Shown here: piece by piece, positions 1 to 64,000 of the stretch | Numbering within the stretch: position 1 is the first letter of the stretch | How the letters are laid out: each line of letters begins with the position of its first letter | DNA from: Acinetobacter pittii ANC 4050 | Lineage (GTDB): Bacteria; Pseudomonadota; Gammaproteobacteria; Pseudomonadales; Moraxellaceae | Reading direction: 5' to 3' | Assembly: GCF_000399685.1 (NCBI RefSeq) | Contig: NZ_KB976987.1 | Location: 2,089,647-2,153,646 of the forward strand | Length of the DNA stretch: 64,000 bases | Notes under the pieces: model-generated | Databases searched by the model: none | The model's input: only the letters and a program-made list of their open reading frames with translations | Told to the model about the DNA's origin: nothing | Made by a program: the position numbers and the translations under genes

Positions 1-381
1 GTTGTCTTCTATCTAGTTTCACCCCAATTCTTTCTTATTCCATTTGACTTTTCTTACTACTTAAGAAAAAAGTCTAATTTTTAATCATTACTGTATCTCT
101 ATTATTGATACATTTTGAACATTTTACCTTCAGGTTAAAACTGATGTATTTGCTTAATACAAAATAATCATTTATGTAACGTAAGTCTATAAAAATGTTT
201 TAAAAATGTGAAAAAAATTAAGACTAAAATGAGATGAATTTATCATAATAATCCTCTCTTTCCAGTTTCATCACACAAATAATCAATATTATTTTGTCAG
301 TTATTGCCACTCGTTTCCTTTCATTGGCATAGATAATGTATACATCTGTATATTAACCCAGTCGTATTAACGAGATATTTT
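1..381. other. AT-rich leading intergenic region
   Basis: No open frame, RNA gene or repeat that I could support lies in this stretch. It is very AT-rich and should contain the promoter of the plus-strand gene starting at 382. A TTGGCA at 324-329 followed by TATATT at 349-354 is a possible but poorly spaced promoter. Confidence 0.5.
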
Positions 382-1929
382 ATGTCCAGCACAAGTCAAG
401 TCGAAGGTCTACAATTTCCGGTACACGCCTCAACAAAAAAACAAAGTACGTCTCGTACAGGCCAAGAGATTTTATCCGAGGCTTTATCTATTGTAGATAA
501 TAAAACTGCACAACAAGTGTTGAATGAAAAATACTGGCGCAAAAATTATCCTATATATTTTAAAGCCCTTGTTAAACAAGGAATTTCTAATATCAACAAC
601 CCAATTACCATTGCAAAGCAGGGTTTGCATAAAGCTCATCATATTTTTGATTATTATCGTGATAATAAGCATTACTTTTTAAAAGATGCCGTTCATATTG
701 CTTCATCTAAACCACTTTATACAGTAAAACTTAAAGGTGAAAGTGACGCTGCACCAGAATGGTATGTTCCTTATAAAGGACAAAAGCTCAGTGGACAAAG
801 CTTACTAGACCAAATTCAACGCTGGGAAGAGGCTGGTATTATTGAACCAAGCCATGCAACAGCATTGTGTGAAGCTATTGCACATCCAGAATGGTTCGAT
901 TTATCTGACCGTACCATGGTGTTATTTGGAGCTGCCTCAGAAGCAGGTCCTCTACCTTGGTTAGCTAAATGGAAAGCGAATATTGTTGCGGTAGATTTAC
1001 CCAACTCACGAGTCTGGGGAAAAATCTTAAATACGATTCAAAAAGGCAATGCCACGCTCATTGCACCAAGTGCTGAACAAATTGATTCTTCAGCAAAAGC
1101 TTCTGAGCTAAAAGATAAGTTAGGTGCAAATTTACTGACTCAATTACCAGAAATTGCACAATGGTTGGTGCAGTTTCCGCAAAAGTTAGATTTGGCAGCA
1201 ATCGCCTATTTAGATGGTGAAAAGCATGTACGTGTTTCCATGGCAATGGACAGTATTATGCAATATGTGAGCGAGCATAAATCTGATACAAGCCTTATGT
1301 TTATGTGTACTCCAACCGATGTTTATGCGGTACCAAAGGAAGTTGCAGAGGCTGCTCAAGAGAAATTTAAATCACGCAAAAAAATACAAAAATTAGCAGT
1401 AAAAGGTGTTTCCACACTTTCTCTCAATCGTTTTTTTCAAGCGCCATATCAAGACTTGGTTAGATGTGAAAATGGAAAAACTTATGGTATTGCTGACTGT
1501 TTAGTGGTTGAACAAGGTCCAAACTATGCTTTGGCGAAACGTATTCAACAATGGCGTGCGATTTTGGCTCGTCATCAAGGTCAACGTGTCAGTATTAATA
1601 TTGCTCCATCGACCACGACCCATTCAGTAACTAAGAATCCATTACTGAAAGCTGCTTTTAATGGCGCAGAGCTTTTTGATGTAGAAGCATTTAGCCCTGA
1701 AACCACTAACGCTATTATGGCGGCACTCTGGATTCATGACTTAAGAAATGAGTCTTCTGTAGCAAATCCTGAAACTGTATTGGACCATCCGCTTGAACTT
1801 ATGATGGAAGGTGCCAACCATGGTGGATTATGGCGTGTGGCTTATTTAGCAAGAACTGCCCTGCCTTTCGCTGCAATTTATGGCTTTGCTACCGAAAAGC
1901 TACCTTTTAGAAAATCATCTAAAAAATAA
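382..1929 (+). CDS. uncharacterised 515-residue protein with a Rossmann-like segment
   Basis: I do not recognise this family. The protein has no signal peptide and no clear membrane segment, so it is probably cytoplasmic. Residues about 178-207 run from a hydrophobic strand (TMVLFGAASEAGP) to an acidic strand end (IVAVDLP). That resembles the start of a Rossmann nucleotide-binding fold with a loose glycine motif. The N-terminal 120 residues are basic and aromatic-rich. The gene stands alone, with a strong terminator behind it and dsdA converging on it. A dehydrogenase- or methyltransferase-like role is conceivable, but the function should be treated as unknown. The coding call is secure because of its length and normal codon use. 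Confidence 0.85.
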   Translation: MSSTSQVEGLQFPVHASTKKQSTSRTGQEILSEALSIVDNKTAQQVLNEKYWRKNYPIYFKALVKQGISNINNPITIAKQGLHKAHHIFDYYRDNKHYFLKDAVHIASSKPLYTVKLKGESDAAPEWYVPYKGQKLSGQSLLDQIQRWEEAGIIEPSHATALCEAIAHPEWFDLSDRTMVLFGAASEAGPLPWLAKWKANIVAVDLPNSRVWGKILNTIQKGNATLIAPSAEQIDSSAKASELKDKLGANLLTQLPEIAQWLVQFPQKLDLAAIAYLDGEKHVRVSMAMDSIMQYVSEHKSDTSLMFMCTPTDVYAVPKEVAEAAQEKFKSRKKIQKLAVKGVSTLSLNRFFQAPYQDLVRCENGKTYGIADCLVVEQGPNYALAKRIQQWRAILARHQGQRVSINIAPSTTTHSVTKNPLLKAAFNGAELFDVEAFSPETTNAIMAALWIHDLRNESSVANPETVLDHPLELMMEGANHGGLWRVAYLARTALPFAAIYGFATEKLPFRKSSKK

Positions 1930-1936
1930 ATTTATT

Positions 1937-1965
1937 AAAGCCCAATCTTAGAATTGGGCTTTTTT
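1937..1965. terminator. bidirectional rho-independent terminator
   Basis: A stem AAGCCCAAT (1938-1946) pairs with ATTGGGCTT (1953-1961) across a 6-base loop and is followed by a T run. It separates the plus-strand gene ending at 1929 from dsdA, which ends at 1977 on the other strand. The A run on the left lets it serve both. Confidence 0.9.
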
Positions 1966-1976
1966 CTAGTGTGTCT

Positions 1977-3311
1977 TTATTTAGCTTGAAATTGTGATAG
2001 ATATTTTTGCATTTCATCAGATGGTACCATACCGCCTCCAGTCGCCCATATCACATGATTCGCCTGCTGCAACTGCTCATCTGTTAACTGATGCAAAGCT
2101 AAGTAATCAGGACTCGTCTGAACATAATATGGTCCCATCATGCCTGCTGCGGCAGAAGGCTCAAGTTGAATATTTTCAGTTCGATTTAAAAGCGCAATGA
2201 GCTCATATAAACGTTCATCATGAATGGTATAGTAACCATCGATTAACTGTTGCATCGCACGTCCGACAAAACCTGAAGCACGCCCTACCGCAAGCCCGTC
2301 TGCCGCCGTAACGTTATCAATACCGATGTCATTTACTGAAATCTGATCATGCAAGCCTGTGTGAACACCAAGTAACATACACGGTGAATGGGTTGGTTCC
2401 GCAAAGATACAATGTACATGCTCACCAAAAGCCAGTTTTAGTCCAAAACTTACCCCACCTGGGCCACCACCGACGCCACACGGCAAATAAACAAATAATG
2501 GGTGTTCAGCATCGACTTTAATTTGTTTTTGCTCAAATTGCTGTTTTAAGCGTATTCCTGCAACGGCATAACCTAAAAATAATGTTGTTGAGTTTTCATC
2601 ATCAATGAAAAAACAATGGGGATCTCGCTCTGCGGCTTTTCTTCCCTCTTCAACCGCTACGCCATAGTCACTGGCATATTCCACAACATTAACACCCAGT
2701 GAACGCAATTTGTCTTTTTTCCACTGTCTCGCATCAGCCGACATATGAACAGTAACTCTAAAGCCGAGTTTGGCGCTCATAATCCCAATAGAAAGCCCCA
2801 GGTTGCCTGTAGAACCCACTGCAATTTGGTACTTAGAAAAGAAAGCCCGAAATGAATCTTGATCTAATTTACGATAATCATCTTCTGGTTTGAGTAAGCC
2901 CGCCTCAATTGCCAATTTTTCGGCGTGAGTTAAGACTTCATAAATACCACCACGTGCTTTAATAGAACCTGAAATAGGTAAATGGCTATCTTTTTTCAGC
3001 CAGAATTTTCCAGTCAGTTGTACTTGTTCTGTTGAAGAAAGTGCTTGTTGCATATGAGCAATTTCGACGATATCTGATTCAATTTTTCCCTGTTGTGTTT
3101 GAGTTTCAGGAAATACCTGTGCTAAATAAGGTGCGAAACGCGCCAGCCTTGCTTCTGCTTCCCTTACGTCCTCAGCAGTTAGTCCAACTTTTGCTAAAGC
3201 TTCTTTTAAAGGATAGCGATGAGGTGTAAACCAAAATGTCTCTTGATAAGCTTGCAACGTTTTAATAAGTGGGAATTGTTGTTTTAGCTGATCTATTTGA
3301 ACCGCATCCAT
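1977..3311 (-). CDS. dsdA: D-serine dehydratase
   Basis: This PLP enzyme converts D-serine to pyruvate and ammonia. It detoxifies D-serine and lets it be used as a nutrient. The 444-residue length is normal for the family. The PLP lysine is K118 in [16 protein letters not shown] lies at 166-172, and the glycine-rich phosphate-binding loop GVGGGPGG lies at 279-286. There is no dsdC regulator or dsdX permease next to it, unlike the classical enterobacterial locus. It appears to be a single-gene unit in the cytoplasm. Closely related PLP lyases are less likely given the full-length match to the DsdA pattern. Confidence 0.93.
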
Positions 3312-3429
3312 AATCTATCCTGATATAAAATTTTAAGCCCAGCCTATGAAGCTGTTTGGCCTACAACAAATATTAATTTATAGCTGAATGTACATTAAAA
3401 ACAGTCTCAACTTTAAAAACTAGACAAAT

Positions 3430-3457
3430 AAAAAAGCCACTGTGAACAGTGGCTTTA
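3430..3457 (-). terminator. terminator of the phosphate transporter gene
   Basis: The stem AAAGCCACTG (3433-3442) and CAGTGGCTTT (3447-3456) close a 4-base loop. Read on the minus strand, the hairpin is followed by a run of T, just beyond the stop codon at 3473. Confidence 0.88.
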
Positions 3458-3472
3458 ATTTTTTAAATGCTT

Positions 3473-5104
3473 TTATACAAACTGTAAGAATAACCAGTAC
3501 AAACCGCCTGATAAGCAGATTGTTGCTGGAAGAGTAAATACCCATGCAGAGAGAATTGTCTTCACAGTATTAAAGTTTAAACCTGATTTATTCGCGACCA
3601 TCGTACCCGCAACAGCACTGTTTAAAACGTGTGTTGTTGAAACTGGCATACCTAAACCATCGGCAGCTGCAATTGTACTCATCGCGACAAGCTCAGCAGA
3701 CATCCCTTGACCATAAGTCATGTGATGCTTACCAATACGCTCACCCACAGTCACAACAATACGTTTCCAACCCACCATTGTGCCGAGACCAAGTGCTAAA
3801 GCTACCGCTACTTTTACCCAAGTCGGGATGTATTGTAAGAATGAGTCTAAGCTACTACGGTATTCTTTTACGAGTTTTTGCTGTGATTGATCCATTTTTG
3901 GTAAAGCATCTGCTTTATCCAAACGCTTAAACGTCGTTGTACTCAAATACATGTCATTACGAATTTCGCTAATGGCAGCTTCAGGAATATCTTTTAAGTT
4001 GTTATAGCTAGAAACTCGCTCACCCAAGTGATCAGTCATACTTGCCAATGCAGGCACGACTTCAGGAGTTTGCTGTTTAGTTTGAATATATTTAGTCAGA
4101 ATAACACGTGCTTTTTCATCGGTTAATTCAGGCTGATTTTGATTCAAAAATACGGCAGTTTGAGAAGAAAGCTGATGGAATGATTGAACTTGTTGTGTAT
4201 CGAGATTTTTATTTAATGAATAAGCTAATGGCACCAGACCAACCAAAATCAGCATGATGAGACCCATACCCTTTTGACCGTCATTAGAACCATGTGCAAA
4301 ACTTACACCTGTACAGGTAAAGATCAAGATTGCACGAATGATTGCTGGTGGTGGTTTATTCCCTTCAGGTGGCTGGAATAATTCTAATTGGCGTTTAAAA
4401 ATAGTTTTAACCAACAAGAATACAATCGCTGCAAAAGCGAAACCAATTAAAGGTGAAAATAATAATGCCTTACCAACTTTAATCACCTGATCCATATCAA
4501 CACCACTGGTCGTTACGCCAGTTGATGCACTCAATAGATGGTTCATAATGCCCACACCCAAGATTGAACCAATCAGGGTATGAGAACTAGATGCAGGAAT
4601 ACCTAAGAACCATGTACCTAAGTTCCAGAGAATCGCAGCAATAAGAAGCGCAAAAACCATTGCGAAACCCGCACCACTGCCCATATTCATAATCAGTTCA
4701 ACAGGCAACAATGCAATAATGCCGTAAGCGACTGCGCCGCTTGCAACCATTACCCCAAGAAAATTACAAAAACCAGCCCACATGACTGCAACCGGTGCCG
4801 GTAAAGCATTGGTGTAAATTACTGTTGCCACTGCATTTGCAGTATCGTGAAAGCCATTTACAAATTCAAAGCCTAAAGCAATCAAGAGTGCAGTAGATAA
4901 AAGAATAACTGAATAAAGGCTCAAAGGTGGTACATGTGCTAAATCAGCACTCACCTGAAATCCGATATAAATAAGTGTTGCAACAATAATCGTCAGAAAC
5001 ACCGGCATAAAAAACTTAGGTGTCGGGACATGTACATTCGTCGATTTGACTTGCAGGTTTGCCGCAAGTTTTGAATCCGAAACAGGGGGTAGATTAGAAT
5101 TCAT
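3473..5104 (-). CDS. pitA: PiT-family inorganic phosphate transporter
   Basis: This inner-membrane permease takes up phosphate, probably as a metal-phosphate complex with protons, as known for the PiT family. It is 543 residues long and mostly hydrophobic. The two family signature repeats are visible: GFEFVNGFHDTANAVATVIY in the N-terminal half and a second copy near the C-terminus (AADGLGMPVSTTHVLNSAVAGTMV). A hydrophilic loop of roughly 120 residues separates the two halves. The cytoplasmic N-terminus is about 30 residues. A PHO-box-like repeat sits about 47 bases upstream of the start, which would be unusual for a classical low-affinity Pit system. Confidence 0.92.
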   Translation of the reverse strand: MNSNLPPVSDSKLAANLQVKSTNVHVPTPKFFMPVFLTIIVATLIYIGFQVSADLAHVPPLSLYSVILLSTALLIALGFEFVNGFHDTANAVATVIYTNALPAPVAVMWAGFCNFLGVMVASGAVAYGIIALLPVELIMNMGSGAGFAMVFALLIAAILWNLGTWFLGIPASSSHTLIGSILGVGIMNHLLSASTGVTTSGVDMDQVIKVGKALLFSPLIGFAFAAIVFLLVKTIFKRQLELFQPPEGNKPPPAIIRAILIFTCTGVSFAHGSNDGQKGMGLIMLILVGLVPLAYSLNKNLDTQQVQSFHQLSSQTAVFLNQNQPELTDEKARVILTKYIQTKQQTPEVVPALASMTDHLGERVSSYNNLKDIPEAAISEIRNDMYLSTTTFKRLDKADALPKMDQSQQKLVKEYRSSLDSFLQYIPTWVKVAVALALGLGTMVGWKRIVVTVGERIGKHHMTYGQGMSAELVAMSTIAAADGLGMPVSTTHVLNSAVAGTMVANKSGLNFNTVKTILSAWVFTLPATICLSGGLYWLFLQFV

Positions 5105-5150
5105 GCAGACGGTAAGAGGATAAGAAAATCCTCTGTATTCTTAAATTAAA

Positions 5151-5170
5151 TTATGACAATTATATGACAA
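5151..5170 (-). promoter_or_regulatory. PHO-box-like direct repeat upstream of pitA
   Basis: On the minus strand two TGTCAT elements are spaced 11 bases apart and separated by an AT-rich stretch. This matches the known PhoB box design of two TGTCA half-sites with an 11-base period. The site lies about 47 bases before the pitA start codon. Regulation by PhoB is inferred and not shown. Confidence 0.6.
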
Positions 5171-5517
5171 AGCGGCGCCTGATGAAGTCAATTTTTCATA
5201 TTTTGACCTCATTTGATGCACCTTTCCCCTACCTATTTTATTTTTTTATTAAAATACAATAATTTACCCAACTCCATATCCATCAAATTTATGACTATTT
5301 TTAAAGCAAAAATATCTAAAAAATTACCTAAACGGCCACTTTTTAAACAACACAATTGTCATAAAACCGAATATTGGAGATGAAATATTTCAATATCATG
5401 ATCATTTTATGAATATTTGATGAAAAATCAGACTCTACTTTGTCATAAAGCGCTTGTTTGCTGAATAAGTTACAGTGAATGATGGGTCGTTATAGGTCAT
5501 CTATTGCGCAACTATTC

Positions 5518-5526
5518 TGTTACAAT
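5518..5526 (+). promoter_or_regulatory. extended -10 promoter element for metH
   Basis: TGTTACAAT is an extended -10 box (TG-N-TACAAT). It would start transcription near 5533, leaving a short leader before the metH ATG at 5567. No good -35 hexamer is visible, which fits an extended -10 promoter. Confidence 0.5.
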
Positions 5527-5566
5527 AGCGCCGCATTTTTAAATTTGTACAATATCGGGGTTTTAT

Positions 5567-8500
5567 ATGTCCACGCTTGCCACCCTAAAAGCGCTTCTTG
5601 CCAAACGTATTTTGATAATTGATGGTGCAATGGGCACCATGATTCAGCGCCATAAATTGGAAGAAGCCGACTACCGTGGTGAGCGTTTTGCCGATTGGGC
5701 ACATGACTTAAAAGGTAACAATGACCTTTTAGTGCTGACACAACCCCAAATTATTCAAAGTATTCATGAAGCTTATCTTGATGCAGGCGCAGACATTATT
5801 GAAACCAATAGCTTTAACGGCACGCGTGTTTCAATGTCTGATTATCATATGGAAGATCTTGTTCCAGAGATTAACCGTGAAGCAGCACGTTTAGCTAAAG
5901 CAGCTTGTGAAAAGTATTCGACGCCAGATAAACCGCGTTTTGTCGCAGGTGTGCTTGGGCCAACATCACGTACTTGTTCAATTTCACCGAATGTAAATGA
6001 TCCTGCCTTTCGTAACATTACCTTTGATGAGCTAAAAGAAAACTATATTGAAGCGACTCATGCGCTCATTGAAGGCGGTGCAGATATCATTTTGATTGAA
6101 ACCGTATTTGATACATTAAACTGTAAAGCAGCAATTTTTGCGGTTAAAGAAGTCTTTAAACAAATTGGTCGCGAATTACCAATCATGATTTCAGGGACTA
6201 TTACCGATGCATCGGGTCGTACCTTAACAGGTCAAACTGCTGAAGCGTTCTGGAACTCTGTACGTCATGGTGACTTGCTATCGATTGGTTTTAACTGTGC
6301 GCTTGGTGCAGATGCAATGCGACCTCACGTAAAAACCATTTCTGATGTAGCAGATACGTTTGTTTCAGCACATCCAAACGCAGGCTTACCAAACGCTTTT
6401 GGTGAATATGATGAAACACCAGAGCAAACTGCCGCCTTCTTAAAAGAATTTGCAGAAAGTGGCTTGATTAATATTACTGGTGGTTGCTGTGGTACAACGC
6501 CTGACCACATCCGTGCAATTGCCAATGCGGTAAAAGATATTGCACCTCGTCAAGTTCCTGAAACTGTACCGGCTTGTCGTTTAAGTGGTTTAGAACCATT
6601 TAATATTTATGATGACTCACTTTTCGTAAACGTGGGTGAACGTACCAACGTTACAGGTTCAAAAAAATTCTTACGCTTAATTCGTGAAGAAAACTTTGCC
6701 GAAGCTTTAGAAGTAGCACAGCAGCAAGTTGAAGCTGGCGCACAGATTATCGACATTAATATGGATGAAGGGATGCTCGATTCGCAAAATGCGATGGTGC
6801 ATTTCTTAAACCTTGTAGCTTCTGAGCCAGATATTTCACGTGTGCCAATTATGATTGACTCATCAAAATGGGAAATCATTGAAGCTGGCTTAAAATGCGT
6901 ACAAGGTAAACCCGTTGTTAACTCGATTTCATTAAAAGAAGGTTATGACGAGTTTGTCGAAAAAGCTCGCTTGTGCCGTCAATATGGTGCTGCGATTATT
7001 GTCATGGCATTTGACGAAAAAGGTCAGGCTGACACTGCTGAGCGCAAACGTGAAATCTGTAAACGTTCTTATGACGTATTGGTTAACGATGTTGGCTTCC
7101 CTGCTGAAGATATTATTTTTGACCCGAACGTGTTTGCAGTAGCAACAGGTATTGAAGAACACAATAATTATGGCGTCGATTTTATTGACGCTACAGGTTG
7201 GATTAAACAAAACTTACCTCACGCCATGATTTCCGGTGGTGTATCGAATGTTTCATTCTCGTTCCGCGGTAATGAACCTGTTCGTGAAGCGATTCACTCT
7301 GTGTTCTTGTACCATGCCATTAAACAAGGCATGACCATGGGGATTGTAAATGCCGGCCAAATGGCAATTTATGATGATATTCCAACCGAGCTTAAAGAAG
7401 CAGTTGAAGATGTCATCCTAAATAAAAACCAAGGCGAGTCTGGTCAGGCTGCAACTGAAAAATTACTTGAAGTCGCTGAAAAATATCGTGGACAAGGCGG
7501 TGCGGCAAAAGAAGCTGAGAACCTTGAATGGCGTAATGAATCTGTAGAAAAGCGTCTTGAATATGCCTTAGTTAAAGGTATTACCACTTATATTGATGAA
7601 GATACCGAAGAAGCTCGCCTCAAAGCTAAACGTCCTTTAGATGTAATCGAAGGCGCTTTGATGGATGGTATGAACGTGGTTGGTGACTTGTTCGGTTCGG
7701 GCAAAATGTTCTTACCACAGGTTGTGAAATCTGCACGTGTTATGAAGCAAGCTGTGGCTTGGCTCAACCCGTACATTGAAGCTGAAAAAACAGGTAGCCA
7801 ATCTAAAGGTAAGGTCTTGATGGCAACTGTTAAAGGTGACGTACACGATATTGGTAAGAATATTGTAGGCGTAGTACTTGGTTGTAATGGTTATGACATT
7901 GTTGACCTTGGCGTGATGGTACCTTGCGAGAAAATCTTGCAAACTGCAATTGATGAAAAATGTGACATCATCGGTTTGTCAGGTCTGATCACACCGTCTT
8001 TAGATGAGATGGTATTCGTTGCGAAAGAAATGCAACGTAAAGGCTTTAGCATTCCTTTATTAATTGGTGGCGCGACTACATCAAAAGCACACACAGCAGT
8101 AAAAATTGATCCTCAGTATCAAAACGATGCGGTGATTTATGTGGCTGATGCTTCACGTGCTGTAGGTGTTGCAACTACCCTCCTTTCGAAAGAAATGCGT
8201 GGAAACTTTATTGCAGAGCACCGTGCTGAATATGCCAAGATTCGTGAACGCTTAGCCAACAAACAGCCAAAAGCTGCCAAATTGACTTATAGCGAGTCAG
8301 TTGAAAACGGTTTTAAAATTGACGAAAGCTATGTACCACCAAAACCAAATCTTTTGGGAACACAAGTTTTAACGAACTACTCCCTTGCAACGCTTGTAGA
8401 ATATTTTGACTGGACACCATTCTTTATTTCTTGGAGCTTGGCGGGTAAATTCCCGAAAATTTTGGAAGATGAAGTGGTTGGTGAAGCTGCAACAGACTTG

Positions 8501-9253
8501 TACAACCAAGCTCAAGCGATGTTGAAAGATATTATCGACAATAATCGTTTTGATGCTCGTGCTGTATTTGGTATGTTCCCTGCAGAGCGCACTGACGCCG
8601 ACACAGTGAGCGTATTTGATGAAGCTGGTCAAACTGTTACCCATACTTTTGAGCATTTACGTCAACAATCTGACAAAGTAACAGGTAAGCCAAACTTGTC
8701 TTTAGCAGATTACATTCGCGCTGACCGTGAGCAACAGGACTACTTAGGCGGATTCACTGTATCGATTTTTGGTGCAGAAGAATTGGCAAATGAATACAAA
8801 GCTAAAGGTGATGACTACTCCGCAATTTTAGTGCAGTCATTGGCTGACCGTTTTGCTGAAGCCTTTGCAGAACACTTGCATGAACGCATTCGTAAAGAGT
8901 TCTGGGGCTATAAAGCTGATGAACAGCTTAGCAATGAAGAACTGATTAAAGAGAAATATGTCGGTATTCGCCCTGCACCGGGTTACCCTGCTTGCCCAGA
9001 GCACTCTGAAAAAGCAGTGTTGTTCGACTGGTTAGACTCTACCAATAAAATCGGTACCAAACTGACTGAGCACTTTGCAATGATGCCGCCATCTTCGGTA
9101 AGTGGTTTCTACTATTCGCACCCTCAAAGTGAATACTTTAACGTGGGTAAAATCTCTCAAGACCAACTTGAAGATTATGCGAAACGTAAAGGTTGGACAC
9201 TAGATGAAGCTAAACGTTGGTTAGCGCCGAATTTAGATGATTCGATTGCTTAA
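5567..9253 (+). CDS. metH: cobalamin-dependent methionine synthase
   Basis: This enzyme transfers a methyl group from 5-methyltetrahydrofolate through methylcobalamin to homocysteine, the last step of methionine synthesis. All four modules of the 1228-residue protein are present. The homocysteine domain (about 1-325) has zinc ligands C244, C307 and C308. The pterin domain follows at about 355-620. The cap and B12 domain spans about 650-890, with the cobalt ligand H760 in DVHDIGKN. The C-terminal activation domain has the AdoMet-binding [12 protein letters not shown] stretch. The gene is monocistronic, with its own terminator. Length and motifs are normal. Confidence 0.98.
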
Positions 9254-10707
<1,454 letters not shown>

Positions 10708-10735
10708 TTTTTTAATTAGAACTAAAGTTATTTAA

Positions 10736-10773
10736 AAAAGACTCTCAGTTGAATATGACTGAGAGTCTTTTCA
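10736..10773. terminator. bidirectional terminator between galM and the Fsr-like gene
   Basis: A perfect 13-bp stem (10738-10749 region pairing with 10758-10770) closes an 8-base loop. There are A and T runs on the two sides, suited to both converging genes. Confidence 0.92.
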
Positions 10774-10774
10774 T

Positions 10775-11995
10775 TTATTTAACTTTTGTGTTTGGTAAAA
10801 ATGCAGTTGCAAACCCAAGTAATGGCAACAATGAACATAAACCAAATACCCATTCAATGCCGTTAATATCCGCTAAATGTCCTAAGCCTGCTGCGGCAAT
10901 ACCACTTACCCCAAACATGAGACCAAACATTAAACCTGCAATCATGCCTACACGGCCCGGAACAGCTTCTTGTGCGTAGACCACCATTGCTGCAAAAGCT
11001 GATGACAACACCAAACCTGCAATAATTGAGAAAACTGTTGTCCAAAATAAATTCGCATACGGCATCATTAATGCAAACGGCGCCATGCCAACAAATGAAA
11101 CCCAGATCACAGCTTTACGGCCGATCTTATCGCCAATTGGGCCACCTGCAAATGTGCCTAAGGCAACGGCTGCCAAGAAGGCAAACAAATGCAACTGAGC
11201 TGTTTGAATGCTGATATGGAACTTTTGAATAAGATAAAAAGTAAAGTAGTTACTAATGCTGGCAATGTAGGTAAATTTAGCAAACATCAACACACTAATT
11301 GTGCTCAAAGCAATAATGAGCTTACGACCATGCAATTTAGTATGTGCTTGCGTTGCACGTGCAGCTACCTGATTTTTAGCATGATTCACCGTCCAACGGC
11401 TTACCCCAAATAGAACCCAAATCGCTAAAAGTGCAAATATCACTAAGCCCGCAACTGCATGCTGCCCAAACGGTACAATCAATAACGCTGCTAATAATGG
11501 ACCAATGGCAGTACCTGTATTTCCGCCCACTTGGAAAGTCGACTGAGCTGTACCGAAGCGTCCGCCCGATGCCATACGCGCCACACGTGAAGCTTCTGGA
11601 TGAAAGGTGGCAGACCCGACTCCAATCAGTGCAGATGCACATAACAACACAGCAAAACTTGGTGAAAATGCCAACAAGATAATGCCGCAGAATGTGACGA
11701 CCATTCCCAGTGGGAGAAGATACGGTTTTGGATGTTTATCGGTATAAAGTCCAATCCAAGGCTGTAGCAGCGAACCTGTAATTTGATATACAAACGAAAT
11801 CAGGCCAACCTCCGCAAAACTCAGCGAAAAGTTTGCTTTTAGCATTGGATAGATGGCTGGTAGCACTGCCTGAATTAAATCGTTCAGTAAATGTGCAACC
11901 GCCACGGCGCCTACAATTTTAATAATCATTCCTTGAGACTGATCATTTGCAACGGTATTGGCAATACCATCTTTCAATTGTATTGAAGACGTCAT
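10775..11995 (-). CDS. fsr: MFS efflux transporter of the fosmidomycin-resistance (Fsr) type
   Basis: This 406-residue inner-membrane protein has about 12 hydrophobic segments. The stretch around GVGSATFHPEASRVARMASG is the hallmark of the Fsr subgroup of MFS exporters, of which E. coli Fsr gives fosmidomycin resistance. A short N-terminal extension precedes the first helix. The gene is transcribed away from an AraC-type regulator. A long interrupted inverted repeat lies between them, so the regulator probably controls the pump. The true substrate in this organism is unknown. Confidence 0.87.
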   Translation of the reverse strand: MTSSIQLKDGIANTVANDQSQGMIIKIVGAVAVAHLLNDLIQAVLPAIYPMLKANFSLSFAEVGLISFVYQITGSLLQPWIGLYTDKHPKPYLLPLGMVVTFCGIILLAFSPSFAVLLCASALIGVGSATFHPEASRVARMASGGRFGTAQSTFQVGGNTGTAIGPLLAALLIVPFGQHAVAGLVIFALLAIWVLFGVSRWTVNHAKNQVAARATQAHTKLHGRKLIIALSTISVLMFAKFTYIASISNYFTFYLIQKFHISIQTAQLHLFAFLAAVALGTFAGGPIGDKIGRKAVIWVSFVGMAPFALMMPYANLFWTTVFSIIAGLVLSSAFAAMVVYAQEAVPGRVGMIAGLMFGLMFGVSGIAAAGLGHLADINGIEWVFGLCSLLPLLGFATAFLPNTKVK

Positions 11996-12036
11996 ACCTG
12001 AAAAACTCCAATATTTTTAAATGAGATGCTTATTGT

Positions 12037-12089
12037 AAATTGTCGCTTATAAAGTTATCTTCCAATAATCATCGTATAAGTGACAATTT
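12037..12089. promoter_or_regulatory. inverted repeat between the Fsr-like gene and its AraC regulator
   Basis: Two 15-base arms, 12037-12051 (AAATTGTCGCTTATA) and 12075-12089 (TATAAGTGACAATTT), are inverted copies with one mismatch, separated by 23 bases. They fill most of the divergent intergenic region and end just before the start codon at 12102. They are the best candidate operator for the neighbouring AraC-type protein. Confidence 0.7.
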
Positions 12090-12101
12090 TTAGGATAATT
12101 T

Positions 12102-12890
12102 ATGTCCGATTCTCTTATTCAGTCTGATTTGTCTGAACTTGTGATTGGGCTATCTTCTGAACATTCTTACCGAGAAATCACGCCTACCCACACGCATACA
12201 CGTGCACAGTTTTTGTATGCATCCACTGGAAATATTCAGGTTTTTACACCGAATAATGTCTGGATTGTGCCACCCATGTGTGCGTTATGGATTCCTGCTC
12301 ATGTCGAGCACAGTGTGATTTCACTGAGTCACGTGAAGTTAAATACGGCGTTGGTTGAAGTAAATGCAGCCGCTCTAATGGGACAACATTGTTTTATTAT
12401 TCGAGTCAGTAATCTGTTGCATGAACTTTTGATTCGTTTAAATGAAATTGAGCGAGAAGACGCTCCAAATACTGCGACTTCCCAAGAGCTTTCACGTTCT
12501 TTACAAATTTTGATTTTTGAAGAAATTCATCGGGCCAATTTGTTGCCTATCCAGATACCGTGGCCGAAAGACAAACGATTATTAAAAATTTGCCAAGAGT
12601 TATTACATACGCCTGACCATTCAAAAGATTTAACAGATTGGGCTGATGATATTGGCGCGAGCTCTAGAACTTTAATGCGTATGTTCCAAAAAGAAACGGG
12701 GCTATCTTATCGGGCATGGGTACAGCAAATGCATATTGCACTCGCCTTGAGTAAAATAGCGAATGGCGAATCTATTGCTCAAATTTCAGAATCACTGGGG
12801 TATACAAACCCCAGCGCGTTCAGTGCGATGTTTAAGCGACATCTAGGAAAAACACCTCAACAGTTTAGAAGTGCCGCGATGTCGCTATAA
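12102..12890 (+). CDS. AraC-family transcriptional regulator
   Basis: This 262-residue protein has an N-terminal cupin-like sensor domain, with TPTHTHTRAQFLYASTG at about 28-44, and a C-terminal pair of helix-turn-helix motifs at about 165-255. The second motif contains the usual ESLGYTNPSAFSAMFKRHLG signature. It resembles the NimR group of AraC proteins that control an adjacent MFS exporter. It is divergent from the Fsr-like pump and probably senses that pump's substrate. Its last 34 bases overlap the end of the convergent glutaminase gene. Confidence 0.88.
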   Translation: MSDSLIQSDLSELVIGLSSEHSYREITPTHTHTRAQFLYASTGNIQVFTPNNVWIVPPMCALWIPAHVEHSVISLSHVKLNTALVEVNAAALMGQHCFIIRVSNLLHELLIRLNEIEREDAPNTATSQELSRSLQILIFEEIHRANLLPIQIPWPKDKRLLKICQELLHTPDHSKDLTDWADDIGASSRTLMRMFQKETGLSYRAWVQQMHIALALSKIANGESIAQISESLGYTNPSAFSAMFKRHLGKTPQQFRSAAMSL

Positions 12891-14179
12891 GTCTTTTTTT
12901 TAGTGCGGATCTCATGCTTTTCTAATAAATCATCGAAATCATGATAGACATGAAGTTCACGATCTTTAGCGGTTCTCGCATGATCTAAACGTTGTTCAGG
13001 GTCAACCAAAACAAGGGTATGACCATCATCAATCAGTCGATCTACCCCTTCTAAGAACATACGTTTACCCACATCATGGATAAGTGAAATCTGGGTTAAA
13101 TCAATCACGATTGTGCTTTGGTCAGTCGTCTCTTCTTGCAAAATACGCAACAACATTTCAGCTTCGGTAAATTTCAATACACCGCGAAGCACATACACAC
13201 TTAAGGATGCATCCTTACCTGTACGATAATGGCTTTGGACAATAGTTTGTGCAGAAGGCGTACCTTCCATGAGATGTAGTCCCATGTCACGAGATAACCG
13301 TTCTAAAATATCGATACCTCGAACACTGTGACCATGCTCATCTAGTCGAGGTGAAAAAGCAGCAATACTGACCTGACCTGGCAGCACCCCCAAGATACCG
13401 CCTGCTACACCACTTTTAGCAGGAATACCGACAGTTGAAAGCCAGTCACCCGCTGCATCGTACATACCACAGCTCATCATGACACTAAGCACTTGTCTAA
13501 CCACCGATCGGTTCAAGAGGCGTTTTCCAGTTTTAGGGTCAACCCCACCATTGGCAAGTACACTGCCCATACGTACCAGATCTTTAACCGTCACCAAAAT
13601 CGCACATTGGCGAATATACCCATTCACAATATCAACTGGATCGGTTTCTAAAATTCCCACAGTTCGTAACATATAACCAATCGAAAGATTACGGTAGGCA
13701 GTTTTTACTTCCGAATCATAAACAGACTCATCAAAGCTTAATTCGCGACCCGCAAGCTCGCTCATAAAGCGGCGTAGAATTTCTGCGCTATGTAAACCAT
13801 GTTTAACCTGAATTAATGAATGTGTCGTAATTGCGCCAGAGTTGATCATCGGGTTTTTTGGACGGCCATCTTTACCCAATGAAATTTCATTGAATGCTTC
13901 CCCTGAAGGCTCCACTCCTACTTTCGCAAGTACTGCATCAATACCAAGCTGTTGTAAAACATAAGCATATACGAATGGTTTAGAAATCGATTGTATGGTG
14001 AATTCAACATCATCATCGCCAACCGAATAAATTTCACCATCTACCGTAGACATTGCTAAAGCTAATCGATCTGGGTTTGCATTTGCCAACTCAGGAATAT
14101 AATCGGCGAGATGACCGCTGTTATCGATATCACAGGCTTCAATAACATTTGCCAAATATTCTGGGAGAGGGGTTTTCAT
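12857..14179 (-). CDS. glsA: glutaminase with C-terminal STAS domain
   Basis: This enzyme hydrolyses L-glutamine to glutamate and ammonia. Residues about 1-310 form the beta-lactamase-like glutaminase domain. It has the catalytic S64-x-x-K67 motif (SISK), the NPMINSGAI loop and VPAKSGVAGGI. After a linker, residues about 320-430 resemble a STAS domain, with STIVIDLTQISLIHDVG near its centre. The total of 440 residues is well above the roughly 310 of simple glutaminases, and this fusion is known in the family. The stop codon lies inside the end of the converging AraC gene, leaving no room for a terminator between them. Confidence 0.92.
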   Translation of the reverse strand: MKTPLPEYLANVIEACDIDNSGHLADYIPELANANPDRLALAMSTVDGEIYSVGDDDVEFTIQSISKPFVYAYVLQQLGIDAVLAKVGVEPSGEAFNEISLGKDGRPKNPMINSGAITTHSLIQVKHGLHSAEILRRFMSELAGRELSFDESVYDSEVKTAYRNLSIGYMLRTVGILETDPVDIVNGYIRQCAILVTVKDLVRMGSVLANGGVDPKTGKRLLNRSVVRQVLSVMMSCGMYDAAGDWLSTVGIPAKSGVAGGILGVLPGQVSIAAFSPRLDEHGHSVRGIDILERLSRDMGLHLMEGTPSAQTIVQSHYRTGKDASLSVYVLRGVLKFTEAEMLLRILQEETTDQSTIVIDLTQISLIHDVGKRMFLEGVDRLIDDGHTLVLVDPEQRLDHARTAKDRELHVYHDFDDLLEKHEIRTKKKTYSDIAALLNC

Positions 14180-14357
14180 GGTTAGTAACCTTAAATGAGG
14201 AGATTTACTACATCGCGCAAAATTTCAGCACAACCTGCTGATAATATTAAAATTATATATTTTGTAATGAGTTAAAAATCACGATATAAGTATTTTAATT
14301 CCGTTGTCTTATTTATTTCAAGCTCATTATAGGTTTTTCAAAACTTTAAACAGAAGA

Positions 14358-14840
14358 TTAGCTTATTCTTTCTACAAACAAGATCCCATTTAAATGATCG
14401 ACTTCATGTTGAACAATACGAGCAGGAAAACCATGAAAAACTGTCTCAACCATTTCACCCTGAAGTGTTAAATATTTCACCTTCACCATTTCTGCACGTT
14501 CAACTTGTCCACGCTCATCCGGCACACTTAAACAGCCTTCTTCACCTAAACACACTTCGTTTGAAAACTCTAAAATTTCAGGATTCACCATGACCACCGC
14601 TTCCATTTCAGGTGCATCCGGATAGCGTGGATTTGGTCGAGACGCCACAATAATGACGCGTTTAGAGATATAAACTTGCGGTGCAGCAATCCCTACTCCA
14701 TTACGCTCAAGCATTGTTGCATGCATAGCGTCAGCAAGCTGATAAAGCCAATTACTGTTTAACTCATTTACCGAAACGGGAGCCGCAATGAGTTTTAAAA
14801 TATCTTCGCCACGCTTCGCGACAGGTAGAACTACACTCAT
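14358..14840 (-). CDS. def: peptide deformylase
   Basis: This metalloenzyme removes the formyl group from the N-terminal methionine of new proteins. All three family motifs are intact: GVGIAAPQ at 48-55, EGCLS at 101-105 (metal ligand C103) and QHEVDH at 144-149 (ligands H145 and H149, catalytic E146). The 160-residue length is typical. It is not next to fmt, so it is probably an additional or unlinked deformylase rather than the one in the def-fmt operon usual in proteobacteria. That point is inferred from context only. Confidence 0.93.
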   Translation of the reverse strand: MSVVLPVAKRGEDILKLIAAPVSVNELNSNWLYQLADAMHATMLERNGVGIAAPQVYISKRVIIVASRPNPRYPDAPEMEAVVMVNPEILEFSNEVCLGEEGCLSVPDERGQVERAEMVKVKYLTLQGEMVETVFHGFPARIVQHEVDHLNGILFVERIS

Positions 14841-15074
14841 CTTTTGAATCTCTCATTAAACTGGCTATGACAAGTTTTATTGTGTCGCTGAAAGACCCAA
14901 AAGAAAAGTCATTCCTACATCTGTTTTTGTTTCATCTAAAGCGTTTTTTGTTTTAAAGCTTTTTGTTCTGAGTAAGTCCAATCGACATCCTCCTATAGAA
15001 CAAATTTCCTCCATTTACTTTTACTTCACTTTTCCATTAATATCCAAACTTCAATTACAACAATTAAGTAAAAA

Positions 15075-16373
15075 ATGGATCAGGACTTAACTTTGCAGGA
15101 TGCGAACTATCTTAATAAAGAAGATAAACGAACCCTTGCCCTTTCTTCATTGGGTGGAGCTTTAGAGTTTTACGATTTTGTGATTTATGTGTTTTACGCC
15201 AAAATCATTTCAGACCTCTTTTTCCCCAGCACGCTTAGTCCGTTTTGGGCCATGCTTAATACTTACGGTATTTTTGCAGCAGGTTACTTTTTTAGGCCTT
15301 TAGGCGGGGTCATCATGGCTCATTTTGGTGACTTGGTCGGGCGCAAAAAGTTATTTTCACTTTCTATTTTACTCATGGCACTGCCTACTCTGTTTATCGG
15401 GATTTTGCCTACTTTTGAAAATATTGGGTATTTGGCCCCCCTACTGTTATTGCTCATGCGTGTGGTGCAAGGTATTGCGATTGGGGGTGAAATTCCAGCC
15501 GCGTGGACCTTCGTGTCTGAACACGTGCCTGAAAGAAAAATTGGACTGGCAAATGGTTTATTAACTGCCGGACTGTCTTTAGGAATTTTACTAGGTGCGC
15601 TCATGTCTTTATGGATTTCACTGAATTTTAGTGAAGGACAAATTCATGACTGGGCATGGCGGATTCCTTTTATTGCAGGTGGTATTTTTGGTTTAGTCGC
15701 ACTTTATTTACGGACCTATTTAAAAGAAACACCTGTGTTTAAAGCCATGCAAGCGCGTAAAGAAATTTCAAAAGAAATGCCTGTAAAACAAGTCTTAAAA
15801 ACGCATAAAACAGCCGTTGCGATTGGCATGTTATTTACATGGTTTTTAACAGGCTGTGTGGTGGTGGTGATTTTAGCCATGCCCAACCTACTGATTGGTT
15901 CATTTGGTTTTGAACGCGCACAAACTTTTGAAATGCAAAGCGCAGCTATTGTCATGCAAATGGTCGGCTGTATTTTGGCAGGTTATTTTGCTGACCGTTT
16001 TGGCTGTGGCAAAGTGATGATGGTGGGTGCACTTGCCGTGGCCCTCACAGCAGCAGTTTTTTATAACAGTTTGGGGCACGCGGCACATTCAACCATTTTT
16101 GGTTTATATATGTTGTTAGGCCTATGCTCAGGTACTGTCGGCATGGTGTCAAGCAGTATGGTTAAAATGTTCCCTGCGCCTGTGCGTTTTTCAGGTATTT
16201 CATTTTCTTATAATTTGTCTTATGCGATTGTTGGGGGTATGACGCTGCCTTTAGTACATTGGCTCAGTCAATATAGTGACATTGGTGCGATGTATTATAT
16301 TTTCGCGCTGACCATTTTGGCCTTTGTAACTGCTTTTGTATTTTGGAATAAGTTTGAAAAAAACAGATATTAA
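15075..16373 (+). CDS. MFS transporter, metabolite:H+ symporter (MHS) family
   Basis: This 432-residue inner-membrane protein has about 12 hydrophobic segments. The opening GGALEFYDFVIYVFYAK and the loop HFGDLVGRKKLF are typical of the MHS branch, which includes citrate, shikimate, alpha-ketoglutarate and ProP-type proton symporters. The charged ERKIGLANGL loop after helix 4 also fits. The substrate cannot be told from sequence. The gene converges on the porin gene and is separated from it by a bidirectional terminator, so it is not part of the minus-strand catabolic operon. It could still serve the same pathway. Confidence 0.85.
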   Translation: MDQDLTLQDANYLNKEDKRTLALSSLGGALEFYDFVIYVFYAKIISDLFFPSTLSPFWAMLNTYGIFAAGYFFRPLGGVIMAHFGDLVGRKKLFSLSILLMALPTLFIGILPTFENIGYLAPLLLLLMRVVQGIAIGGEIPAAWTFVSEHVPERKIGLANGLLTAGLSLGILLGALMSLWISLNFSEGQIHDWAWRIPFIAGGIFGLVALYLRTYLKETPVFKAMQARKEISKEMPVKQVLKTHKTAVAIGMLFTWFLTGCVVVVILAMPNLLIGSFGFERAQTFEMQSAAIVMQMVGCILAGYFADRFGCGKVMMVGALAVALTAAVFYNSLGHAAHSTIFGLYMLLGLCSGTVGMVSSSMVKMFPAPVRFSGISFSYNLSYAIVGGMTLPLVHWLSQYSDIGAMYYIFALTILAFVTAFVFWNKFEKNRY

Positions 16374-16392
16374 AAGCCTCAACATGTGAAAT

Positions 16393-16421
16393 AAAAAACC
16401 ACGCCAATTGCGTGGTTTTTT
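16393..16421. terminator. bidirectional terminator
   Basis: CCACGC pairs with GCGTGG across a 5-base loop, flanked by A and T runs on each side. It serves both the MHS transporter gene and the porin gene. Confidence 0.92.
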
Positions 16422-16434
16422 AATGCAGTTCAGT

Positions 16435-17631
16435 TTAGAAAGTAAACCCAATATTAAAGTTTAAACGATATAGCCATTTATCACTATTTGGTGAGGTTGC
16501 AGAGGTATAACCCGTTGAGTTGGTCGAACCACCAATAATGTTAGAGTTTTTACCCCACGTATAATCCGCCCAAACCATAAATGGTGAAGCAATAAACATC
16601 ATTCCTGTAGTGTTCATTTGCGAATCTGACCAATCATCACGTTTTTTATCGAGATAACTATAGTCATTATAAAACTTAATGGCTTTTAGCTTACCCATAT
16701 TGGTGACAGGCAACGTATAGGCAAGGTTTAAACTGGCAATGGTCCCTTCTGAAGCAATAAAGTAAGCAGGTGTAAAACCATTATTGCCCATTAAAGTCAC
16801 ATCATTACTTACACCATCCGGATTTTTAGCATCGTATTGATAGTGAATAACCGAACTTTGTAAGTTAAAGCGTTTGTAGTTATTTTCGGTATGCAAACCA
16901 ACTGCATAATATTTACCGTCTTTATCGGTCATTTTATTATGTAGCTGAGCAATTGCCCCCGAAACACCAAACTCTTGTTTACCAAAATCGGTCTCTAACT
17001 TGCGTACAATGCGAGTATTAAACTGATGACGTTTTTCATTCTGATAAGCTTTTTGAGATGGAAATGCGTTTTCTTCCAAGTCATCATAAGTTGCACTTTC
17101 AGGGGAATAACGCAAGTTCGTCTCTAGCATTTGTGGATAATAGCCGAGTTTTACATCCCAATCTTTATCGTGATAATTCCAGTTGATCCCTGGCGCAATG
17201 TTGTTGCCATAACCTAAAAAGAATGGAATGTGGTAAGTCCAGCCATTTTGCGGATAGGGATAAATCGTGAAAGGCTTATAAACCAGACCTGCTTCAATGC
17301 TGTTATTGGCATCAAGGTTATAACCCACATATGCTTTTTCAATGGACGTTTTTTGCTGATCTTGAAATAGATAGCTGGCGTTGAGGTATGCATCATCAAA
17401 CTTACCTTTGAGATCTACCCTGAAAATATCAAAATAGAGCTTACCAAAACCGCGGTTTGGCCCTTCCCAATCTTCATAGCGTTGATTTAAGCGAACCACC
17501 CCACCTAACTTTAATGAGTCGGTGCCGTCATCACTTTTCCACTCAAGCAATGAGTCTTTTGCAAATGCATTGACGCTTACCCCCAGCGTAAGCTGTGCAA
17601 TGAATGCCATGATCAATGAAGTCTTTTTCAT
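16435..17631 (-). CDS. outer-membrane porin
   Basis: The 398-residue precursor has a signal peptide ending near residue 24 (NAFA). The mature part is rich in alternating aromatic strands and ends in GFTF, the terminal phenylalanine signal of outer-membrane beta-barrels. It is the last gene of the minus-strand catabolic run, 155 bases after the ThDP enzyme gene. It is therefore a good candidate for outer-membrane entry of the pathway substrate. A hairpin (GTTCCAGC with GCTGGAAC, 17650-17670) lies in the gap before it, so its expression may be partly uncoupled from the operon. Confidence 0.8.
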   Translation of the reverse strand: MKKTSLIMAFIAQLTLGVSVNAFAKDSLLEWKSDDGTDSLKLGGVVRLNQRYEDWEGPNRGFGKLYFDIFRVDLKGKFDDAYLNASYLFQDQQKTSIEKAYVGYNLDANNSIEAGLVYKPFTIYPYPQNGWTYHIPFFLGYGNNIAPGINWNYHDKDWDVKLGYYPQMLETNLRYSPESATYDDLEENAFPSQKAYQNEKRHQFNTRIVRKLETDFGKQEFGVSGAIAQLHNKMTDKDGKYYAVGLHTENNYKRFNLQSSVIHYQYDAKNPDGVSNDVTLMGNNGFTPAYFIASEGTIASLNLAYTLPVTNMGKLKAIKFYNDYSYLDKKRDDWSDSQMNTTGMMFIASPFMVWADYTWGKNSNIIGGSTNSTGYTSATSPNSDKWLYRLNFNIGFTF

Positions 17632-17786
17632 CTCTACATCCTTGATTGAGTTCCAGCGTCCTGCTGGAACTTTATTTGTTTTACCTGTAAAACTTAGTTT
17701 TTATTGTTTTTTAGACAAAAAATTTTATCTAAAAAAAGGATGGCTTAGCAGCTCCCATCGCATATGTACTAAACCATCCAAACTGG

Positions 17787-19427
17787 TTAATACAGTTTCT
17801 TTTGCGGTGGACCCGCAAAGTTTAATGGCCCAATCGAGTTCATATCGAGCTCGATCACGGTTGGTCCTTCAAAAGCGACAGCCTCTTGAATAACCGTTTT
17901 AAACTCATCTGCACTACCAACTTTCCAGCTCTTCACACCCATTGATTCACCAAGAAGTTTGTAGTCCGGTGTATGCAATTCATTGAAATATTGACGACCA
18001 CCGAAGTAGTTATTTTGAATGCCACGCATTACGCCATAACCACCATCATTCATAATCATGAGGACCATGTTGGTGTTTTCTTGCACCATGGTTGCAATCT
18101 CGCCAATACCAAGCATTAAGCCGCCATCGCCGACTAAACCAATTACTTTTTTGTCAGGGTTCGCAACCGAAGCACCGATTGCTGTTGCAAGACCTAAACC
18201 AATTGCACCCGCGAGTGAATGGATATTTTGGTTGGGTGCTTGTACAGGGAATAAACGGCTCCCCCATGTGCTACCTGACATGGTGATGTCTCGTACAAAA
18301 ATACCGTCTTGCGGTAAAGCTGCACGCAAGTGATCACAAATCAAAGCGTATTGGTCGATTTGCTTACGCAGTGCATCAATTGCAGCCTGTTTAGCAGCCA
18401 CTACAGCAGCATCGTAGTCAGCATCAACTTTTGAAGTTCCTTGAAGCTGCTCTAACACACGTGTTAAGACATCTTTAGCATCGCCACAAATGAAGTTACG
18501 AATTTTGTAATTACGTTGCTGAGCCACGGGGTTAGCATCAACCTGAATAATATTTTCAGGAAACTCAACCGAATAAGTTTTAGTTTCATTACTACGTAAA
18601 CGGGAACCCACCACAACCATTAAGTCAGCATCTTTTAATAGTTGCTCAACACCTGCCGAGTTATGGAATGCACCTAAACTACGTGGATGATCATCTGCCA
18701 GCACACCGCGGCCGTGTGTAGATGAAACAACTGGAATACCTAAATCTGCAATTGCTTTAACTTCGGCAACACTATTCAAAGTTCCACCACCAATCCAGAA
18801 AATCGGGCGTTTTGCTTTTTTGATTTCACTCACAAGAAGATCAATTTCAGCTTGTTCTGCCTGTGGCAATTCAAGTGCTTTCACTGGGCCTAAATTAAGT
18901 GGCAAATCAATTTCTGCTGCTTGTACATCAATTGGTAACTCAACACTGACAGGTCCCATTGGAACAGTCGTTGCAACACGGATGGCTTCACGAATCACAC
19001 CAACAGCATTGTCTGGACTGGTAATGCGAAATGCCGCTTTGCTTGATGCACGTAAAAACGTAAGTTGGTCTTTGGTTTCATGAATAAAACTTGCATCACG
19101 GTCGAGATATTCACGCTCAACCTGACCAGTTAAATGCAGTACAGGGCTACCCGCATTCATTGCTTCAATGAGTGAACCCACCGCATTACCAGCCCCTGCA
19201 CCCGTACTGGTCAACGCCACACCTAGGCCTTTAAAACGCGAGTGCGCATCTGCCATAGTGACCGCACCAGCCTCACCGCGGGCTGCGACAAAGCGCATTT
19301 TTTCACGACGTCCTACCGCATCGGCAATAGGTAAATTGTGGATGGAAATAACACCATAAATACTATCAACTTGGTGCGCTTCTAAAACTCTTGCGATTGC
19401 TTCGCCTACATTTACACGTTCAGTCAT
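17787..19427 (-). CDS. thiamine-diphosphate-dependent decarboxylase/acetolactate-synthase-like enzyme
   Basis: The 546-residue protein has the three-domain layout of the pyruvate oxidase/decarboxylase superfamily. The N-terminal PYR domain carries the cofactor-activating glutamate E52 in ARGEAGA. A central Rossmann-like domain contains RPIFWIGGGT. The C-terminal PP domain has the ThDP motif GDGGLMLGIGEIATM followed by NDGGYGVM. It is probably a 2-keto-acid decarboxylase or carboligase acting late in the pathway. The aldehyde dehydrogenase encoded 38 bases upstream would oxidise its product. Exact chemistry cannot be assigned. It is not part of an ilv operon, so classical acetolactate synthase is unlikely. 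Confidence 0.85.
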   Translation of the reverse strand: MTERVNVGEAIARVLEAHQVDSIYGVISIHNLPIADAVGRREKMRFVAARGEAGAVTMADAHSRFKGLGVALTSTGAGAGNAVGSLIEAMNAGSPVLHLTGQVEREYLDRDASFIHETKDQLTFLRASSKAAFRITSPDNAVGVIREAIRVATTVPMGPVSVELPIDVQAAEIDLPLNLGPVKALELPQAEQAEIDLLVSEIKKAKRPIFWIGGGTLNSVAEVKAIADLGIPVVSSTHGRGVLADDHPRSLGAFHNSAGVEQLLKDADLMVVVGSRLRSNETKTYSVEFPENIIQVDANPVAQQRNYKIRNFICGDAKDVLTRVLEQLQGTSKVDADYDAAVVAAKQAAIDALRKQIDQYALICDHLRAALPQDGIFVRDITMSGSTWGSRLFPVQAPNQNIHSLAGAIGLGLATAIGASVANPDKKVIGLVGDGGLMLGIGEIATMVQENTNMVLMIMNDGGYGVMRGIQNNYFGGRQYFNELHTPDYKLLGESMGVKSWKVGSADEFKTVIQEAVAFEGPTVIELDMNSIGPLNFAGPPQKKLY

Positions 19428-19465
19428 GTCTGTTCCTCAAAATTTGTTTTCAGTCCTTGAATTTA

Positions 19466-20932
19466 TTAATCGCACCAAGGGTTAGGCTGTTCATTCAGCC
19501 CCATATAAATACTCTTTTGCTGCATGTACGATAAAATGCCCAAACGGCCTTTCTCGCGTCCAATTCCACTGTCTTTAAAGCCACCAAACGGCGCACTAAT
19601 CGAGAACTTTTTGTAGGTGTTAATCCATACCGTTCCCACTTCTAATGCACGTGCAATGCGCCAAGCTTTACGATAGCTTTCAGTCCAGATGCCTGCGGCA
19701 AGACCAAAACAACTGTCATTGGCTTGGGTAATTAAATCTTGCTCGTTGTCATATTTCATAACGACTAAAACAGGGCCAAAAATTTCTTCCTGACAGGTTT
19801 GAGCACTGTTACTTAAGCCCGTGATAATGGTCGGTAAGTAATAGCTTCCTTTGGCATAGTCACCAGTGGTAAGCGCTTCACCACCAATCAAAACCTGACC
19901 ACCTTCGCTTTTAGCAAGCTGTACATAGCGATCAACTGACTGCAAATGTTTGTCATTGACCAGTGGTCCTAAATGCACGCCTGCCTGTTCCGGATGGCCC
20001 ACACGTAAGCCTTTAGTAATTTCAACCAAACGTGTTAAAAACTGATCGTAAAGACTGCTATGAATAAACAAGCGAGAACCTGCAATACACGCTTGGCCTG
20101 CCGAGCTAAAAATACCGTACGCGACACCTTTAGCTGCCAGTTCGACATCTGCATCAGGTAAAACGATGGTTGGTGACTTTCCACCCAACTCAAGTGAAGT
20201 GGTAATCAGTTTGTCAGCGGCAATGTGTGCCAAATGACGCCCTGTGGTTGTTCCACCTGTAAAAGAAATTTTACGAACCAATGGGTGCTGAGCAATTGCA
20301 TCACCAATGATCGAACCACGCCCCACTAACACACTGAGTAGACCTTTTGGTAAACCTGCCTCTTCAAAAATTTTGGCAAGCTCTAAAGCAATCAGTGAAG
20401 TCGCTTCAGCTGGTTTTAACACCACTGCATTTCCTGCTGCCAAAGCTGGAGCAAGCTTTTGAACTTCACTTGCGATTGGAGAGTTCCAAGGGGTAATTGC
20501 TGCCACAACGCCTACAGGTTCATGCACACTCATGGTCATAAAGTCTGGAGCACGCTGAGTGGTGAGCTCATCATTCATTGTTTCACAAGCCGCTGCAACA
20601 TAACGTGCAGTCGCCGCAGCGCTCATCACCAAACCACGAGTTTCGGTTAAAGGTTTACCATTATCGCGTGTTTGTAATTTTGCTAATTCATCTACACGTG
20701 CTTCAATAATGTCTGCAACTTTGTAGAGAATACGTGCGCGTTCATGCGGCAAGCTGTTTCTCCAGCTCGGTTGACGCCAAGCCTGGTCCGCTTTTTCAAT
20801 TGCTTCATTTACATCTTCAAGCGTTGCTGTTGAAAGCTCAGCGTTTACCGACTGATCTGCCGGAAACAGGCTTTGAATGACTGCACCACGACCTAATCGC
20901 CATTCACCTGCAATATAAATTTCCTTTGCCAT
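19466..20932 (-). CDS. NAD(P)-dependent aldehyde dehydrogenase
   Basis: This protein of about 488 residues has the full aldehyde dehydrogenase signature. It shows the general-base glutamate in LELGGKSP, the catalytic cysteine in GQACIAGSR, the cofactor loop KISFTGGTTTG and EEIFGPV near the C-terminus. I chose the ATG at 20932 because AAGGA stands about 8 bases before it; the longer frame starts with TTG. It probably oxidises an aldehyde made by the neighbouring ThDP enzyme. It lies within a few bases of the aspartate-dehydrogenase-like gene, so the two are almost certainly cotranscribed. Confidence 0.9.
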   Translation of the reverse strand: MAKEIYIAGEWRLGRGAVIQSLFPADQSVNAELSTATLEDVNEAIEKADQAWRQPSWRNSLPHERARILYKVADIIEARVDELAKLQTRDNGKPLTETRGLVMSAAATARYVAAACETMNDELTTQRAPDFMTMSVHEPVGVVAAITPWNSPIASEVQKLAPALAAGNAVVLKPAEATSLIALELAKIFEEAGLPKGLLSVLVGRGSIIGDAIAQHPLVRKISFTGGTTTGRHLAHIAADKLITTSLELGGKSPTIVLPDADVELAAKGVAYGIFSSAGQACIAGSRLFIHSSLYDQFLTRLVEITKGLRVGHPEQAGVHLGPLVNDKHLQSVDRYVQLAKSEGGQVLIGGEALTTGDYAKGSYYLPTIITGLSNSAQTCQEEIFGPVLVVMKYDNEQDLITQANDSCFGLAAGIWTESYRKAWRIARALEVGTVWINTYKKFSISAPFGGFKDSGIGREKGRLGILSYMQQKSIYMGLNEQPNPWCD

Positions 20933-20945
20933 GATCAAATCCTTC

Positions 20946-21737
20946 TTAAATCTGTATTGCTTCTACACTGTTGCGACAAGCACGAATCACGCTCAGCGCA
21001 GCCAAAGTTGATGTTTTCGGGTTACTTGGCAACGGCACACCCACCAGTTCAATGGTCATTTGTCCAAAGCCACCTTCTGCCACAATGGTGTGTTTGTTTT
21101 TGTTGATGGTTGGATCAACAGTTAACTCGACCATGGTTTCATCCATTCCAAGCCCTGCAAGCGCAATGGTTGCTGCAACGTTGGCATTGGCTGGAAATTT
21201 GGTCGCAGCTTCACGCGCAGTTCCTGTGAAAAAGACCGTAGGTTCAGTAACATGGTCTAAATCGACCAATTGCTCTGCATAACTACCCTTCCAGCTTTTT
21301 GGACTTTTACAGCCTTTGTAAGTGACTTTTTGCAAGCCACCTTCTTTAGCCGCAGAAATACCGTCAATACCTGCGATAGCGCCTGCCAGTAAATGCAGAT
21401 GGGCATCATTTTTTTCAGCAGTTTGCTTAAGCTGAACCAAAAACTCGTTATCAGCTAAAGTACCGACCGAGATCAAACCAATGGTCCAGCCTTTCGCTAA
21501 AACTTTCTGAGCATGCTCTTTCACAGCTGCTTGACCTGCCACCTCAATGACATAGTCTGGCGTACCATCACATTGCTCAATATCGGAAATCACCTGAATC
21601 TCGGAAGAGACTTGTGATTGAACTTTTTCAATACTGCGAGATGGCACGACAATCCATTTGAGTTGCAGATCTTGAGGCAAATGGGCATACACTTCTGCTG
21701 CCATTGCGCCAAAACCAATCATCATCAACTTTTTCAT
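20946..21737 (-). CDS. L-aspartate dehydrogenase family protein
   Basis: The 263-residue protein matches the aspartate dehydrogenase family. It has an N-terminal Rossmann motif (MIGFGAMAAE), the GAIAGIDGISAA segment, the FPANANVAATIALAGLG helix and a C-terminal NPKTSTLAALSVIRA. The family oxidises L-aspartate to iminosuccinate with NAD(P). In some bacteria it feeds NAD synthesis, but here no nadA or nadC is near and the gene sits inside a ring-cleavage operon. From memory, P. aeruginosa has a homologue beside an aldehyde dehydrogenase, a decarboxylase and an SDR gene; this was not checked. The real substrate may be a pathway amino acid or imine rather than aspartate. Confidence 0.85.
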   Translation of the reverse strand: MKKLMMIGFGAMAAEVYAHLPQDLQLKWIVVPSRSIEKVQSQVSSEIQVISDIEQCDGTPDYVIEVAGQAAVKEHAQKVLAKGWTIGLISVGTLADNEFLVQLKQTAEKNDAHLHLLAGAIAGIDGISAAKEGGLQKVTYKGCKSPKSWKGSYAEQLVDLDHVTEPTVFFTGTAREAATKFPANANVAATIALAGLGMDETMVELTVDPTINKNKHTIVAEGGFGQMTIELVGVPLPSNPKTSTLAALSVIRACRNSVEAIQI

Positions 21738-21752
21738 GACAGCACCTGATAT

Positions 21753-22547
21753 TTATAAATGTTTATTAAAACCACCCGAGACATCTATTGCCGAACCTGT
21801 GGTGTAAGATGCCAATGGTGATGCCAAGAAAACTAAAGCACGTGCAGGTTCTTCTGGACGACCTAAACGCTGCATTGGGATACCACGATTTTTTGCGATA
21901 TTGCCTGTCCACTCTTCCCATGACAGATTTAAATCTGAACGGGTTTCATAGCGGCGTTTCCACTGCGCAGATTCGACCATACCCAGTAAAATCGAGTTCA
22001 CACGAACACCATATTGAGTAAATTCATGCGCCAACGAATGGGTTAAATTCAATAAAGCAGCGCGTGCAGATGAAGTCGCAATCATGTGCGGTTCCGGTTG
22101 CAATGCCAGTAATGAGTTCACATTGGTAATTGAGGCATTTGCCGACTGTTTTAAGTCGTCAAGAAAAGCCCGTACCGGATGTAAAACACTGAAATATTTC
22201 AGCTCGATTTCTTTCATCCAGTCTTCATCTTGCGTATTTTCAAAATTTGAAACACGACCTTGCCCAGCATTGTTAATGAGCATGTCCACATTGCCCAAAT
22301 TGAGTTTGACGTCTTTGGCAAATTGCTGAACTTCTTCTTTTTTCAATACATTGCATGCTTTAGTAAAAATATTGGCATGCGGAAATTTTTCTAAAATATA
22401 GTGCTTAGACGCATTTAAACGTTCTTCATCGCGACCACACCACGCTACTTTTGCACCCTCTGCAACCAGTATTTCAACAGCAGCCAGCCCAATCCCAGAT
22501 GAGCCACCGGTAACAACTGCAACTTTTCCTTCAACTTGGAAGCTCAT
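21753..22547 (-). CDS. SDR-fold protein lacking the usual Tyr-Lys pair
   Basis: This 264-residue short-chain dehydrogenase-fold protein has an intact cofactor motif (TGGSSGIG, 13-20), NNAG at 92-95 and a C-terminal GSAIDVSGG. The conserved serine S145 is present. The YxxxK catalytic pair is replaced: the aligned stretch reads TSSAR, with T158 and R162. It may therefore not be a standard dehydrogenase. It is linked to the hydrolase gene upstream and the aspartate-dehydrogenase-like gene downstream by gaps of 15 bases each. A role in the same catabolic pathway is inferred from position only. Confidence 0.85.
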   Translation of the reverse strand: MSFQVEGKVAVVTGGSSGIGLAAVEILVAEGAKVAWCGRDEERLNASKHYILEKFPHANIFTKACNVLKKEEVQQFAKDVKLNLGNVDMLINNAGQGRVSNFENTQDEDWMKEIELKYFSVLHPVRAFLDDLKQSANASITNVNSLLALQPEPHMIATSSARAALLNLTHSLAHEFTQYGVRVNSILLGMVESAQWKRRYETRSDLNLSWEEWTGNIAKNRGIPMQRLGRPEEPARALVFLASPLASYTTGSAIDVSGGFNKHL

Positions 22548-22562
22548 AATCCTTAATCTCTC

Positions 22563-23387
22563 TTACGATTGTTCCTGAATCGTCAACATAATTTGGTTAA
22601 ATGCTTGCGGTTGGTCGACATAACTTAAATGTCCTGCGTCTTCTATGACGAAGCGCTGTTCCAACTGCAATTCCTGAGCAAGCTCTTGTATACCTAACGC
22701 AGGAGTGATTTGATCTTGCTGCCCTGCAATTACTGTGCATGGGACTTTTAAATCGGTTAAATAATTACGTATTTCGTCATATGCCAGTAAGTAAGATGCA
22801 TGTGTGAAGCCCTGTAGAGTCAACTGTTGCATCACCTCTGAAACTAAAGCTAAGGCTTGTGGCTCTTGTTTATAAATCAAATGAGGTCCACGGCTTTCGG
22901 CCATTCCTTTAGCACCTAACTCTTTCAACATTTTTGGTCTTTTTTCAAAAACCTGAATTTGTGTCTGTTCATCGTGGCGTTGGTAGCCTTGCGCTAAATT
23001 AGCGACGACCAAGTGTTCCACTCGCTCTGGGTAAAGTGCAGCAAATGCACTCGCCTGTAAGGCACCTAATGAGTGTCCGACCACAATGGCTTTTTCAATT
23101 TTTAAAACATCGAACAACGCTGCTAAACGCTTTGCGTAGTCGGTCGCATTGGGTTGATCAGTTAAAAGTTCATCTGATTTGCCATAGCCCGGTGCGTCCC
23201 AGGCAATGACATGAAAATGATGAGACAACACTTCAAGTTGGTTCACCCATGAAGCAGAACCTGAACTAATGCCATGCAACAGCACAAGGTACTCGCCCTG
23301 ACCGGCTTCCCGATAGGCTTGTTGCTGACCTTGAACAGTCACGGTTTTCACCGGAAATTCTGCTAACTTTTCAATGAGTGTCATCAT
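22563..23387 (-). CDS. alpha/beta hydrolase, possible ring-cleavage-product hydrolase
   Basis: The protein of about 274 residues has the alpha/beta hydrolase layout. The oxyanion motif LLHGISSG comes first, followed by the nucleophile elbow GHSLGAL, an acid in GQQDQITP and the catalytic histidine in GHLSYVDQP. Enzymes of this type that sit beside extradiol dioxygenases often hydrolyse carbon-carbon bonds of meta-cleavage products, which fits here. I prefer the ATG at 23387 (MMTLIEK), preceded by AAAGGAAAG, to a TTG at 23423. It directly follows the cupin gene. Confidence 0.85.
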   Translation of the reverse strand: MMTLIEKLAEFPVKTVTVQGQQQAYREAGQGEYLVLLHGISSGSASWVNQLEVLSHHFHVIAWDAPGYGKSDELLTDQPNATDYAKRLAALFDVLKIEKAIVVGHSLGALQASAFAALYPERVEHLVVANLAQGYQRHDEQTQIQVFEKRPKMLKELGAKGMAESRGPHLIYKQEPQALALVSEVMQQLTLQGFTHASYLLAYDEIRNYLTDLKVPCTVIAGQQDQITPALGIQELAQELQLEQRFVIEDAGHLSYVDQPQAFNQIMLTIQEQS

Positions 23388-23423
23388 TTTCAATTCTTTC
23401 CTTTCATTCACTTCATCAAACAA

Positions 23424-23945
23424 TTAACGTTTGATTTGAGACAATGGATGCTCTGGTGGATAGTTCGGAATGGTTGGTTTACCTGTTCCCAACATCACAC
23501 ACATCAAGGCATCTTCTTGACCTGGGTTAAATAAACCGCGGTAAATACCCGGTGGAATTGAAATCAGGTCACGCTCTTTTAAACGGGTCTCAAATTTTTC
23601 GCCGTTGTGCTCAATGAACAAATCAATTTCGCCGCGGAGCATAAAGAACACTTCTTCAACATCGTGGTGAATGTGCAAAGGGCCTTCACACTGTGGTGGC
23701 AGAACCATGGTTGAAAATGTGAAGTTTTCTGCCGGAACGGTGTTACCGTCATTTGCAACGCCTGTTGCACCCGTACCCATGTAACGCATTTGTGCACGGC
23801 GATATTTCGGGTCGTAATCTGCTTGGAACTTCAAAGCATCAAAGTCATATTTACGTGTCTCAAAGCGAGCAATACGCGTGTTTAACCAATCTTCTAAAGA
23901 AGTACCTTCTGGTTGTGCCCACGATTCGAATTGTTGTGTAGTCAT
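23424..23945 (-). CDS. cupin-domain protein
   Basis: This 173-residue single-cupin protein has a complete first motif, with H91, H93 and E98 in the HIHHDVEEVFFMLRG region. The histidine normally found in the second motif is replaced by R136 (PPGIYRGLFNPG). It may bind metal with fewer ligands, or not at all. A role in isomerising or oxidising a pathway intermediate, or in sensing one, is possible. It lies between the MFS transporter gene and the hydrolase gene in the same operon. Function is unassigned. Confidence 0.82.
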   Translation of the reverse strand: MTTQQFESWAQPEGTSLEDWLNTRIARFETRKYDFDALKFQADYDPKYRRAQMRYMGTGATGVANDGNTVPAENFTFSTMVLPPQCEGPLHIHHDVEEVFFMLRGEIDLFIEHNGEKFETRLKERDLISIPPGIYRGLFNPGQEDALMCVMLGTGKPTIPNYPPEHPLSQIKR

Positions 23946-23968
23946 TTTTTAAACTCCTATACAGTGAA

Positions 23969-25192
23969 TTAATAACGTTTTAAAAGAGGAACCAAGAACA
24001 ACGACCCAATGACAGCGACGGCAGCCAAGAAGGTAATTCCTAAATTAAAACTATGTGTTTGCATCACGATGTAACCGATAAGAACAGGCGCAATTGCACT
24101 TGCAAAATTACCTAACCCGTTAAATATTCCACCTGCAGTCGCCCCTACATTTGAGGTCGTCACTCTTGCAAGCAGAGCAAATACAGCTGCTACTCCAAAA
24201 CCCCACGCCATCGCGCTTAACGACATGGCAGCAATAATCAATAATGGCTTGGTCATAATGACCATCACATACATGAAGATGCCCGCGAGTAATAAACCGC
24301 TAAATACTTGAATTGCTCGGCGGCCTAACTTGTCAGATAAAAACGCACCCACCACTTCGCCAATTAACATGGCAATGAATGGAAAGCTTGAATACATCCC
24401 AAACTCTTTGAGATTGAATCCTTTGTCTTGCATAAGATAAGAAGGAACCCAGCTATTTAAGCCCCACAAATACGTCATCAACGCAATGTTAAATAGACAC
24501 ACCAACCAGAATGCGCTGTTGCTGAGCAGCAATTTAGTATTGGCAATGTGGCCTTTGAAATTGGTACGTTTACTCTCGCCCTCAATTTCGACAGTTTTCT
24601 TGAGTTGTAAGTTACGCAAACCGAAAACAATGCTGAAAATCGCGATTAGTGTTAATCCAGCCATCACAAAGAAAGTGGTATGCCAGTCATGGTGTGCTAA
24701 AACATTTGCAGTGATCGGGAACCCAAGGAATGCACCAATCGGCGTTCCAAGTAAAAACATGGTAGAAGCACGTGCCTGCTGACGGTCAGTGTAAGTCTGC
24801 TTAACAATGGTGTAAGCCAAGGCAAATAACGGACCTTCTGCTAAACCGAGCAGTACACGTAAAATCAACATGCCTGAATAACTGGTGGTGAACCCCATGC
24901 AAAACATGAGTAAACCCCACGACGTTACGCTCCAGAACAGCATTTTCTTTGGGTTAAAGATGTCACCCAAAAAGCTTAGAAAGACTGATGAAAAACCATA
25001 AGCAAGTAAGAAACTTGTCATGAGCCATCCGAGCTTGGCCTTATCTTCAGCAATTCCCATTGCACTTTGAAAATGAGGATCTGAAAATAAAACCGCAATA
25101 CTAATCTTGTCGAAAAATGCCAGTACCACACACACCATAAGGACAAAAGCAGGTACCCAATGCTTCAATCCACTTTTTTCTTCATTACTCAT
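23969..25192 (-). CDS. MFS transporter, probable pathway substrate importer
   Basis: This 407-residue protein has about 12 membrane segments and the MFS loop SDKLGRRAIQVF between helices 8 and 9. The first half (FDKISIAVLFSDPHF) resembles the anion:cation symporter branch that imports organic acids such as aromatic carboxylates. An AAGGAA ribosome binding site precedes the ATG. It sits in the middle of the catabolic operon, so uptake of the starting compound is the likely role. Confidence 0.85.
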   Translation of the reverse strand: MSNEEKSGLKHWVPAFVLMVCVVLAFFDKISIAVLFSDPHFQSAMGIAEDKAKLGWLMTSFLLAYGFSSVFLSFLGDIFNPKKMLFWSVTSWGLLMFCMGFTTSYSGMLILRVLLGLAEGPLFALAYTIVKQTYTDRQQARASTMFLLGTPIGAFLGFPITANVLAHHDWHTTFFVMAGLTLIAIFSIVFGLRNLQLKKTVEIEGESKRTNFKGHIANTKLLLSNSAFWLVCLFNIALMTYLWGLNSWVPSYLMQDKGFNLKEFGMYSSFPFIAMLIGEVVGAFLSDKLGRRAIQVFSGLLLAGIFMYVMVIMTKPLLIIAAMSLSAMAWGFGVAAVFALLARVTTSNVGATAGGIFNGLGNFASAIAPVLIGYIVMQTHSFNLGITFLAAVAVIGSLFLVPLLKRY

Positions 25193-25234
25193 GTGTCATT
25201 CCTTCGATTTGGTAATGAGAACCAGATTTAATGT

Positions 25235-26452
25235 TTACGGTTTTAACTTCATGACATTAAATTCAGAATCTGCTAATAGTTTTGGATCTAAAACGGTGTT
25301 GGCTTGCATCCAACGTTTTGCCAGTTTGACTAGCTTCGAGTCATTAATGGCAATCATGTTGAGCAAACGATTTTCATGATCCAGATATAAATAGCTCACC
25401 TGATCTTCACCGCCTTGGCGAATCACCAGTTCTTTGGTTTTTTCAGGCTGATAAGTCCCTAAAATTTGAATATTGAAGTGATATTGATCAGACCAAAGCC
25501 ATGGAATATCGCTATATTCAGTTTCAATTCCGAGCATCGATTTTGCTGCGGCAATCGCCTGATTTTGTGCATTTGCCCAAGACTGAATGCAATAACCCAA
25601 ACCCGGATGAATCGCGACATCACCTGCGGCATAAATGTTTTGATCTGAGGTTTGCCCAAAACAATTCACCACAATGCCATCTTTCACATCGAGACCAGCG
25701 TGTACACCTAACTCTTTGGCAATTTCGGCGCCCGCACCTACTACAACACAGTCAAATAACTGACTATTTTGAGGATGATTCACCACTTCAACTTTTTGAT
25801 TAGGCGCTTCAACCAAATGAAGGCTCTTACTGTCTAAGTGAATTTTTGTGCCTTGGGTCTCATGCATATTTTTTAAAAATGCAGAAACTTCCGGACTCAC
25901 ACTTCTTGCGCATAAACGGTCGCCATATTCAAAAATATGAACATCTTTACCTTGCTTACGTGCAGTTGCAGCAATTTCTAAACCAATCCAGCCACCGCCG
26001 ATCACAGCGACATTTTTTGCATTCTTTAAAATTTCAGCCAAACGTTCACAGTCATGTACATTGCGTAAGGTCACAACATTTGGAATAAACTGCCATGTAT
26101 TGACCGGTACACGTGCACGGCTTCCGGTTGCAATCAGCAATTTGTCATATGGCAAAATTTGGCCACTTTCTAAATGAACCTGTTTTTGCTCACGGTCGAC
26201 TTTTGTTGCGATTTCCGGTTTATGCCATTGAACGTTGAACTCTTGAACCTGTTCAGGAGAGAACAGATTCAAACTTTCATAAGTTGCTTCTTTTGAAAGT
26301 ACTTGCTTAGACAGTGGCGGACGCTCATAAAACACTTGATCTTCATTTGAAACCACGTGAATTTCGCCCACATACCCATTTTGACGTAAGGTACTTACTG
26401 CCCAACCCGCTGCCTGTCCGGCACCTACAATTACGATCTTTTCCATAGCCAT
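25235..26452 (-). CDS. FAD-dependent ferredoxin reductase of a Rieske oxygenase system
   Basis: This 405-residue protein is a two-dinucleotide-binding flavoprotein. It has an N-terminal FAD motif (VIVGAGQAAG, near 6-15), the conserved ERPPLSK, an NAD-binding motif AVIGGGWIGLEIAA near 150, and the second FAD motif IYAAGDVA near 275. It would pass electrons from NADH to the small Rieske ferredoxin encoded at the start of the operon, and from there to the oxygenase. This is the class found with BphA4- and CamA-type reductases. Confidence 0.9.
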   Translation of the reverse strand: MAMEKIVIVGAGQAAGWAVSTLRQNGYVGEIHVVSNEDQVFYERPPLSKQVLSKEATYESLNLFSPEQVQEFNVQWHKPEIATKVDREQKQVHLESGQILPYDKLLIATGSRARVPVNTWQFIPNVVTLRNVHDCERLAEILKNAKNVAVIGGGWIGLEIAATARKQGKDVHIFEYGDRLCARSVSPEVSAFLKNMHETQGTKIHLDSKSLHLVEAPNQKVEVVNHPQNSQLFDCVVVGAGAEIAKELGVHAGLDVKDGIVVNCFGQTSDQNIYAAGDVAIHPGLGYCIQSWANAQNQAIAAAKSMLGIETEYSDIPWLWSDQYHFNIQILGTYQPEKTKELVIRQGGEDQVSYLYLDHENRLLNMIAINDSKLVKLAKRWMQANTVLDPKLLADSEFNVMKLKP

Positions 26453-26474
26453 CTTCCTTGTAAAGCAATCCCTG

Positions 26475-27404
26475 TTAAACAGGCTTCACCTGACGGCGGG
26501 TTGTGTCATCAAGACCACCTTCAATCGCCCATTCGGTGAAAAGCTCTAGACGATGTTCTTCTACACGTGGCTGCCATTCTTCTGTCAAATAATCATCGTT
26601 GGTGTAATATTCAAATGCCCCACCCAATGGTGAGTTGACGTACCAGAAATAAGCAGAAGAAATTGGATGACGTCCCGGCCCAATGAAAGTTGACCATTCC
26701 GAGCGATTCATATTTAAACCGCCCCCAATTACTTCATGGATATCACGAACAACAAACGCAACGTGATTTAAGCCAGCAGGTTTATTTGGAACACTGAGCA
26801 AGAATAAATCATGGTGATAACCTTCACCGCGGCAACGTAAGAATGCACCACGATTTTTGTAAGCATCAGATAAATGAAAGCCCACTTTTTCAATATAGAA
26901 ATTTTCAGTTGTTGCCAAATCTGGTGTGAAGAACACTACATGCCCAATCGCAACAGGTTGACCTTTTTCATAGACAGGACTTGCTGCATTGACACGTTGA
27001 ATGTTGCCGTATTGGTTAATACCTTCCGTTTTAAGTTCTGGTACTTCTTTTACAAAACTTTGTTCAAAACGAATGGTCATGCCATTTGGGTCAAGACACT
27101 GAACTGTACTTTCAGAACGTTTAAAACCTTCTACATCGGCCAAACGTGCTGCCAAGTCTTCGAGGTCTTGAGTACTTTCAACACCCCATGTGACTTCACG
27201 TAAAGTTGAACCTTGTTCAATGGCAGCAGGCAAACGGTCATCATCACAATTAAATAAATAAATTTTGCTACCGTTTTGAGTCTGGTAAAGATCAGCGCCT
27301 TCAATATCCGAAGTACTTTGGCTTAAACCAAAATCTGCTAAAAACTTGTTTGAAGCGGCTCTATCTTCAACTCCAAACTTTAAAATCTCGATCCCTGTAA
27401 TCAT
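26475..27404 (-). CDS. VOC-family extradiol-type ring-cleavage dioxygenase
   Basis: The 309-residue protein has two vicinal-oxygen-chelate modules, as in 2,3-dihydroxybiphenyl dioxygenase and catechol 2,3-dioxygenase. The three expected iron ligands are present in the C-terminal half: H155 (IGHVVFF), H214 (GLNHVAF) and E265 (GAFEYYTND). It should cleave a catechol-like ring next to the hydroxyl groups using Fe(II) and oxygen. It lies directly downstream of the SDR gene that could supply the catechol. The substrate is unknown. Confidence 0.9.
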   Translation of the reverse strand: MITGIEILKFGVEDRAASNKFLADFGLSQSTSDIEGADLYQTQNGSKIYLFNCDDDRLPAAIEQGSTLREVTWGVESTQDLEDLAARLADVEGFKRSESTVQCLDPNGMTIRFEQSFVKEVPELKTEGINQYGNIQRVNAASPVYEKGQPVAIGHVVFFTPDLATTENFYIEKVGFHLSDAYKNRGAFLRCRGEGYHHDLFLLSVPNKPAGLNHVAFVVRDIHEVIGGGLNMNRSEWSTFIGPGRHPISSAYFWYVNSPLGGAFEYYTNDDYLTEEWQPRVEEHRLELFTEWAIEGGLDDTTRRQVKPV

Positions 27405-27415
27405 TTGACTACTCC

Positions 27416-28180
27416 TTAGTTAAAGACAAAACCGCCATTGACCGGAATATTTTGACCTGTCACAAAAGAGGACAAATCCGACAGTAGATACAATGCTGTT
27501 CCATTTAAATCTTGTGGAAGTTGCTGACGTTGAATCGCTCTTCCGTTCACATATAAATCGTGACGTTCCTGCGGCACATACTCGGTTGCTTCAACCAGAG
27601 TAAGGCCGGGTGACAGTGTGTTGACGCAGATATTGGACTGCCCCAACTCTCTTGCCATTGAACGTGTCATGGCAAGAATTGCACCTTTACTTGCCACATA
27701 AGCCATCAGGTTCGGCGCGCCCCAAAGTGCTGTATCGGAAGCAACATTAATAATTTTGCCAGCAGCCGATTGCTTTAAATGGGGAACACATGCCTTACTA
27801 ATTAGCCATGTACCTTTCACATTAATATTCATGACCCGATCCCAAAGTTCAGGATCATAATCAATCATATTTTTTCCACCGACATTGGTTGCCAGTGCCG
27901 CACAGTTCACAAGTCCGTCTAGTCCTTGTAATACTTCCACGCTTTCTGCAACCGCATTTTCAATAGAGTCTGCATTGGCAAGGTCAACTGTTACTGCATG
28001 AACATTTAGCCCTTGTTTCTGTAAAGCTTGTGCTTCTTGTTGTACCAAGTCAGATAAAATATCTGCCATCACAACTTCAGCACCAGCCTCGGCAATGGCT
28101 TGAGCAAAATCTCGGCCTAAACCACGCGCAGCACCAGTCACTAAAACTTTTTTGCCTTGCAACAACGCTACATTAGCCAT
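27416..28180 (-). CDS. SDR-family dehydrogenase, possible cis-dihydrodiol dehydrogenase
   Basis: This 254-residue short-chain dehydrogenase has TGAARGLG near residue 15, the catalytic serine in NVASDTALWG and an intact YVASK catalytic pair. Placed right after the Rieske oxygenase alpha gene, it probably rearomatises the oxygenase product to a catechol with NAD. The chosen ATG at 28180 overlaps the stop codon of the alpha gene by 8 bases. The longer frame starting at 28216 would lie deep inside that gene. The overlap suggests translational coupling. Confidence 0.88.
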   Translation of the reverse strand: MANVALLQGKKVLVTGAARGLGRDFAQAIAEAGAEVVMADILSDLVQQEAQALQKQGLNVHAVTVDLANADSIENAVAESVEVLQGLDGLVNCAALATNVGGKNMIDYDPELWDRVMNINVKGTWLISKACVPHLKQSAAGKIINVASDTALWGAPNLMAYVASKGAILAMTRSMARELGQSNICVNTLSPGLTLVEATEYVPQERHDLYVNGRAIQRQQLPQDLNGTALYLLSDLSSFVTGQNIPVNGGFVFN

Positions 28181-29240
28181 GAGCTTCTTCCTGCATCTCG
28201 ATACGGTTTGATGCATTTAGCGCAGCAATTTTCTTTAATTGCTTCTCAGCTTCTTTCTTCATTAAACGGCGTAAACGTGCAAGACCAACGTCATGTTGAT
28301 ATAAGAATTCTCGTGCACGGGCATTTGGCGCAAGATTTTCTAAAATAATGCGATCTTGTTCCAATACATCCCAATGCAACTGTTCTAAATGATTGCGATA
28401 TAAGAAACGCCATACATTACGTTGCCAGCCACTAACCTTACGGCAGCGCCAGAAAAATACGCGGGTATTGTTGGCATCAATTGGGGTTGCATAACCCACA
28501 ATCCAGAATTCGCCACCCGGACCAAATTGTTTACGATAAGGAATTGAAAGACGTAACCAGCTTGCACCAGTTGAACCATATTCAACCCAGTCGAAGTTCA
28601 CACCTGTTTGGCCTTCTTTTTCGAAAACAAAGCCATTATCGGTTGTACGATGCTTCATCTCTGCAGTACGTTCGCCGTCTGCCATAGAGTGTGAAGTACA
28701 GTGCAAATAGGTCCCATGCATTGGGTCCATCACGTTATCAATCGCGTATTGATGGTTTACTTTCCAATCTGCTTGGCAAAGGAATGAACTCCACTCTTCG
28801 CTTGCAAGTTGCTCTGGAAACTCAAGCGGTTTTGGCTGTTCATTTACGTCAATACCAAACCAGATAAAGATCGCACCATGTTGCTCAATGACCGGATAAT
28901 TCTTTAAACATTTAGTACCAGTCATTGGACATTCATGAACGGCTGGTACATCAGCAACTACACCGTCAGCACGAACTTCAACACCGTGATACCAGCAAGC
29001 AACTCGGTCACCCAAGTTCCAACCCAGTGAAAGACGAGCACCGCGGTGTGGACAGCGATCTTCAAGCGCATGAACCTGACCTTCGGCATCACGCCAAACC
29101 ACAATATTTTCGCCTAAACGGGTAATTCCGACTGGATTAGCAGCGACTTCCCAACTTGCTAAAACCGGGTGCCATTGGTCACGTAAACCAAGTTCTAAAT
29201 ATTCTTCAGCGCTTTGTGAAGTTGATACGATTGCGTTCAT
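28173..29240 (-). CDS. Rieske non-heme iron oxygenase, alpha subunit
   Basis: This 355-residue protein is the catalytic subunit. The [2Fe-2S] Rieske ligands are C63, H65, C82 and H85 (CPHRGARL and CWYHG). The mononuclear iron site shows H175 and H180 in DPMHGTYLH, with D296 as the probable third ligand. No beta-subunit gene is present, so it belongs to the alpha-only class. It should hydroxylate or demethylate an aromatic or related substrate in the cytoplasm, using electrons from the ferredoxin and reductase of the same operon. Confidence 0.93.
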   Translation of the reverse strand: MNAIVSTSQSAEEYLELGLRDQWHPVLASWEVAANPVGITRLGENIVVWRDAEGQVHALEDRCPHRGARLSLGWNLGDRVACWYHGVEVRADGVVADVPAVHECPMTGTKCLKNYPVIEQHGAIFIWFGIDVNEQPKPLEFPEQLASEEWSSFLCQADWKVNHQYAIDNVMDPMHGTYLHCTSHSMADGERTAEMKHRTTDNGFVFEKEGQTGVNFDWVEYGSTGASWLRLSIPYRKQFGPGGEFWIVGYATPIDANNTRVFFWRCRKVSGWQRNVWRFLYRNHLEQLHWDVLEQDRIILENLAPNARAREFLYQHDVGLARLRRLMKKEAEKQLKKIAALNASNRIEMQEEAHG

Positions 29241-29256
29241 TTTATTCTTCCCTGAA

Positions 29257-29556
29257 TCAATAACCTAAACGTTGCATTTCTTCTGTAAAGCTTGCAGAAG
29301 TCCATTCATCACCAGATTCACAGCGGAAACCCTGTTGATTAAGTGCAGAAACAACGTCATCTAACTCAGTTGCGCCTGCAGAAAATGCCTGAATCAAGTT
29401 CTTTACAAAATCTTGTTCGTAGAGAGTTGGCTCTTTATAACGTGTCTGCCAAACCAACAATTCAGATTGACCTGGAACTTGAATATTGTTGATACCTGCT
29501 TCGGTTGCTGGCGTTGCATGAATCCAGCTTGCCAACTTTTCATTAAATGTCTTCAT
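29257..29556 (-). CDS. 99-residue protein linked to the Rieske oxygenase
   Basis: This small soluble protein lies between the ferredoxin and oxygenase genes, with gaps of 27 and 16 bases. The C-terminal part (DVVSALNQQGFRCESGDEWTS) has the look of a resolvase-type helix-turn-helix, where a new segment inspects a rule about gene order in recombinases. I recall similar proteins being named recombinase-like HTH proteins beside Rieske genes, but this was not checked. A structural or accessory role for the oxygenase is equally possible. Coding is supported by its tight operon position. Confidence 0.75.
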   Translation of the reverse strand: MKTFNEKLASWIHATPATEAGINNIQVPGQSELLVWQTRYKEPTLYEQDFVKNLIQAFSAGATELDDVVSALNQQGFRCESGDEWTSASFTEEMQRLGY

Positions 29557-29583
29557 TGTTCTGCTTCCTTGTACATGTGAGGA

Positions 29584-29889
29584 CTAGAGTTGAATTTGAA
29601 TATCCTGTCCTTCAACACGAACTGGGTACGTACATAGGTTTCTACACCCTGGTCCACTTTTTAGCTCACCTGTCTGAATGTCAAAAATTGCTTCATGCAA
29701 TGGACATTCAACAGTCTGATCTTCGATAAATCCTTCGGTTAATAAGGCATACGCATGAGGGCAAACATTTTCGATAGCAAAGTAATTTTCATCGACAAAA
29801 AATACGCCTATTTTTTTCCCTTCAATTTCGATGGCTTTCGGCTCATCTTCGCTAACGTCACCCTGCTGACAAACTGAGATCCAACTCAT
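29584..29889 (-). CDS. Rieske-type [2Fe-2S] ferredoxin of the oxygenase system
   Basis: This small electron carrier of about 101 residues has the Rieske motif CPHAYALL ... CPLHEAIFD. The ligands are C48, H50, C67 and H70, counted from the longer start at 29904. I prefer the second ATG at 29889 because AGGACGCAAGG lies just before it; the first ATG has no ribosome binding site. It is the first gene of the catabolic operon, divergent from the IclR regulator. It would carry electrons from the flavin reductase to the alpha subunit. Confidence 0.92.
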   Translation of the reverse strand: MSWISVCQQGDVSEDEPKAIEIEGKKIGVFFVDENYFAIENVCPHAYALLTEGFIEDQTVECPLHEAIFDIQTGELKSGPGCRNLCTYPVRVEGQDIQIQL

Positions 29890-30034
29890 ACCTTGCGTCC
29901 TCATTTTGTTTTATATACAAAACATAATTTGATTTTCAAAACACAAGCTAAGCATAATCCCCTTGATCATTTTTTGTCAAAGTAAAAATAAATATAAAAT
30001 TCATTAATTTAGTAAATTTTAAATATTTTGTTAC

Positions 30035-30050
30035 GTTTCAAACAAGAAAC
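30035..30050. promoter_or_regulatory. candidate operator in the IclR/ferredoxin divergent region
   Basis: GTTTC (30035-30039) and GAAAC (30046-30050) form an inverted repeat with a 6-base spacer inside the divergent region 29890-30162. A second element, GTTTT-N6-AAAAC, lies nearer the ferredoxin gene. Either could bind the IclR-type regulator. The arms are short and the region is AT-rich, so chance is not excluded. Confidence 0.35.
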
Positions 30051-30162
30051 AAAGTTTTAAATATAAAAATTGTTTTATGCATTTTTAACAATTACAATGG
30101 TTATAAAATAAAGCAGCATGCCCCAAATTGAACCTTGTTTTATTTATAGGAAAAAGAGACGA

Positions 30163-30975
30163 ATGAGCCTAGCGATTGAAGAAGATTCTCAAGAATCAGA
30201 AACAACAAAAAATGATGATCGATATTTAGTACCCGGACTTGTGCGGGGTTTAGCTATCTTGCAAGCATTTAACCAACAAGCGCAAGAAATGACAATTACA
30301 GAAATCGCTGAAATTTTAGAAGTGAACCGTTCTAGTGCATTTCGTCTGATCTATACACTGGAATCTTGTGGTTATTTAAGAAAAGCATCTCAAAAAACTT
30401 ATGCTCTCGATTCTAAAGTGATGGAACTTGGTTTTAACAGTTTATCTAAACTTTCATTACTCGATTTATCGACCCCTTTAATGAAAGAACTACGTGATCA
30501 AACCAAACTTGCGGTGCATCTTTCAATTTTAGAAGGTACTCATATTGTCTTTGTAAATAACATTCAGTCGATGGGAACATTCACGAGTAACATTAGCTTA
30601 GGCACCCGCTGGCCTGCTCATGCCACCGTGATTGGTCAAATGTTACTGTCTGATTTACCTGAAACAGAAGTACGTCAGCGTTACCGTAACTTTAGCGATT
30701 GGGACAGTTTCTCTGACCTGACGCCAACCAATTTAAAAGCTTTATTGCAAAGGCTGTCGTACGTAAAAACTCAAAAAACTATGGTGAGTTGGGGTCATTA
30801 TAATCATGATATGGCAGCCTGCGCGGCACCTATTTTTAAACAGTCAAATGGTAAAATGGTCGCTGTTATTTCTGTAAGTTGCCCAATTACGACGTATGAT
30901 GAAAGAACATTTAAAGAAGATATCGCAAGTCTTGTTATTGAAACCGCAAATAAAATTTCCAAATTTATTTATTAA
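30163..30975 (+). CDS. IclR-family transcriptional regulator
   Basis: The protein of about 270 residues has an N-terminal winged helix (MTITEIAEILEVNRSSAFRL) and a C-terminal IclR effector domain. The ATG at 30163 is preferred because AGGAAAAAGAG stands just before it; the longer frame starts at 30118. It is divergent from the 14-gene catabolic run and is the obvious candidate for its pathway-specific regulator, probably responding to the substrate or an intermediate. IclR proteins such as PcaU and PobR play this role for aromatic pathways in Acinetobacter. Confidence 0.9.
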   Translation: MSLAIEEDSQESETTKNDDRYLVPGLVRGLAILQAFNQQAQEMTITEIAEILEVNRSSAFRLIYTLESCGYLRKASQKTYALDSKVMELGFNSLSKLSLLDLSTPLMKELRDQTKLAVHLSILEGTHIVFVNNIQSMGTFTSNISLGTRWPAHATVIGQMLLSDLPETEVRQRYRNFSDWDSFSDLTPTNLKALLQRLSYVKTQKTMVSWGHYNHDMAACAAPIFKQSNGKMVAVISVSCPITTYDERTFKEDIASLVIETANKISKFIY

Positions 30976-31001
30976 AAAAAGCGACGTTAAGTCGCTTTTT
31001 T
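30974..31001. terminator. bidirectional terminator after the IclR gene
   Basis: GCGAC pairs with GTCGC across a 5-base loop, flanked by long A and T runs. It serves the IclR gene and the converging pair ending at 31022. Confidence 0.9.
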
Positions 31002-31021
31002 ATGAAAGTTTATTTTATAAA

Positions 31022-31321
31022 TTAGAAGTTACTTTCAAATACTTTCCCATTCATATCCTGAAAAACAAGTATCGAATGATGCTCTTTAATATCAAACTTT
31101 AAATACTGCTTTTTAAACTGAATAATTGCATAAAACTCTTCAGCACCATCATCTAAACCTGTCGCAGAAATCTGGCTGCCTTGTGGAAATTTCTTAAGCC
31201 ATGCAGCGTTATAAAAATCAGATACCGAATTAAATTCACAATACTTTTCTGGCTCTGCCATTATTTTTGCAGCAATTTGATCAAACTGTTGTTGTTTATA
31301 AACATCTAAGCTTAACAGCAT
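31022..31321 (-). CDS. hypothetical 99-residue protein downstream of pnuC
   Basis: I do not recognise this small soluble protein. It has no signal peptide or membrane segment and is acidic and aromatic-rich. It begins 14 bases after the pnuC stop codon, so it is probably cotranscribed with pnuC. A role near nicotinamide riboside use is only a guess from position. Confidence 0.7.
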   Translation of the reverse strand: MLLSLDVYKQQQFDQIAAKIMAEPEKYCEFNSVSDFYNAAWLKKFPQGSQISATGLDDGAEEFYAIIQFKKQYLKFDIKEHHSILVFQDMNGKVFESNF

Positions 31322-31335
31322 GATCGCTCTCCAAA

Positions 31336-31917
31336 TTAAAGCTGGTTTGAGGCCAAAAGCTGTTTCTTTTTAACCTTTTCCCATTGATACCAACCATAAG
31401 CTGCCATCAATACAAATGCTGCATACAAAGCGGCTGTTAAAAATAAATCTTTATAGATAAACATCCCGACATAAATAATATCGACAAATACCCAAAGTAT
31501 CCAAGTCGCAATATGCTTTCGACTCGTCCAATAGGTTGCCAGTAAACTAAATGCTGCCAGTTGTGAGTCGAGCATCGGTACTGCTGCATCGGTAAAGTTT
31601 TTAAGAATTAAACCAAACAGTAAACCACCTACCGCGGCAATAACCATTTGAATGATAGCGGTTTGAACTCTAATTGGTTCAATTCGAATGTCATGATCTT
31701 GCTGTTTTCCCTTAAGCCAGTAGTAGAAGCCATAAAAATTTACGACCATAAAAAAGAACTGCAAAATTGTTTCGCCATATAGCTTAAATTCGTAAAACAA
31801 ATAAGCATACAAAACAAAGGCAAAGAAATTAAACAGCCAACACCACATATTACGGATGACAGTTAATCCGACTCCAATCAGGCTAATCAAGACCGCGAAA
31901 ATTTCTAGAGGTGACAT
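31336..31917 (-). CDS. pnuC: nicotinamide riboside transporter
   Basis: This 193-residue inner-membrane protein has about seven hydrophobic segments. The NFYGFYYW motif in the middle and the tryptophan-rich end (IATWILWVFVDIIYVG, YGWYQW) are typical of PnuC, which imports nicotinamide riboside by facilitated diffusion for NAD salvage. The length is within the family range. No NadR kinase gene is near, so the phosphorylating partner must lie elsewhere. Confidence 0.9.
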   Translation of the reverse strand: MSPLEIFAVLISLIGVGLTVIRNMWCWLFNFFAFVLYAYLFYEFKLYGETILQFFFMVVNFYGFYYWLKGKQQDHDIRIEPIRVQTAIIQMVIAAVGGLLFGLILKNFTDAAVPMLDSQLAAFSLLATYWTSRKHIATWILWVFVDIIYVGMFIYKDLFLTAALYAAFVLMAAYGWYQWEKVKKKQLLASNQL

Positions 31918-32033
31918 AAAAGAAGCTGCTTATTGAGATCAATTTGACGGGGGTATTATGAGAAAAATATGAAGTTAAGCAAACTACTAATTTAATATAA
32001 TCAAAAAATCTATGGTTTATGCTTGAATATAAT

Positions 32034-32061
32034 TTGTACTTTTCTATTTCTATGTTATAAA
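32034..32061 (+). promoter_or_regulatory. predicted sigma-70 promoter of the leader RNA
   Basis: TTGTAC (32034-32039) and TATAAA (32056-32061) are separated by 16 bases. Transcription would start near 32068 and end at the terminator at 32281 unless it reads through. Confidence 0.45.
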
Positions 32062-32067
32062 AATTAC

Positions 32068-32281
32068 ATCTGTATTTTTAATATACTTATCATGTTTTTA
32101 CCTAAAGCCCAATACTGTCTAGCGCGTCAATTATACGCCCCAAAGATTAAGTTCGATGTGGTCAATTGGCGACGTCCTAATTTTGGACAATTTGGCGCTT
32201 TAGATACGAAAATCGAGATATTTAATTTGTAATATATCCCCTGATTTTCATCACAAGCCGCCATAAAACGCGGCTTTTTTT
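32068..32281 (+). ncRNA. candidate leader or small RNA, possibly with a 46-residue peptide
   Basis: Between the predicted start and the terminator lies a frame from ATG 32092 to TAA 32232 encoding 46 residues, with no clear ribosome binding site. The same stretch holds short inverted repeats such as GTCC-TAATTTT-GGAC. It could be a regulatory RNA, an attenuator controlling the downstream transporter, or a small protein gene. No known RNA family was recognised. Confidence 0.4.
32255..32281 (+). terminator. terminator upstream of the DMT transporter gene
   Basis: AAGCCGC (32255-32261) pairs with GCGGCTT (32270-32276) across an 8-base loop and is followed by seven T. It lies in front of a gene on the same strand, not behind one, which is why a leader or small RNA is suspected. 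Confidence 0.88.
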
Positions 32282-32324
32282 ATGCCCTTTTAAAACACAA
32301 AGAACAAACTTTCTGGAGCTTTAT

Positions 32325-33269
32325 ATGAAACCATTATTTGAACAACAGAGTATATCCACCCCGCAGATTCAGCCGGCTGTAGCATTATCTTCATCCCCGA
32401 CTCGCCTTGCTACAGCCGGCCAATTTCTTGCTGTCGTCATTATTTGGTCGCTTACTCCACTCGCAGCCGTCTGGACAGTACAAGAAATTCACTGGGCATG
32501 GGGATTATTTATTCGATTCACTTTGGCTATTCCAATCGCCTTGCTGTGTCTAAGATTTTTTCGTTTAAAGCTCATCTTTAGTAAAAAAGCTGTTTTAAGT
32601 TATTGTGCTGGAGCCATTGGCTTATTTGGTTCAATGGCCTTTTGCTACATGGGTGCAGATAAAGTCCCATCTGCCATTATTTCAATTATTTACGGCACCT
32701 CTCCGTTGCTATCTGGACTGATTAGCTCCTTTTTATTAGGACGTGAACGTTTTTCAGTATGGCAATGGCTTGGACTCGGTATTGCTCTTGTCGGAATGAG
32801 TTTTACTTTAGGGCTGTCTTCATCAGGTTTTCAGCTCAACCGCATCGGTATTATATTAGAACTGATTGCTATGCTGTTTTATGTCTTGTCGACGTTTGCC
32901 GTGAAATCTGTGGGAGCGCATATTCCACCCATTACACAAATGACAGGTGCTACCCTTGTCTCATGGGTCGGTTATGTATGCTTGTTACCTTTCTTTTGGT
33001 CACATCTTCCCACTGAATTTCCAAGCTTGAAAATTTCGCTAGCAGTATTCTACAGCGCGGTCTTTTCCTCTGTGCTTGCCATGATTTTTTATTATCAACT
33101 CATCAAAATACTACAACCAACGACTGTGCTACTTATTACCATTATCACCCCAGTGTTAGCCACATTTTGGGGAACATGGTTCAACCATGAACAGCTCAGC
33201 TCACATCTTATTTTAGGTTTAACCTTGTTATGCCTAGGACTAATGATGTATTCACGACGCTCTGCATAA
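32325..33269 (+). CDS. DMT-superfamily (EamA) transporter
   Basis: This 314-residue inner-membrane protein has about ten hydrophobic segments arranged as two EamA repeats. The second repeat contains AVFSSVLAMIFYYQLIKILQPTTV. EamA proteins export or import amino acids and other small metabolites; the substrate here is unknown. A good ribosome binding site (TGGAG) precedes the ATG. A terminator stands upstream in the leader and another behind the gene, so it is transcribed alone. Confidence 0.85.
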   Translation: MKPLFEQQSISTPQIQPAVALSSSPTRLATAGQFLAVVIIWSLTPLAAVWTVQEIHWAWGLFIRFTLAIPIALLCLRFFRLKLIFSKKAVLSYCAGAIGLFGSMAFCYMGADKVPSAIISIIYGTSPLLSGLISSFLLGRERFSVWQWLGLGIALVGMSFTLGLSSSGFQLNRIGIILELIAMLFYVLSTFAVKSVGAHIPPITQMTGATLVSWVGYVCLLPFFWSHLPTEFPSLKISLAVFYSAVFSSVLAMIFYYQLIKILQPTTVLLITIITPVLATFWGTWFNHEQLSSHLILGLTLLCLGLMMYSRRSA

Positions 33270-33275
33270 TTTTTT

Positions 33276-33306
33276 AAAACCTGACAAATTTATTTGTCAG
33301 GTTTTA
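33276..33306 (+). terminator. terminator after the DMT transporter gene
   Basis: A 13-bp perfect stem built on AAAACCTGACAAA and TTTGTCAGGTTTT closes a 4-base loop and ends in T residues. Confidence 0.9.
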
Positions 33307-33406
33307 CTTTTAAGTATTATTGGTAACATTCACCATAAAATAAGAACTTAGTTTTACTTTCATCACCCCTTTATTTTTTGCTTACTAAGTAGTCAACAAA
33401 TTGTAT

Positions 33407-33435
33407 TTGACACTTTTTAAACGATCGTTTAAAAA
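33407..33435 (+). promoter_or_regulatory. promoter and TetR-type operator of the crotonase operon
   Basis: A consensus -35 TTGACA (33407-33412) directly abuts a perfect 22-bp palindrome at 33414-33435 whose core is AAACGATCGTTT. The palindrome fills the space where RNA polymerase must contact the promoter, 32 bases before the ATG at 33468. The third gene of the operon encodes a TetR regulator, the probable ligand-responsive repressor of this site. Confidence 0.75.
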
Positions 33436-33467
33436 CTTATTAAAAATAAACAAAGGACATCGGAAAA

Positions 33468-34256
33468 ATGTCAAATCAAGAAGGAAAAGTCAGCCGTGAA
33501 ACTCGCGGACATATTTTTTTAATTGGTCTAGATCGGGCAGCAAAACGTAATGCCTTTGATAGCTACCTGATTAAAGATTTATCACTGGCGCTTACCGAAT
33601 ATGAAAATAATGATGCTCTTCGCTGTGCAATTATCTTTGCTCATGGCGACCATTTTACGGCCGGATTAGATCTAGTTGAGCTACAACCCAAGCTTGCTAC
33701 AGGTGTTTTTGATTTTAGTGATGAAGAAGTGAACCCTTGGGGTACAGTTGGACGAAAACTGAGTAAACCATTGATTGTTGCGGTACAAGGTTATTGCTAC
33801 ACCGCTGGTATCGAACTCTTTCTGAATGCAGATATTGCTTTAGCAAGCGAAAATACCCAGTTTGCACAGATGGAAGTGCAACGTGGCATCTTACCTTTTG
33901 GTGGAGCAACTGCACGTTTTGTTCAGGCTGCTGGCTGGGCAAAAGCCATGCGCTACTTACTCACCGGTGACTCTTTTGATGCAAAAGCGGCCTTTGATAT
34001 GAACCTGATTACAGAAATATGCCCTGAAGGTACGGAGCTCAACCGTGCAATAGAACTCGCTGAACATATTGCTCAAGCAGCCCCTCTTGCTGTAAAAGCC
34101 ACCCTTGCTTCTGCCCGTGAAGCCATTAATGAAGGTTATGAAACTGCTTTTACCCAATTACAGGGCCATCTTCAACCTTTACTCACCACAGAAGATGTTC
34201 AAGAAGGTGTGTTTGCCATGTTGCAAAAAAGACCGCCTATTTTTAAAGGTAAATAA
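33468..34256 (+). CDS. enoyl-CoA hydratase/isomerase (crotonase) family protein
   Basis: This 262-residue crotonase-fold protein has the CoA-binding and oxyanion segments ALRCAIIFAHGDHFTAGLDL and AVQGYCYTAGIELFLNADI. The family hydrates, isomerises or otherwise transforms acyl-CoA thioesters. The glutamates usual in true hydratases are not both obvious, so the exact reaction is open. It is the first gene of a three-gene operon with an alpha/beta hydrolase and a TetR regulator, pointing to inducible handling of a fatty or acyl compound. Confidence 0.85.
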   Translation: MSNQEGKVSRETRGHIFLIGLDRAAKRNAFDSYLIKDLSLALTEYENNDALRCAIIFAHGDHFTAGLDLVELQPKLATGVFDFSDEEVNPWGTVGRKLSKPLIVAVQGYCYTAGIELFLNADIALASENTQFAQMEVQRGILPFGGATARFVQAAGWAKAMRYLLTGDSFDAKAAFDMNLITEICPEGTELNRAIELAEHIAQAAPLAVKATLASAREAINEGYETAFTQLQGHLQPLLTTEDVQEGVFAMLQKRPPIFKGK

Positions 34257-34291
34257 AATTTCATCACACTAGAAAAATAAAGAGAAAAGCA

Positions 34292-35170
34292 ATGCAATCA
34301 GCAACTCAAATCAATGAACAGCTTAGCCAAACTGTACAATTCCCCGCTTTAGATGGTTATCAACTCAAGGGCACACGTTACTTTACAACGACACCAGCTA
34401 AAGCAAATATTGTCGTTGCGGGAGCAACGGGCGTGCCACATGAGTTTTACCGTCGCTTCGCTGAATATATGACGCAATTTGGCTATCAGATATTCACGTT
34501 TGACTATCGAGGCGTTGGAAAATCGAGCCCAAAATCTTTAAAAGGATTTGATATGTCTTATTTAGACTGGGGCAAACTCGATTTAGCAGGTGCAATTGAA
34601 TATCTATCAAAAGAGCCATTACCTCTTTTCATGGTTGGTCATTCCTATGGTGGCCATGCACTAGGTTTGCTACCTAATCATGATAAATTATTGGCTTGCT
34701 ATACATTTGGTACAGGTGCAGGTTGGCACGGCTATATGCCACTGAAAGAACGCTTTAAAGTGCAAGTGATCTGGAATATCGTGTTTCCACCTATTGTTGC
34801 TGTGACAGGTTATTTGCCTTGGAGCAAATTTAATATGGGTTCTGATTTACCCCTCAATGTTTATAAACAATGGCGTAAATGGTGTAAAAACCCTAAGTAT
34901 TTTTTTGCCGACCCAGAACAGCAACACTTAATTGAACAATATGCTACTGTCAAAATTCCAATTTATGCGGTCTCTGCCCTAGATGATGATTGGGCTTTAC
35001 CTGCTTCATGTCGCGCATTTATGCAACATTATCAACAAGCTCAAGTCTCATACGTCAGTCTTCAACCTCAAGATGTTGCTATGAAAACCATTGGCCACAT
35101 GGGCTACTTTAAAAAAGATGCCGAACACATCTGGAATAAAATCCGCACCACTTTTGATGTTTTTTTATAA
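34292..35170 (+). CDS. alpha/beta hydrolase
   Basis: This 292-residue serine hydrolase has the nucleophile elbow GHSYGGHALG near residue 117, an acid in SALDDDWALP and a C-terminal histidine in TIGHMGYF. The beginning (FDYRGVGKSSP) is typical of the serine aminopeptidase/lysophospholipase-like group. It lies 35 bases after the crotonase gene and 28 before the TetR gene, so the three are cotranscribed. Substrate unknown, likely an ester or thioester related to the crotonase substrate. Confidence 0.83.
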   Translation: MQSATQINEQLSQTVQFPALDGYQLKGTRYFTTTPAKANIVVAGATGVPHEFYRRFAEYMTQFGYQIFTFDYRGVGKSSPKSLKGFDMSYLDWGKLDLAGAIEYLSKEPLPLFMVGHSYGGHALGLLPNHDKLLACYTFGTGAGWHGYMPLKERFKVQVIWNIVFPPIVAVTGYLPWSKFNMGSDLPLNVYKQWRKWCKNPKYFFADPEQQHLIEQYATVKIPIYAVSALDDDWALPASCRAFMQHYQQAQVSYVSLQPQDVAMKTIGHMGYFKKDAEHIWNKIRTTFDVFL

Positions 35171-35198
35171 ATCTGCTTTATGTTTTGGATAATGTGAA

Positions 35199-35759
35199 AT
35201 GAGACCGCAAAAACTGACCAAAGAAGACCTGCTTAAGCACTGTGCTTTGCAGTTCAAAACTTACGGATATGCAGGAACGAGCATGGACATGCTGGCAAAA
35301 GCTTGCGGTCTCACCAAAGCTTCTTTTTATTATTATTATCCAAATAAAGAAGCGCTTTTGCTTGAAGTGTTAAATGGCACTCATCAATATTTAATCCATT
35401 CTTTATTTAGAACGACTGCAAGTTCAGAACTCTCAGCCATTGAGCGTTTTGAGCAAATGCATAAACGTGCTGTGCAGTTTTTTACCCAAGGGGTAAATGG
35501 TTGTCTGATTGGGGTAATTTCAATGGAAGCGGCGTATGGTTCACCTGAAATTTTAGCCAAAATACGTAGTATTTTTCAGGACTGGCAACTGGCTATTCAG
35601 TCTATTTTTGCTTGTTGCATTGCTCAAGATCAAGCTGAGATTTTAGCAAAACAAAGTATTGCTGATTATGAAGGAGCGATCTTGATGTACCGTGTCACTC
35701 ATGATGAGTTTTACATCAATCAAGTTAAGCAACGTATTCTTGGACTTCTTCATTCTTAA
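35199..35759 (+). CDS. TetR/AcrR-family transcriptional regulator
   Basis: This 186-residue protein has an N-terminal TetR helix-turn-helix (TSMDMLAKACGLTKASFYYY) followed by a helical ligand domain. It is the last gene of the crotonase operon. It probably represses the operon through the 22-bp palindrome in front of the first gene, which would make the operon autoregulated. Effector unknown, possibly an acyl-CoA or fatty acid. Confidence 0.88.
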   Translation: MRPQKLTKEDLLKHCALQFKTYGYAGTSMDMLAKACGLTKASFYYYYPNKEALLLEVLNGTHQYLIHSLFRTTASSELSAIERFEQMHKRAVQFFTQGVNGCLIGVISMEAAYGSPEILAKIRSIFQDWQLAIQSIFACCIAQDQAEILAKQSIADYEGAILMYRVTHDEFYINQVKQRILGLLHS

Positions 35760-35763
35760 AAAA

Positions 35764-35792
35764 ATAAAGCCCACTTAACGTGGGCTTCCTTT
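35764..35792. terminator. bidirectional terminator between the TetR gene and pgaD
   Basis: AAGCCCAC (35767-35774) pairs with GTGGGCTT (35780-35787). The T run is strongest on the minus strand, serving the pga genes, but the hairpin can also stop the TetR operon. Confidence 0.85.
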
Positions 35793-35804
35793 TCTGGGTA
35801 ATCG

Positions 35805-36224
35805 TTATTCAACTCTAACGATTTTACCTAATTCATCATGGTGAATGACTGTAATTTTCTGACTACGTCCCTGCTCAATTTCATGTTCAGGTAAATCAAA
35901 ATAGCGTGCATAGTCATCTGTCTGTTTGGCTTTAAGCGCATTACCACCAACACGACGCTCCGGTAGCACATGGCTCCATAACAATAAGCAAATTGCGCAA
36001 CCAATTAATGCTGTAATGCCATGTTCAATGCCTACACCAAAGGCATTAAACAAACGATGAACCAAATGTGTTTTTTGAAGCTCAGCCAATACCCAGATCA
36101 GTACAAACGGACGCCACAACAACAACCAAACCGCCCACATCATGGCTGTGCTTGTTGTAGAAGCATAGCGTTTATGCCATGGTAATTGACGGCGTAAATC
36201 AATAATCAACGAATTTGTCTTCAT
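35805..36224 (-). CDS. pgaD: PNAG biosynthesis protein PgaD
   Basis: This 139-residue inner-membrane protein has two hydrophobic segments, at about 25-45 and 72-90. It matches the PgaD role of assisting the PgaC glycosyltransferase in making poly-beta-1,6-N-acetylglucosamine. In E. coli PgaD stabilises PgaC and takes part in cyclic-di-GMP activation. It is the last gene of the pgaBCD run, 83 bases after pgaC. Confidence 0.85.
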   Translation of the reverse strand: MKTNSLIIDLRRQLPWHKRYASTTSTAMMWAVWLLLWRPFVLIWVLAELQKTHLVHRLFNAFGVGIEHGITALIGCAICLLLWSHVLPERRVGGNALKAKQTDDYARYFDLPEHEIEQGRSQKITVIHHDELGKIVRVE

Positions 36225-36307
36225 TTCTCTCTTTACCTAACGAAATGCTGTGGTTTTCCCCAGACATCAATACAGCACGATCTTTAAAATCTCATGACTC
36301 TTGCATT

Positions 36308-37567
36308 TCATCCACGAATGCCCCGATCCGGGCTCACCCAACGCGCACGTTTCTCATCCCCACGTTTTAAAACTTTTGGAAATGCCACGATAGTTGCCGA
36401 GATGGTGATTAGCCAAAAGACCAATGGATACCAGATCATCCAGAAATAGTTTTTTCCTAGATGTGGTTCATAACGACTATCCATCCATTTGCTTAAAGCA
36501 AACTGAATGAGACAGGTTGCCCCCAATAAAATACCGCTACCATACGGTAAAAATGGAGAGCTCACAACGGCTAAAGCAGGTACAGGTAAAATAAAATGTA
36601 CCAGCCATAATAAAGCCATCGCGAGCATTAAATAGGACCAGACTAAAGTTAAGCAAAGCTCAAACATTAAAGGCCATAAAAAGTTTAATTTCGGTTTGGT
36701 GAACACATCAATATTTTTAATTAATACCTGTGCCCCACCCATAGCCCAACGCAAACGCTGTTTCCACAAACCGTTTAGAGTTTCAGGCATTAAAATCCAG
36801 ACCAAGGCATTCGGTTCAAAACGAATGTCCCAGCCTGCGCGCTGCAATTTCCAAGTAATATCGATATCTTCAGTCAACATATTGGGTGACCAATAGTCGA
36901 CTTGGTGAACAGCACTCTTACGAAAAGCAGTAATTACACCCGATACGGTAAACAAGCGACCAAAGGTACGTTGTGCACGTTTAATCATGCCGACAATCGA
37001 TGAAAACTCACCGACCTGAATACGCCCCAGTAAAGTTGAGCGAGTACGAATACGCGGATTGCCCGTAACAGCTGCCACCGTTGGATTTTCCAGAAAATGA
37101 CGAATCATCCACTTTGCTGCATGTGGATCGAGTAAAGCATCCCCATCAATACCAATTAAAAACTCGGCATCGGTCATTAAGCTTCCAGCTTGCAACCCCA
37201 TGGCTTTACCTTGGTTTTGAGCCAAATGAACAACACGTAGTTTTTCATGTTGTGCTGCTAAGCGGTCGAGTACTTCGCCGGTATTGTCTGAGCTACCATC
37301 ATTAATCGCAATGACCTCAAAATGAGGATAGTCCAGTTTTAAAGCATGGCTGATCGTTTCCTCTGCATTATCTCCCTCATTAAAACAAGGAATTAACACA
37401 GCTACTTTTGGATAACTCTCTAATGGAGCAGGTTGATCGTAAGGCGGAGCCTGACGTTCTTTCCAATAGAAAATGATCGCGCCAATCATCCATAAATACG
37501 ACATGAATAATGGATAATAGAAAACGAATTTTAGGGCATGCGACCATATTGCAGCAAAGATTGTCAT
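36308..37567 (-). CDS. pgaC: poly-beta-1,6-N-acetylglucosamine synthase
   Basis: This 419-residue processive family 2 glycosyltransferase polymerises UDP-N-acetylglucosamine at the inner membrane. Two N-terminal and several C-terminal membrane segments flank the catalytic domain. The domain shows the expected acidic motifs INDGSSDNTG and GIDGDALLD, the catalytic base in LTEDIDITW, and the QRLRWAMGG version of the QxxRW motif. It follows pgaB by 13 bases. The product is the biofilm polysaccharide PNAG. Confidence 0.94.
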   Translation of the reverse strand: MTIFAAIWSHALKFVFYYPLFMSYLWMIGAIIFYWKERQAPPYDQPAPLESYPKVAVLIPCFNEGDNAEETISHALKLDYPHFEVIAINDGSSDNTGEVLDRLAAQHEKLRVVHLAQNQGKAMGLQAGSLMTDAEFLIGIDGDALLDPHAAKWMIRHFLENPTVAAVTGNPRIRTRSTLLGRIQVGEFSSIVGMIKRAQRTFGRLFTVSGVITAFRKSAVHQVDYWSPNMLTEDIDITWKLQRAGWDIRFEPNALVWILMPETLNGLWKQRLRWAMGGAQVLIKNIDVFTKPKLNFLWPLMFELCLTLVWSYLMLAMALLWLVHFILPVPALAVVSSPFLPYGSGILLGATCLIQFALSKWMDSRYEPHLGKNYFWMIWYPLVFWLITISATIVAFPKVLKRGDEKRARWVSPDRGIRG

Positions 37568-37580
37568 GTTTTAGCCTCAA

Positions 37581-39575
37581 CTACGGCACAAGACGAGATG
37601 ATTTTTCAGCAAATGCTTTATGCATAGTGTTCACATCCGGATGATCTTTAATTGGGTCATCTGGGTAATATCCAACATGCATGACACCTTGCTGATAAAG
37701 AGAATGAATTGTTGCAGCCATTTCAGCCGATGGTACCTTTTCGTTTTTACGCCAGTCGGTTGCCTGTAATTCAAAAACAGTTTTCTTAATGCCATTTGGA
37801 TATTGTTTCACACGATCAATCATATCTTTATAGAATTGATCAGAGTTATCGACCTGTTCCATATAAGGCATGGCCATAATAGCCGTAAAGTCATAACGTT
37901 TTAACGACTCTTCAAGCGATTGCGAATACCAGTTTTCTGCATATGGTTTCAAAGCAACTTGCGCGTATAAGTTACGTGCGGTAAGCAAGAACGGTTCATA
38001 TTGTCGCACGTCATCAACGAGTTGCATGGCGAAATCATCTAGATATTTTGTCTTATACGCAGTCCATTTTTGCAAATCTTGATCGTTATCACGAATTTTT
38101 GCTAAATCTGTTGGTAAACCTTGTTTCGCATAAGCTTTTAATGCATCTGGGCTTGCATCTTCATAGTCAGATAAGGTGACATCGTCATGGAATAAAATTC
38201 CGTTAAATGAAGATGACTTAGCCAAATCTTGATAAATCTCACGAATAGTTTGGCGTGCGTCAGATGAGAACGGACTTAAACGGATATACCCCATGTTGAG
38301 GTGTTCACCAGCTTTTGCTTGCTCTGTCACCACCAAATCCTTAGAAACAGGATCAGTTTTTGGTAGTTCCCATGCCAATAAAGGCATCCATGCATAAATA
38401 CGACTTACAGGCGTACGGGTTTGAATTTGCCATGCTACACGGTTAAATAAGTCAGCACGCATTGGAATGTGACGGTTTGGGAAATAAACCATATCGGCAG
38501 AACCATTAGCATCTGGGTCTGAAAAAGCTTGTAAATAGACTGTATTTACCCCCATCGCATTAATTCGGTCTAACAAGTGACCTAAATTACGCTCTTGCTG
38601 TTTCGGATCTGGGTCATAAATATAGTCCAGATCGACATGCATAATTTTTTGCGGACGGTTATTATCCGTTAAATTCAATTCACGATTTTTGATTTCTTGA
38701 GCCAAATCATCAGTCGTCATATCGCCTTCTACCAAAATACGACTCATATTTTGTAGAGATTGTTTTGCGTGATCAGCCCCATCATCCAGTGTAATAGTCA
38801 CTGGCATACCCAATTTTTTCGCAATTTGGACAGTTTGCATATTATAGCGACCATATGGCCATACCATAATACGTGGTGAACGTAAGCCATGTGCTTTAAG
38901 TAGCTCGTTATTTTTCTTTAAATCATTATAGATACGTGATTGATATTGTTCATCGTTCTCGTAGGTTTGAGTTTTAACATCATAAAAACGAGTTGTTGCA
39001 GCAGGTTCAGAGTTACCTTGCGGGTTGCCTGTAATACCGCGGTGTAAATGATAGCTATGGCTTGCAATTTCTACAAAACCACTATCTTGCATCTCTTTCA
39101 GCTCACCCCAGCTTAAGATTTTGTCACGTGGGATTTCTTCCCCTGAAAAATCAACTTTCTGCCCTGCTTTTGGTTCTAACCATGAACCTACGACAGCTAG
39201 AACAACCGGAATTTTTTTAGCTTTAATGACTGGATAAGCATTTTGATAGAAAGATTGATAACCATCATCTACAGTTAATAAAATCGGTTTTGTAGGCAGT
39301 TGAGCCTTACCCTGATGAGCACGGATCAACTGATCAACCGTAATAAAATGAAATCCATTTTTTTGTAGCCATTCAACGTGCTGTGTAAATTGTTGAGTGG
39401 TCACTGCATATTGAGGAATTAAGGCATTTTTAGTATCGGTAATTTCATGATAACCAATCACCGTAAGTGTTGAAGCGTCCAGTTTAGGTGGTTTAGCTAA
39501 TGCCATGCCTGACAAACCTGCCAAGGCCAAGCCAAGTGATATGTTCAACAAAGGAGATGCAAAGCGGATAGTCAT
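37581..39575 (-). CDS. pgaB: PNAG N-deacetylase/hydrolase PgaB
   Basis: This periplasmic enzyme partly deacetylates PNAG so that it can be exported. The N-terminal polysaccharide deacetylase domain has the catalytic pair TVDDGYQSF and the metal motif ASHSYHLH. The C-terminal half is the glycoside-hydrolase-like domain, beginning near MHVDLDYIYDPDP. I start at ATG 39575, giving 664 residues; the longer frame starts with TTG at 39596. The signal peptide ends in MALA and has no lipobox cysteine, unlike the E. coli lipoprotein. No pgaA is found upstream. Confidence 0.93.
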   Translation of the reverse strand: MTIRFASPLLNISLGLALAGLSGMALAKPPKLDASTLTVIGYHEITDTKNALIPQYAVTTQQFTQHVEWLQKNGFHFITVDQLIRAHQGKAQLPTKPILLTVDDGYQSFYQNAYPVIKAKKIPVVLAVVGSWLEPKAGQKVDFSGEEIPRDKILSWGELKEMQDSGFVEIASHSYHLHRGITGNPQGNSEPAATTRFYDVKTQTYENDEQYQSRIYNDLKKNNELLKAHGLRSPRIMVWPYGRYNMQTVQIAKKLGMPVTITLDDGADHAKQSLQNMSRILVEGDMTTDDLAQEIKNRELNLTDNNRPQKIMHVDLDYIYDPDPKQQERNLGHLLDRINAMGVNTVYLQAFSDPDANGSADMVYFPNRHIPMRADLFNRVAWQIQTRTPVSRIYAWMPLLAWELPKTDPVSKDLVVTEQAKAGEHLNMGYIRLSPFSSDARQTIREIYQDLAKSSSFNGILFHDDVTLSDYEDASPDALKAYAKQGLPTDLAKIRDNDQDLQKWTAYKTKYLDDFAMQLVDDVRQYEPFLLTARNLYAQVALKPYAENWYSQSLEESLKRYDFTAIMAMPYMEQVDNSDQFYKDMIDRVKQYPNGIKKTVFELQATDWRKNEKVPSAEMAATIHSLYQQGVMHVGYYPDDPIKDHPDVNTMHKAFAEKSSRLVP

Positions 39576-39786
39576 GAAATAGCGTCTCAATATCAATATA
39601 GATTATTTATGTGAAATTTGATGTTAAGGCACAAATTTTTTGAAATTTGGTCTTAATATCACACTGCCTGCAAATGAACAGTTTTTCAGTCAGCATTTAT
39701 AATCAAATAATCTGAAAATAATCTTAAATATTCAAAAAGCTAAAATATAAATTAATAATGTATTTATATTTAAAGCTCATATAAAT

Positions 39787-39812
39787 AAGAAAGCCCCCTA
39801 AAGGGCTTTAAT
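39787..39812 (-). terminator. terminator of the FKBP gene
   Basis: AAAGCCC (39790-39796) pairs with GGGCTTT (39803-39809) across a 6-base loop, just after the FKBP stop codon at 39819. The T-rich tail on the minus strand is interrupted but adequate. Confidence 0.78.
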
Positions 39813-39818
39813 TTTTCA

Positions 39819-40157
39819 CTAGTCACGAGTTTTGACATCGAATAATTCAATTTCAAAAATTAAATTAGAGTTAGCGGGAATAATCTTACCCATTTTACGC
39901 TCACCATAAGCTAAATGAGCAGGCACGATGAGTTTACGTTTGCCGCCAACCTTCATTCCCATAATGCCTTGGTCCCAGCCTTTAATTACACGGCCTGTGC
40001 CAATCACACATTCAAAATAATTACCGCGGTCAATCGAAGAATCAAATTTTGTGCCGTCTTCTAACCAACCTGTATAGTGAGTTGTAATCAAAGCGCCTTT
40101 AACCGCTTCTTTGCCTTCACCCACTTTTAAGTCGATAATTTCTAATTCATTTGACAT
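39819..40157 (-). CDS. FKBP-type peptidyl-prolyl cis-trans isomerase
   Basis: This 112-residue protein is a single FKBP domain that speeds proline isomerisation during folding. The core motifs THYTGWLEDGTKFDSS and IKGWDQGIMGMKVGGKRKL, followed by PAHLAYGE, are all present. There is no signal peptide, so it acts in the cytoplasm. It stands alone upstream of the pga genes, in the place where pgaA would be expected, and has its own terminator. Confidence 0.93.
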   Translation of the reverse strand: MSNELEIIDLKVGEGKEAVKGALITTHYTGWLEDGTKFDSSIDRGNYFECVIGTGRVIKGWDQGIMGMKVGGKRKLIVPAHLAYGERKMGKIIPANSNLIFEIELFDVKTRD

Positions 40158-40243
40158 GGTATACCCCTTAAACTGAAACTCTAAATCAAAATTAGTACTT
40201 AGTGTACCAACTGAATCTGTAGAATTTGTTGCGCTTTTCTATG

Positions 40244-40774
40244 TTACTGTAACTGTGTCCACACAACACTTGCCTGGCCCTTTTCACCTAAAAGCGTCCA
40301 TTCATTGTCCATGACATTTAATTGAAGCTGCATCGTACGTTCACACAGTTGCTCAAGCTCAGCGGTGCTTTGAGGGGCAATTTGCCACACTTGAACATTA
40401 CTTAATGTTTTAATTTTACTATTTCTCTTCCACCAGTCTTCGACTTGTGTGCCATAAACAACAATCGCAACCGTTTTACAACGCGCACTGGCTTTTTTGA
40501 CTTTATCTTCAGACGGCAAACCGACTTCAATCCATGTTTCTAGCTGACCAGTTAAATCTTTTTGCCATAATGCTGGCTCGTCAGTTTCAAAAAGGTCTTT
40601 AGTAAACTCAAGCTCATCACTTGCGAAGCGGGCAAAAGCCATTAGACGAACCATTAAACGTTCTAAAGTTTCCGAAGGATGTAGGGCAAGCGTCAGCTGG
40701 TAATCACCATAAATATGGTCATCCATATTGGCAATATTCAAGTCTGCCTTATAAATTGTTGCTTTAAGCGCCAT
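40244..40774 (-). CDS. yaeQ: YaeQ-family protein
   Basis: The protein of about 176 residues begins MALKATIYKADLNIA, close to E. coli YaeQ, and has the HPSETLERLMVRLMAFARFA segment typical of the family. YaeQ has a PD-(D/E)XK nuclease-like fold, but its role is not settled; it was first noted as a suppressor linked to RfaH. I start at the ATG near 40774 by family similarity; the longer frame opens with TTG at 40846 and adds a non-conserved stretch. It is a single gene. Confidence 0.88.
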   Translation of the reverse strand: MALKATIYKADLNIANMDDHIYGDYQLTLALHPSETLERLMVRLMAFARFASDELEFTKDLFETDEPALWQKDLTGQLETWIEVGLPSEDKVKKASARCKTVAIVVYGTQVEDWWKRNSKIKTLSNVQVWQIAPQSTAELEQLCERTMQLQLNVMDNEWTLLGEKGQASVVWTQLQ

Positions 40775-40963
40775 GATTAATATGTCCAAAAATTTGGCGC
40801 TAAGGATACTCGATTTTGGGTAAAAAATTATAAAAAAACTGAACAATGCAAAGCCTAGTCATGCGAAATTTGCATATTCTTCCAAAACGCTCAGCTTATT
40901 TTATAGTTGGCCGACTTTTTGCTTGAAAGAGAAATATTCTCCTCTTGCTAAAATTGATGACTT

Positions 40964-42226
40964 ATGTGGCAAAAGCTCAAGCGTAGTTTATTTTTACAGG
41001 TTCTTTGTGCTCTGTTTCTTGGGGTTGCAATTGGAATTGGTTTTCATGATTTCTCCCTATCTCTAAAGCCATTAGGTGATGGTTTTATTTCTTTAATTAA
41101 AATGCTGATTGCCCCCATTGTGTTTTGTGTGGTTGTACTGGGAATCTATGGTGCAAATGACATCAAAAAAATGGGCAAAGTCGGTGCAAAAACCATTCTT
41201 TATTTTGAAGTGGTGACCAGTATTGCTTTAGTTTTAGGCATTATTGTGGCCTATGTATTTAAACCGGGCGTCGGTATGAATATCGATATTAGCCATTTAG
41301 ATGCAAAAGATTTAAGTACCTACACCGAACGTGCCCATGAAATGCATACAGGTTCGGAATTTCTACTCAATATTATTCCCAAAACCTTCACTGCCGCTTT
41401 TGCAAACGGCGATATTTTACAGGTTTTACTCATCGCTATTTTATTTGGCATTTCTCTACTTTTAATTCCTAAACATTTAGCAGAGCTGGTACGCCAAGCG
41501 TTGGAGGCTTTTTCGGAAGTCTTCTTTAAAATTATGGGACTTATTATACGTTTAGCTCCAATTGGTGTATTTGGTTCAGTCGCCTACACCACTGCTAAGT
41601 TTGGTTTAGATTCGCTCTTGCAATTGGGTTATTTGGTTTTACTGTTTTATGCAACCTGCATTTTATTTGTCGTTATTGTTTTAGGTTCGATTTTAAAACT
41701 CGCTGGTCTCAATATTTTCAAATTTGTGGGCTATTTTAGAGATGAACTCGCCATTGTTTTAGGTACGGCCTCTTCAGACTCTGTTCTTCCTCAAGTTATG
41801 AAAAAGCTCAAAAATCTAGGAATTAAAGACTCAACTGTGGGTTTGGTTATTCCCACTGGTTATTCATTTAATTTGGATGGGTTCTCAATTTACTTAACGT
41901 TAGGTGTAATTTTTATTGCGCAAGCCTGCAATATTGATTTGTCTATGCATGACTTGCTAGCAATCTTACTGGTTTCACTCATCACATCTAAAGGGGCGCA
42001 CGGCATTCCCGGCTCAGCTTTAGTTATTCTTGCAGCAACACTTTCAGTTATTCCAAGTCTCCCTGCAATTGGCTTAGTGCTGCTACTTTCAGTCGATTGG
42101 TTTATTGGAATTATTCGTGCCTGTACCAACTTAATCGGTAACTGTGTGGCGACCGTAGTGATTGCTCACTGGGAAAAAGATATTGATCATGCCCAAGCTA
42201 AAGCTGTGTTAGAAGCTAAGCCTTAA
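40964..42226 (+). CDS. dctA: C4-dicarboxylate:cation symporter
   Basis: This 420-residue inner-membrane protein of the SDF/DAACS family imports succinate, fumarate and malate, or related acids. It closely follows the DctA pattern, with PLGDGFISLIKMLIAPIVFC, the reentrant TASSDSVLPQVMKKL loop, SFNLDGFSIYLT and RACTNLIGNCVATVV. Glutamate or aspartate transport is the main alternative within the family. A perfect 13-bp dyad (GAGAA-ATA-TTCTC, 40929-40941) stands upstream, a possible operator. It converges on the GTPase gene. Confidence 0.87.
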   Translation: MWQKLKRSLFLQVLCALFLGVAIGIGFHDFSLSLKPLGDGFISLIKMLIAPIVFCVVVLGIYGANDIKKMGKVGAKTILYFEVVTSIALVLGIIVAYVFKPGVGMNIDISHLDAKDLSTYTERAHEMHTGSEFLLNIIPKTFTAAFANGDILQVLLIAILFGISLLLIPKHLAELVRQALEAFSEVFFKIMGLIIRLAPIGVFGSVAYTTAKFGLDSLLQLGYLVLLFYATCILFVVIVLGSILKLAGLNIFKFVGYFRDELAIVLGTASSDSVLPQVMKKLKNLGIKDSTVGLVIPTGYSFNLDGFSIYLTLGVIFIAQACNIDLSMHDLLAILLVSLITSKGAHGIPGSALVILAATLSVIPSLPAIGLVLLLSVDWFIGIIRACTNLIGNCVATVVIAHWEKDIDHAQAKAVLEAKP

Positions 42227-42235
42227 AACTATTTA

Positions 42236-42273
42236 TAGAGAACATTGGCTCTTCTTTTAGCCAATGTTCTCTA
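42236..42273. terminator. long hairpin between dctA and the GTPase gene
   Basis: A perfect 15-bp stem (42236-42250 with 42259-42273) closes an 8-base loop. The minus-strand stop codon TAG of the GTPase gene is the end of the right arm. There is no clean T run on either side, so it may act as a transcript-stabilising hairpin instead of a strong terminator. Confidence 0.65.
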
Positions 42274-43269
42274 TTCTTCAAACTGACAAGCAAGTAACGC
42301 TGTTTCAAAAGCCAACCAATCGTGATGATGCTCGCTAATGATCTCAATTCGGTTATCAATACCCTCTTCGCCCGACTTATAATTAAACTGATCAGGATTA
42401 AAGTTAAAAACTTTCCAACCTTGATCTGTATTAAAAATTCCCTTGATTCTTAGCCAATCTTGCTGCGCACATAATACGTCTAGCAAAGCATAAAAATCGA
42501 ATTTCCAGCGTTTAGGTAATTTCCAACCTGCCACAATATAACCTTGTGCCGACTCGACATAATGATAAGGTAATTGCTGAATTTCCTTTACGTCCTCGCT
42601 CTCACTCATTTGTTTTTGAAGTTTAAGTAAAGGTTGTATAGATCGTTCAGTTAAACGAGCAGCCACATCAATTTTATTTATGGCTAAATGACCATGTTCA
42701 GTTTTAATCCACTCTTGGTGATAAGGTTGATATTCATCTTTTAATAACTCAAGCGCCTGATCATCTTCAAAAGTCATTAAATCGGTATGTGACACCACCA
42801 CAATCTGGGCAGCTTTTAACTGATCTTCATAAAGGTTTTGTTTAACCCAATTGGTATCATGCAAACGACTACCATCGACCACTGTAATCAACGCTCGCAT
42901 GGCTAAACTACTTTGCCAATGGGGTTCAGTCAGTTGGTCAAATAACTGAGAAGGATGCCCAAGTCCAGTCGGCTCAATAAAGAGTCTATCTGGTTTCTGT
43001 TCACTTAACAGTCGAGCTAAAGCAATATGCATAGGCAACTGACTGCTGCAACATAGACAACCACCTAATAGTTCTTTGACTGCATATCCTTCATCTTGAG
43101 GTAAGAGTTGTTGGTCTACTCCAATTTGCCCAAACTCATTCATTAATACCGCCCAAACCTCATCTTTAGGCTTCTGGCTTAATAAATGCTGTAATAATGT
43201 GGTTTTTCCTGCCCCTAAAAAACCAGAGATAATATGGGTAGGAACAATTTTTTGGGCAATCAGTTTCAC
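42271..43269 (-). CDS. CobW/COG0523-family GTPase, probable metal chaperone
   Basis: This 332-residue G3E GTPase has the P-loop SGFLGAGKTTLL, the metal-binding GGCLCC (CxCC) motif, the EPTGLGHP switch segment and a nucleotide-specificity SHTD motif. A CobW C-terminal domain follows from about residue 235. Members move zinc or other metals to client enzymes. Acinetobacter has a zinc-responsive member called ZigA, but I cannot say this is the same one. No Zur site was recognised in front of it. Confidence 0.87.
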   Translation of the reverse strand: MKLIAQKIVPTHIISGFLGAGKTTLLQHLLSQKPKDEVWAVLMNEFGQIGVDQQLLPQDEGYAVKELLGGCLCCSSQLPMHIALARLLSEQKPDRLFIEPTGLGHPSQLFDQLTEPHWQSSLAMRALITVVDGSRLHDTNWVKQNLYEDQLKAAQIVVVSHTDLMTFEDDQALELLKDEYQPYHQEWIKTEHGHLAINKIDVAARLTERSIQPLLKLQKQMSESEDVKEIQQLPYHYVESAQGYIVAGWKLPKRWKFDFYALLDVLCAQQDWLRIKGIFNTDQGWKVFNFNPDQFNYKSGEEGIDNRIEIISEHHHDWLAFETALLACQFEE

Positions 43270-43770
43270 AAGCGGCTCAAATCAACAAGGTTTAAAAAAA
43301 CTAAGAAAGGTATATCACTGTTTAAGTAGCATGAAAATGATTTTTCACTTTGAAGATATACTTTTCAATTATCGGGCTAAAGCCCCAAATATGTGACAAG
43401 CATCTCATCAATTATCTAAATTAGCTTTTGATATTTATAATTCAAACGAAATATCCTATTCAAGCATATTCACAATTCATGCCAAAGTGTTAGGTTTACG
43501 TAAACAATTTGGTTTTTTTTCACTCAAAAAGAAATATTTTTTCACATTTTAAGGTGTAATTAAGGCGTTTAACTTTACAGATTCCGCACATAAACGGCCC
43601 GTATATTTCATATTGTTAAGATAGGCGTAATAGATTGTTAAGTTAATTGATGTAATCCAAACCTCGGCTTAGCATGTGTCCTAGCTTAGTCATTCAGCCA
43701 TACAGGTTTCATGTAGGTATGAACGATTAGGTTTAATTTATTTTTAAATGAAATTTAAGGATGCCATAAA
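43270..43770. other. 501-base intergenic region before the small secreted protein gene
   Basis: No gene is supported here. The left part is the AT-rich upstream region of the GTPase gene. The right part (about 43610-43770) is less AT-rich and probably forms the promoter and a longer leader of the small gene at 43771. I could not place clear promoter hexamers. Confidence 0.45.
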
Positions 43771-43971
43771 ATGAAATTAGCTAAAACTTTACTCGCTACT
43801 ACACTTGCTTTAACTGCTGCTTCAACTTTCGCTGCTTCTAAGCACGACCAAGCACATAACACTGCTGGTGAAGAAAAAGTTGTTGTTTCAACTCAAGAAC
43901 AAGCAAACACTGCAAATGCTGCATCTGATGCTGTAGGTTCTGCTTCTGAAGCTGCTCCTGCAACTCGTTAA
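43771..43971 (+). CDS. small secreted protein, 66 residues
   Basis: The protein opens with a clear signal peptide (MKLAKTLLATTLALTAAST, then FAA). The mature part is about 44 residues, rich in Ala, Glu, Gln and Ser, and has no cysteine. It is likely disordered in the periplasm or outside the cell. An AAGGA ribosome binding site about 12 bases upstream and a strong terminator after it support a real gene. Function unknown. Confidence 0.8.
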   Translation: MKLAKTLLATTLALTAASTFAASKHDQAHNTAGEEKVVVSTQEQANTANAASDAVGSASEAAPATR

Positions 43972-44050
43972 TTCTCTAAGCACTCTCCTCCAAGCTCAGA
44001 GATAATTTTACTGAAAGGAAATATGGACGCTGAATTTTAGTAAAGAAAAG

Positions 44051-44086
44051 AAAGGATCGAACCATGCTGCGGTTCGATCCTTTTTT
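44051..44086. terminator. strong terminator after the small secreted protein gene
   Basis: A 13-bp stem (44051-44063 with 44071-44083) closes a 7-base loop and is followed by T residues. An A-rich left flank allows it to also stop the converging thioesterase gene. Confidence 0.9.
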
Positions 44087-44102
44087 AATTCAATTTGTTT
44101 TT

Positions 44103-44618
44103 TTAAGAAGTTTTCTTATACATGCTACAAGATGGATTATGGTTTTCTTGCAGACGTAAAACCTTACGGTGCTCAGCTGCTTCAAAGCGACAACGTTTCC
44201 ACTCAGTATTGAGATTTAATTGAGGTACTTCACATGGCTTGCCCTGTTCATCAACAGCAACCATCGTGAAATAACAGCTATTAGTATGGCGCACTGTACG
44301 CTTCTGGATATTTTGGGCTTCAACACGGATACCTACTTCCATAGAAGTACGGCCTACATGGTTCACACTTGCCAAAAACGTTACCAGCTCACCTACATAA
44401 ATCGGTTCTTTAAAATTCACTTTATCTACAGATAAAGTCACCACATAGCCACCCGAATAACGACTTGCGCAAGCGTAAGCGACTTGGTCGAGTAGTTTTA
44501 GAATCGTACCACCATGAACATTACCTGAAAAATTTGCCATATCAGGCGTCATCAAAACTGACATCGTCAATTCAGACTGGTCATCAGTTGCTGGGGTTAT
44601 TTCATCTAATGTAGGCAT
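44103..44618 (-). CDS. acyl-CoA thioesterase (hotdog fold)
   Basis: This 171-residue single-hotdog protein has the NVHGGTILKLLDQVAY motif of YciA-type and eukaryotic cytosolic acyl-CoA thioesterases. VDKVNFKEPIYVGELV follows, and a polar C-terminal tail ends the protein. It would hydrolyse acyl-CoA to free acid and CoA. It appears to be a single gene. The exact chain-length preference cannot be told. Confidence 0.88.
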   Translation of the reverse strand: MPTLDEITPATDDQSELTMSVLMTPDMANFSGNVHGGTILKLLDQVAYACASRYSGGYVVTLSVDKVNFKEPIYVGELVTFLASVNHVGRTSMEVGIRVEAQNIQKRTVRHTNSCYFTMVAVDEQGKPCEVPQLNLNTEWKRCRFEAAEHRKVLRLQENHNPSCSMYKKTS

Positions 44619-44870
44619 AGCTAAACTCTGGGTCTTAAAACAAGCTCAGACAACATTATGGTTGATAATTCACAAAAAAAACATGCTTAAATCCACAACA
44701 TGGCATTGTATTTTTTAATATCTTTGATTGTTTTTTAAAATTTAATTTTTTAAGGCTTTATTTTTAAAGTTATTTTTTAAAGCTGTTTTATTTATCTTAG
44801 AGTTTTTTAGAAGATGCTATGCCATTTTATTCCATGTTCAATGACATAGCAGATTCTTATGAATGGCTTG

Positions 44871-45485
44871 CTATACTTTATTAATGACGCCTGTTACACC
44901 ATTAATGATCATATCAATGGCGATCGTACCGATTAATAAAGCAGATAAACGCCCAACAATATCAAAATAGCGGTCGATATGCTTGGCATGTTTATAGCGT
45001 AAATGATCATGTGAAAATTTCATCAAAATCAAAATACTGCATGTTAAGAACAAGGTAAAGGCAATCACTAGGGCTGCCTCACCAATTGACATTTCAATCC
45101 CTGTGACCACAGCCGCACTAATGGTGCCCGGGCCGATCATAAATGGCATGGCAATGGTGCCAGCCAGATGTTCCGGTGCACCGCGCATTTCACCAATGGT
45201 ATCGGCACCCTGAAAAACATAGCGATAGCCAATCACCAAAAAGATGAGGCCTCCAAAGATCTGAAAGGCTTCAAAACGTACATTCAGATATTTACTAAAA
45301 ATTGTTTCGCCGCCCCATGCAAATAGCATAAAAACGACAAAAGCAATCACACTTCCCTGAATCAGTGCTTTATTAAACACCTTTGCTTCTGAATGGCGGA
45401 GCAAGCCAATCATATAAATGCTCATTAAAAATGGATTGAGCAACGAGAAAAATAAAGCAAAAGAATGTAGATAAGGAGAAGCCAT
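44871..45485 (-). CDS. MarC-family inner-membrane protein
   Basis: This 204-residue protein has about six hydrophobic segments and the MPFMIGPGTISAAVVTG motif of the MarC/YchE family. Members were once thought to be antibiotic-related, but their function is still unknown. It begins 11 bases after the longer BCCT transporter gene and is probably cotranscribed with it, which might hint at a role in osmotic adaptation here. Confidence 0.86.
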   Translation of the reverse strand: MASPYLHSFALFFSLLNPFLMSIYMIGLLRHSEAKVFNKALIQGSVIAFVVFMLFAWGGETIFSKYLNVRFEAFQIFGGLIFLVIGYRYVFQGADTIGEMRGAPEHLAGTIAMPFMIGPGTISAAVVTGIEMSIGEAALVIAFTLFLTCSILILMKFSHDHLRYKHAKHIDRYFDIVGRLSALLIGTIAIDMIINGVTGVINKV

Positions 45486-45496
45486 GCATTTTCCTC

Positions 45497-47563
45497 TTAA
45501 GCTTGTGGATCTGGGAACAATGGACGGTTCCCCGGACTAATACGATTAATATGTAAGAACGTCATATGTCTTTCATATTTATCTAAAATATCGTTAATCA
45601 CCTGTTCTTTACTGTAGCCAACCAGATCGTTATCTTGCGAGCCATCATAAAGATAGGTTTCAAGTCGGAAATAGAACTGTTTGCCACGTTTTACACGCTG
45701 ACTGAAGTTAGGCGCGCTATAACGTACAGGCCAGATCTGATAAACAAAGTTTTGCTCTTCTTCCAAATGAATAGTGAGATCTAGATGGTAAAGCGTGTCT
45801 TCATCTTCTAGTGGCGTTTGCTGCACATCTACATTCATACCCTGCTTAACAAGCTCATCGGCAACAGCCTGAACGGCTGGCAAACAAACTGTGTCTAGCA
45901 TGCGCTGTGTTTCAGTGGTTCCCGGATGATGCATGACTCGAGTTAAACGTTGTTTCCAGTTGAGAATATCCACATTCCCTACGACTGGAGCAGCATTCAT
46001 ACTGCGACTGGCATGCCTGTAATCTTCAAGTCTGAGCGACTTATAAAGCCCTGCCATCACAAGGAACATCACAAAACTAAACGGCAGTCCCATAATAATC
46101 GTTGCGTTTTGCAAAGCGGTAATGCCGTTGGTCATCAACATGGCTAATGTGAGCAAACCAATTGCCACCGCCCAAAACACACTTAACCAACGAGGAGCAT
46201 CATTATCAATATGAGTCAGTTTTGTGGTGAAGTTACCTAAAACCAGTGCCCCCGAATCAGCAGAAGTCACGTAGAACAAAAGTCCTGTCACAGTGGCAAT
46301 TGAAGCAATAAAGGTAAAGCCCGGATATTGTGCTAACAGGTCATAAAAACCATGTGCCGGGTTTGCCAATACTGTTGCGGCTAAGGTTTGATTACCTTCA
46401 AAAATAACGCTGTGTAATGCGCTATTACCAAAAATAGATAACCACGTCAGTGTAAATAGAAGTGGAATAATTAAAGTACCGCACACAAACTCACGGATGG
46501 TACGTCCTCTTGAGATGCGTGCCAGAAAGAGTCCAACAAATGGAGACCAAGCAATCCACCATGCCCAGAAGAAGAAAGTCCAACTACTCATCCACTCTTT
46601 AGGCTGTTCAAAAGCGAAACTTTGTAAGGCTAAAGTTGGGAAACGGGTTAAATAGTCACCAATATTTTGGACAAGGGCATTGAGTAAAAACTCGGTATTT
46701 CCCAAGAACAAAATAAACAGTAATAGCCCGATAGAAACATAAATATTGATTTCAGATAAAATCCGCAGGCCTTTATTGACCCCAGATGTCACCGAAATAA
46801 CACTAATGCCGACCGCGACAGCAATCAGGATAAATTGCATCCAGATATTTTCTGGTAACCCCAATAATACATGTAGGCCATAATTCAGCTGTACCACTCC
46901 AATCCCGCAGGTTGTCGCAATACCGAAAATTGTCCCGATCACGGCAGCCGTATCTACACTATGTCCAATCGCACCATTAATTCTGTTCCCAAAAATTGGG
47001 TAAAGTGCAGAACGAATGGTAAGCGGTAAGTTATAACGATAACTGAAATATCCCAATGACATACCAATCAAGGCATACATACACCAGCCAGTTAAGCCAT
47101 AGTGAAACAATGTCCAAACCATACTTTGGCGCGCTGCTTCATAGGTCTGACCTGCTCCGACCGGAGGTTGCATATAATGAGATAGTGGTTCAGCGACCGA
47201 GAAGAACATTAGGTCGATACCGATACCAGCCGAAAATAGCATCGCAGACCAACTGAGTAAACTAAACTCAGGTTTTGAATGCTTAGGTCCTAATTTGATA
47301 CTGCCGTATCTTGAACAGGCAATAAAAATCACGAAAACCATATATAACGTTGCGGCAAGCAGATAATACCAACCAAAGGTTGAGGTTACCCACTGGAGTA
47401 CGGCGTTCATGACTCTATTTGCAAAATCATTGAACAAAAACGTGACGAGAGAGAAAATTAAAATAAGTAGAGCTGAAAAATAAAAAACCACACGGTTGAG
47501 CGGGTCTTTTTTAGATTTAGATAATGTTAAATCATCAACTGCTCTTGGATTATCTGTTGCCAT
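45497..47563 (-). CDS. betT: BCCT-family transporter with long C-terminal domain, probable choline uptake
   Basis: This 688-residue inner-membrane protein has 12 predicted helices with the BCCT signatures GIGIDLMFFSVAEPLSHY and FFWAWWIAWSPFVGLFLARI. A cytoplasmic C-terminal region of about 170 residues follows, as in E. coli BetT, where it takes part in osmotic control. Import of choline for conversion to glycine betaine is likely from its place next to betIBA. It is the second BCCT gene of a tandem pair, and a MarC-family gene follows 11 bases later. Confidence 0.88.
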   Translation of the reverse strand: MATDNPRAVDDLTLSKSKKDPLNRVVFYFSALLILIFSLVTFLFNDFANRVMNAVLQWVTSTFGWYYLLAATLYMVFVIFIACSRYGSIKLGPKHSKPEFSLLSWSAMLFSAGIGIDLMFFSVAEPLSHYMQPPVGAGQTYEAARQSMVWTLFHYGLTGWCMYALIGMSLGYFSYRYNLPLTIRSALYPIFGNRINGAIGHSVDTAAVIGTIFGIATTCGIGVVQLNYGLHVLLGLPENIWMQFILIAVAVGISVISVTSGVNKGLRILSEINIYVSIGLLLFILFLGNTEFLLNALVQNIGDYLTRFPTLALQSFAFEQPKEWMSSWTFFFWAWWIAWSPFVGLFLARISRGRTIREFVCGTLIIPLLFTLTWLSIFGNSALHSVIFEGNQTLAATVLANPAHGFYDLLAQYPGFTFIASIATVTGLLFYVTSADSGALVLGNFTTKLTHIDNDAPRWLSVFWAVAIGLLTLAMLMTNGITALQNATIIMGLPFSFVMFLVMAGLYKSLRLEDYRHASRSMNAAPVVGNVDILNWKQRLTRVMHHPGTTETQRMLDTVCLPAVQAVADELVKQGMNVDVQQTPLEDEDTLYHLDLTIHLEEEQNFVYQIWPVRYSAPNFSQRVKRGKQFYFRLETYLYDGSQDNDLVGYSKEQVINDILDKYERHMTFLHINRISPGNRPLFPDPQA

Positions 47564-47604
47564 ACAATCCTCAAGGAATAAAATAAAAACAAAATATTTA
47601 ATTT

Positions 47605-47640
47605 CGTCTTTTCACTCTTATTTAAAACAGTGAAAAGACG
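47605..47640 (-). other. hairpin between the two BCCT genes
   Basis: CGTCTTTTCACT (47605-47616) pairs perfectly with AGTGAAAAGACG (47629-47640). It is not followed by a T run on the minus strand, so it looks more like a partial terminator or an RNA-stability element that could set different levels of the two transporters. Confidence 0.6.
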
Positions 47641-47685
47641 ACTTTAAACGCAAAAAAAATAATATATAGATGTGATTGGGTGAGG

Positions 47686-49308
47686 TTATAAAACCTCAGT
47701 CACTTTATTCTGGTCACAATCCGATGGGACCGTAATGTCTTTTGAAACAGCTAACTGTTTTTTCACTAATTGAGGGTCAAAATCATCTTGCTTTAATGCT
47801 TTGGCTAAACCAAACATATAGAGCAAAATAATGACTGAAAATGGTAAACCACATAACACCACAGCACTTTGCATGGAGTTAAAACTACCGGCTAAAAGCA
47901 AGCCAATACTTACAATGGTAATTACCACAGACCAAAAGACGCGTAACCAGATCGGTGAATCACTATCATTGGTGCCCCCTTTTGAGGACAAATTAGCGAT
48001 CATTAGTGTACCAGAGCCAACTGGTGTCAAAAATAAAACGAAACAAATTACAACAACAATACCGGCAACGTAAGGATTAAACGGCAGATATTCGAGTAAT
48101 TTAAATAAAGATAATGCCGGATCAGTTAAGACCATATCGCCTAAAACTTTCTGTTTTTGCTGCAAGATTAAATAAATTGCAGTATTTCCAAAAACCGAAA
48201 TCCAAGCCAATGTAAAACCAAGCGGAATCAGGCATACACCCAATACAACTTCGCGAATGGTACGACCTTTTGAAATGCGCGCAATAAACATGCCGACAAA
48301 AGGCGCCCAAGCAATCCACCAAGCCCAATAAAATACGGTCCACGAACCTAACCAACCACTGGCTTTTTGGTTGTATAAATACATATCAAAGCTTTTACCC
48401 ATAAAATTATTAAGGTAATCGCCCGTATTTTGCACAAGACCATTTAATAAATGGTTTGTCGGACCGGTTAAGAATACAAATAAAAGTAAGGCATACAGCA
48501 AACGTAAATTAATACGCGACAACCACGCTAAACCTTTTTCAATACCCACCACTGTCGTGATCGTGGCAACGAACATCATGATGAGCACAGCAGTAATTAA
48601 AGTTGCAGAGTTATCTGGAATTTGAGGAAGTAAATAACAAATACCCGATACGAGCACCAAAGCTCCAATTCCCAAATTGGTGACCAAGGAAATAACTGTC
48701 GCTAAAATTCCAAAGCCATCGACAAAATCACCCACCAAGCCATGCACTCGCTCTCCAAAAATTGGGTAAAGCGCTGAACGCAGTGCTAATGGCAAGTTTT
48801 GTCTGAAAGCGAAGTAACCTAAAGTAACTCCGAGCAATGCATAAAGTACCCAGCCATGAATCCCCCAATGCAAAAAGCTATAAGTCATCGCATTACGGGC
48901 TGCCTGAATCGTTCCTGCCTCGCCTTCTGGCGGTCTTAAAAAATGGTCAACAGGTTCGGCCACGCCATAATAAAGTAGCGCAATACCAATCCCTGCCGAG
49001 AACAACATTGAAGTCCAAGCCAGATAAGTAAACTCAGGTTTATCGTCATCTTTACCTAGAGGAATCTGCCCTACTTTTGAAAAAGCGAGCCAAGCAACAA
49101 AGCCCAAACACAGCACAATAACCAGCATGTAATACCACCCAAAAAAGTGATTTACCTGCTCTTGTACATAGGTCAACCAAAACTGACTTTTTTCTGGAAA
49201 CAGCACAAAAAGTAGGCCAAAAATGCCAATACTGATGGCTGAACTCCAAAATACAAAACGATTTAACCGAATATGGTCTGAAGAATATCTATCACTTTTC
49301 AACACCAT
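47686..49308 (-). CDS. betT: BCCT-family transporter, short form, probable choline uptake
   Basis: This 540-residue BCCT protein has GIGIALLYYGVAEPVDHF, the WAWWIAWAPFVGMFIARISKG helix and only a short C-terminal tail. The short tail suggests transport independent of osmotic stress, in contrast to the long form next to it. A. baylyi is known to have two choline transporters, BetT1 and BetT2, of this kind. Which name applies here cannot be settled. It faces betIBA across the palindromic control region. Confidence 0.88.
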   Translation of the reverse strand: MVLKSDRYSSDHIRLNRFVFWSSAISIGIFGLLFVLFPEKSQFWLTYVQEQVNHFFGWYYMLVIVLCLGFVAWLAFSKVGQIPLGKDDDKPEFTYLAWTSMLFSAGIGIALLYYGVAEPVDHFLRPPEGEAGTIQAARNAMTYSFLHWGIHGWVLYALLGVTLGYFAFRQNLPLALRSALYPIFGERVHGLVGDFVDGFGILATVISLVTNLGIGALVLVSGICYLLPQIPDNSATLITAVLIMMFVATITTVVGIEKGLAWLSRINLRLLYALLLFVFLTGPTNHLLNGLVQNTGDYLNNFMGKSFDMYLYNQKASGWLGSWTVFYWAWWIAWAPFVGMFIARISKGRTIREVVLGVCLIPLGFTLAWISVFGNTAIYLILQQKQKVLGDMVLTDPALSLFKLLEYLPFNPYVAGIVVVICFVLFLTPVGSGTLMIANLSSKGGTNDSDSPIWLRVFWSVVITIVSIGLLLAGSFNSMQSAVVLCGLPFSVIILLYMFGLAKALKQDDFDPQLVKKQLAVSKDITVPSDCDQNKVTEVL

Positions 49309-49450
49309 CTTATTGCTCCTTGCAATCGGTGTATTTTTCTCAAAATAACGTGATAAGTACTGTACTTATGCGCATCATCCTATCCTTAAGAACCTTTGAT
49401 TTCACCTCTTTATTCCAGAAGTTATCTTCAAAAATTCATTGATTTTTACA

Positions 49451-49498
49451 TATCATACTTGTTATTGATTGAACGTTCAATCAATAACAAGTATGATA
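49451..49498. promoter_or_regulatory. 48-bp perfect palindrome: bidirectional bet promoter and BetI operator
   Basis: The two 24-base arms meet without a spacer at 49474/49475. Each half carries a promoter pointing outward. On the plus strand TTGAAC (49469-49474) is followed after 17 bases by TATGAT (49492-49497). The mirror image on the minus strand uses 49475-49480 and 49452-49457. The two -35 boxes stand back to back. BetI, a TetR-type choline-responsive repressor encoded next to it, is the expected ligand. Confidence 0.85.
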
Positions 49499-49573
49499 AA
49501 AAAGTGCTATGATGCTCTGCAAGTTAACATGTTGAATTTTAAGCACCCCTAAAAAGTGCTGATGTGGACAACC

Positions 49574-50197
49574 ATGACAAAACGCAGAGTAAAACCAGAA
49601 CATGTGCGACGTGAAGAAATCATGAACGCTGCACTCGACGTAATTTATGAAGTGGGGTTATCCAATACCACCATTGCACAAATTGCAAAAAAAGCCGAGT
49701 TGTCGACCGGCATTGTCAGCCATTATTTTGGTGACAAACAAGGGTTGATAAATACCTGTATGCAAGAAATGTTAAATGTTCTGCGTCGTAAAACCGAACA
49801 GTACAGAGCAGAAGCAGATTCGCATCCAGAGAGCCAGATTAAGGCCATTATCGACTCTAACTTTGACATTAGTCAGGTTAATGAAAAAGCAATGCGGGTC
49901 TGGTTAGACTTTTGGTCAGCAAGTATGCATGTACCAGACTTAAGCCGCTTACAAAAGATTAATGATCAACGCCTGTACTCCAACTTGAAGTTTTATTTCC
50001 TCAAGTTAATGAATGAACAACAGGCCAGTGTTGCCGCTAGAGGATTGGCAGCATTGATTGATGGATTATGGTTACGAGGCAGTTTAAGCCGTCATAACGA
50101 ATTTGACAGCAACCTTGCTCGTTCCATTGCTTACGATTATGTACAAACGCAATTGCAATTTGCGAACAAGCCTTTGCAGGAGAGACAAAATGAGTGA
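49574..50197 (+). CDS. betI: choline-responsive TetR-family repressor BetI
   Basis: This protein of about 207 residues has the TetR helix-turn-helix [21 protein letters not shown] and the BetI-specific [20 protein letters not shown] and [16 protein letters not shown] segments. It represses the bet genes until choline is present. The frame could start as early as the GTG at 49556 or the ATG at 49562. I prefer the ATG at 49574 by comparison with known BetI, but no start has a convincing ribosome binding site. It overlaps betB by 8 bases. Confidence 0.92.
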
Positions 50198-51662
50198 TGT
50201 ACAAGTTCATCAGTTGTATATCCATGGACGCTACGTTAAAGCAACCAGTGGTAAAACATTTAATAGTATTAACCCTGCCAACGGCGAGACAATCGCGACT
50301 CTTCAGCAAGCTTCTGAACAAGATATTGAAGCTGCTGTACAAAGTGCCCAACAAGGACAAAAAATCTGGGCTGCCATGACTGCCATGGAGCGTTCACGTA
50401 TTTTACGTCGTGCTGTCGACATTCTTCGTGAACGAAATGATGAGCTTGCCCGTCTTGAAACTCTCGACACAGGTAAAGCCTATAGCGAAACATCGACAGT
50501 TGATATTGTGACTGGTGCAGATGTACTCGAATACTACGCAGGACTTGCAACAGCCATTCAGGGTGAACAAGTTCCACTTCGCGAATCTAGTTTCTTTTAT
50601 ACACGCCGTGAACCTTTAGGCGTGGTTGCCGGTATTGGTGCTTGGAACTATCCAATTCAAATCGCTTTATGGAAATCTGCCCCTGCCCTTGCTGCCGGCA
50701 ATGCCATGATTTTCAAACCAAGTGAAACCACACCACTTACTGCATTTAAACTTGCAGAAATCTATACCGAAGCTGGCTTACCAGACGGCGTATTTAACGT
50801 TGTACAAGGTGCTGGCCGTGAAATTGGTCAGTGGCTCACTGAACATCCTGTGATTGAAAAAATCTCATTCACTGGCGGTGTGGAAACCGGCAAAAAAGTT
50901 ATGGCAAGCGCTGCTGGCTCTACGCTGAAAGAAGTAACCATGGAACTCGGTGGTAAATCTCCACTGATTATTTGTGAAGATGCCGACCTTAACCGTGCCG
51001 CAGATATTGCAGTTATGGCGAACTTCTTTAGCTCAGGTCAGGTATGTACTAACGGTACACGCGTATTTGTTCCAAAATCACTTTTAGCAGATTTTGAAAA
51101 AGCTGTTGTAGAGCGTGTACAACGCATTCGTATTGGCGATCCAATGGCTGAAGACACGAACTTTGGTCCACTCACTAGCTTTCCTCATATGGAAAAAGTG
51201 TTGTCTTTCATTGAGTCAGGCAAACAACAAGGCGCTAAAGTGCTAATCGGTGGTGGGCGTGCGACTGAAGGCGAACTTGCCAAAGGCGCTTATGTATTAC
51301 CGACAGTATTTAGCGACTGCACTGACCAGATGGCAATTGTTCAAGAAGAAATTTTTGGACCTGTCATGAGCATTTTAAGCTATGAAACCGAAGAAGAAGT
51401 CATCCGTCGTGCTAACGACACGACCTTTGGTTTAGCTGCTGGCGTTGTCACTCAAGACATTAGCCGAGCTCATCGCATTATTCACCAAATTGAAGCTGGT
51501 ATTTGCTGGATTAATACTTGGGGCGAATCGCCTGCCGAAATGCCAGTGGGTGGCTACAAACAATCTGGCGTAGGCCGCGAAAATGGCTTGACCACACTTG
51601 GGCACTATACCCGTATCAAATCTATTCAAGTTGAACTTGGCGATTATCAAAGCATTTTTTAA
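50190..51662 (+). CDS. betB: betaine aldehyde dehydrogenase
   Basis: This 490-residue dehydrogenase oxidises betaine aldehyde to glycine betaine. It carries the catalytic cysteine in [11 protein letters not shown], the glutamate in [10 protein letters not shown] and the C-terminal [18 protein letters not shown] typical of BetB. The ATG at 50190 overlaps the betI stop codon and has GGAGAG just before it. The longer frame begins inside betI. It is the middle gene of betIBA. Confidence 0.96.
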
Positions 51663-51757
51663 TGCCTCAATCGGTCTAAAACCTTCAACCTAAATCACAT
51701 ATGCCGAGCAGTCTTTATAGATTGCTCAGGCAAACTGTTAGTAAAAAAAGGATAGTT

Positions 51758-53416
51758 ATGAATATTAAAGAATATGATTATATTATTATTGGTGCAGGAT
51801 CTGCCGGAAATGTACTTGCTGCGCGTCTGACTGAAGACAAAGATACCACCGTTTTATTATTAGAAGCGGGTGGCCCCGATTACCGCTTGGATTTCCGTAC
51901 ACAAATGCCGGCAGCTTTGGCCTTCCCTCTTCAAGGTCGCCGCTATAACTGGGCTTATTTAACTGACCCAGAACCACACATGAATAACCGCCGTATGGAA
52001 TGTGGTCGTGGTAAAGGTTTAGGTGGTTCATCTTTAATTAATGGCATGTGCTATATCCGTGGTAACGCAATGGATTTAGAGCAATGGTCAACTCATAAAG
52101 GCCTTGAAAACTGGTCTTATGCTGACTGTTTGCCTTACTACAAAAAAGCTGAAACGCGTGATATTGGTGAAAATGACTACCATGGCGGTAATGGTCCAGT
52201 ATCCGTTGCGACACCTAAAAATGACAATAATGTGTTGTTCCATGCCATGGTTGAAGCAGGTGTACAAGCAGGTTACCCACGTACTGATGACTTAAATGGT
52301 TATCAACAAGAAGGCTTTGGTCCAATGGACCGTACAGTTACCCCAAAAGGTCGCCGATCAAGCACTGCACGTGGTTATTTGGATATGGCAAAAGGTCGTC
52401 CAAATCTGACTATTTTGACTCATGCTACGACCAACAAAATCTTGTTTAATCAAAAACAAGCAGTTGGTGTTGAATACATTATTGGTGCTGACCAAAACAA
52501 CTTACAACGTGCATTAGTTAAACGCGAAGTATTACTGTGTGCGGGCGCAATTGCATCACCACAAATTTTACAGCGCTCGGGTGTAGGTCAAAGTACCTTC
52601 CTAAAATCAATGGACATTGATGTGGTTCATGATTTACCGGGTGTAGGTGAAAACCTGCAAGATCACTTGGAAATGTACTTACAATATAAATGTAAGCAAC
52701 CCGTTTCTTTATACCCTGCCTTGAAATGGTATAACCAACCTGCGATTGGTGCAGAGTGGTTATTTAATGGTACAGGTATTGGTGCAAGTAACCAGTTTGA
52801 AGCAGGCGGATTTATCCGTAGTTCGGATGAGTTTACATGGCCAAACATTCAGTACCATTTCTTGCCGGTTGCCATTAACTACAACGGTAGTAATGCCGTG
52901 AAAGAACATGGTTTCCAAGCTCACGTTGGTTCAATGCGTTCGCCTTCACGCGGTCGAATCAAACTTAAATCGAAAGACCCGTTTGAGCATCCAAGTATCT
53001 TGTTTAACTACATGTCGACTGAGCAAGACTGGCGCGAATTCCGTGATGCAATTCGTATCACGCGTGAAATCATGCAACAACCTGCACTTGACCCATATCG
53101 TGGTGAAGAAATTAGCCCGGGTAAACATCTACAATCTGATGCAGAGCTTGACGACTTTGTTCGTAACCATGCAGAAACAGCTTACCATCCGTCTTGTAGC
53201 TGTAAGATGGGTGAAGATGAAATGGCTGTTGTAGATGGTCAAGGCCGTGTACATGGTATGAATGGTTTGCGTGTTGTCGATGCCTCTATCATGCCGCTCA
53301 TTATTACCGGTAACTTAAACGCAACTACCATTATGATTGCCGAGAAAATTGCAGACCAAATTCGTGGACGTGAAGCGTTACCACGTTCAACTGCACCGTT
53401 CTATGTAGCGTCATAA
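51758..53416 (+). CDS. betA: choline dehydrogenase
   Basis: This 552-residue membrane-associated flavoprotein of the GMC family oxidises choline to betaine aldehyde. It has the N-terminal FAD motif [16 protein letters not shown], the GMC signature [20 protein letters not shown] and the C-terminal HPSCSCKMG active-site region. The ATG at 51758 follows AAAAGGA; the longer frame at 51701 lacks a site. With betB it forms the pathway from choline to the osmoprotectant glycine betaine. Confidence 0.96.
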
Positions 53417-53423
53417 AACTTTA

Positions 53424-53459
53424 AAGGGCATATTTCTTATACAGAGATATGCCCTTAAT
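53424..53459 (+). terminator. terminator-like hairpin after betA
   Basis: AAGGGCATAT (53424-53433) pairs with ATATGCCCTT (53447-53456). The T run behind it is weak (AATTTAAAT), so efficiency is uncertain. Confidence 0.65.
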
Positions 53460-53883
53460 TTAAATCTATAGAGCCAATATTAATAAGAACGATGTATGAC
53501 AGAAAATAAGCATTTATGAGCAGCTTGTTTACATAAATATGGCATGTAATAAAAATTAATCTATTTTTATAGGCAAATTTCCCTCAAGTGATTTAAATTT
53601 AATCAAATTAAAATTATTGTTTTACTTTCAAATACTTAAACAAAAACATCTAACTTAAATTATCTTATTAAAACTCAATTTGATTAAATATAAATCATAT
53701 TTATGATTTTGATGAACCACATTTATTATAAAAATTGTCTTGTCAATGCAAAATTAGTCTAAAATATAGTGTGTTTGCGATAATGCCCAGTCATTTTTAT
53801 TTTTTTCGAAGTTCTCGAATTTTGAGAATTCACTTTCGCATTTATATCCATTTTGTCTGGATACGCTGTCTAGGTTTCCTCAC

Positions 53884-53916
53884 ACCTTAAGTGACTCAAA
53901 TAACTTATTTTAAGGT
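53884..53916 (+). promoter_or_regulatory. inverted repeat covering the mqo ribosome binding site
   Basis: ACCTTAA (53884-53890) can pair with TTAAGGT (53910-53916), extended by AAGT with ACTT inside. The right arm is the AAGG Shine-Dalgarno sequence, 10 bases before the ATG at 53926. The fold would hide the ribosome binding site. Confidence 0.5.
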
Positions 53917-53925
53917 CCCCCTTAC

Positions 53926-55566
53926 ATGAAAAAGTTTTTGAAATACCTTCTGGTATTAATCATTCTTATTTTAATTGCAGGTATTGTTTTCTTGTTTAGA
54001 CCAACTGCGTCAAAACAAGTAGAAACTGCAAAAGATGAGCCAGTTGTTGATGCTGTTCTTGTTGGCGGCGGTATCATGAGTGCCACTCTCGGTACTTATT
54101 TCACTGAGCTTGAACCAAACTGGCAAATTCGTATGTATGAACGTCTTGACCAAGTTGCTCAAGAAAGTTCAAACGGCTTTAACAATGCCGGAACAGGCCA
54201 CTCTGGCTTTATGGAAATGAACTATACCGAAGAGAAAAACGGTAAGATGGAAATTGCCAAAGCTGAAAAAGTTGCTTCTCAATTTGAAGTTGCTAAACAG
54301 TTCTGGTCACATCAGGTAAAACAAGGCGTTTTAGCTGAACCAAAATCATTCATTAATCCAGTTCCGCACATTGCTTTCGTTTGGGGCGATAACGTTCAAT
54401 TCTTAGAAAAACGTTATGCTGCCATGATTCAAAGCCCGCTATTCAAAGGCATGAAATTTACTGAAGACCCAGCTGTAATTAAACAATGGGCACCTTTAGT
54501 GATGAATGACCGTGACCCTAGTCAAAAAGTTGCAGCAACTCGTATGGATGTTGGCTCTGACGTTAACTATGGTTCAATCACTAAACAATTAGTGAGTCAT
54601 TTAAATCAAAACCCTAATTTCAAATTACAGACTTCAACTGAAGTGACTGGCATCAGCCAAAATGATGACAAAACTTGGACAGTGGCTTTCAAAAATTTGA
54701 AAACTGGTAAAGTAGATCACGTTAAAACACGTTTTGTATTTATCGGTGCAGGTGGTGCAGCAGTTAAATTATTGCAACTTACTGGTTTACCAGAAGCGAA
54801 ACAATATGCTGGCTTCCCTGTTGGTGGTGAGTTCTTAATTACTGACAATCCAAAAATTACTGCAGAACATACAGCGAAAGTATATGGCCGTGCTGAACTT
54901 GGTGCGCCTCCAATGTCTGTACCACATATTGATACACGTTATATCGACGGTAAAAAATATGTATTGTTTGGACCATTTGCAACGTATTCAAACAAGTTCC
55001 TGAAAAATGGTTCTCAGCTTGACTTACTTGCATCAACAAACAAAAGCAACGTTTTACCAATGACCACTGTTGGCTTGGAAAACCTTGATCTTGTTAAATA
55101 CTTGGTAAGCCAAGTAATGATGTCGGATGAAGACCGTCTCAATGAACTTCGTAAATACTACCCAGATGCGAAAGCTGAAGACTGGCGTTTAAGCCAAGGT
55201 GGTCAACGTGTTCAGATCATCAAAAAAGAACCAGGTAAACCAGCAACGCTTCAATTCGGTACAGAAATCTTTGCGTCTAAAGATGGTGCTGTAACTGCAT
55301 TGTTAGGTGCGTCTCCGGGTGCTTCGACTTCTCCATATATCATGCTTAACTTGCTTGAAAAAGCTTTCCCTGAGCAAACTGAAGGTAAATGGAACCAGAA
55401 GCTTCATGAGATTGTAGTGTCTTATAAACAAGACTTAAGCAAAGACCCTGTGTTACTCGACAAAGTTCGTCAATACACAAGTTCTACACTTGGCTTGAAC
55501 TATACATCTCCGTTCAAAGCTGCAAACGATGAAACTGCTGCTGCCCCAGTTGCAAAAGCAAACTAA
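53926..55566 (+). CDS. mqo: malate:quinone oxidoreductase
   Basis: This 546-residue FAD enzyme oxidises malate to oxaloacetate and passes electrons to quinone, acting in the TCA cycle at the inner membrane. It has an N-terminal hydrophobic anchor (about 5-27), the FAD motif [14 protein letters not shown] near 43-56, and the Mqo signature [20 protein letters not shown]. The membrane anchor ahead of the flavin domain is a lineage-specific feature. The start has a normally placed AAGG site, which may be folded into a hairpin. Confidence 0.95.
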
Positions 55567-55592
55567 GTTTGACGATGTATAAGTAAAATACC

Positions 55593-55626
55593 AAAAGGAT
55601 GAATTTCGATTCGTCCTTTTGTTTTT
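55593..55626 (+). terminator. mqo terminator
   Basis: AAAAGGATGAAT (55593-55604) pairs with ATTCGTCCTTTT (55609-55620), with one G-T pair and a 4-base loop. T residues follow. Confidence 0.88.
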
Positions 55627-55655
55627 AGCCCTCACTTGAGATATTTAGATTCGCT

Positions 55656-56126
55656 ATGACGCCTTTAAACACATCATCTCGCCTCTTGTCATTTGGTTTT
55701 AAGCTCATGCTTGTTTTGCTGTTGGCTTATCTTTTGTTAAGCGGGTTTTATATGTGGATGATTGGCGGTACATCGATTTATGTCAGCTCAGCCGTATTAC
55801 TTACCATCACTGCTTATGCATTTAAGCTCGGTAAATATCAAAAGCTATGTTCTGTTTTAAATCTGCTCATCAGTGCTACCGCGTTATATTTCAGCACGGC
55901 TCATCTATTTTTCTCCCCTGTTCAATTCTTTATATTTTTACCTGCCCTGTTTTTTGTTTTATTGGCTTTTGCTCGCCTAGAAAAAGTAAGCGTTCTATCT
56001 AAGATTCTAATATTACTTAGTTTATTAATTTGGTGTAGCATACACTTTACACAGCTCAAACAACTTCAAGCCTATTATAAAAAGCAGCACACAGGTGAAA
56101 GCTGGCAACAATATGGCGCGCTATAA
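55656..56126 (+). CDS. hypothetical inner-membrane protein, 156 residues
   Basis: I do not recognise this protein. It has four to five hydrophobic segments (about 12-30, 35-55, 65-85, 88-105 and 115-130) and a short basic tail, so it is an inner-membrane protein. It sits alone between mqo and the methyltransferase gene, after the mqo terminator. No motif points to a function. Confidence 0.7.
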   Translation: MTPLNTSSRLLSFGFKLMLVLLLAYLLLSGFYMWMIGGTSIYVSSAVLLTITAYAFKLGKYQKLCSVLNLLISATALYFSTAHLFFSPVQFFIFLPALFFVLLAFARLEKVSVLSKILILLSLLIWCSIHFTQLKQLQAYYKKQHTGESWQQYGAL

Positions 56127-56342
56127 GATCATTTTTTATTCTGTATTTTTAAATAAAAATATTTTCATTTTCACATGAAGTTCATCAGTAAAACTGAACA
56201 ACGTTTACAGAATTCCTCTTAAGAAAAATTATTCATAACAATCTAATTTATTTAGAAATATATCGAGCATATTAGCGATTGAACACGATTCATCTACACG
56301 CTAGATTAGCTGAATTATGTTTCTCCCTTTATGTTGTAATTT

Positions 56343-57221
56343 ATGAAAATTTTAGATGGCGGTTTAGGCCGTGAATTAGCCCGCCGTGGCGCTCCGTTTC
56401 GTCAACCAGAGTGGTCTGCTCTCGCACTCATTGAAGCCCCTGAAACAGTAAAAGAAGTACATCTCGATTTTATTAACGCTGGTTCAGAAGTTATTACCAC
56501 CAATAACTACGCTGTTGTACCGTTTCATATTGGTCAAGAACGCTTTGAAACTGACGGCGTGCGTTTAATTCAAGTTGCTATTAAACAAGCAAAAAATGCA
56601 GTTAAAGAAAGCGGCAAAAATGTCAAAATTGCTGGCTGCTTACCACCGTTATTTGGTTCTTACCGTGCGGACTTATTCCAACCTGAACAAGCTAAAAACC
56701 TTGCTGAACCCATCATTAATACCTTGGCACCAGAGGTTGATTTTTGGCTCGCTGAAACCCAATCTTGCTTAAAAGAAGTTGAAACAGTCCATGCATTATT
56801 ACCAAAAGATGGTAAGGACTACTGGGTATCATTCACGCTGCAAGATGAAATTAAACAAGAACAAGCATTACTTCGTTCTGGCGAAAACATGCAACAAGTG
56901 GCTGATTTCATCAAACAATCAAATGCCAAAGCTGTATTGTTTAACTGCTGTCAGCCTGAAGTAATCTTGCAAGCGATTAATGAAATTAAAGGACTTATTC
57001 CAGAGTCTGTACAAATTGGCGCCTATGCCAACGCTTTCCCTCCACAAGATGAAAGTGCTACTGCCAACGATGGTCTGGATGAAATTCGTAAAGATCTAGA
57101 TGCGCCTGCTTATCTTGGTTTTGCTAAACAGTGGCAGCAAGCAGGTGCAAGCCTAGTCGGGGGTTGCTGCGGTATTGGACCAGAACACATTGCTGAACTT
57201 TCTCAATTTTTTAAAGAATAA
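56343..57221 (+). CDS. mmuM: homocysteine S-methyltransferase
   Basis: This 292-residue zinc enzyme is the B12-independent type that methylates homocysteine, usually from S-methylmethionine or SAM. The zinc cysteines are visible in FNCCQPEVI (C202/C203) and GGCCGIGPEH (C275, C276). It is followed after 5 bases by an APC permease gene, which matches the mmuP-mmuM pairing of E. coli in reverse order. It would provide methionine without cobalamin when S-methylmethionine is available. The substrate is inferred. Confidence 0.88.
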   Translation: MKILDGGLGRELARRGAPFRQPEWSALALIEAPETVKEVHLDFINAGSEVITTNNYAVVPFHIGQERFETDGVRLIQVAIKQAKNAVKESGKNVKIAGCLPPLFGSYRADLFQPEQAKNLAEPIINTLAPEVDFWLAETQSCLKEVETVHALLPKDGKDYWVSFTLQDEIKQEQALLRSGENMQQVADFIKQSNAKAVLFNCCQPEVILQAINEIKGLIPESVQIGAYANAFPPQDESATANDGLDEIRKDLDAPAYLGFAKQWQQAGASLVGGCCGIGPEHIAELSQFFKE

Positions 57222-57226
57222 ATACC

Positions 57227-58561
57227 ATGTCTGCTGCCAAAATTGGATTGTTGTCGCTTACAGCGCTGGTATTTAGCTCTATGGTGGGGTCAGGCGTATT
57301 TAGCCTTCCCCAAAATATGGCTCAGGTTGCCAACGGCTCTGCCCTTCTTGTTGCATGGCTCATTACCGGAGTCGGCATTATTTTCTTGGCCCTCACGCTT
57401 TTGCATTTAACCCGCCAACGACCAGATCTAGATGGCGGTATTTATAACTATGCGCGCGAAGGCTTTGGCGACCTGATTGGGTTTTGCTCGGCTTGGGGCT
57501 ATTGGTTATGTACCACCATTGGTATTGTCGGCTATGTCGTCATTGCCTTTTCCGGCGTCGGCATGTTTACCGATAGCAAAGACCATATTATTTTTGGTGA
57601 AGGCAATACCTTTTACGCACTGATCGGTTCCAGCATTTTTGTATGGCTTGTACATTGGTTAGTCAGCCGAGGTATTAAAGAAGCTGCGATTGTGAATTTA
57701 CTGGCAACCATTGCCAAAATTATTCCAATGGTGGTTTTTATCTTCTTTACTTTCATTGCCTTTAAGTTTGATTTGTTCAAACTCAACCTACATGATTTTT
57801 CTTTGCAAGTTCCGCTTTGGCAGCAAGTAAAAGACCTGATGCTGATTACCCTTTGGGTATTTACCGGCATTGAAGGTGCAGTGGTTTTATCATCGCGTGC
57901 CAAAAAACGTCATGACATTGGTAAAGCGACCATTTTAGGTGTGTTACTGGCGTTAAGTTTTTACGTCATGGTGACGGTATTGGCTTACGGCGTAGTCAGT
58001 CGTGAAGCGCTTGCTGGCATGCACAACCCTTCTATGGCAACTATTTTGCAGCAACTGATCGGCTTGCCGGGTACCATCATTATTACCATCGGGCTGATTA
58101 TTTCCGTTGCATCGTCTTATTTAAGTTGGACGTTATTTGCTACTGAAATTCCATTTTTGGCTGCAAAAAATGGTGCATTCCCTAAATTATTTTTAAAGAA
58201 TAATCAGAACAATGTACCTATTTCATCCCTTTGGCTGACAACGCTTGTCGTACAAGGCTCACTCATTGCCGTGTATTTTTTCAATAAAAACTACACCCAG
58301 CTTTTATTGATTTCATCGGTGATGATTTTACTGCCTTATTTTCTGGTATCAGCTTTTTATCTAAAAGAATCCATTCGCCACAAACGCACGCCGCATATTG
58401 CGATTGCAAGTGTCGCTTCAATCTATGCACTTTGGTTGCTCTACGCCGCAGGATTAGACTTACTACTCTTGTCTGGCGTGTTGTATTTAGTCGGTCTGGT
58501 TATTTTTTCAATCAGCTATTTTGAGCATAAAAAATCGCTCAAACAAAATCAGCTTAATTAA
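57227..58561 (+). CDS. APC-family amino acid permease or antiporter
   Basis: This 444-residue inner-membrane protein has about 12 helices. The opening SSMVGSGVFSLPQNMA and PDLDGGIYNYAREGFGDLIG resemble the basic amino acid/polyamine antiporter branch (ArcD, YdgI). Despite that resemblance, it is coupled to the homocysteine methyltransferase gene with a 5-base gap. Import of S-methylmethionine or another methionine precursor is therefore plausible. Arginine/ornithine exchange is the alternative, but no arc genes are near. Confidence 0.83.
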   Translation: MSAAKIGLLSLTALVFSSMVGSGVFSLPQNMAQVANGSALLVAWLITGVGIIFLALTLLHLTRQRPDLDGGIYNYAREGFGDLIGFCSAWGYWLCTTIGIVGYVVIAFSGVGMFTDSKDHIIFGEGNTFYALIGSSIFVWLVHWLVSRGIKEAAIVNLLATIAKIIPMVVFIFFTFIAFKFDLFKLNLHDFSLQVPLWQQVKDLMLITLWVFTGIEGAVVLSSRAKKRHDIGKATILGVLLALSFYVMVTVLAYGVVSREALAGMHNPSMATILQQLIGLPGTIIITIGLIISVASSYLSWTLFATEIPFLAAKNGAFPKLFLKNNQNNVPISSLWLTTLVVQGSLIAVYFFNKNYTQLLLISSVMILLPYFLVSAFYLKESIRHKRTPHIAIASVASIYALWLLYAAGLDLLLLSGVLYLVGLVIFSISYFEHKKSLKQNQLN

Positions 58562-58568
58562 TTATTTC

Positions 58569-58600
58569 AACCACTGTTGAACCATTTCAGCAGTGGTTTT
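58569..58600. terminator. bidirectional terminator
   Basis: AACCACTG (58569-58576) pairs with CAGTGGTT (58591-58598) around a 14-base loop, with T residues after it. It separates the permease gene from the converging lipase gene. Confidence 0.75.
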
Positions 58601-58616
58601 CTAAAAACAAAAATTT

Positions 58617-60530
58617 CTATTTTGAAGACTGCGACTGCTTTAAATGCAATCGTAAAATACGGCGTAATTCTAAAATTGCCTCAGGCGTGGTTTGAATCGA
58701 ATGTCCACCTTTAATTATCAGTTCCGACTGTTCACCACCTAAGTGCGAACTTTGATAAGGCACAATCCCATCGCTGCTTTTTAACTTATCAGCCGTACCA
58801 TTTATGTTCCCCATAATCGAGTGATAGACCACTTGTGGCGATGGTTGAATGGCTTGGGTCAACTGCATAAAGTTAGAAGAACGACTTAAATTACTTGCCC
58901 CGTTTTCAATTAAGCCCTTTCTGAGTTTCGTGTTTTTCTCATCTCTCATTTCGACCGCAATAAAAAAGTCAGCAGGCAAACGAATAACACGGCGTGCAAT
59001 TTGGGTAAACCATCGGTCAGCGTAGTCAGTACCATGATGCGGTGCGGAAACAAAAACAACCCGCTTAAAATAAGGTAAAGCTTTGAACTGAAAACGCTCT
59101 CGAATGACCGGATTTTCTTTTAAACGGTTTAACTGTGCTTCATTCATTTTTTGTATGGCTTGCTCTGAAACATCAGCATCGCTTACTAGTAAACGGCTAA
59201 TCACTCCGCCCATACTATGCCCAACCAATACGGCATAGTGTGCAGCATAGCTGTCTTTGGCAACGTTTTGAAAAGCTTGATTCAGCAAAGAATAAATCTG
59301 AAAACGACTTTCAAAAATCGGCATATTGGTTGAATAAAACACCTGCCAAACTTGGTAATTTTGTCTTAATTCGGCATCGCCCATAATGTCATTGGTTAAA
59401 CTCACCCAAGCCTCGGGGCTACTCGCCAAACCATGAATAAACACAATGATTTTCTTATTTGGGTTAAAAGGTTCCAGCATATATAAATGCGGCATGATCA
59501 AATTGGCTTCTTTATTAATTAAAGACCAATAGCCTGCTGCACCTAAATTATATTTCGACAGCCAAAGCCCATAAGGCGCCGAATAGTTTGCAGTGAGCGG
59601 ATAATCCACACCTTCAACCTTTACGCGGTCTTGTCGATATGGATCAAACATCGCAATTTCTAACTCTGCCCCAGCAATGACCTGATCGGCTGTAGCTTTT
59701 TGTTTTGGATAAGCGATGGCAGTAACCGGAAAGAAGCGTGGTAAATGTATGTTGGGATTATTCTGCTGAGCATAAAAAGCATCGGGATCTAAAATGAAGC
59801 CATGATTTACATCATTTTCTTTACGTCCGACAATAAACTCTGCGCCTAAACCATCTTTACGGTTGACGGTATTAAAGCCAGAAAAGTTCATGTTATAGCT
59901 TGAGCGAAAAGTATCGACTTCAATTTTTTGTACATCTACGGCATGGTCAAAATTGACGTGGTACTCATGCCCGTCTGCTTTCAGCAACGGTGGAAAACGA
60001 TGCGTATTTAAATGATTAAAATACGTGGTCATGAGCTTCGACAAGGCAACGTTATAAAAAATACGCACCTGATTTTGGCGATGGTCAAATACCCGATCGA
60101 ACGGCGACTCTTCAGAGTCGAATAAATAGACATAACTATAGCGTAAGCTTTTATCAAACAACGCTAACTCTTGCTCAATACAACTGCTACTTTTATTAAT
60201 GACATTACACTGGCTACTACGTCCGACGTCTAAAGCCTTGGCTAAATAGATTTCACTCAGCGCAGCATAGCGTTCTTCTCGACTGCTATTTTCAGACAAG
60301 CTTTGAATTTTATTTAAACAATCATCAAAATTTTGCAGACAAGACTTTTCGTCTTTTTTGACCAAATACAGTAAGTTTTGGGTTTGATGGCTTAAGGTAC
60401 CATCGGTCAAAATACTTTCATTCTTACTTTTTAAAGCATTGCTTAAATTACTTTCTTTTAAATGAATAACCTGACAGCCACTGAGCAAAGCCATTATTGT
60501 TATCACTAAATAATGGTAAGACTTTGTCAT
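58617..60530 (-). CDS. lipoprotein alpha/beta hydrolase, probable lipase
   Basis: The protein of about 637 residues starts with a lipoprotein signal (ALLSGC, lipid cysteine at 19) and is probably anchored in the outer membrane. The C-terminal half is an alpha/beta hydrolase. It has FIHGLASSPEAWVSL, the nucleophile GHSMGGVISRLL, DGIVPYQSSH and a final histidine in KGGHSIQTTPEA. The N-terminal half has no recognised domain. The ATG at 60530 follows AAGGAAGG; the longer frame to 60596 lacks a site and would bury the signal. Confidence 0.87.
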   Translation of the reverse strand: MTKSYHYLVITIMALLSGCQVIHLKESNLSNALKSKNESILTDGTLSHQTQNLLYLVKKDEKSCLQNFDDCLNKIQSLSENSSREERYAALSEIYLAKALDVGRSSQCNVINKSSSCIEQELALFDKSLRYSYVYLFDSEESPFDRVFDHRQNQVRIFYNVALSKLMTTYFNHLNTHRFPPLLKADGHEYHVNFDHAVDVQKIEVDTFRSSYNMNFSGFNTVNRKDGLGAEFIVGRKENDVNHGFILDPDAFYAQQNNPNIHLPRFFPVTAIAYPKQKATADQVIAGAELEIAMFDPYRQDRVKVEGVDYPLTANYSAPYGLWLSKYNLGAAGYWSLINKEANLIMPHLYMLEPFNPNKKIIVFIHGLASSPEAWVSLTNDIMGDAELRQNYQVWQVFYSTNMPIFESRFQIYSLLNQAFQNVAKDSYAAHYAVLVGHSMGGVISRLLVSDADVSEQAIQKMNEAQLNRLKENPVIRERFQFKALPYFKRVVFVSAPHHGTDYADRWFTQIARRVIRLPADFFIAVEMRDEKNTKLRKGLIENGASNLSRSSNFMQLTQAIQPSPQVVYHSIMGNINGTADKLKSSDGIVPYQSSHLGGEQSELIIKGGHSIQTTPEAILELRRILRLHLKQSQSSK

Positions 60531-60627
60531 TGTGCCTTCCTTAATCGAATGTATTCCCCATCTGGTCATTATGCCTGTAAAGCAGTGAACGAACAATTTT
60601 GTCTCAGCTTCTGTTTTTCTTTAATGC

Positions 60628-60660
60628 GAAAAAAGCCTGAATTCATTTTAATTCAGGCTA
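60628..60660 (-). terminator. terminator of the DUF1275 gene
   Basis: AGCCTGAATT (60634-60643) pairs with AATTCAGGCT (60650-60659). On the minus strand six T follow the hairpin, just after the stop at 60679. Confidence 0.9.
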
Positions 60661-60678
60661 ATTTATTCTTTTTTCTCA

Positions 60679-61395
60679 TTAAGCTTGGTTAAACTTTTGC
60701 TGTGAAGCTAAATATGAAAAATACAAAATGGGTAAGATAAACGGCGCCACACTCCAGAAATCAAAATAGACATAGAGTACCGCTCCCAAGAAAGCACCAA
60801 TGACAAAGCCAATCACAATACTGGCGCTTTTTAGAAAACTAGCCCGATTAGCTGCATTATTGTTTTTAAGCAAGTTGGCAATATCAATACCAAGTTGCGT
60901 TGTGTTGCCGGTCATCATAGTGCTTGGGCTAATATTTTTAATGAGCGTTTTGCTAGAAGTATTACGAATAGCCAAAGCAATTAAACCCAGCCCGCCTGTT
61001 ACTGCAACTGTTAATGCATCCGGATTTTTAAATGGCTCGGAATAAAGGCCTGCAACCATGAAGGCACATAGAAAAATGGCTTCAAATAAAAATAAATAAG
61101 ACAGCGTTTTGTGCTTGACCTGACTACGGTCAATTAATAGTTTGGTAATCACCACTGTCAAAATAAATAGCGGGATTGCGGCAAGCTTGATCCATAGACC
61201 TGAGCCGCCTTTAACCCATGCAGCGCCCGCCAACACTAAGTTTCCCGTCACATGCGCAGTAAAAAAACCAAACAATGCAATAAAGCCAATGGTGTCAATT
61301 GCCCCGCCCACCATCGTCAGCAAAACAGGATCTCGACATATGGCCCAAGTACTTTGTTTCTCTTGTTGCATTGAGGTATCAGGCATAAGCTGCAT
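60679..61395 (-). CDS. DUF1275 (YoaK-like) membrane protein
   Basis: This 238-residue protein has about six hydrophobic segments. TVGGAIDTIGFIALFGFFTAHVTGNLV and SPSTMMTGNTTQLGID are the conserved features of DUF1275. The family is inner-membrane and uncharacterised, with a suggested transport role. It appears to be transcribed alone. Confidence 0.85.
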   Translation of the reverse strand: MQLMPDTSMQQEKQSTWAICRDPVLLTMVGGAIDTIGFIALFGFFTAHVTGNLVLAGAAWVKGGSGLWIKLAAIPLFILTVVITKLLIDRSQVKHKTLSYLFLFEAIFLCAFMVAGLYSEPFKNPDALTVAVTGGLGLIALAIRNTSSKTLIKNISPSTMMTGNTTQLGIDIANLLKNNNAANRASFLKSASIVIGFVIGAFLGAVLYVYFDFWSVAPFILPILYFSYLASQQKFNQA

Positions 61396-61705
61396 CCTAT
61401 TATTTTAAAGTCATTAATTCAGTACAAAGATGTTTTAAATATTTAAAAACAAATCAAAACTAAAGCATTTATAAAAACAAAAAAGCATGTAAAAACATAG
61501 AGTGTTTAATGTCGCAACACTGTCTTTAAAATGGCAACAATAAGGATTGTTTACTTTTAAAACATTAAACGCTTCTCATCCGCAAATCAATTTGACCTCT
61601 AAAACTGTTCTGACTATGATGAAGCCGCAAGTTTCGCCAATATTTTGCACAAATGACTGTAGTGCTGAGTGATTGACAAAGAAAACAACAACGACGAGAA
61701 GGAAT
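61396..61705. other. divergent intergenic region
   Basis: This region between the DUF1275 gene and a small secreted protein gene contains a near-consensus promoter on the plus strand and a leader of about 80 bases. No other gene or repeat is supported. Confidence 0.55.
61592..61620 (+). promoter_or_regulatory. near-consensus sigma-70 promoter of the small secreted protein gene
   Basis: TTGACC (61592-61597) and TATGAT (61615-61620) are separated by exactly 17 bases. Transcription would begin near 61627, about 80 bases before the ATG at 61706. Confidence 0.75.
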
Positions 61706-61981
61706 ATGTCTTTTTATAATTTTTTAGTTTTTTTGGGTGGATTATTATTTGTATCGGTTGCCTCTGCTGGCTATAAAAGTCATGCACACCGTGACTTTTA
61801 CTCAAAATGCATAGCTGCCGGACATAGCCGTACAAGCTGCACATGTATTTATCACCGTTTAGAACGACAATACTCTCCTAAACTTATGAATAAACTTGGA
61901 AATTTAAGTTTACAAAGCCCCGAAGTACCGCGTGACTTTGTAAAAACCATGATGCGTACTATGCAACAGTGTCGTTCTTAA
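61706..61981 (+). CDS. small secreted cysteine-containing protein, 91 residues
   Basis: The protein has a signal peptide (FLVFLGGLLFVSVASA) and a basic mature part of about 72 residues. It holds four cysteines (one in SKCIAAG, two in TSCTCIY and one at the end, QQCRS) that could form two disulfides. GAAGGA sits just before the ATG at 61706; the longer frame at 61673 adds a Thr-rich stretch ahead of the signal. Family not recognised. A periplasmic role is likely. Confidence 0.8.
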   Translation: MSFYNFLVFLGGLLFVSVASAGYKSHAHRDFYSKCIAAGHSRTSCTCIYHRLERQYSPKLMNKLGNLSLQSPEVPRDFVKTMMRTMQQCRS

Positions 61982-61994
61982 ACATACCGGTGCC

Positions 61995-62885
61995 TTAAAG
62001 CAAATCAGCAAGATTTCTAATTTCTTCCATTACTGCCTTACACGCAGGTGTTAAATAGCCGTGTTTAGAAATAGACAAAGAAATATAGCGCTTGAGTGCG
62101 GGGTTAACGATTTTTGCAGCTTGAATTGAGGTGTATTGGCTGGCCTTCTTTAACGCTTGCGGCCCCAGCATGGTATACATACGAGATTCGGCAACCAAAT
62201 GGGTTTGTAAACTAATCGAGTCAGCCTCAAATACAATGTTCAGCTCTACCCCATTTTCATAAGCCATATGGTCTAAAAAATTGCGCCAGTTACTTGGCCT
62301 GCAAAACGTGACCAGCGGTAACTCACTTACGTCTTTAAAGTCGACTTCATTGGCCTGAGTGAGCGCATCGCCTTCGCAGCCCACCAAGTAAGTATCGGCT
62401 TCGGTAAGATAAACATCGCCTTGTTTTGGTGTCGGGTTAAAACGATAGAGAATAGCTAAATCGACGCTGCCATCTTCAAGCCATTTTTCTAAATGCACCC
62501 CTTGCCCTTCACGCACCGAGAGTTTAATTAAGGGATATTTTTGTTGAAGCACTTTATAGAGGGTCGATAACAACGGATGTGAAGTAGACGGCAAACTGGC
62601 AATGCGAACCGTACCAATTGGAGTATCGGTCGAATGCAAAATTTCATTATTAAGTTGGTCAGTCACGTTCAGCCATGAACGAATTTTAGGAAGTAAATGC
62701 TGGCCTAAATCGGTGAGTTCTACGCCCCGTCCTGTTCGGTTAAACAAACGACCACCACATTGCGCCTCAAGTTCGTTCATTTGCCGACTGATTTGTGGTT
62801 GGTTGGTGTTATGCAGCATGGCGACTTTGCTTAAGCTACCGAGTTCCACCGCGTCTAAAAATATTTTCCATAATTCATAATTCAT
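61995..62885 (-). CDS. LysR-family transcriptional regulator
   Basis: This 296-residue protein has an N-terminal winged helix (SKVAMLHNTNQPQISRQMNE) and a C-terminal LysR substrate-binding domain. It is divergent from a DapA-superfamily gene, with about 186 bases between the starts. It probably activates that gene in response to its substrate or a related metabolite. It is convergent with the small secreted protein gene, with only 13 bases between the stop codons and no terminator visible. Confidence 0.9.
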   Translation of the reverse strand: MNYELWKIFLDAVELGSLSKVAMLHNTNQPQISRQMNELEAQCGGRLFNRTGRGVELTDLGQHLLPKIRSWLNVTDQLNNEILHSTDTPIGTVRIASLPSTSHPLLSTLYKVLQQKYPLIKLSVREGQGVHLEKWLEDGSVDLAILYRFNPTPKQGDVYLTEADTYLVGCEGDALTQANEVDFKDVSELPLVTFCRPSNWRNFLDHMAYENGVELNIVFEADSISLQTHLVAESRMYTMLGPQALKKASQYTSIQAAKIVNPALKRYISLSISKHGYLTPACKAVMEEIRNLADLL

Positions 62886-62929
62886 CGATTCTTCCTAAAC
62901 CGTTATAGGCAGCGTTTTTAGCTATACAT

Positions 62930-62964
62930 TTTCAGTATAACTGAAATTCAAGAATTGGTAATTC
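62930..62964. promoter_or_regulatory. two dyads in the LysR/DapA-like divergent region
   Basis: TTTCAGT-ATA-ACTGAAA (62930-62946) is a perfect dyad with 7-base arms. GAATT-GGT-AATTC (62952-62964) follows 5 bases later with 5-base arms. Paired dyads of this spacing suit LysR-type recognition and activation sites. Binding by the neighbouring regulator is inferred. Confidence 0.55.
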
Positions 62965-63071
62965 CTACATAGCTCACCTATTTCTATACTCCAATCATGT
63001 TCTCTACAACACGATTTAAGTCAGATTAAGAACCAGAGAATATTTAATTACACTGTATAGGAAGTACGATT

Positions 63072-64000
63072 ATGAGTTTAGATTTACGTGGATTAACCCC
63101 AGCACCTGTGACTCCTTTTACCCGTGACGGACAAGTAGACCATGATGCGATTCAACGTTTAGGTTCATGGTTAGGTAGTATTGATGGTGTGAAAGGCTTG
63201 GTTGTTCTTGGGCATGCAGGTGAAGGAACATTCTTGTCGCAAAAAGAACAAATGCAGGTCATCGAAAGCTTTGTTAAATCGGTAGATGACAAAATTCCGG
63301 TAATCGCAGGTATTACGCTCGAAGGTACTTCAGTTGCAGCAGAAGAAGCTAAACGTGCAGTGAGTGCGGGTGCTTCGGCAGGTTTGATTTACCCTTCACA
63401 TGGCTGGTTGCGTTTTGGCTATCAAAAAGGCGCACCACAAGACCGCTATAAAGCAATTTATGAAGAAAGTGGTTTGCCATCTATTTTATTCCAATATCCA
63501 GATGCAACTAAAGCCACTTACGACCTAGAAACTCTACTCGATATTTCTGCACAGCCAGGCGTGTTTGCCATGAAAAATGGTGTACGTAACATGCGCCGCT
63601 GGGATGTTGAAATTCCGATTATTCGCCGTGAACGCCCAGACTTACAGGTATTGACGTGCCACGATGAATATTTGCTTCACACCATGTTTGATGTAGACGG
63701 CGCTTTGGTAGGCTACGGCAACATTGCCCCTGAACTGTTAATTGAAATGATTAAAGCAGGTAAAGCCAAAGATTACGCTAAAGCGCGTGCCATTCACGAC
63801 CAATTATTACCAGTGACTCGCAATGTTTATCACCGTGGTTCACACATGGAAGGTACTGTCGCGCTTAAACATGCATTGGTTGCTCGCGGAATTTTGGACC
63901 ATGCTACTGTGCGTTCGCCATTGCTTCCACTCGCTGATGGTGCTGAGCAAGAAATTCATGATGCGATGCGTCAAGCCGGAATTGGCAAGGTCGATTTAAC
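63072..64000 (+). CDS. DapA-superfamily aldolase/dehydratase, cut by the window edge
   Basis: The reading frame is open from ATG 63072 to the end of the window, about 309 residues, and its 3' end is missing. The sequence has the features of the class I aldolase superfamily that includes dihydrodipicolinate synthase, N-acetylneuraminate lyase and 5-dehydro-4-deoxyglucarate dehydratase. These are APVTPFTRDGQVDHDAI at the start, LGHAGEGTFLS in place of the usual GTTGE loop, a tyrosine in LFQYPDATK and the Schiff-base lysine in VFAMKNGV. It is probably a sugar-acid or keto-acid catabolic enzyme, not DapA itself. Confidence 0.85.
   Translation, partial: MSLDLRGLTPAPVTPFTRDGQVDHDAIQRLGSWLGSIDGVKGLVVLGHAGEGTFLSQKEQMQVIESFVKSVDDKIPVIAGITLEGTSVAAEEAKRAVSAGASAGLIYPSHGWLRFGYQKGAPQDRYKAIYEESGLPSILFQYPDATKATYDLETLLDISAQPGVFAMKNGVRNMRRWDVEIPIIRRERPDLQVLTCHDEYLLHTMFDVDGALVGYGNIAPELLIEMIKAGKAKDYAKARAIHDQLLPVTRNVYHRGSHMEGTVALKHALVARGILDHATVRSPLLPLADGAEQEIHDAMRQAGIGKVDL

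What the first reader, a model, noticed from the sequence alone, without database searches (positions are those of the whole stretch)
16435..30975. A 14-gene Rieske and ring-cleavage operon with no recognised substrate
Fourteen minus-strand genes with gaps mostly under 45 bases encode every step of an uptake and ring-cleavage pathway: porin, MFS importer, three-component oxygenase without a beta subunit, two SDRs, an extradiol dioxygenase with intact H155/H214/E265, a hydrolase, a ThDP enzyme and an aldehyde dehydrogenase. An IclR regulator is divergent. The combination with a cupin, an aspartate-dehydrogenase-like enzyme and a 99-residue protein does not match the classic biphenyl, benzoate, cumate or indole-acetate clusters as I know them. 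It could be an undescribed route, perhaps for a nitrogen-containing aromatic.
Basis: partly seen in the sequence, partly recalled or inferred. Interest (0 to 1): 0.8.

Follow-up and report, generated by a model that had tools for sequence, protein, structure and literature searches.

The report
Likely genes for kynurenic acid breakdown
A block of fourteen co-directed genes, shared by many soil and hospital bacteria and without a known substrate in the papers searched, looks like the missing gene set for the breakdown of kynurenic acid, a tryptophan product that our own bodies make too.

Summary
The operon is real: fourteen minus-strand genes (16435-29904) and a divergent IclR gene in an Acinetobacter chromosome, extradiol triad intact. 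It is widespread: extradiol orthologues occur in 53 of 149 sampled Acinetobacter genomes, 97 of 200 of a family I take for Burkholderiaceae, 24 of 298 and 3 of 25 in two genera I take for Pseudomonas, and Klebsiella. Nine genes stay together in 26 of 30 distant regions (the other four meet contig ends) and 20 of 20 Pseudomonas ones. Ten paper searches listed no description.

Best reading: catabolism of a fused N-heteroaromatic, most likely kynurenate. The enzyme set fits a gene-less 1960s pathway (recalled): dihydroxylation, diol oxidation, extradiol cleavage, ThDP decarboxylation, one aldehyde oxidation. The window genome lacks the meta-pathway aldolase. Delftia, a kynurenate user (recalled), has the cluster and a tryptophan dioxygenase gene beside an aromatic transaminase gene. 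Against: tryptophan genes rarely adjoin the cluster, the Acinetobacter tested lack tryptophan dioxygenase, the side-chain reductase is unassigned, nothing was assayed. A 99-residue protein accompanies each orthologous Rieske gene seen and may be its partner. Confidence 0.5.

The parts
29584..29904 (-). Rieske-type ferredoxin (real start probably 29889, MSWISV...)
   Evidence: Pfam Rieske 8.7e-23; AndAb/HcaC-like, below cut-offs; 306 bases in the A. baumannii record
29257..29556 (-). 99-aa HTH_62 protein, possible small partner of the oxygenase
   Evidence: PF20552 5.7e-28; present wherever the orthologous Rieske gene was seen in 27 distant regions and 4 plasmid-collection loci and 20 Pseudomonas regions; conserved N-terminal AGINNIQ-PG stretch, residues 1-35 at pLDDT below 50, helices after residue 45
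28173..29240 (-). Rieske oxygenase alpha subunit (proposed kynurenate 7,8-dioxygenase/hydroxylase)
   Evidence: Rieske and VanA_C domains; closest solved chains carbazole dioxygenase, about 1e-21, residues 16-190 only; C63/H65/C82/H85 and H175/H180/D296 conserved in 36 aligned sequences
27416..28216 (-). SDR1, proposed cis-dihydrodiol dehydrogenase (start probably a few codons later)
   Evidence: adh_short_C2 4.1e-58
26475..27404 (-). Extradiol dioxygenase (proposed 7,8-dihydroxykynurenate 8,8a-dioxygenase)
   Evidence: Homoprotocatechuate 2,3-dioxygenase 1.5e-16; H155, H214, E265 invariant in 38 sequences
25235..26452 (-). FAD ferredoxin reductase
   Evidence: HcaD-like 2.8e-93, below cut-off; a VanB-like reductase stands in its place in other lineages
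23969..25192 (-). MFS importer
   Evidence: MFS_1 1.1e-55; TIGR00893 1e-55, below cut-off
23424..23945 (-). Cupin, core gene, proposed to act on the pyridine-ring intermediate
   Evidence: Cupin_2 2e-11; H91, H93, E97, E98 and R136 invariant in 37 sequences; weak likeness to quercetinase and 3-hydroxyanthranilate dioxygenase, E 0.003-0.03
22563..23423 (-). Alpha/beta hydrolase, core gene
   Evidence: Abhydrolase_1 4.6e-30; PcaD-like, below cut-off
21753..22547 (-). SDR2, candidate for the NADH-dependent side-chain reduction; not universal
   Evidence: PRK07062 1.3e-138, above cut-off; not found in 7 of 26 regions with the full core
20946..21737 (-). Aspartate-dehydrogenase-family enzyme (NadX-like), core gene
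   Evidence: PRK13303.1-3 6.5e-140, above cut-off; aligns to L-aspartate dehydrogenase 2dc1, H216 kept
19466..20938 (-). Aldehyde dehydrogenase, core gene
   Evidence: Aldedh 1.7e-169; C284 and E250 invariant in 38 sequences (their catalytic role is recalled)
17787..19427 (-). ThDP-dependent enzyme, proposed 2-oxo acid decarboxylase, core gene
   Evidence: PRK07064 2.3e-265, above cut-off; acetolactate synthases and benzoylformate decarboxylases among solved relatives
16435..17631 (-). Outer-membrane porin
30118..30975 (+). IclR-family regulator (PcaR/PcaU/PobR type), divergent
   Evidence: IclR_C 1.6e-51; TIGR02431 5.3e-48, below cut-off
29951..29980 (-). Candidate promoter TTGACA-18-TATGCT
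   Evidence: TTGACA and most of the -10 box invariant in 22 aligned Acinetobacter spacers
29908..29923 (.). Palindromic candidate IclR operator GTTTTGTATATAAAAC
30054..30069 (.). Second operator-like site, less conserved
17678..17693 (.). Operator-like palindrome in the gap before the porin gene (3 mismatches; weak)
   Evidence: 12 matches in the window, both strands counted, against 3.62 expected; the pattern itself was taken from this spacer

Best explanation
The operon encodes uptake and complete breakdown of a benzene-fused nitrogen heteroaromatic acid, most likely kynurenate (4-hydroxyquinoline-2-carboxylate). Inferred order: porin and MFS carrier import it. The Rieske oxygenase, fed by its ferredoxin and FAD reductase, forms the 7,8-dihydrodiol. 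SDR1 makes 7,8-dihydroxykynurenate. The extradiol enzyme opens the benzo ring at 8,8a to a 2-oxobutenoate side chain on a dihydroxypicolinate. A reductase (SDR2 or NadX) saturates the side chain, the ThDP enzyme decarboxylates the 2-oxo acid to an aldehyde, and the aldehyde dehydrogenase makes 5-(2-carboxyethyl)-4,6-dihydroxypicolinate. Cupin, hydrolase and NadX then open the pyridine ring. On paper this could give 2-oxoglutarate plus aspartate/oxaloacetate and ammonia. Shown here: gene families, conserved residues, co-conservation, absence of the classic aldolase, presence in Delftia. Inferred: substrate, order and every reaction.
For: (1) The core (Rieske, HTH_62, SDR1, EDO, cupin, hydrolase, NadX, ALDH, ThDP) matches the recalled kynurenate steps, including the unusual sequence of extradiol cleavage, 2-oxo acid decarboxylation and one aldehyde oxidation. 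(2) The 4-hydroxy-2-oxovalerate aldolase domain (PF07836) is absent from the window genome, from 39 of 53 cluster-bearing Acinetobacter in all (window genome counted) and from both enterics tested, so in these the products cannot enter the classic meta lower pathway. (3) Nitrogen: NadX aligns well with aspartate dehydrogenase; guests in other lineages are RidA (9 of 30 distant regions) and an FAD monooxygenase (10 of 30) whose best solved relative is 6-hydroxynicotinate 3-monooxygenase (G902 protein). (4) Delftia (G344, 98% to Omp32) has the cluster and a run of permease, aromatic transaminase, tryptophan 2,3-dioxygenase and RidA genes, besides a second tryptophan dioxygenase near kynureninase and formamidase genes. 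(5) In G902 and G950 (one genus) tryptophan dioxygenase and arylformamidase genes adjoin the cluster, with no kynureninase in the fetched stretch. In Marinobacterium (L096) a tryptophan dioxygenase-like gene lies about 5 kb from the cluster's regulator. (6) Pseudomonads degrade kynurenate to glutamate, alanine and organic acids (PMC11354673, passages); 7,8-dihydroxykynurenic acid is formed from it (title cited in PMC5610271, passages).
Against: Tryptophan dioxygenase genes exist in 43 of 53 and 74 of 77 cluster genomes tested but lay within 10 kb of the cluster only in G902 and G950; the Marinobacterium case came from a named locus. None of 20 Pseudomonas regions had kyn genes nearby. Five of 5 Acinetobacter, 2 of 2 enterics and 3 of 3 g9 genomes tested have no tryptophan dioxygenase, so they would need outside kynurenate. 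Fourteen of 53 cluster-bearing Acinetobacter do have the meta-pathway aldolase. The reductase step has no clear gene, since SDR2 was not found in 7 of 26 regions. The cupin lacks the usual second-motif histidine (R136 instead), so an oxygenase role is unsure. The NicC-like gene has no place in the recalled pathway. The Marinobacterium locus also has a kynureninase-like gene. Delftia also has kynureninase. The Delftia phenotype and the pathway steps are recalled, not read. No assay.
Confidence: 0.5

Rival explanations
1. The substrate is another fused-ring acid handled by the same logic: xanthurenate, quinaldate (via kynurenate), a 4-quinolone, or a non-nitrogen bicyclic acid.
For: The enzyme order fits any bicyclic arene whose extradiol product bears a 2-oxobutenoate side chain. 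The NicC-like hydroxylase found in 10 of 30 distant regions could, on paper, convert 8-hydroxykynurenate to the same catechol.
Against: Kynurenate is the one with a known dihydrodiol/7,8-diol/8,8a route (recalled; title cited). Tryptophan dioxygenase and formamidase genes beside the cluster in one genus point to kynurenine-derived substrates.
Confidence: 0.2
2. The substrate is a single-ring aromatic acid or amine. The extradiol product is processed by the hydrolase or aldehyde dehydrogenase and the ThDP enzyme in an unusual lower pathway.
For: The extradiol enzyme is nearest to homoprotocatechuate 2,3-dioxygenase, the ALDH scores well on HpaE though below its cut-off, and the hydrolase is nearest to PcaD. 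Fourteen of 53 cluster-bearing Acinetobacter have the meta-pathway aldolase.
Against: No hydratase/aldolase set in the cluster, and no PF07836 aldolase in the window genome. A ThDP decarboxylation after semialdehyde oxidation would make a second aldehyde; the cluster has one aldehyde dehydrogenase.
Confidence: 0.22
3. The cluster is a side-activity or detoxification set for a plant or host aromatic, not a growth pathway.
For: Patchy distribution, for example 24 of 298 in one genus; different importers in different lineages.
Against: A dedicated porin, importer and IclR regulator, with a conserved promoter and operator in Acinetobacter, and a full set of late enzymes argue for nutrition.
Confidence: 0.08

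Closest known systems
Kynurenate degradation (quinoline branch of tryptophan catabolism; EC 1.14.99.2, 1.3.1.18, 1.13.11.10; recalled)
   Same: Types of the first six activities (reductase uncertain); presence in Delftia and in genera I take for Pseudomonas
   Different: No paper listed assigns genes to it (one search listed 20 of 594 papers); the enzymes that open the pyridine ring are not known to me
Carbazole 1,9a-dioxygenase system (carAa/Ac/Ad)
   Same: Alpha-only Rieske oxygenase with separate ferredoxin and reductase; best solved match; acts on a fused N-heterocycle
   Different: Only about 1e-21 and over the N-terminal half; the carbazole pathway uses CarBaBb and classic meta enzymes, with no HTH_62 protein, ThDP enzyme or NadX (recalled)
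2-oxo-1,2-dihydroquinoline 8-monooxygenase
   Same: Alpha-only Rieske enzyme hydroxylating the benzo ring of a quinolone
   Different: 1.7e-12; a monooxygenase with a different downstream path (recalled)
Homoprotocatechuate (hpa) meta pathway
   Same: Extradiol enzyme of the same superfamily and an HpaE-like ALDH
   Different: No HpaG/H/I-type isomerase, hydratase or aldolase in the cluster; TIGR02295 score 76.1 against a cut-off of 321.4
Trigonelline and nicotinate pathways
   Same: Pyridine chemistry; a NicC-like monooxygenase accompanies the cluster in some lineages
   Different: No Rieske/extradiol enzymes in those pathways (recalled); no NicC-like gene among the window's 14

Membership tests
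Kynurenate degradation pathway | Multicomponent oxygenase giving a 7,8-dihydrodiol | tested here: inconclusive
   Rieske alpha, ferredoxin and reductase genes with conserved cofactor ligands; substrate not testable
Kynurenate degradation pathway | Dihydrodiol dehydrogenase and extradiol dioxygenase with intact metal ligands | tested here: met
   SDR1 in 26 of 30 distant regions, the other four at contig ends; EDO ligands invariant in 38 sequences; family level only
Kynurenate degradation pathway | NADH-dependent reduction of the oxopropenyl side chain | tested here: inconclusive
   SDR2 not found in 7 of 26 regions; NadX in all 26 but of a family with another known chemistry
Kynurenate degradation pathway | 2-oxo acid decarboxylase followed by aldehyde dehydrogenase | tested here: met
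   ThDP and ALDH genes in the same 26 regions; family level only
Kynurenate degradation pathway | Linked genes for making kynurenine or kynurenate | tested here: inconclusive
   Adjoining in G902/G950 and about 5 kb away in L096; not near the cluster in the other regions probed
Kynurenate degradation pathway | Cluster present in an organism known to use kynurenate | tested here: inconclusive
   G344, taken for Delftia through Omp32, has the cluster; its kynurenate phenotype is recalled and was not tested
Kynurenate degradation pathway | Growth on or turnover of kynurenate | not testable with these tools
   needs bench work
Classic meta-cleavage pathway (dmp/bph/mhp type) | 4-hydroxy-2-oxovalerate aldolase available | tested here: not met
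   PF07836 absent in G000 and in 39 of 53 cluster-bearing Acinetobacter in all; present in 14
Benzoate/cumate/biphenyl-type dioxygenase clusters | Rieske alpha and beta subunits | tested here: not met
   No beta-subunit gene among the 14; alpha is of the VanA/CarAa type
HTH DNA-binding protein (for the 99-aa protein) | Fold match to known HTH proteins | tested here: inconclusive
   Model mean pLDDT 67.5; best PDB match E 1.8; no significant sequence match in the PDB

The most novel reading that the evidence does not exclude
This is the missing gene set for complete kynurenate breakdown, known from enzymology for six decades without genes (recalled). It includes an undescribed pyridine-ring opening by cupin, hydrolase and an aspartate-dehydrogenase relative that ends in 2-oxoglutarate and aspartate/oxaloacetate. 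It also includes a new obligatory small partner of a Rieske oxygenase (the HTH_62 protein).
Probability: 0.35. Interest if true: 0.8.

Novelty: new variant of a known kind. Interest (0 to 1): 0.62.

Why it matters
Kynurenate is a signalling tryptophan product excreted in urine (PMC11354673, passages). If the assignment holds, the enzymes EC 1.14.99.2, 1.3.1.18 and 1.13.11.10 (orphans as far as I recall) gain genes, and one can read from a genome which gut, plant and hospital bacteria remove kynurenate. A. baumannii and Klebsiella records carry the cluster.

Tried and rejected
Paper searches listed no paper on the genes. A search for kynurenine genes as a general neighbour of the cluster mostly failed. 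A neighbour survey of 42 stretches (30 distant regions and 12 loci) showed lineage-specific importers (MFS, ABC, tripartite), a VanB-like reductase, RidA, a NicC-like monooxygenase and a muconolactone-isomerase-like small ORF (my reading, no family search), but no recurrent kyn gene. The AlphaFold model of the Rieske subunit was poor (pLDDT 49.6) and was not used. The HTH_62 model gave no fold match. The hydrolase had no solved relative at 1e-22. I considered and rejected the classic meta pathway for this genome (aldolase absent) and two-subunit Rieske clusters (no beta subunit). The names Burkholderiaceae and Pseudomonas for the unnamed groups searched are my inference from kinship and size; only Delftia was checked, by Omp32.

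Rows set aside before counts: five of the 58 genomes matched only at 37-39% identity and were not counted, leaving 53. In one search, regions G572, G950, G777 and G834 meet contig ends and were left out of the 26. G777 is the least clear of them: the contig starts just past the extradiol gene, and its 11.5 kb on the other side hold no core gene, so the core may lie beyond the start, as the order in G919 would allow, or be absent. G912 ends just before its Rieske gene. The ThDP row for the 46 HTH_62-scan loci shows 0 because the stretches held end in or before that gene. In those 46 loci the HTH_62 gene is present by construction, since it was the query. Of 24 hits, 20 were fetched. Thresholds were mine.

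Full report
WHAT IS THERE. The window lies at 2089647-2153646 of a one-contig 3.84 Mb genome. Its nearest named relatives are Acinetobacter: A. lactucae, A. pittii and others at 96-100% for the 99-aa protein. Fourteen minus-strand ORFs run from 29904 to 16435, with gaps of 42 bases or less except 155 before the porin and one start overlap. An IclR gene diverges. In the spacer are a TTGACA-18-TATGCT promoter and two palindromes close to GTTTTRTATATAAAAC. In an alignment of 22 Acinetobacter spacers the copy next to the ferredoxin gene is nearly invariant, the other less so. A weaker copy lies before the porin.

FAMILIES. Pfam and NCBIfam give: Rieske ferredoxin, HTH_62 protein, alpha-only Rieske oxygenase with VanA_C domain, SDR1, extradiol dioxygenase, HcaD-like reductase, MFS, cupin, alpha/beta hydrolase, SDR2 (PRK07062), NadX-like (PRK13303.1-3), ALDH, ThDP enzyme (PRK07064) and a porin with no family. 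Among the rows shown, the NCBIfam models above cut-off for cluster proteins were SDR2's PRK07062, two aspartate dehydrogenase models and PRK07064; none names an aromatic pathway.

ACTIVE SITES. In alignments of 36-38 sequences the EDO ligands H155, H214 and E265 never vary. The Rieske ligands C63, H65, C82 and H85 and the probable mononuclear ligands H175, H180 and D296 are also kept. NadX H216 aligns with a histidine of aspartate dehydrogenase 2dc1 (its catalytic role is recalled). The cupin keeps H91, H93, E97 and E98 but has R136 where cupins usually have the motif-2 histidine (recalled).

DISTRIBUTION. Orthologues of the extradiol enzyme: 53 of 149 genomes of the window's genus at 64% identity or more; 9 of 398 in an even phylum sample including the window's own; 97 of 200 in one family that by my reading is Burkholderiaceae; 21 of 200 in the family of G344; 3 of 25 and 24 of 298 in two genera that by my reading are Pseudomonas; 3 of 7 in the genus of G902. 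Named records: Klebsiella pneumoniae and K. aerogenes, Caballeronia, Novosphingobium resinovorum, A. baumannii, and Zobellella, Paenalcaligenes, Marinobacterium, Neisseriaceae and A. baylyi.

THE CORE. Of 30 distant regions, 26 hold nine genes together: Rieske alpha (beyond the contig end in G912), HTH_62, SDR1, EDO, cupin, hydrolase, NadX, ALDH and ThDP. The other four meet contig ends; one of them, G777, shows no core gene on its visible side and stays open. The 20 further regions (20 of the 24 hits) show all nine as well. SDR2 was not found in 7 of the 26. Novosphingobium L042 lacks SDR1, ferredoxin and the FdR match by my thresholds. Electron transfer alternates between ferredoxin plus FAD reductase and a VanB-like reductase (19 of 30 regions). 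RidA (9 of 30) and a NicC-like monooxygenase (10 of 30) are frequent guests. A porin like the window's ends the cluster in all 20 regions.

WHY KYNURENATE. The chemistry demanded by the core is unusual. One ring cleavage is followed by a 2-oxo acid decarboxylase and a single aldehyde dehydrogenase, with no hydratase or aldolase. Extradiol cleavage of a single-ring catechol would need the classic lower pathway or two aldehyde oxidations. The window genome has no 4-hydroxy-2-oxovalerate aldolase; with it, 39 of 53 cluster-bearing Acinetobacter and both enterics tested lack it, while 14 of 53 have it. A fused ring whose benzo part is opened gives an aryl-2-oxobutenoate, and reduction, decarboxylation and oxidation give an aryl-propionate. 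As I recall, this is what Hayaishi and co-workers described for kynurenate in Pseudomonas extracts: 7,8-dihydrodiol, 7,8-dihydroxykynurenate, 8,8a cleavage, side-chain reduction, a formylethyl and then a carboxyethyl dihydroxypicolinate. [quoted passage not shown] The original paper asked for is not held.

CONTEXT TESTS. Omp32 (sequence and source organism recalled; full-length match to the PDB entries) identifies G344 as Delftia at 98%. It carries the cluster. It has two full-length tryptophan dioxygenase genes. One lies about 2 kb from kynureninase, arylformamidase and permease genes. The other is directly beside an aromatic transaminase gene, with a RidA gene behind and a permease gene in front (permeases by my reading). 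The second set could make kynurenate. As recalled, D. acidovorans is the classic user of the kynurenate branch. In G902 and G950 (one genus) a tryptophan dioxygenase gene ends within a few bases of the end of the cluster's last gene, in convergent orientation, with an arylformamidase gene before it and no kynureninase found in the stretch. In Marinobacterium L096 a tryptophan dioxygenase-like gene at 1813-3069 lies about 5 kb from the cluster's IclR gene, with a kynureninase-like gene behind it (my reading of the ORF). Against this, tryptophan dioxygenase genes were found in 117 of 130 cluster genomes tested (43 of 53 and 74 of 77), but within 10 kb only in G902 and G950. Ten of 53 and 3 of 77 had none, including all five Acinetobacter tested. 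So linkage is a hint, not proof.

THE LATE STEPS. If the intermediate is a 5-alkyl-4,6-dihydroxypicolinate, its ring N-C2(COOH)-C3-C4 is an aspartate skeleton, and C6-C5 with the side chain a 2-oxoglutarate skeleton. Cleavage between C4 and C5 by the cupin, hydrolysis of the amide and an aspartate dehydrogenase would use the three remaining core enzymes. It would also explain the reported glutamate. This is inference only, and the missing cupin histidine weakens it.

THE 99-RESIDUE PROTEIN. Public records name it recombinase-like HTH, yet it accompanies the orthologous Rieske gene in all 27 distant regions where that gene is visible, in 4 of 4 plasmid-collection loci and in 20 of 20 Pseudomonas regions. 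Most of its N-terminal AGINNIQ-PG...WQ-R stretch is invariant across 23 sequences, although AlphaFold leaves residues 1-35 at low confidence. Conserved but unordered suggests binding to a partner, most simply the oxygenase. No fold match supports or excludes DNA binding.

VERDICT. I assign kynurenate with confidence 0.5. All reactions remain to be tested.

Noticed in passing
15075-16373: MHS-type transporter gene (TIGR00883) on the + strand, convergent with the porin; an MFS gene at 99% lies at the same place in A. baumannii L044. It may be a second importer.
   Followed up: no
L081, L083, L084, L085, L086 (upstream flank): In A. baylyi, A. soli and relatives a NicC-like gene and a second Rieske gene (33-35% identity) lie within 10 kb upstream of the cluster, perhaps a catabolic island.
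   Followed up: no
12857-14179: Glutaminase with a C-terminal part that weakly matches the end of the DauA transporter model (E 0.0008).
   Followed up: no
31336-31917: Nicotinamide riboside transporter PnuC gene beside the cluster; probably unrelated.
   Followed up: no
L039, L040; hits H1-H5 and H8: PLSDB 'plasmid' records: L039 and L040 carry metK, speA and tkt, and other hits are 0.66-5.4 Mb long, so some look like mislabelled chromosome pieces.
   Followed up: no
G810 18663-19220 of the joined region and 8 others: A muconolactone-isomerase-like ORF of about 100 residues (my reading) recurs inside the cluster in nine regions, the same nine that have RidA.
   Followed up: partly
L096:4731-7780: Hydantoinase/dihydropyrimidinase and NCS1-type permease genes (my reading) sit between the tryptophan dioxygenase-like gene and the cluster in Marinobacterium.
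   Followed up: no
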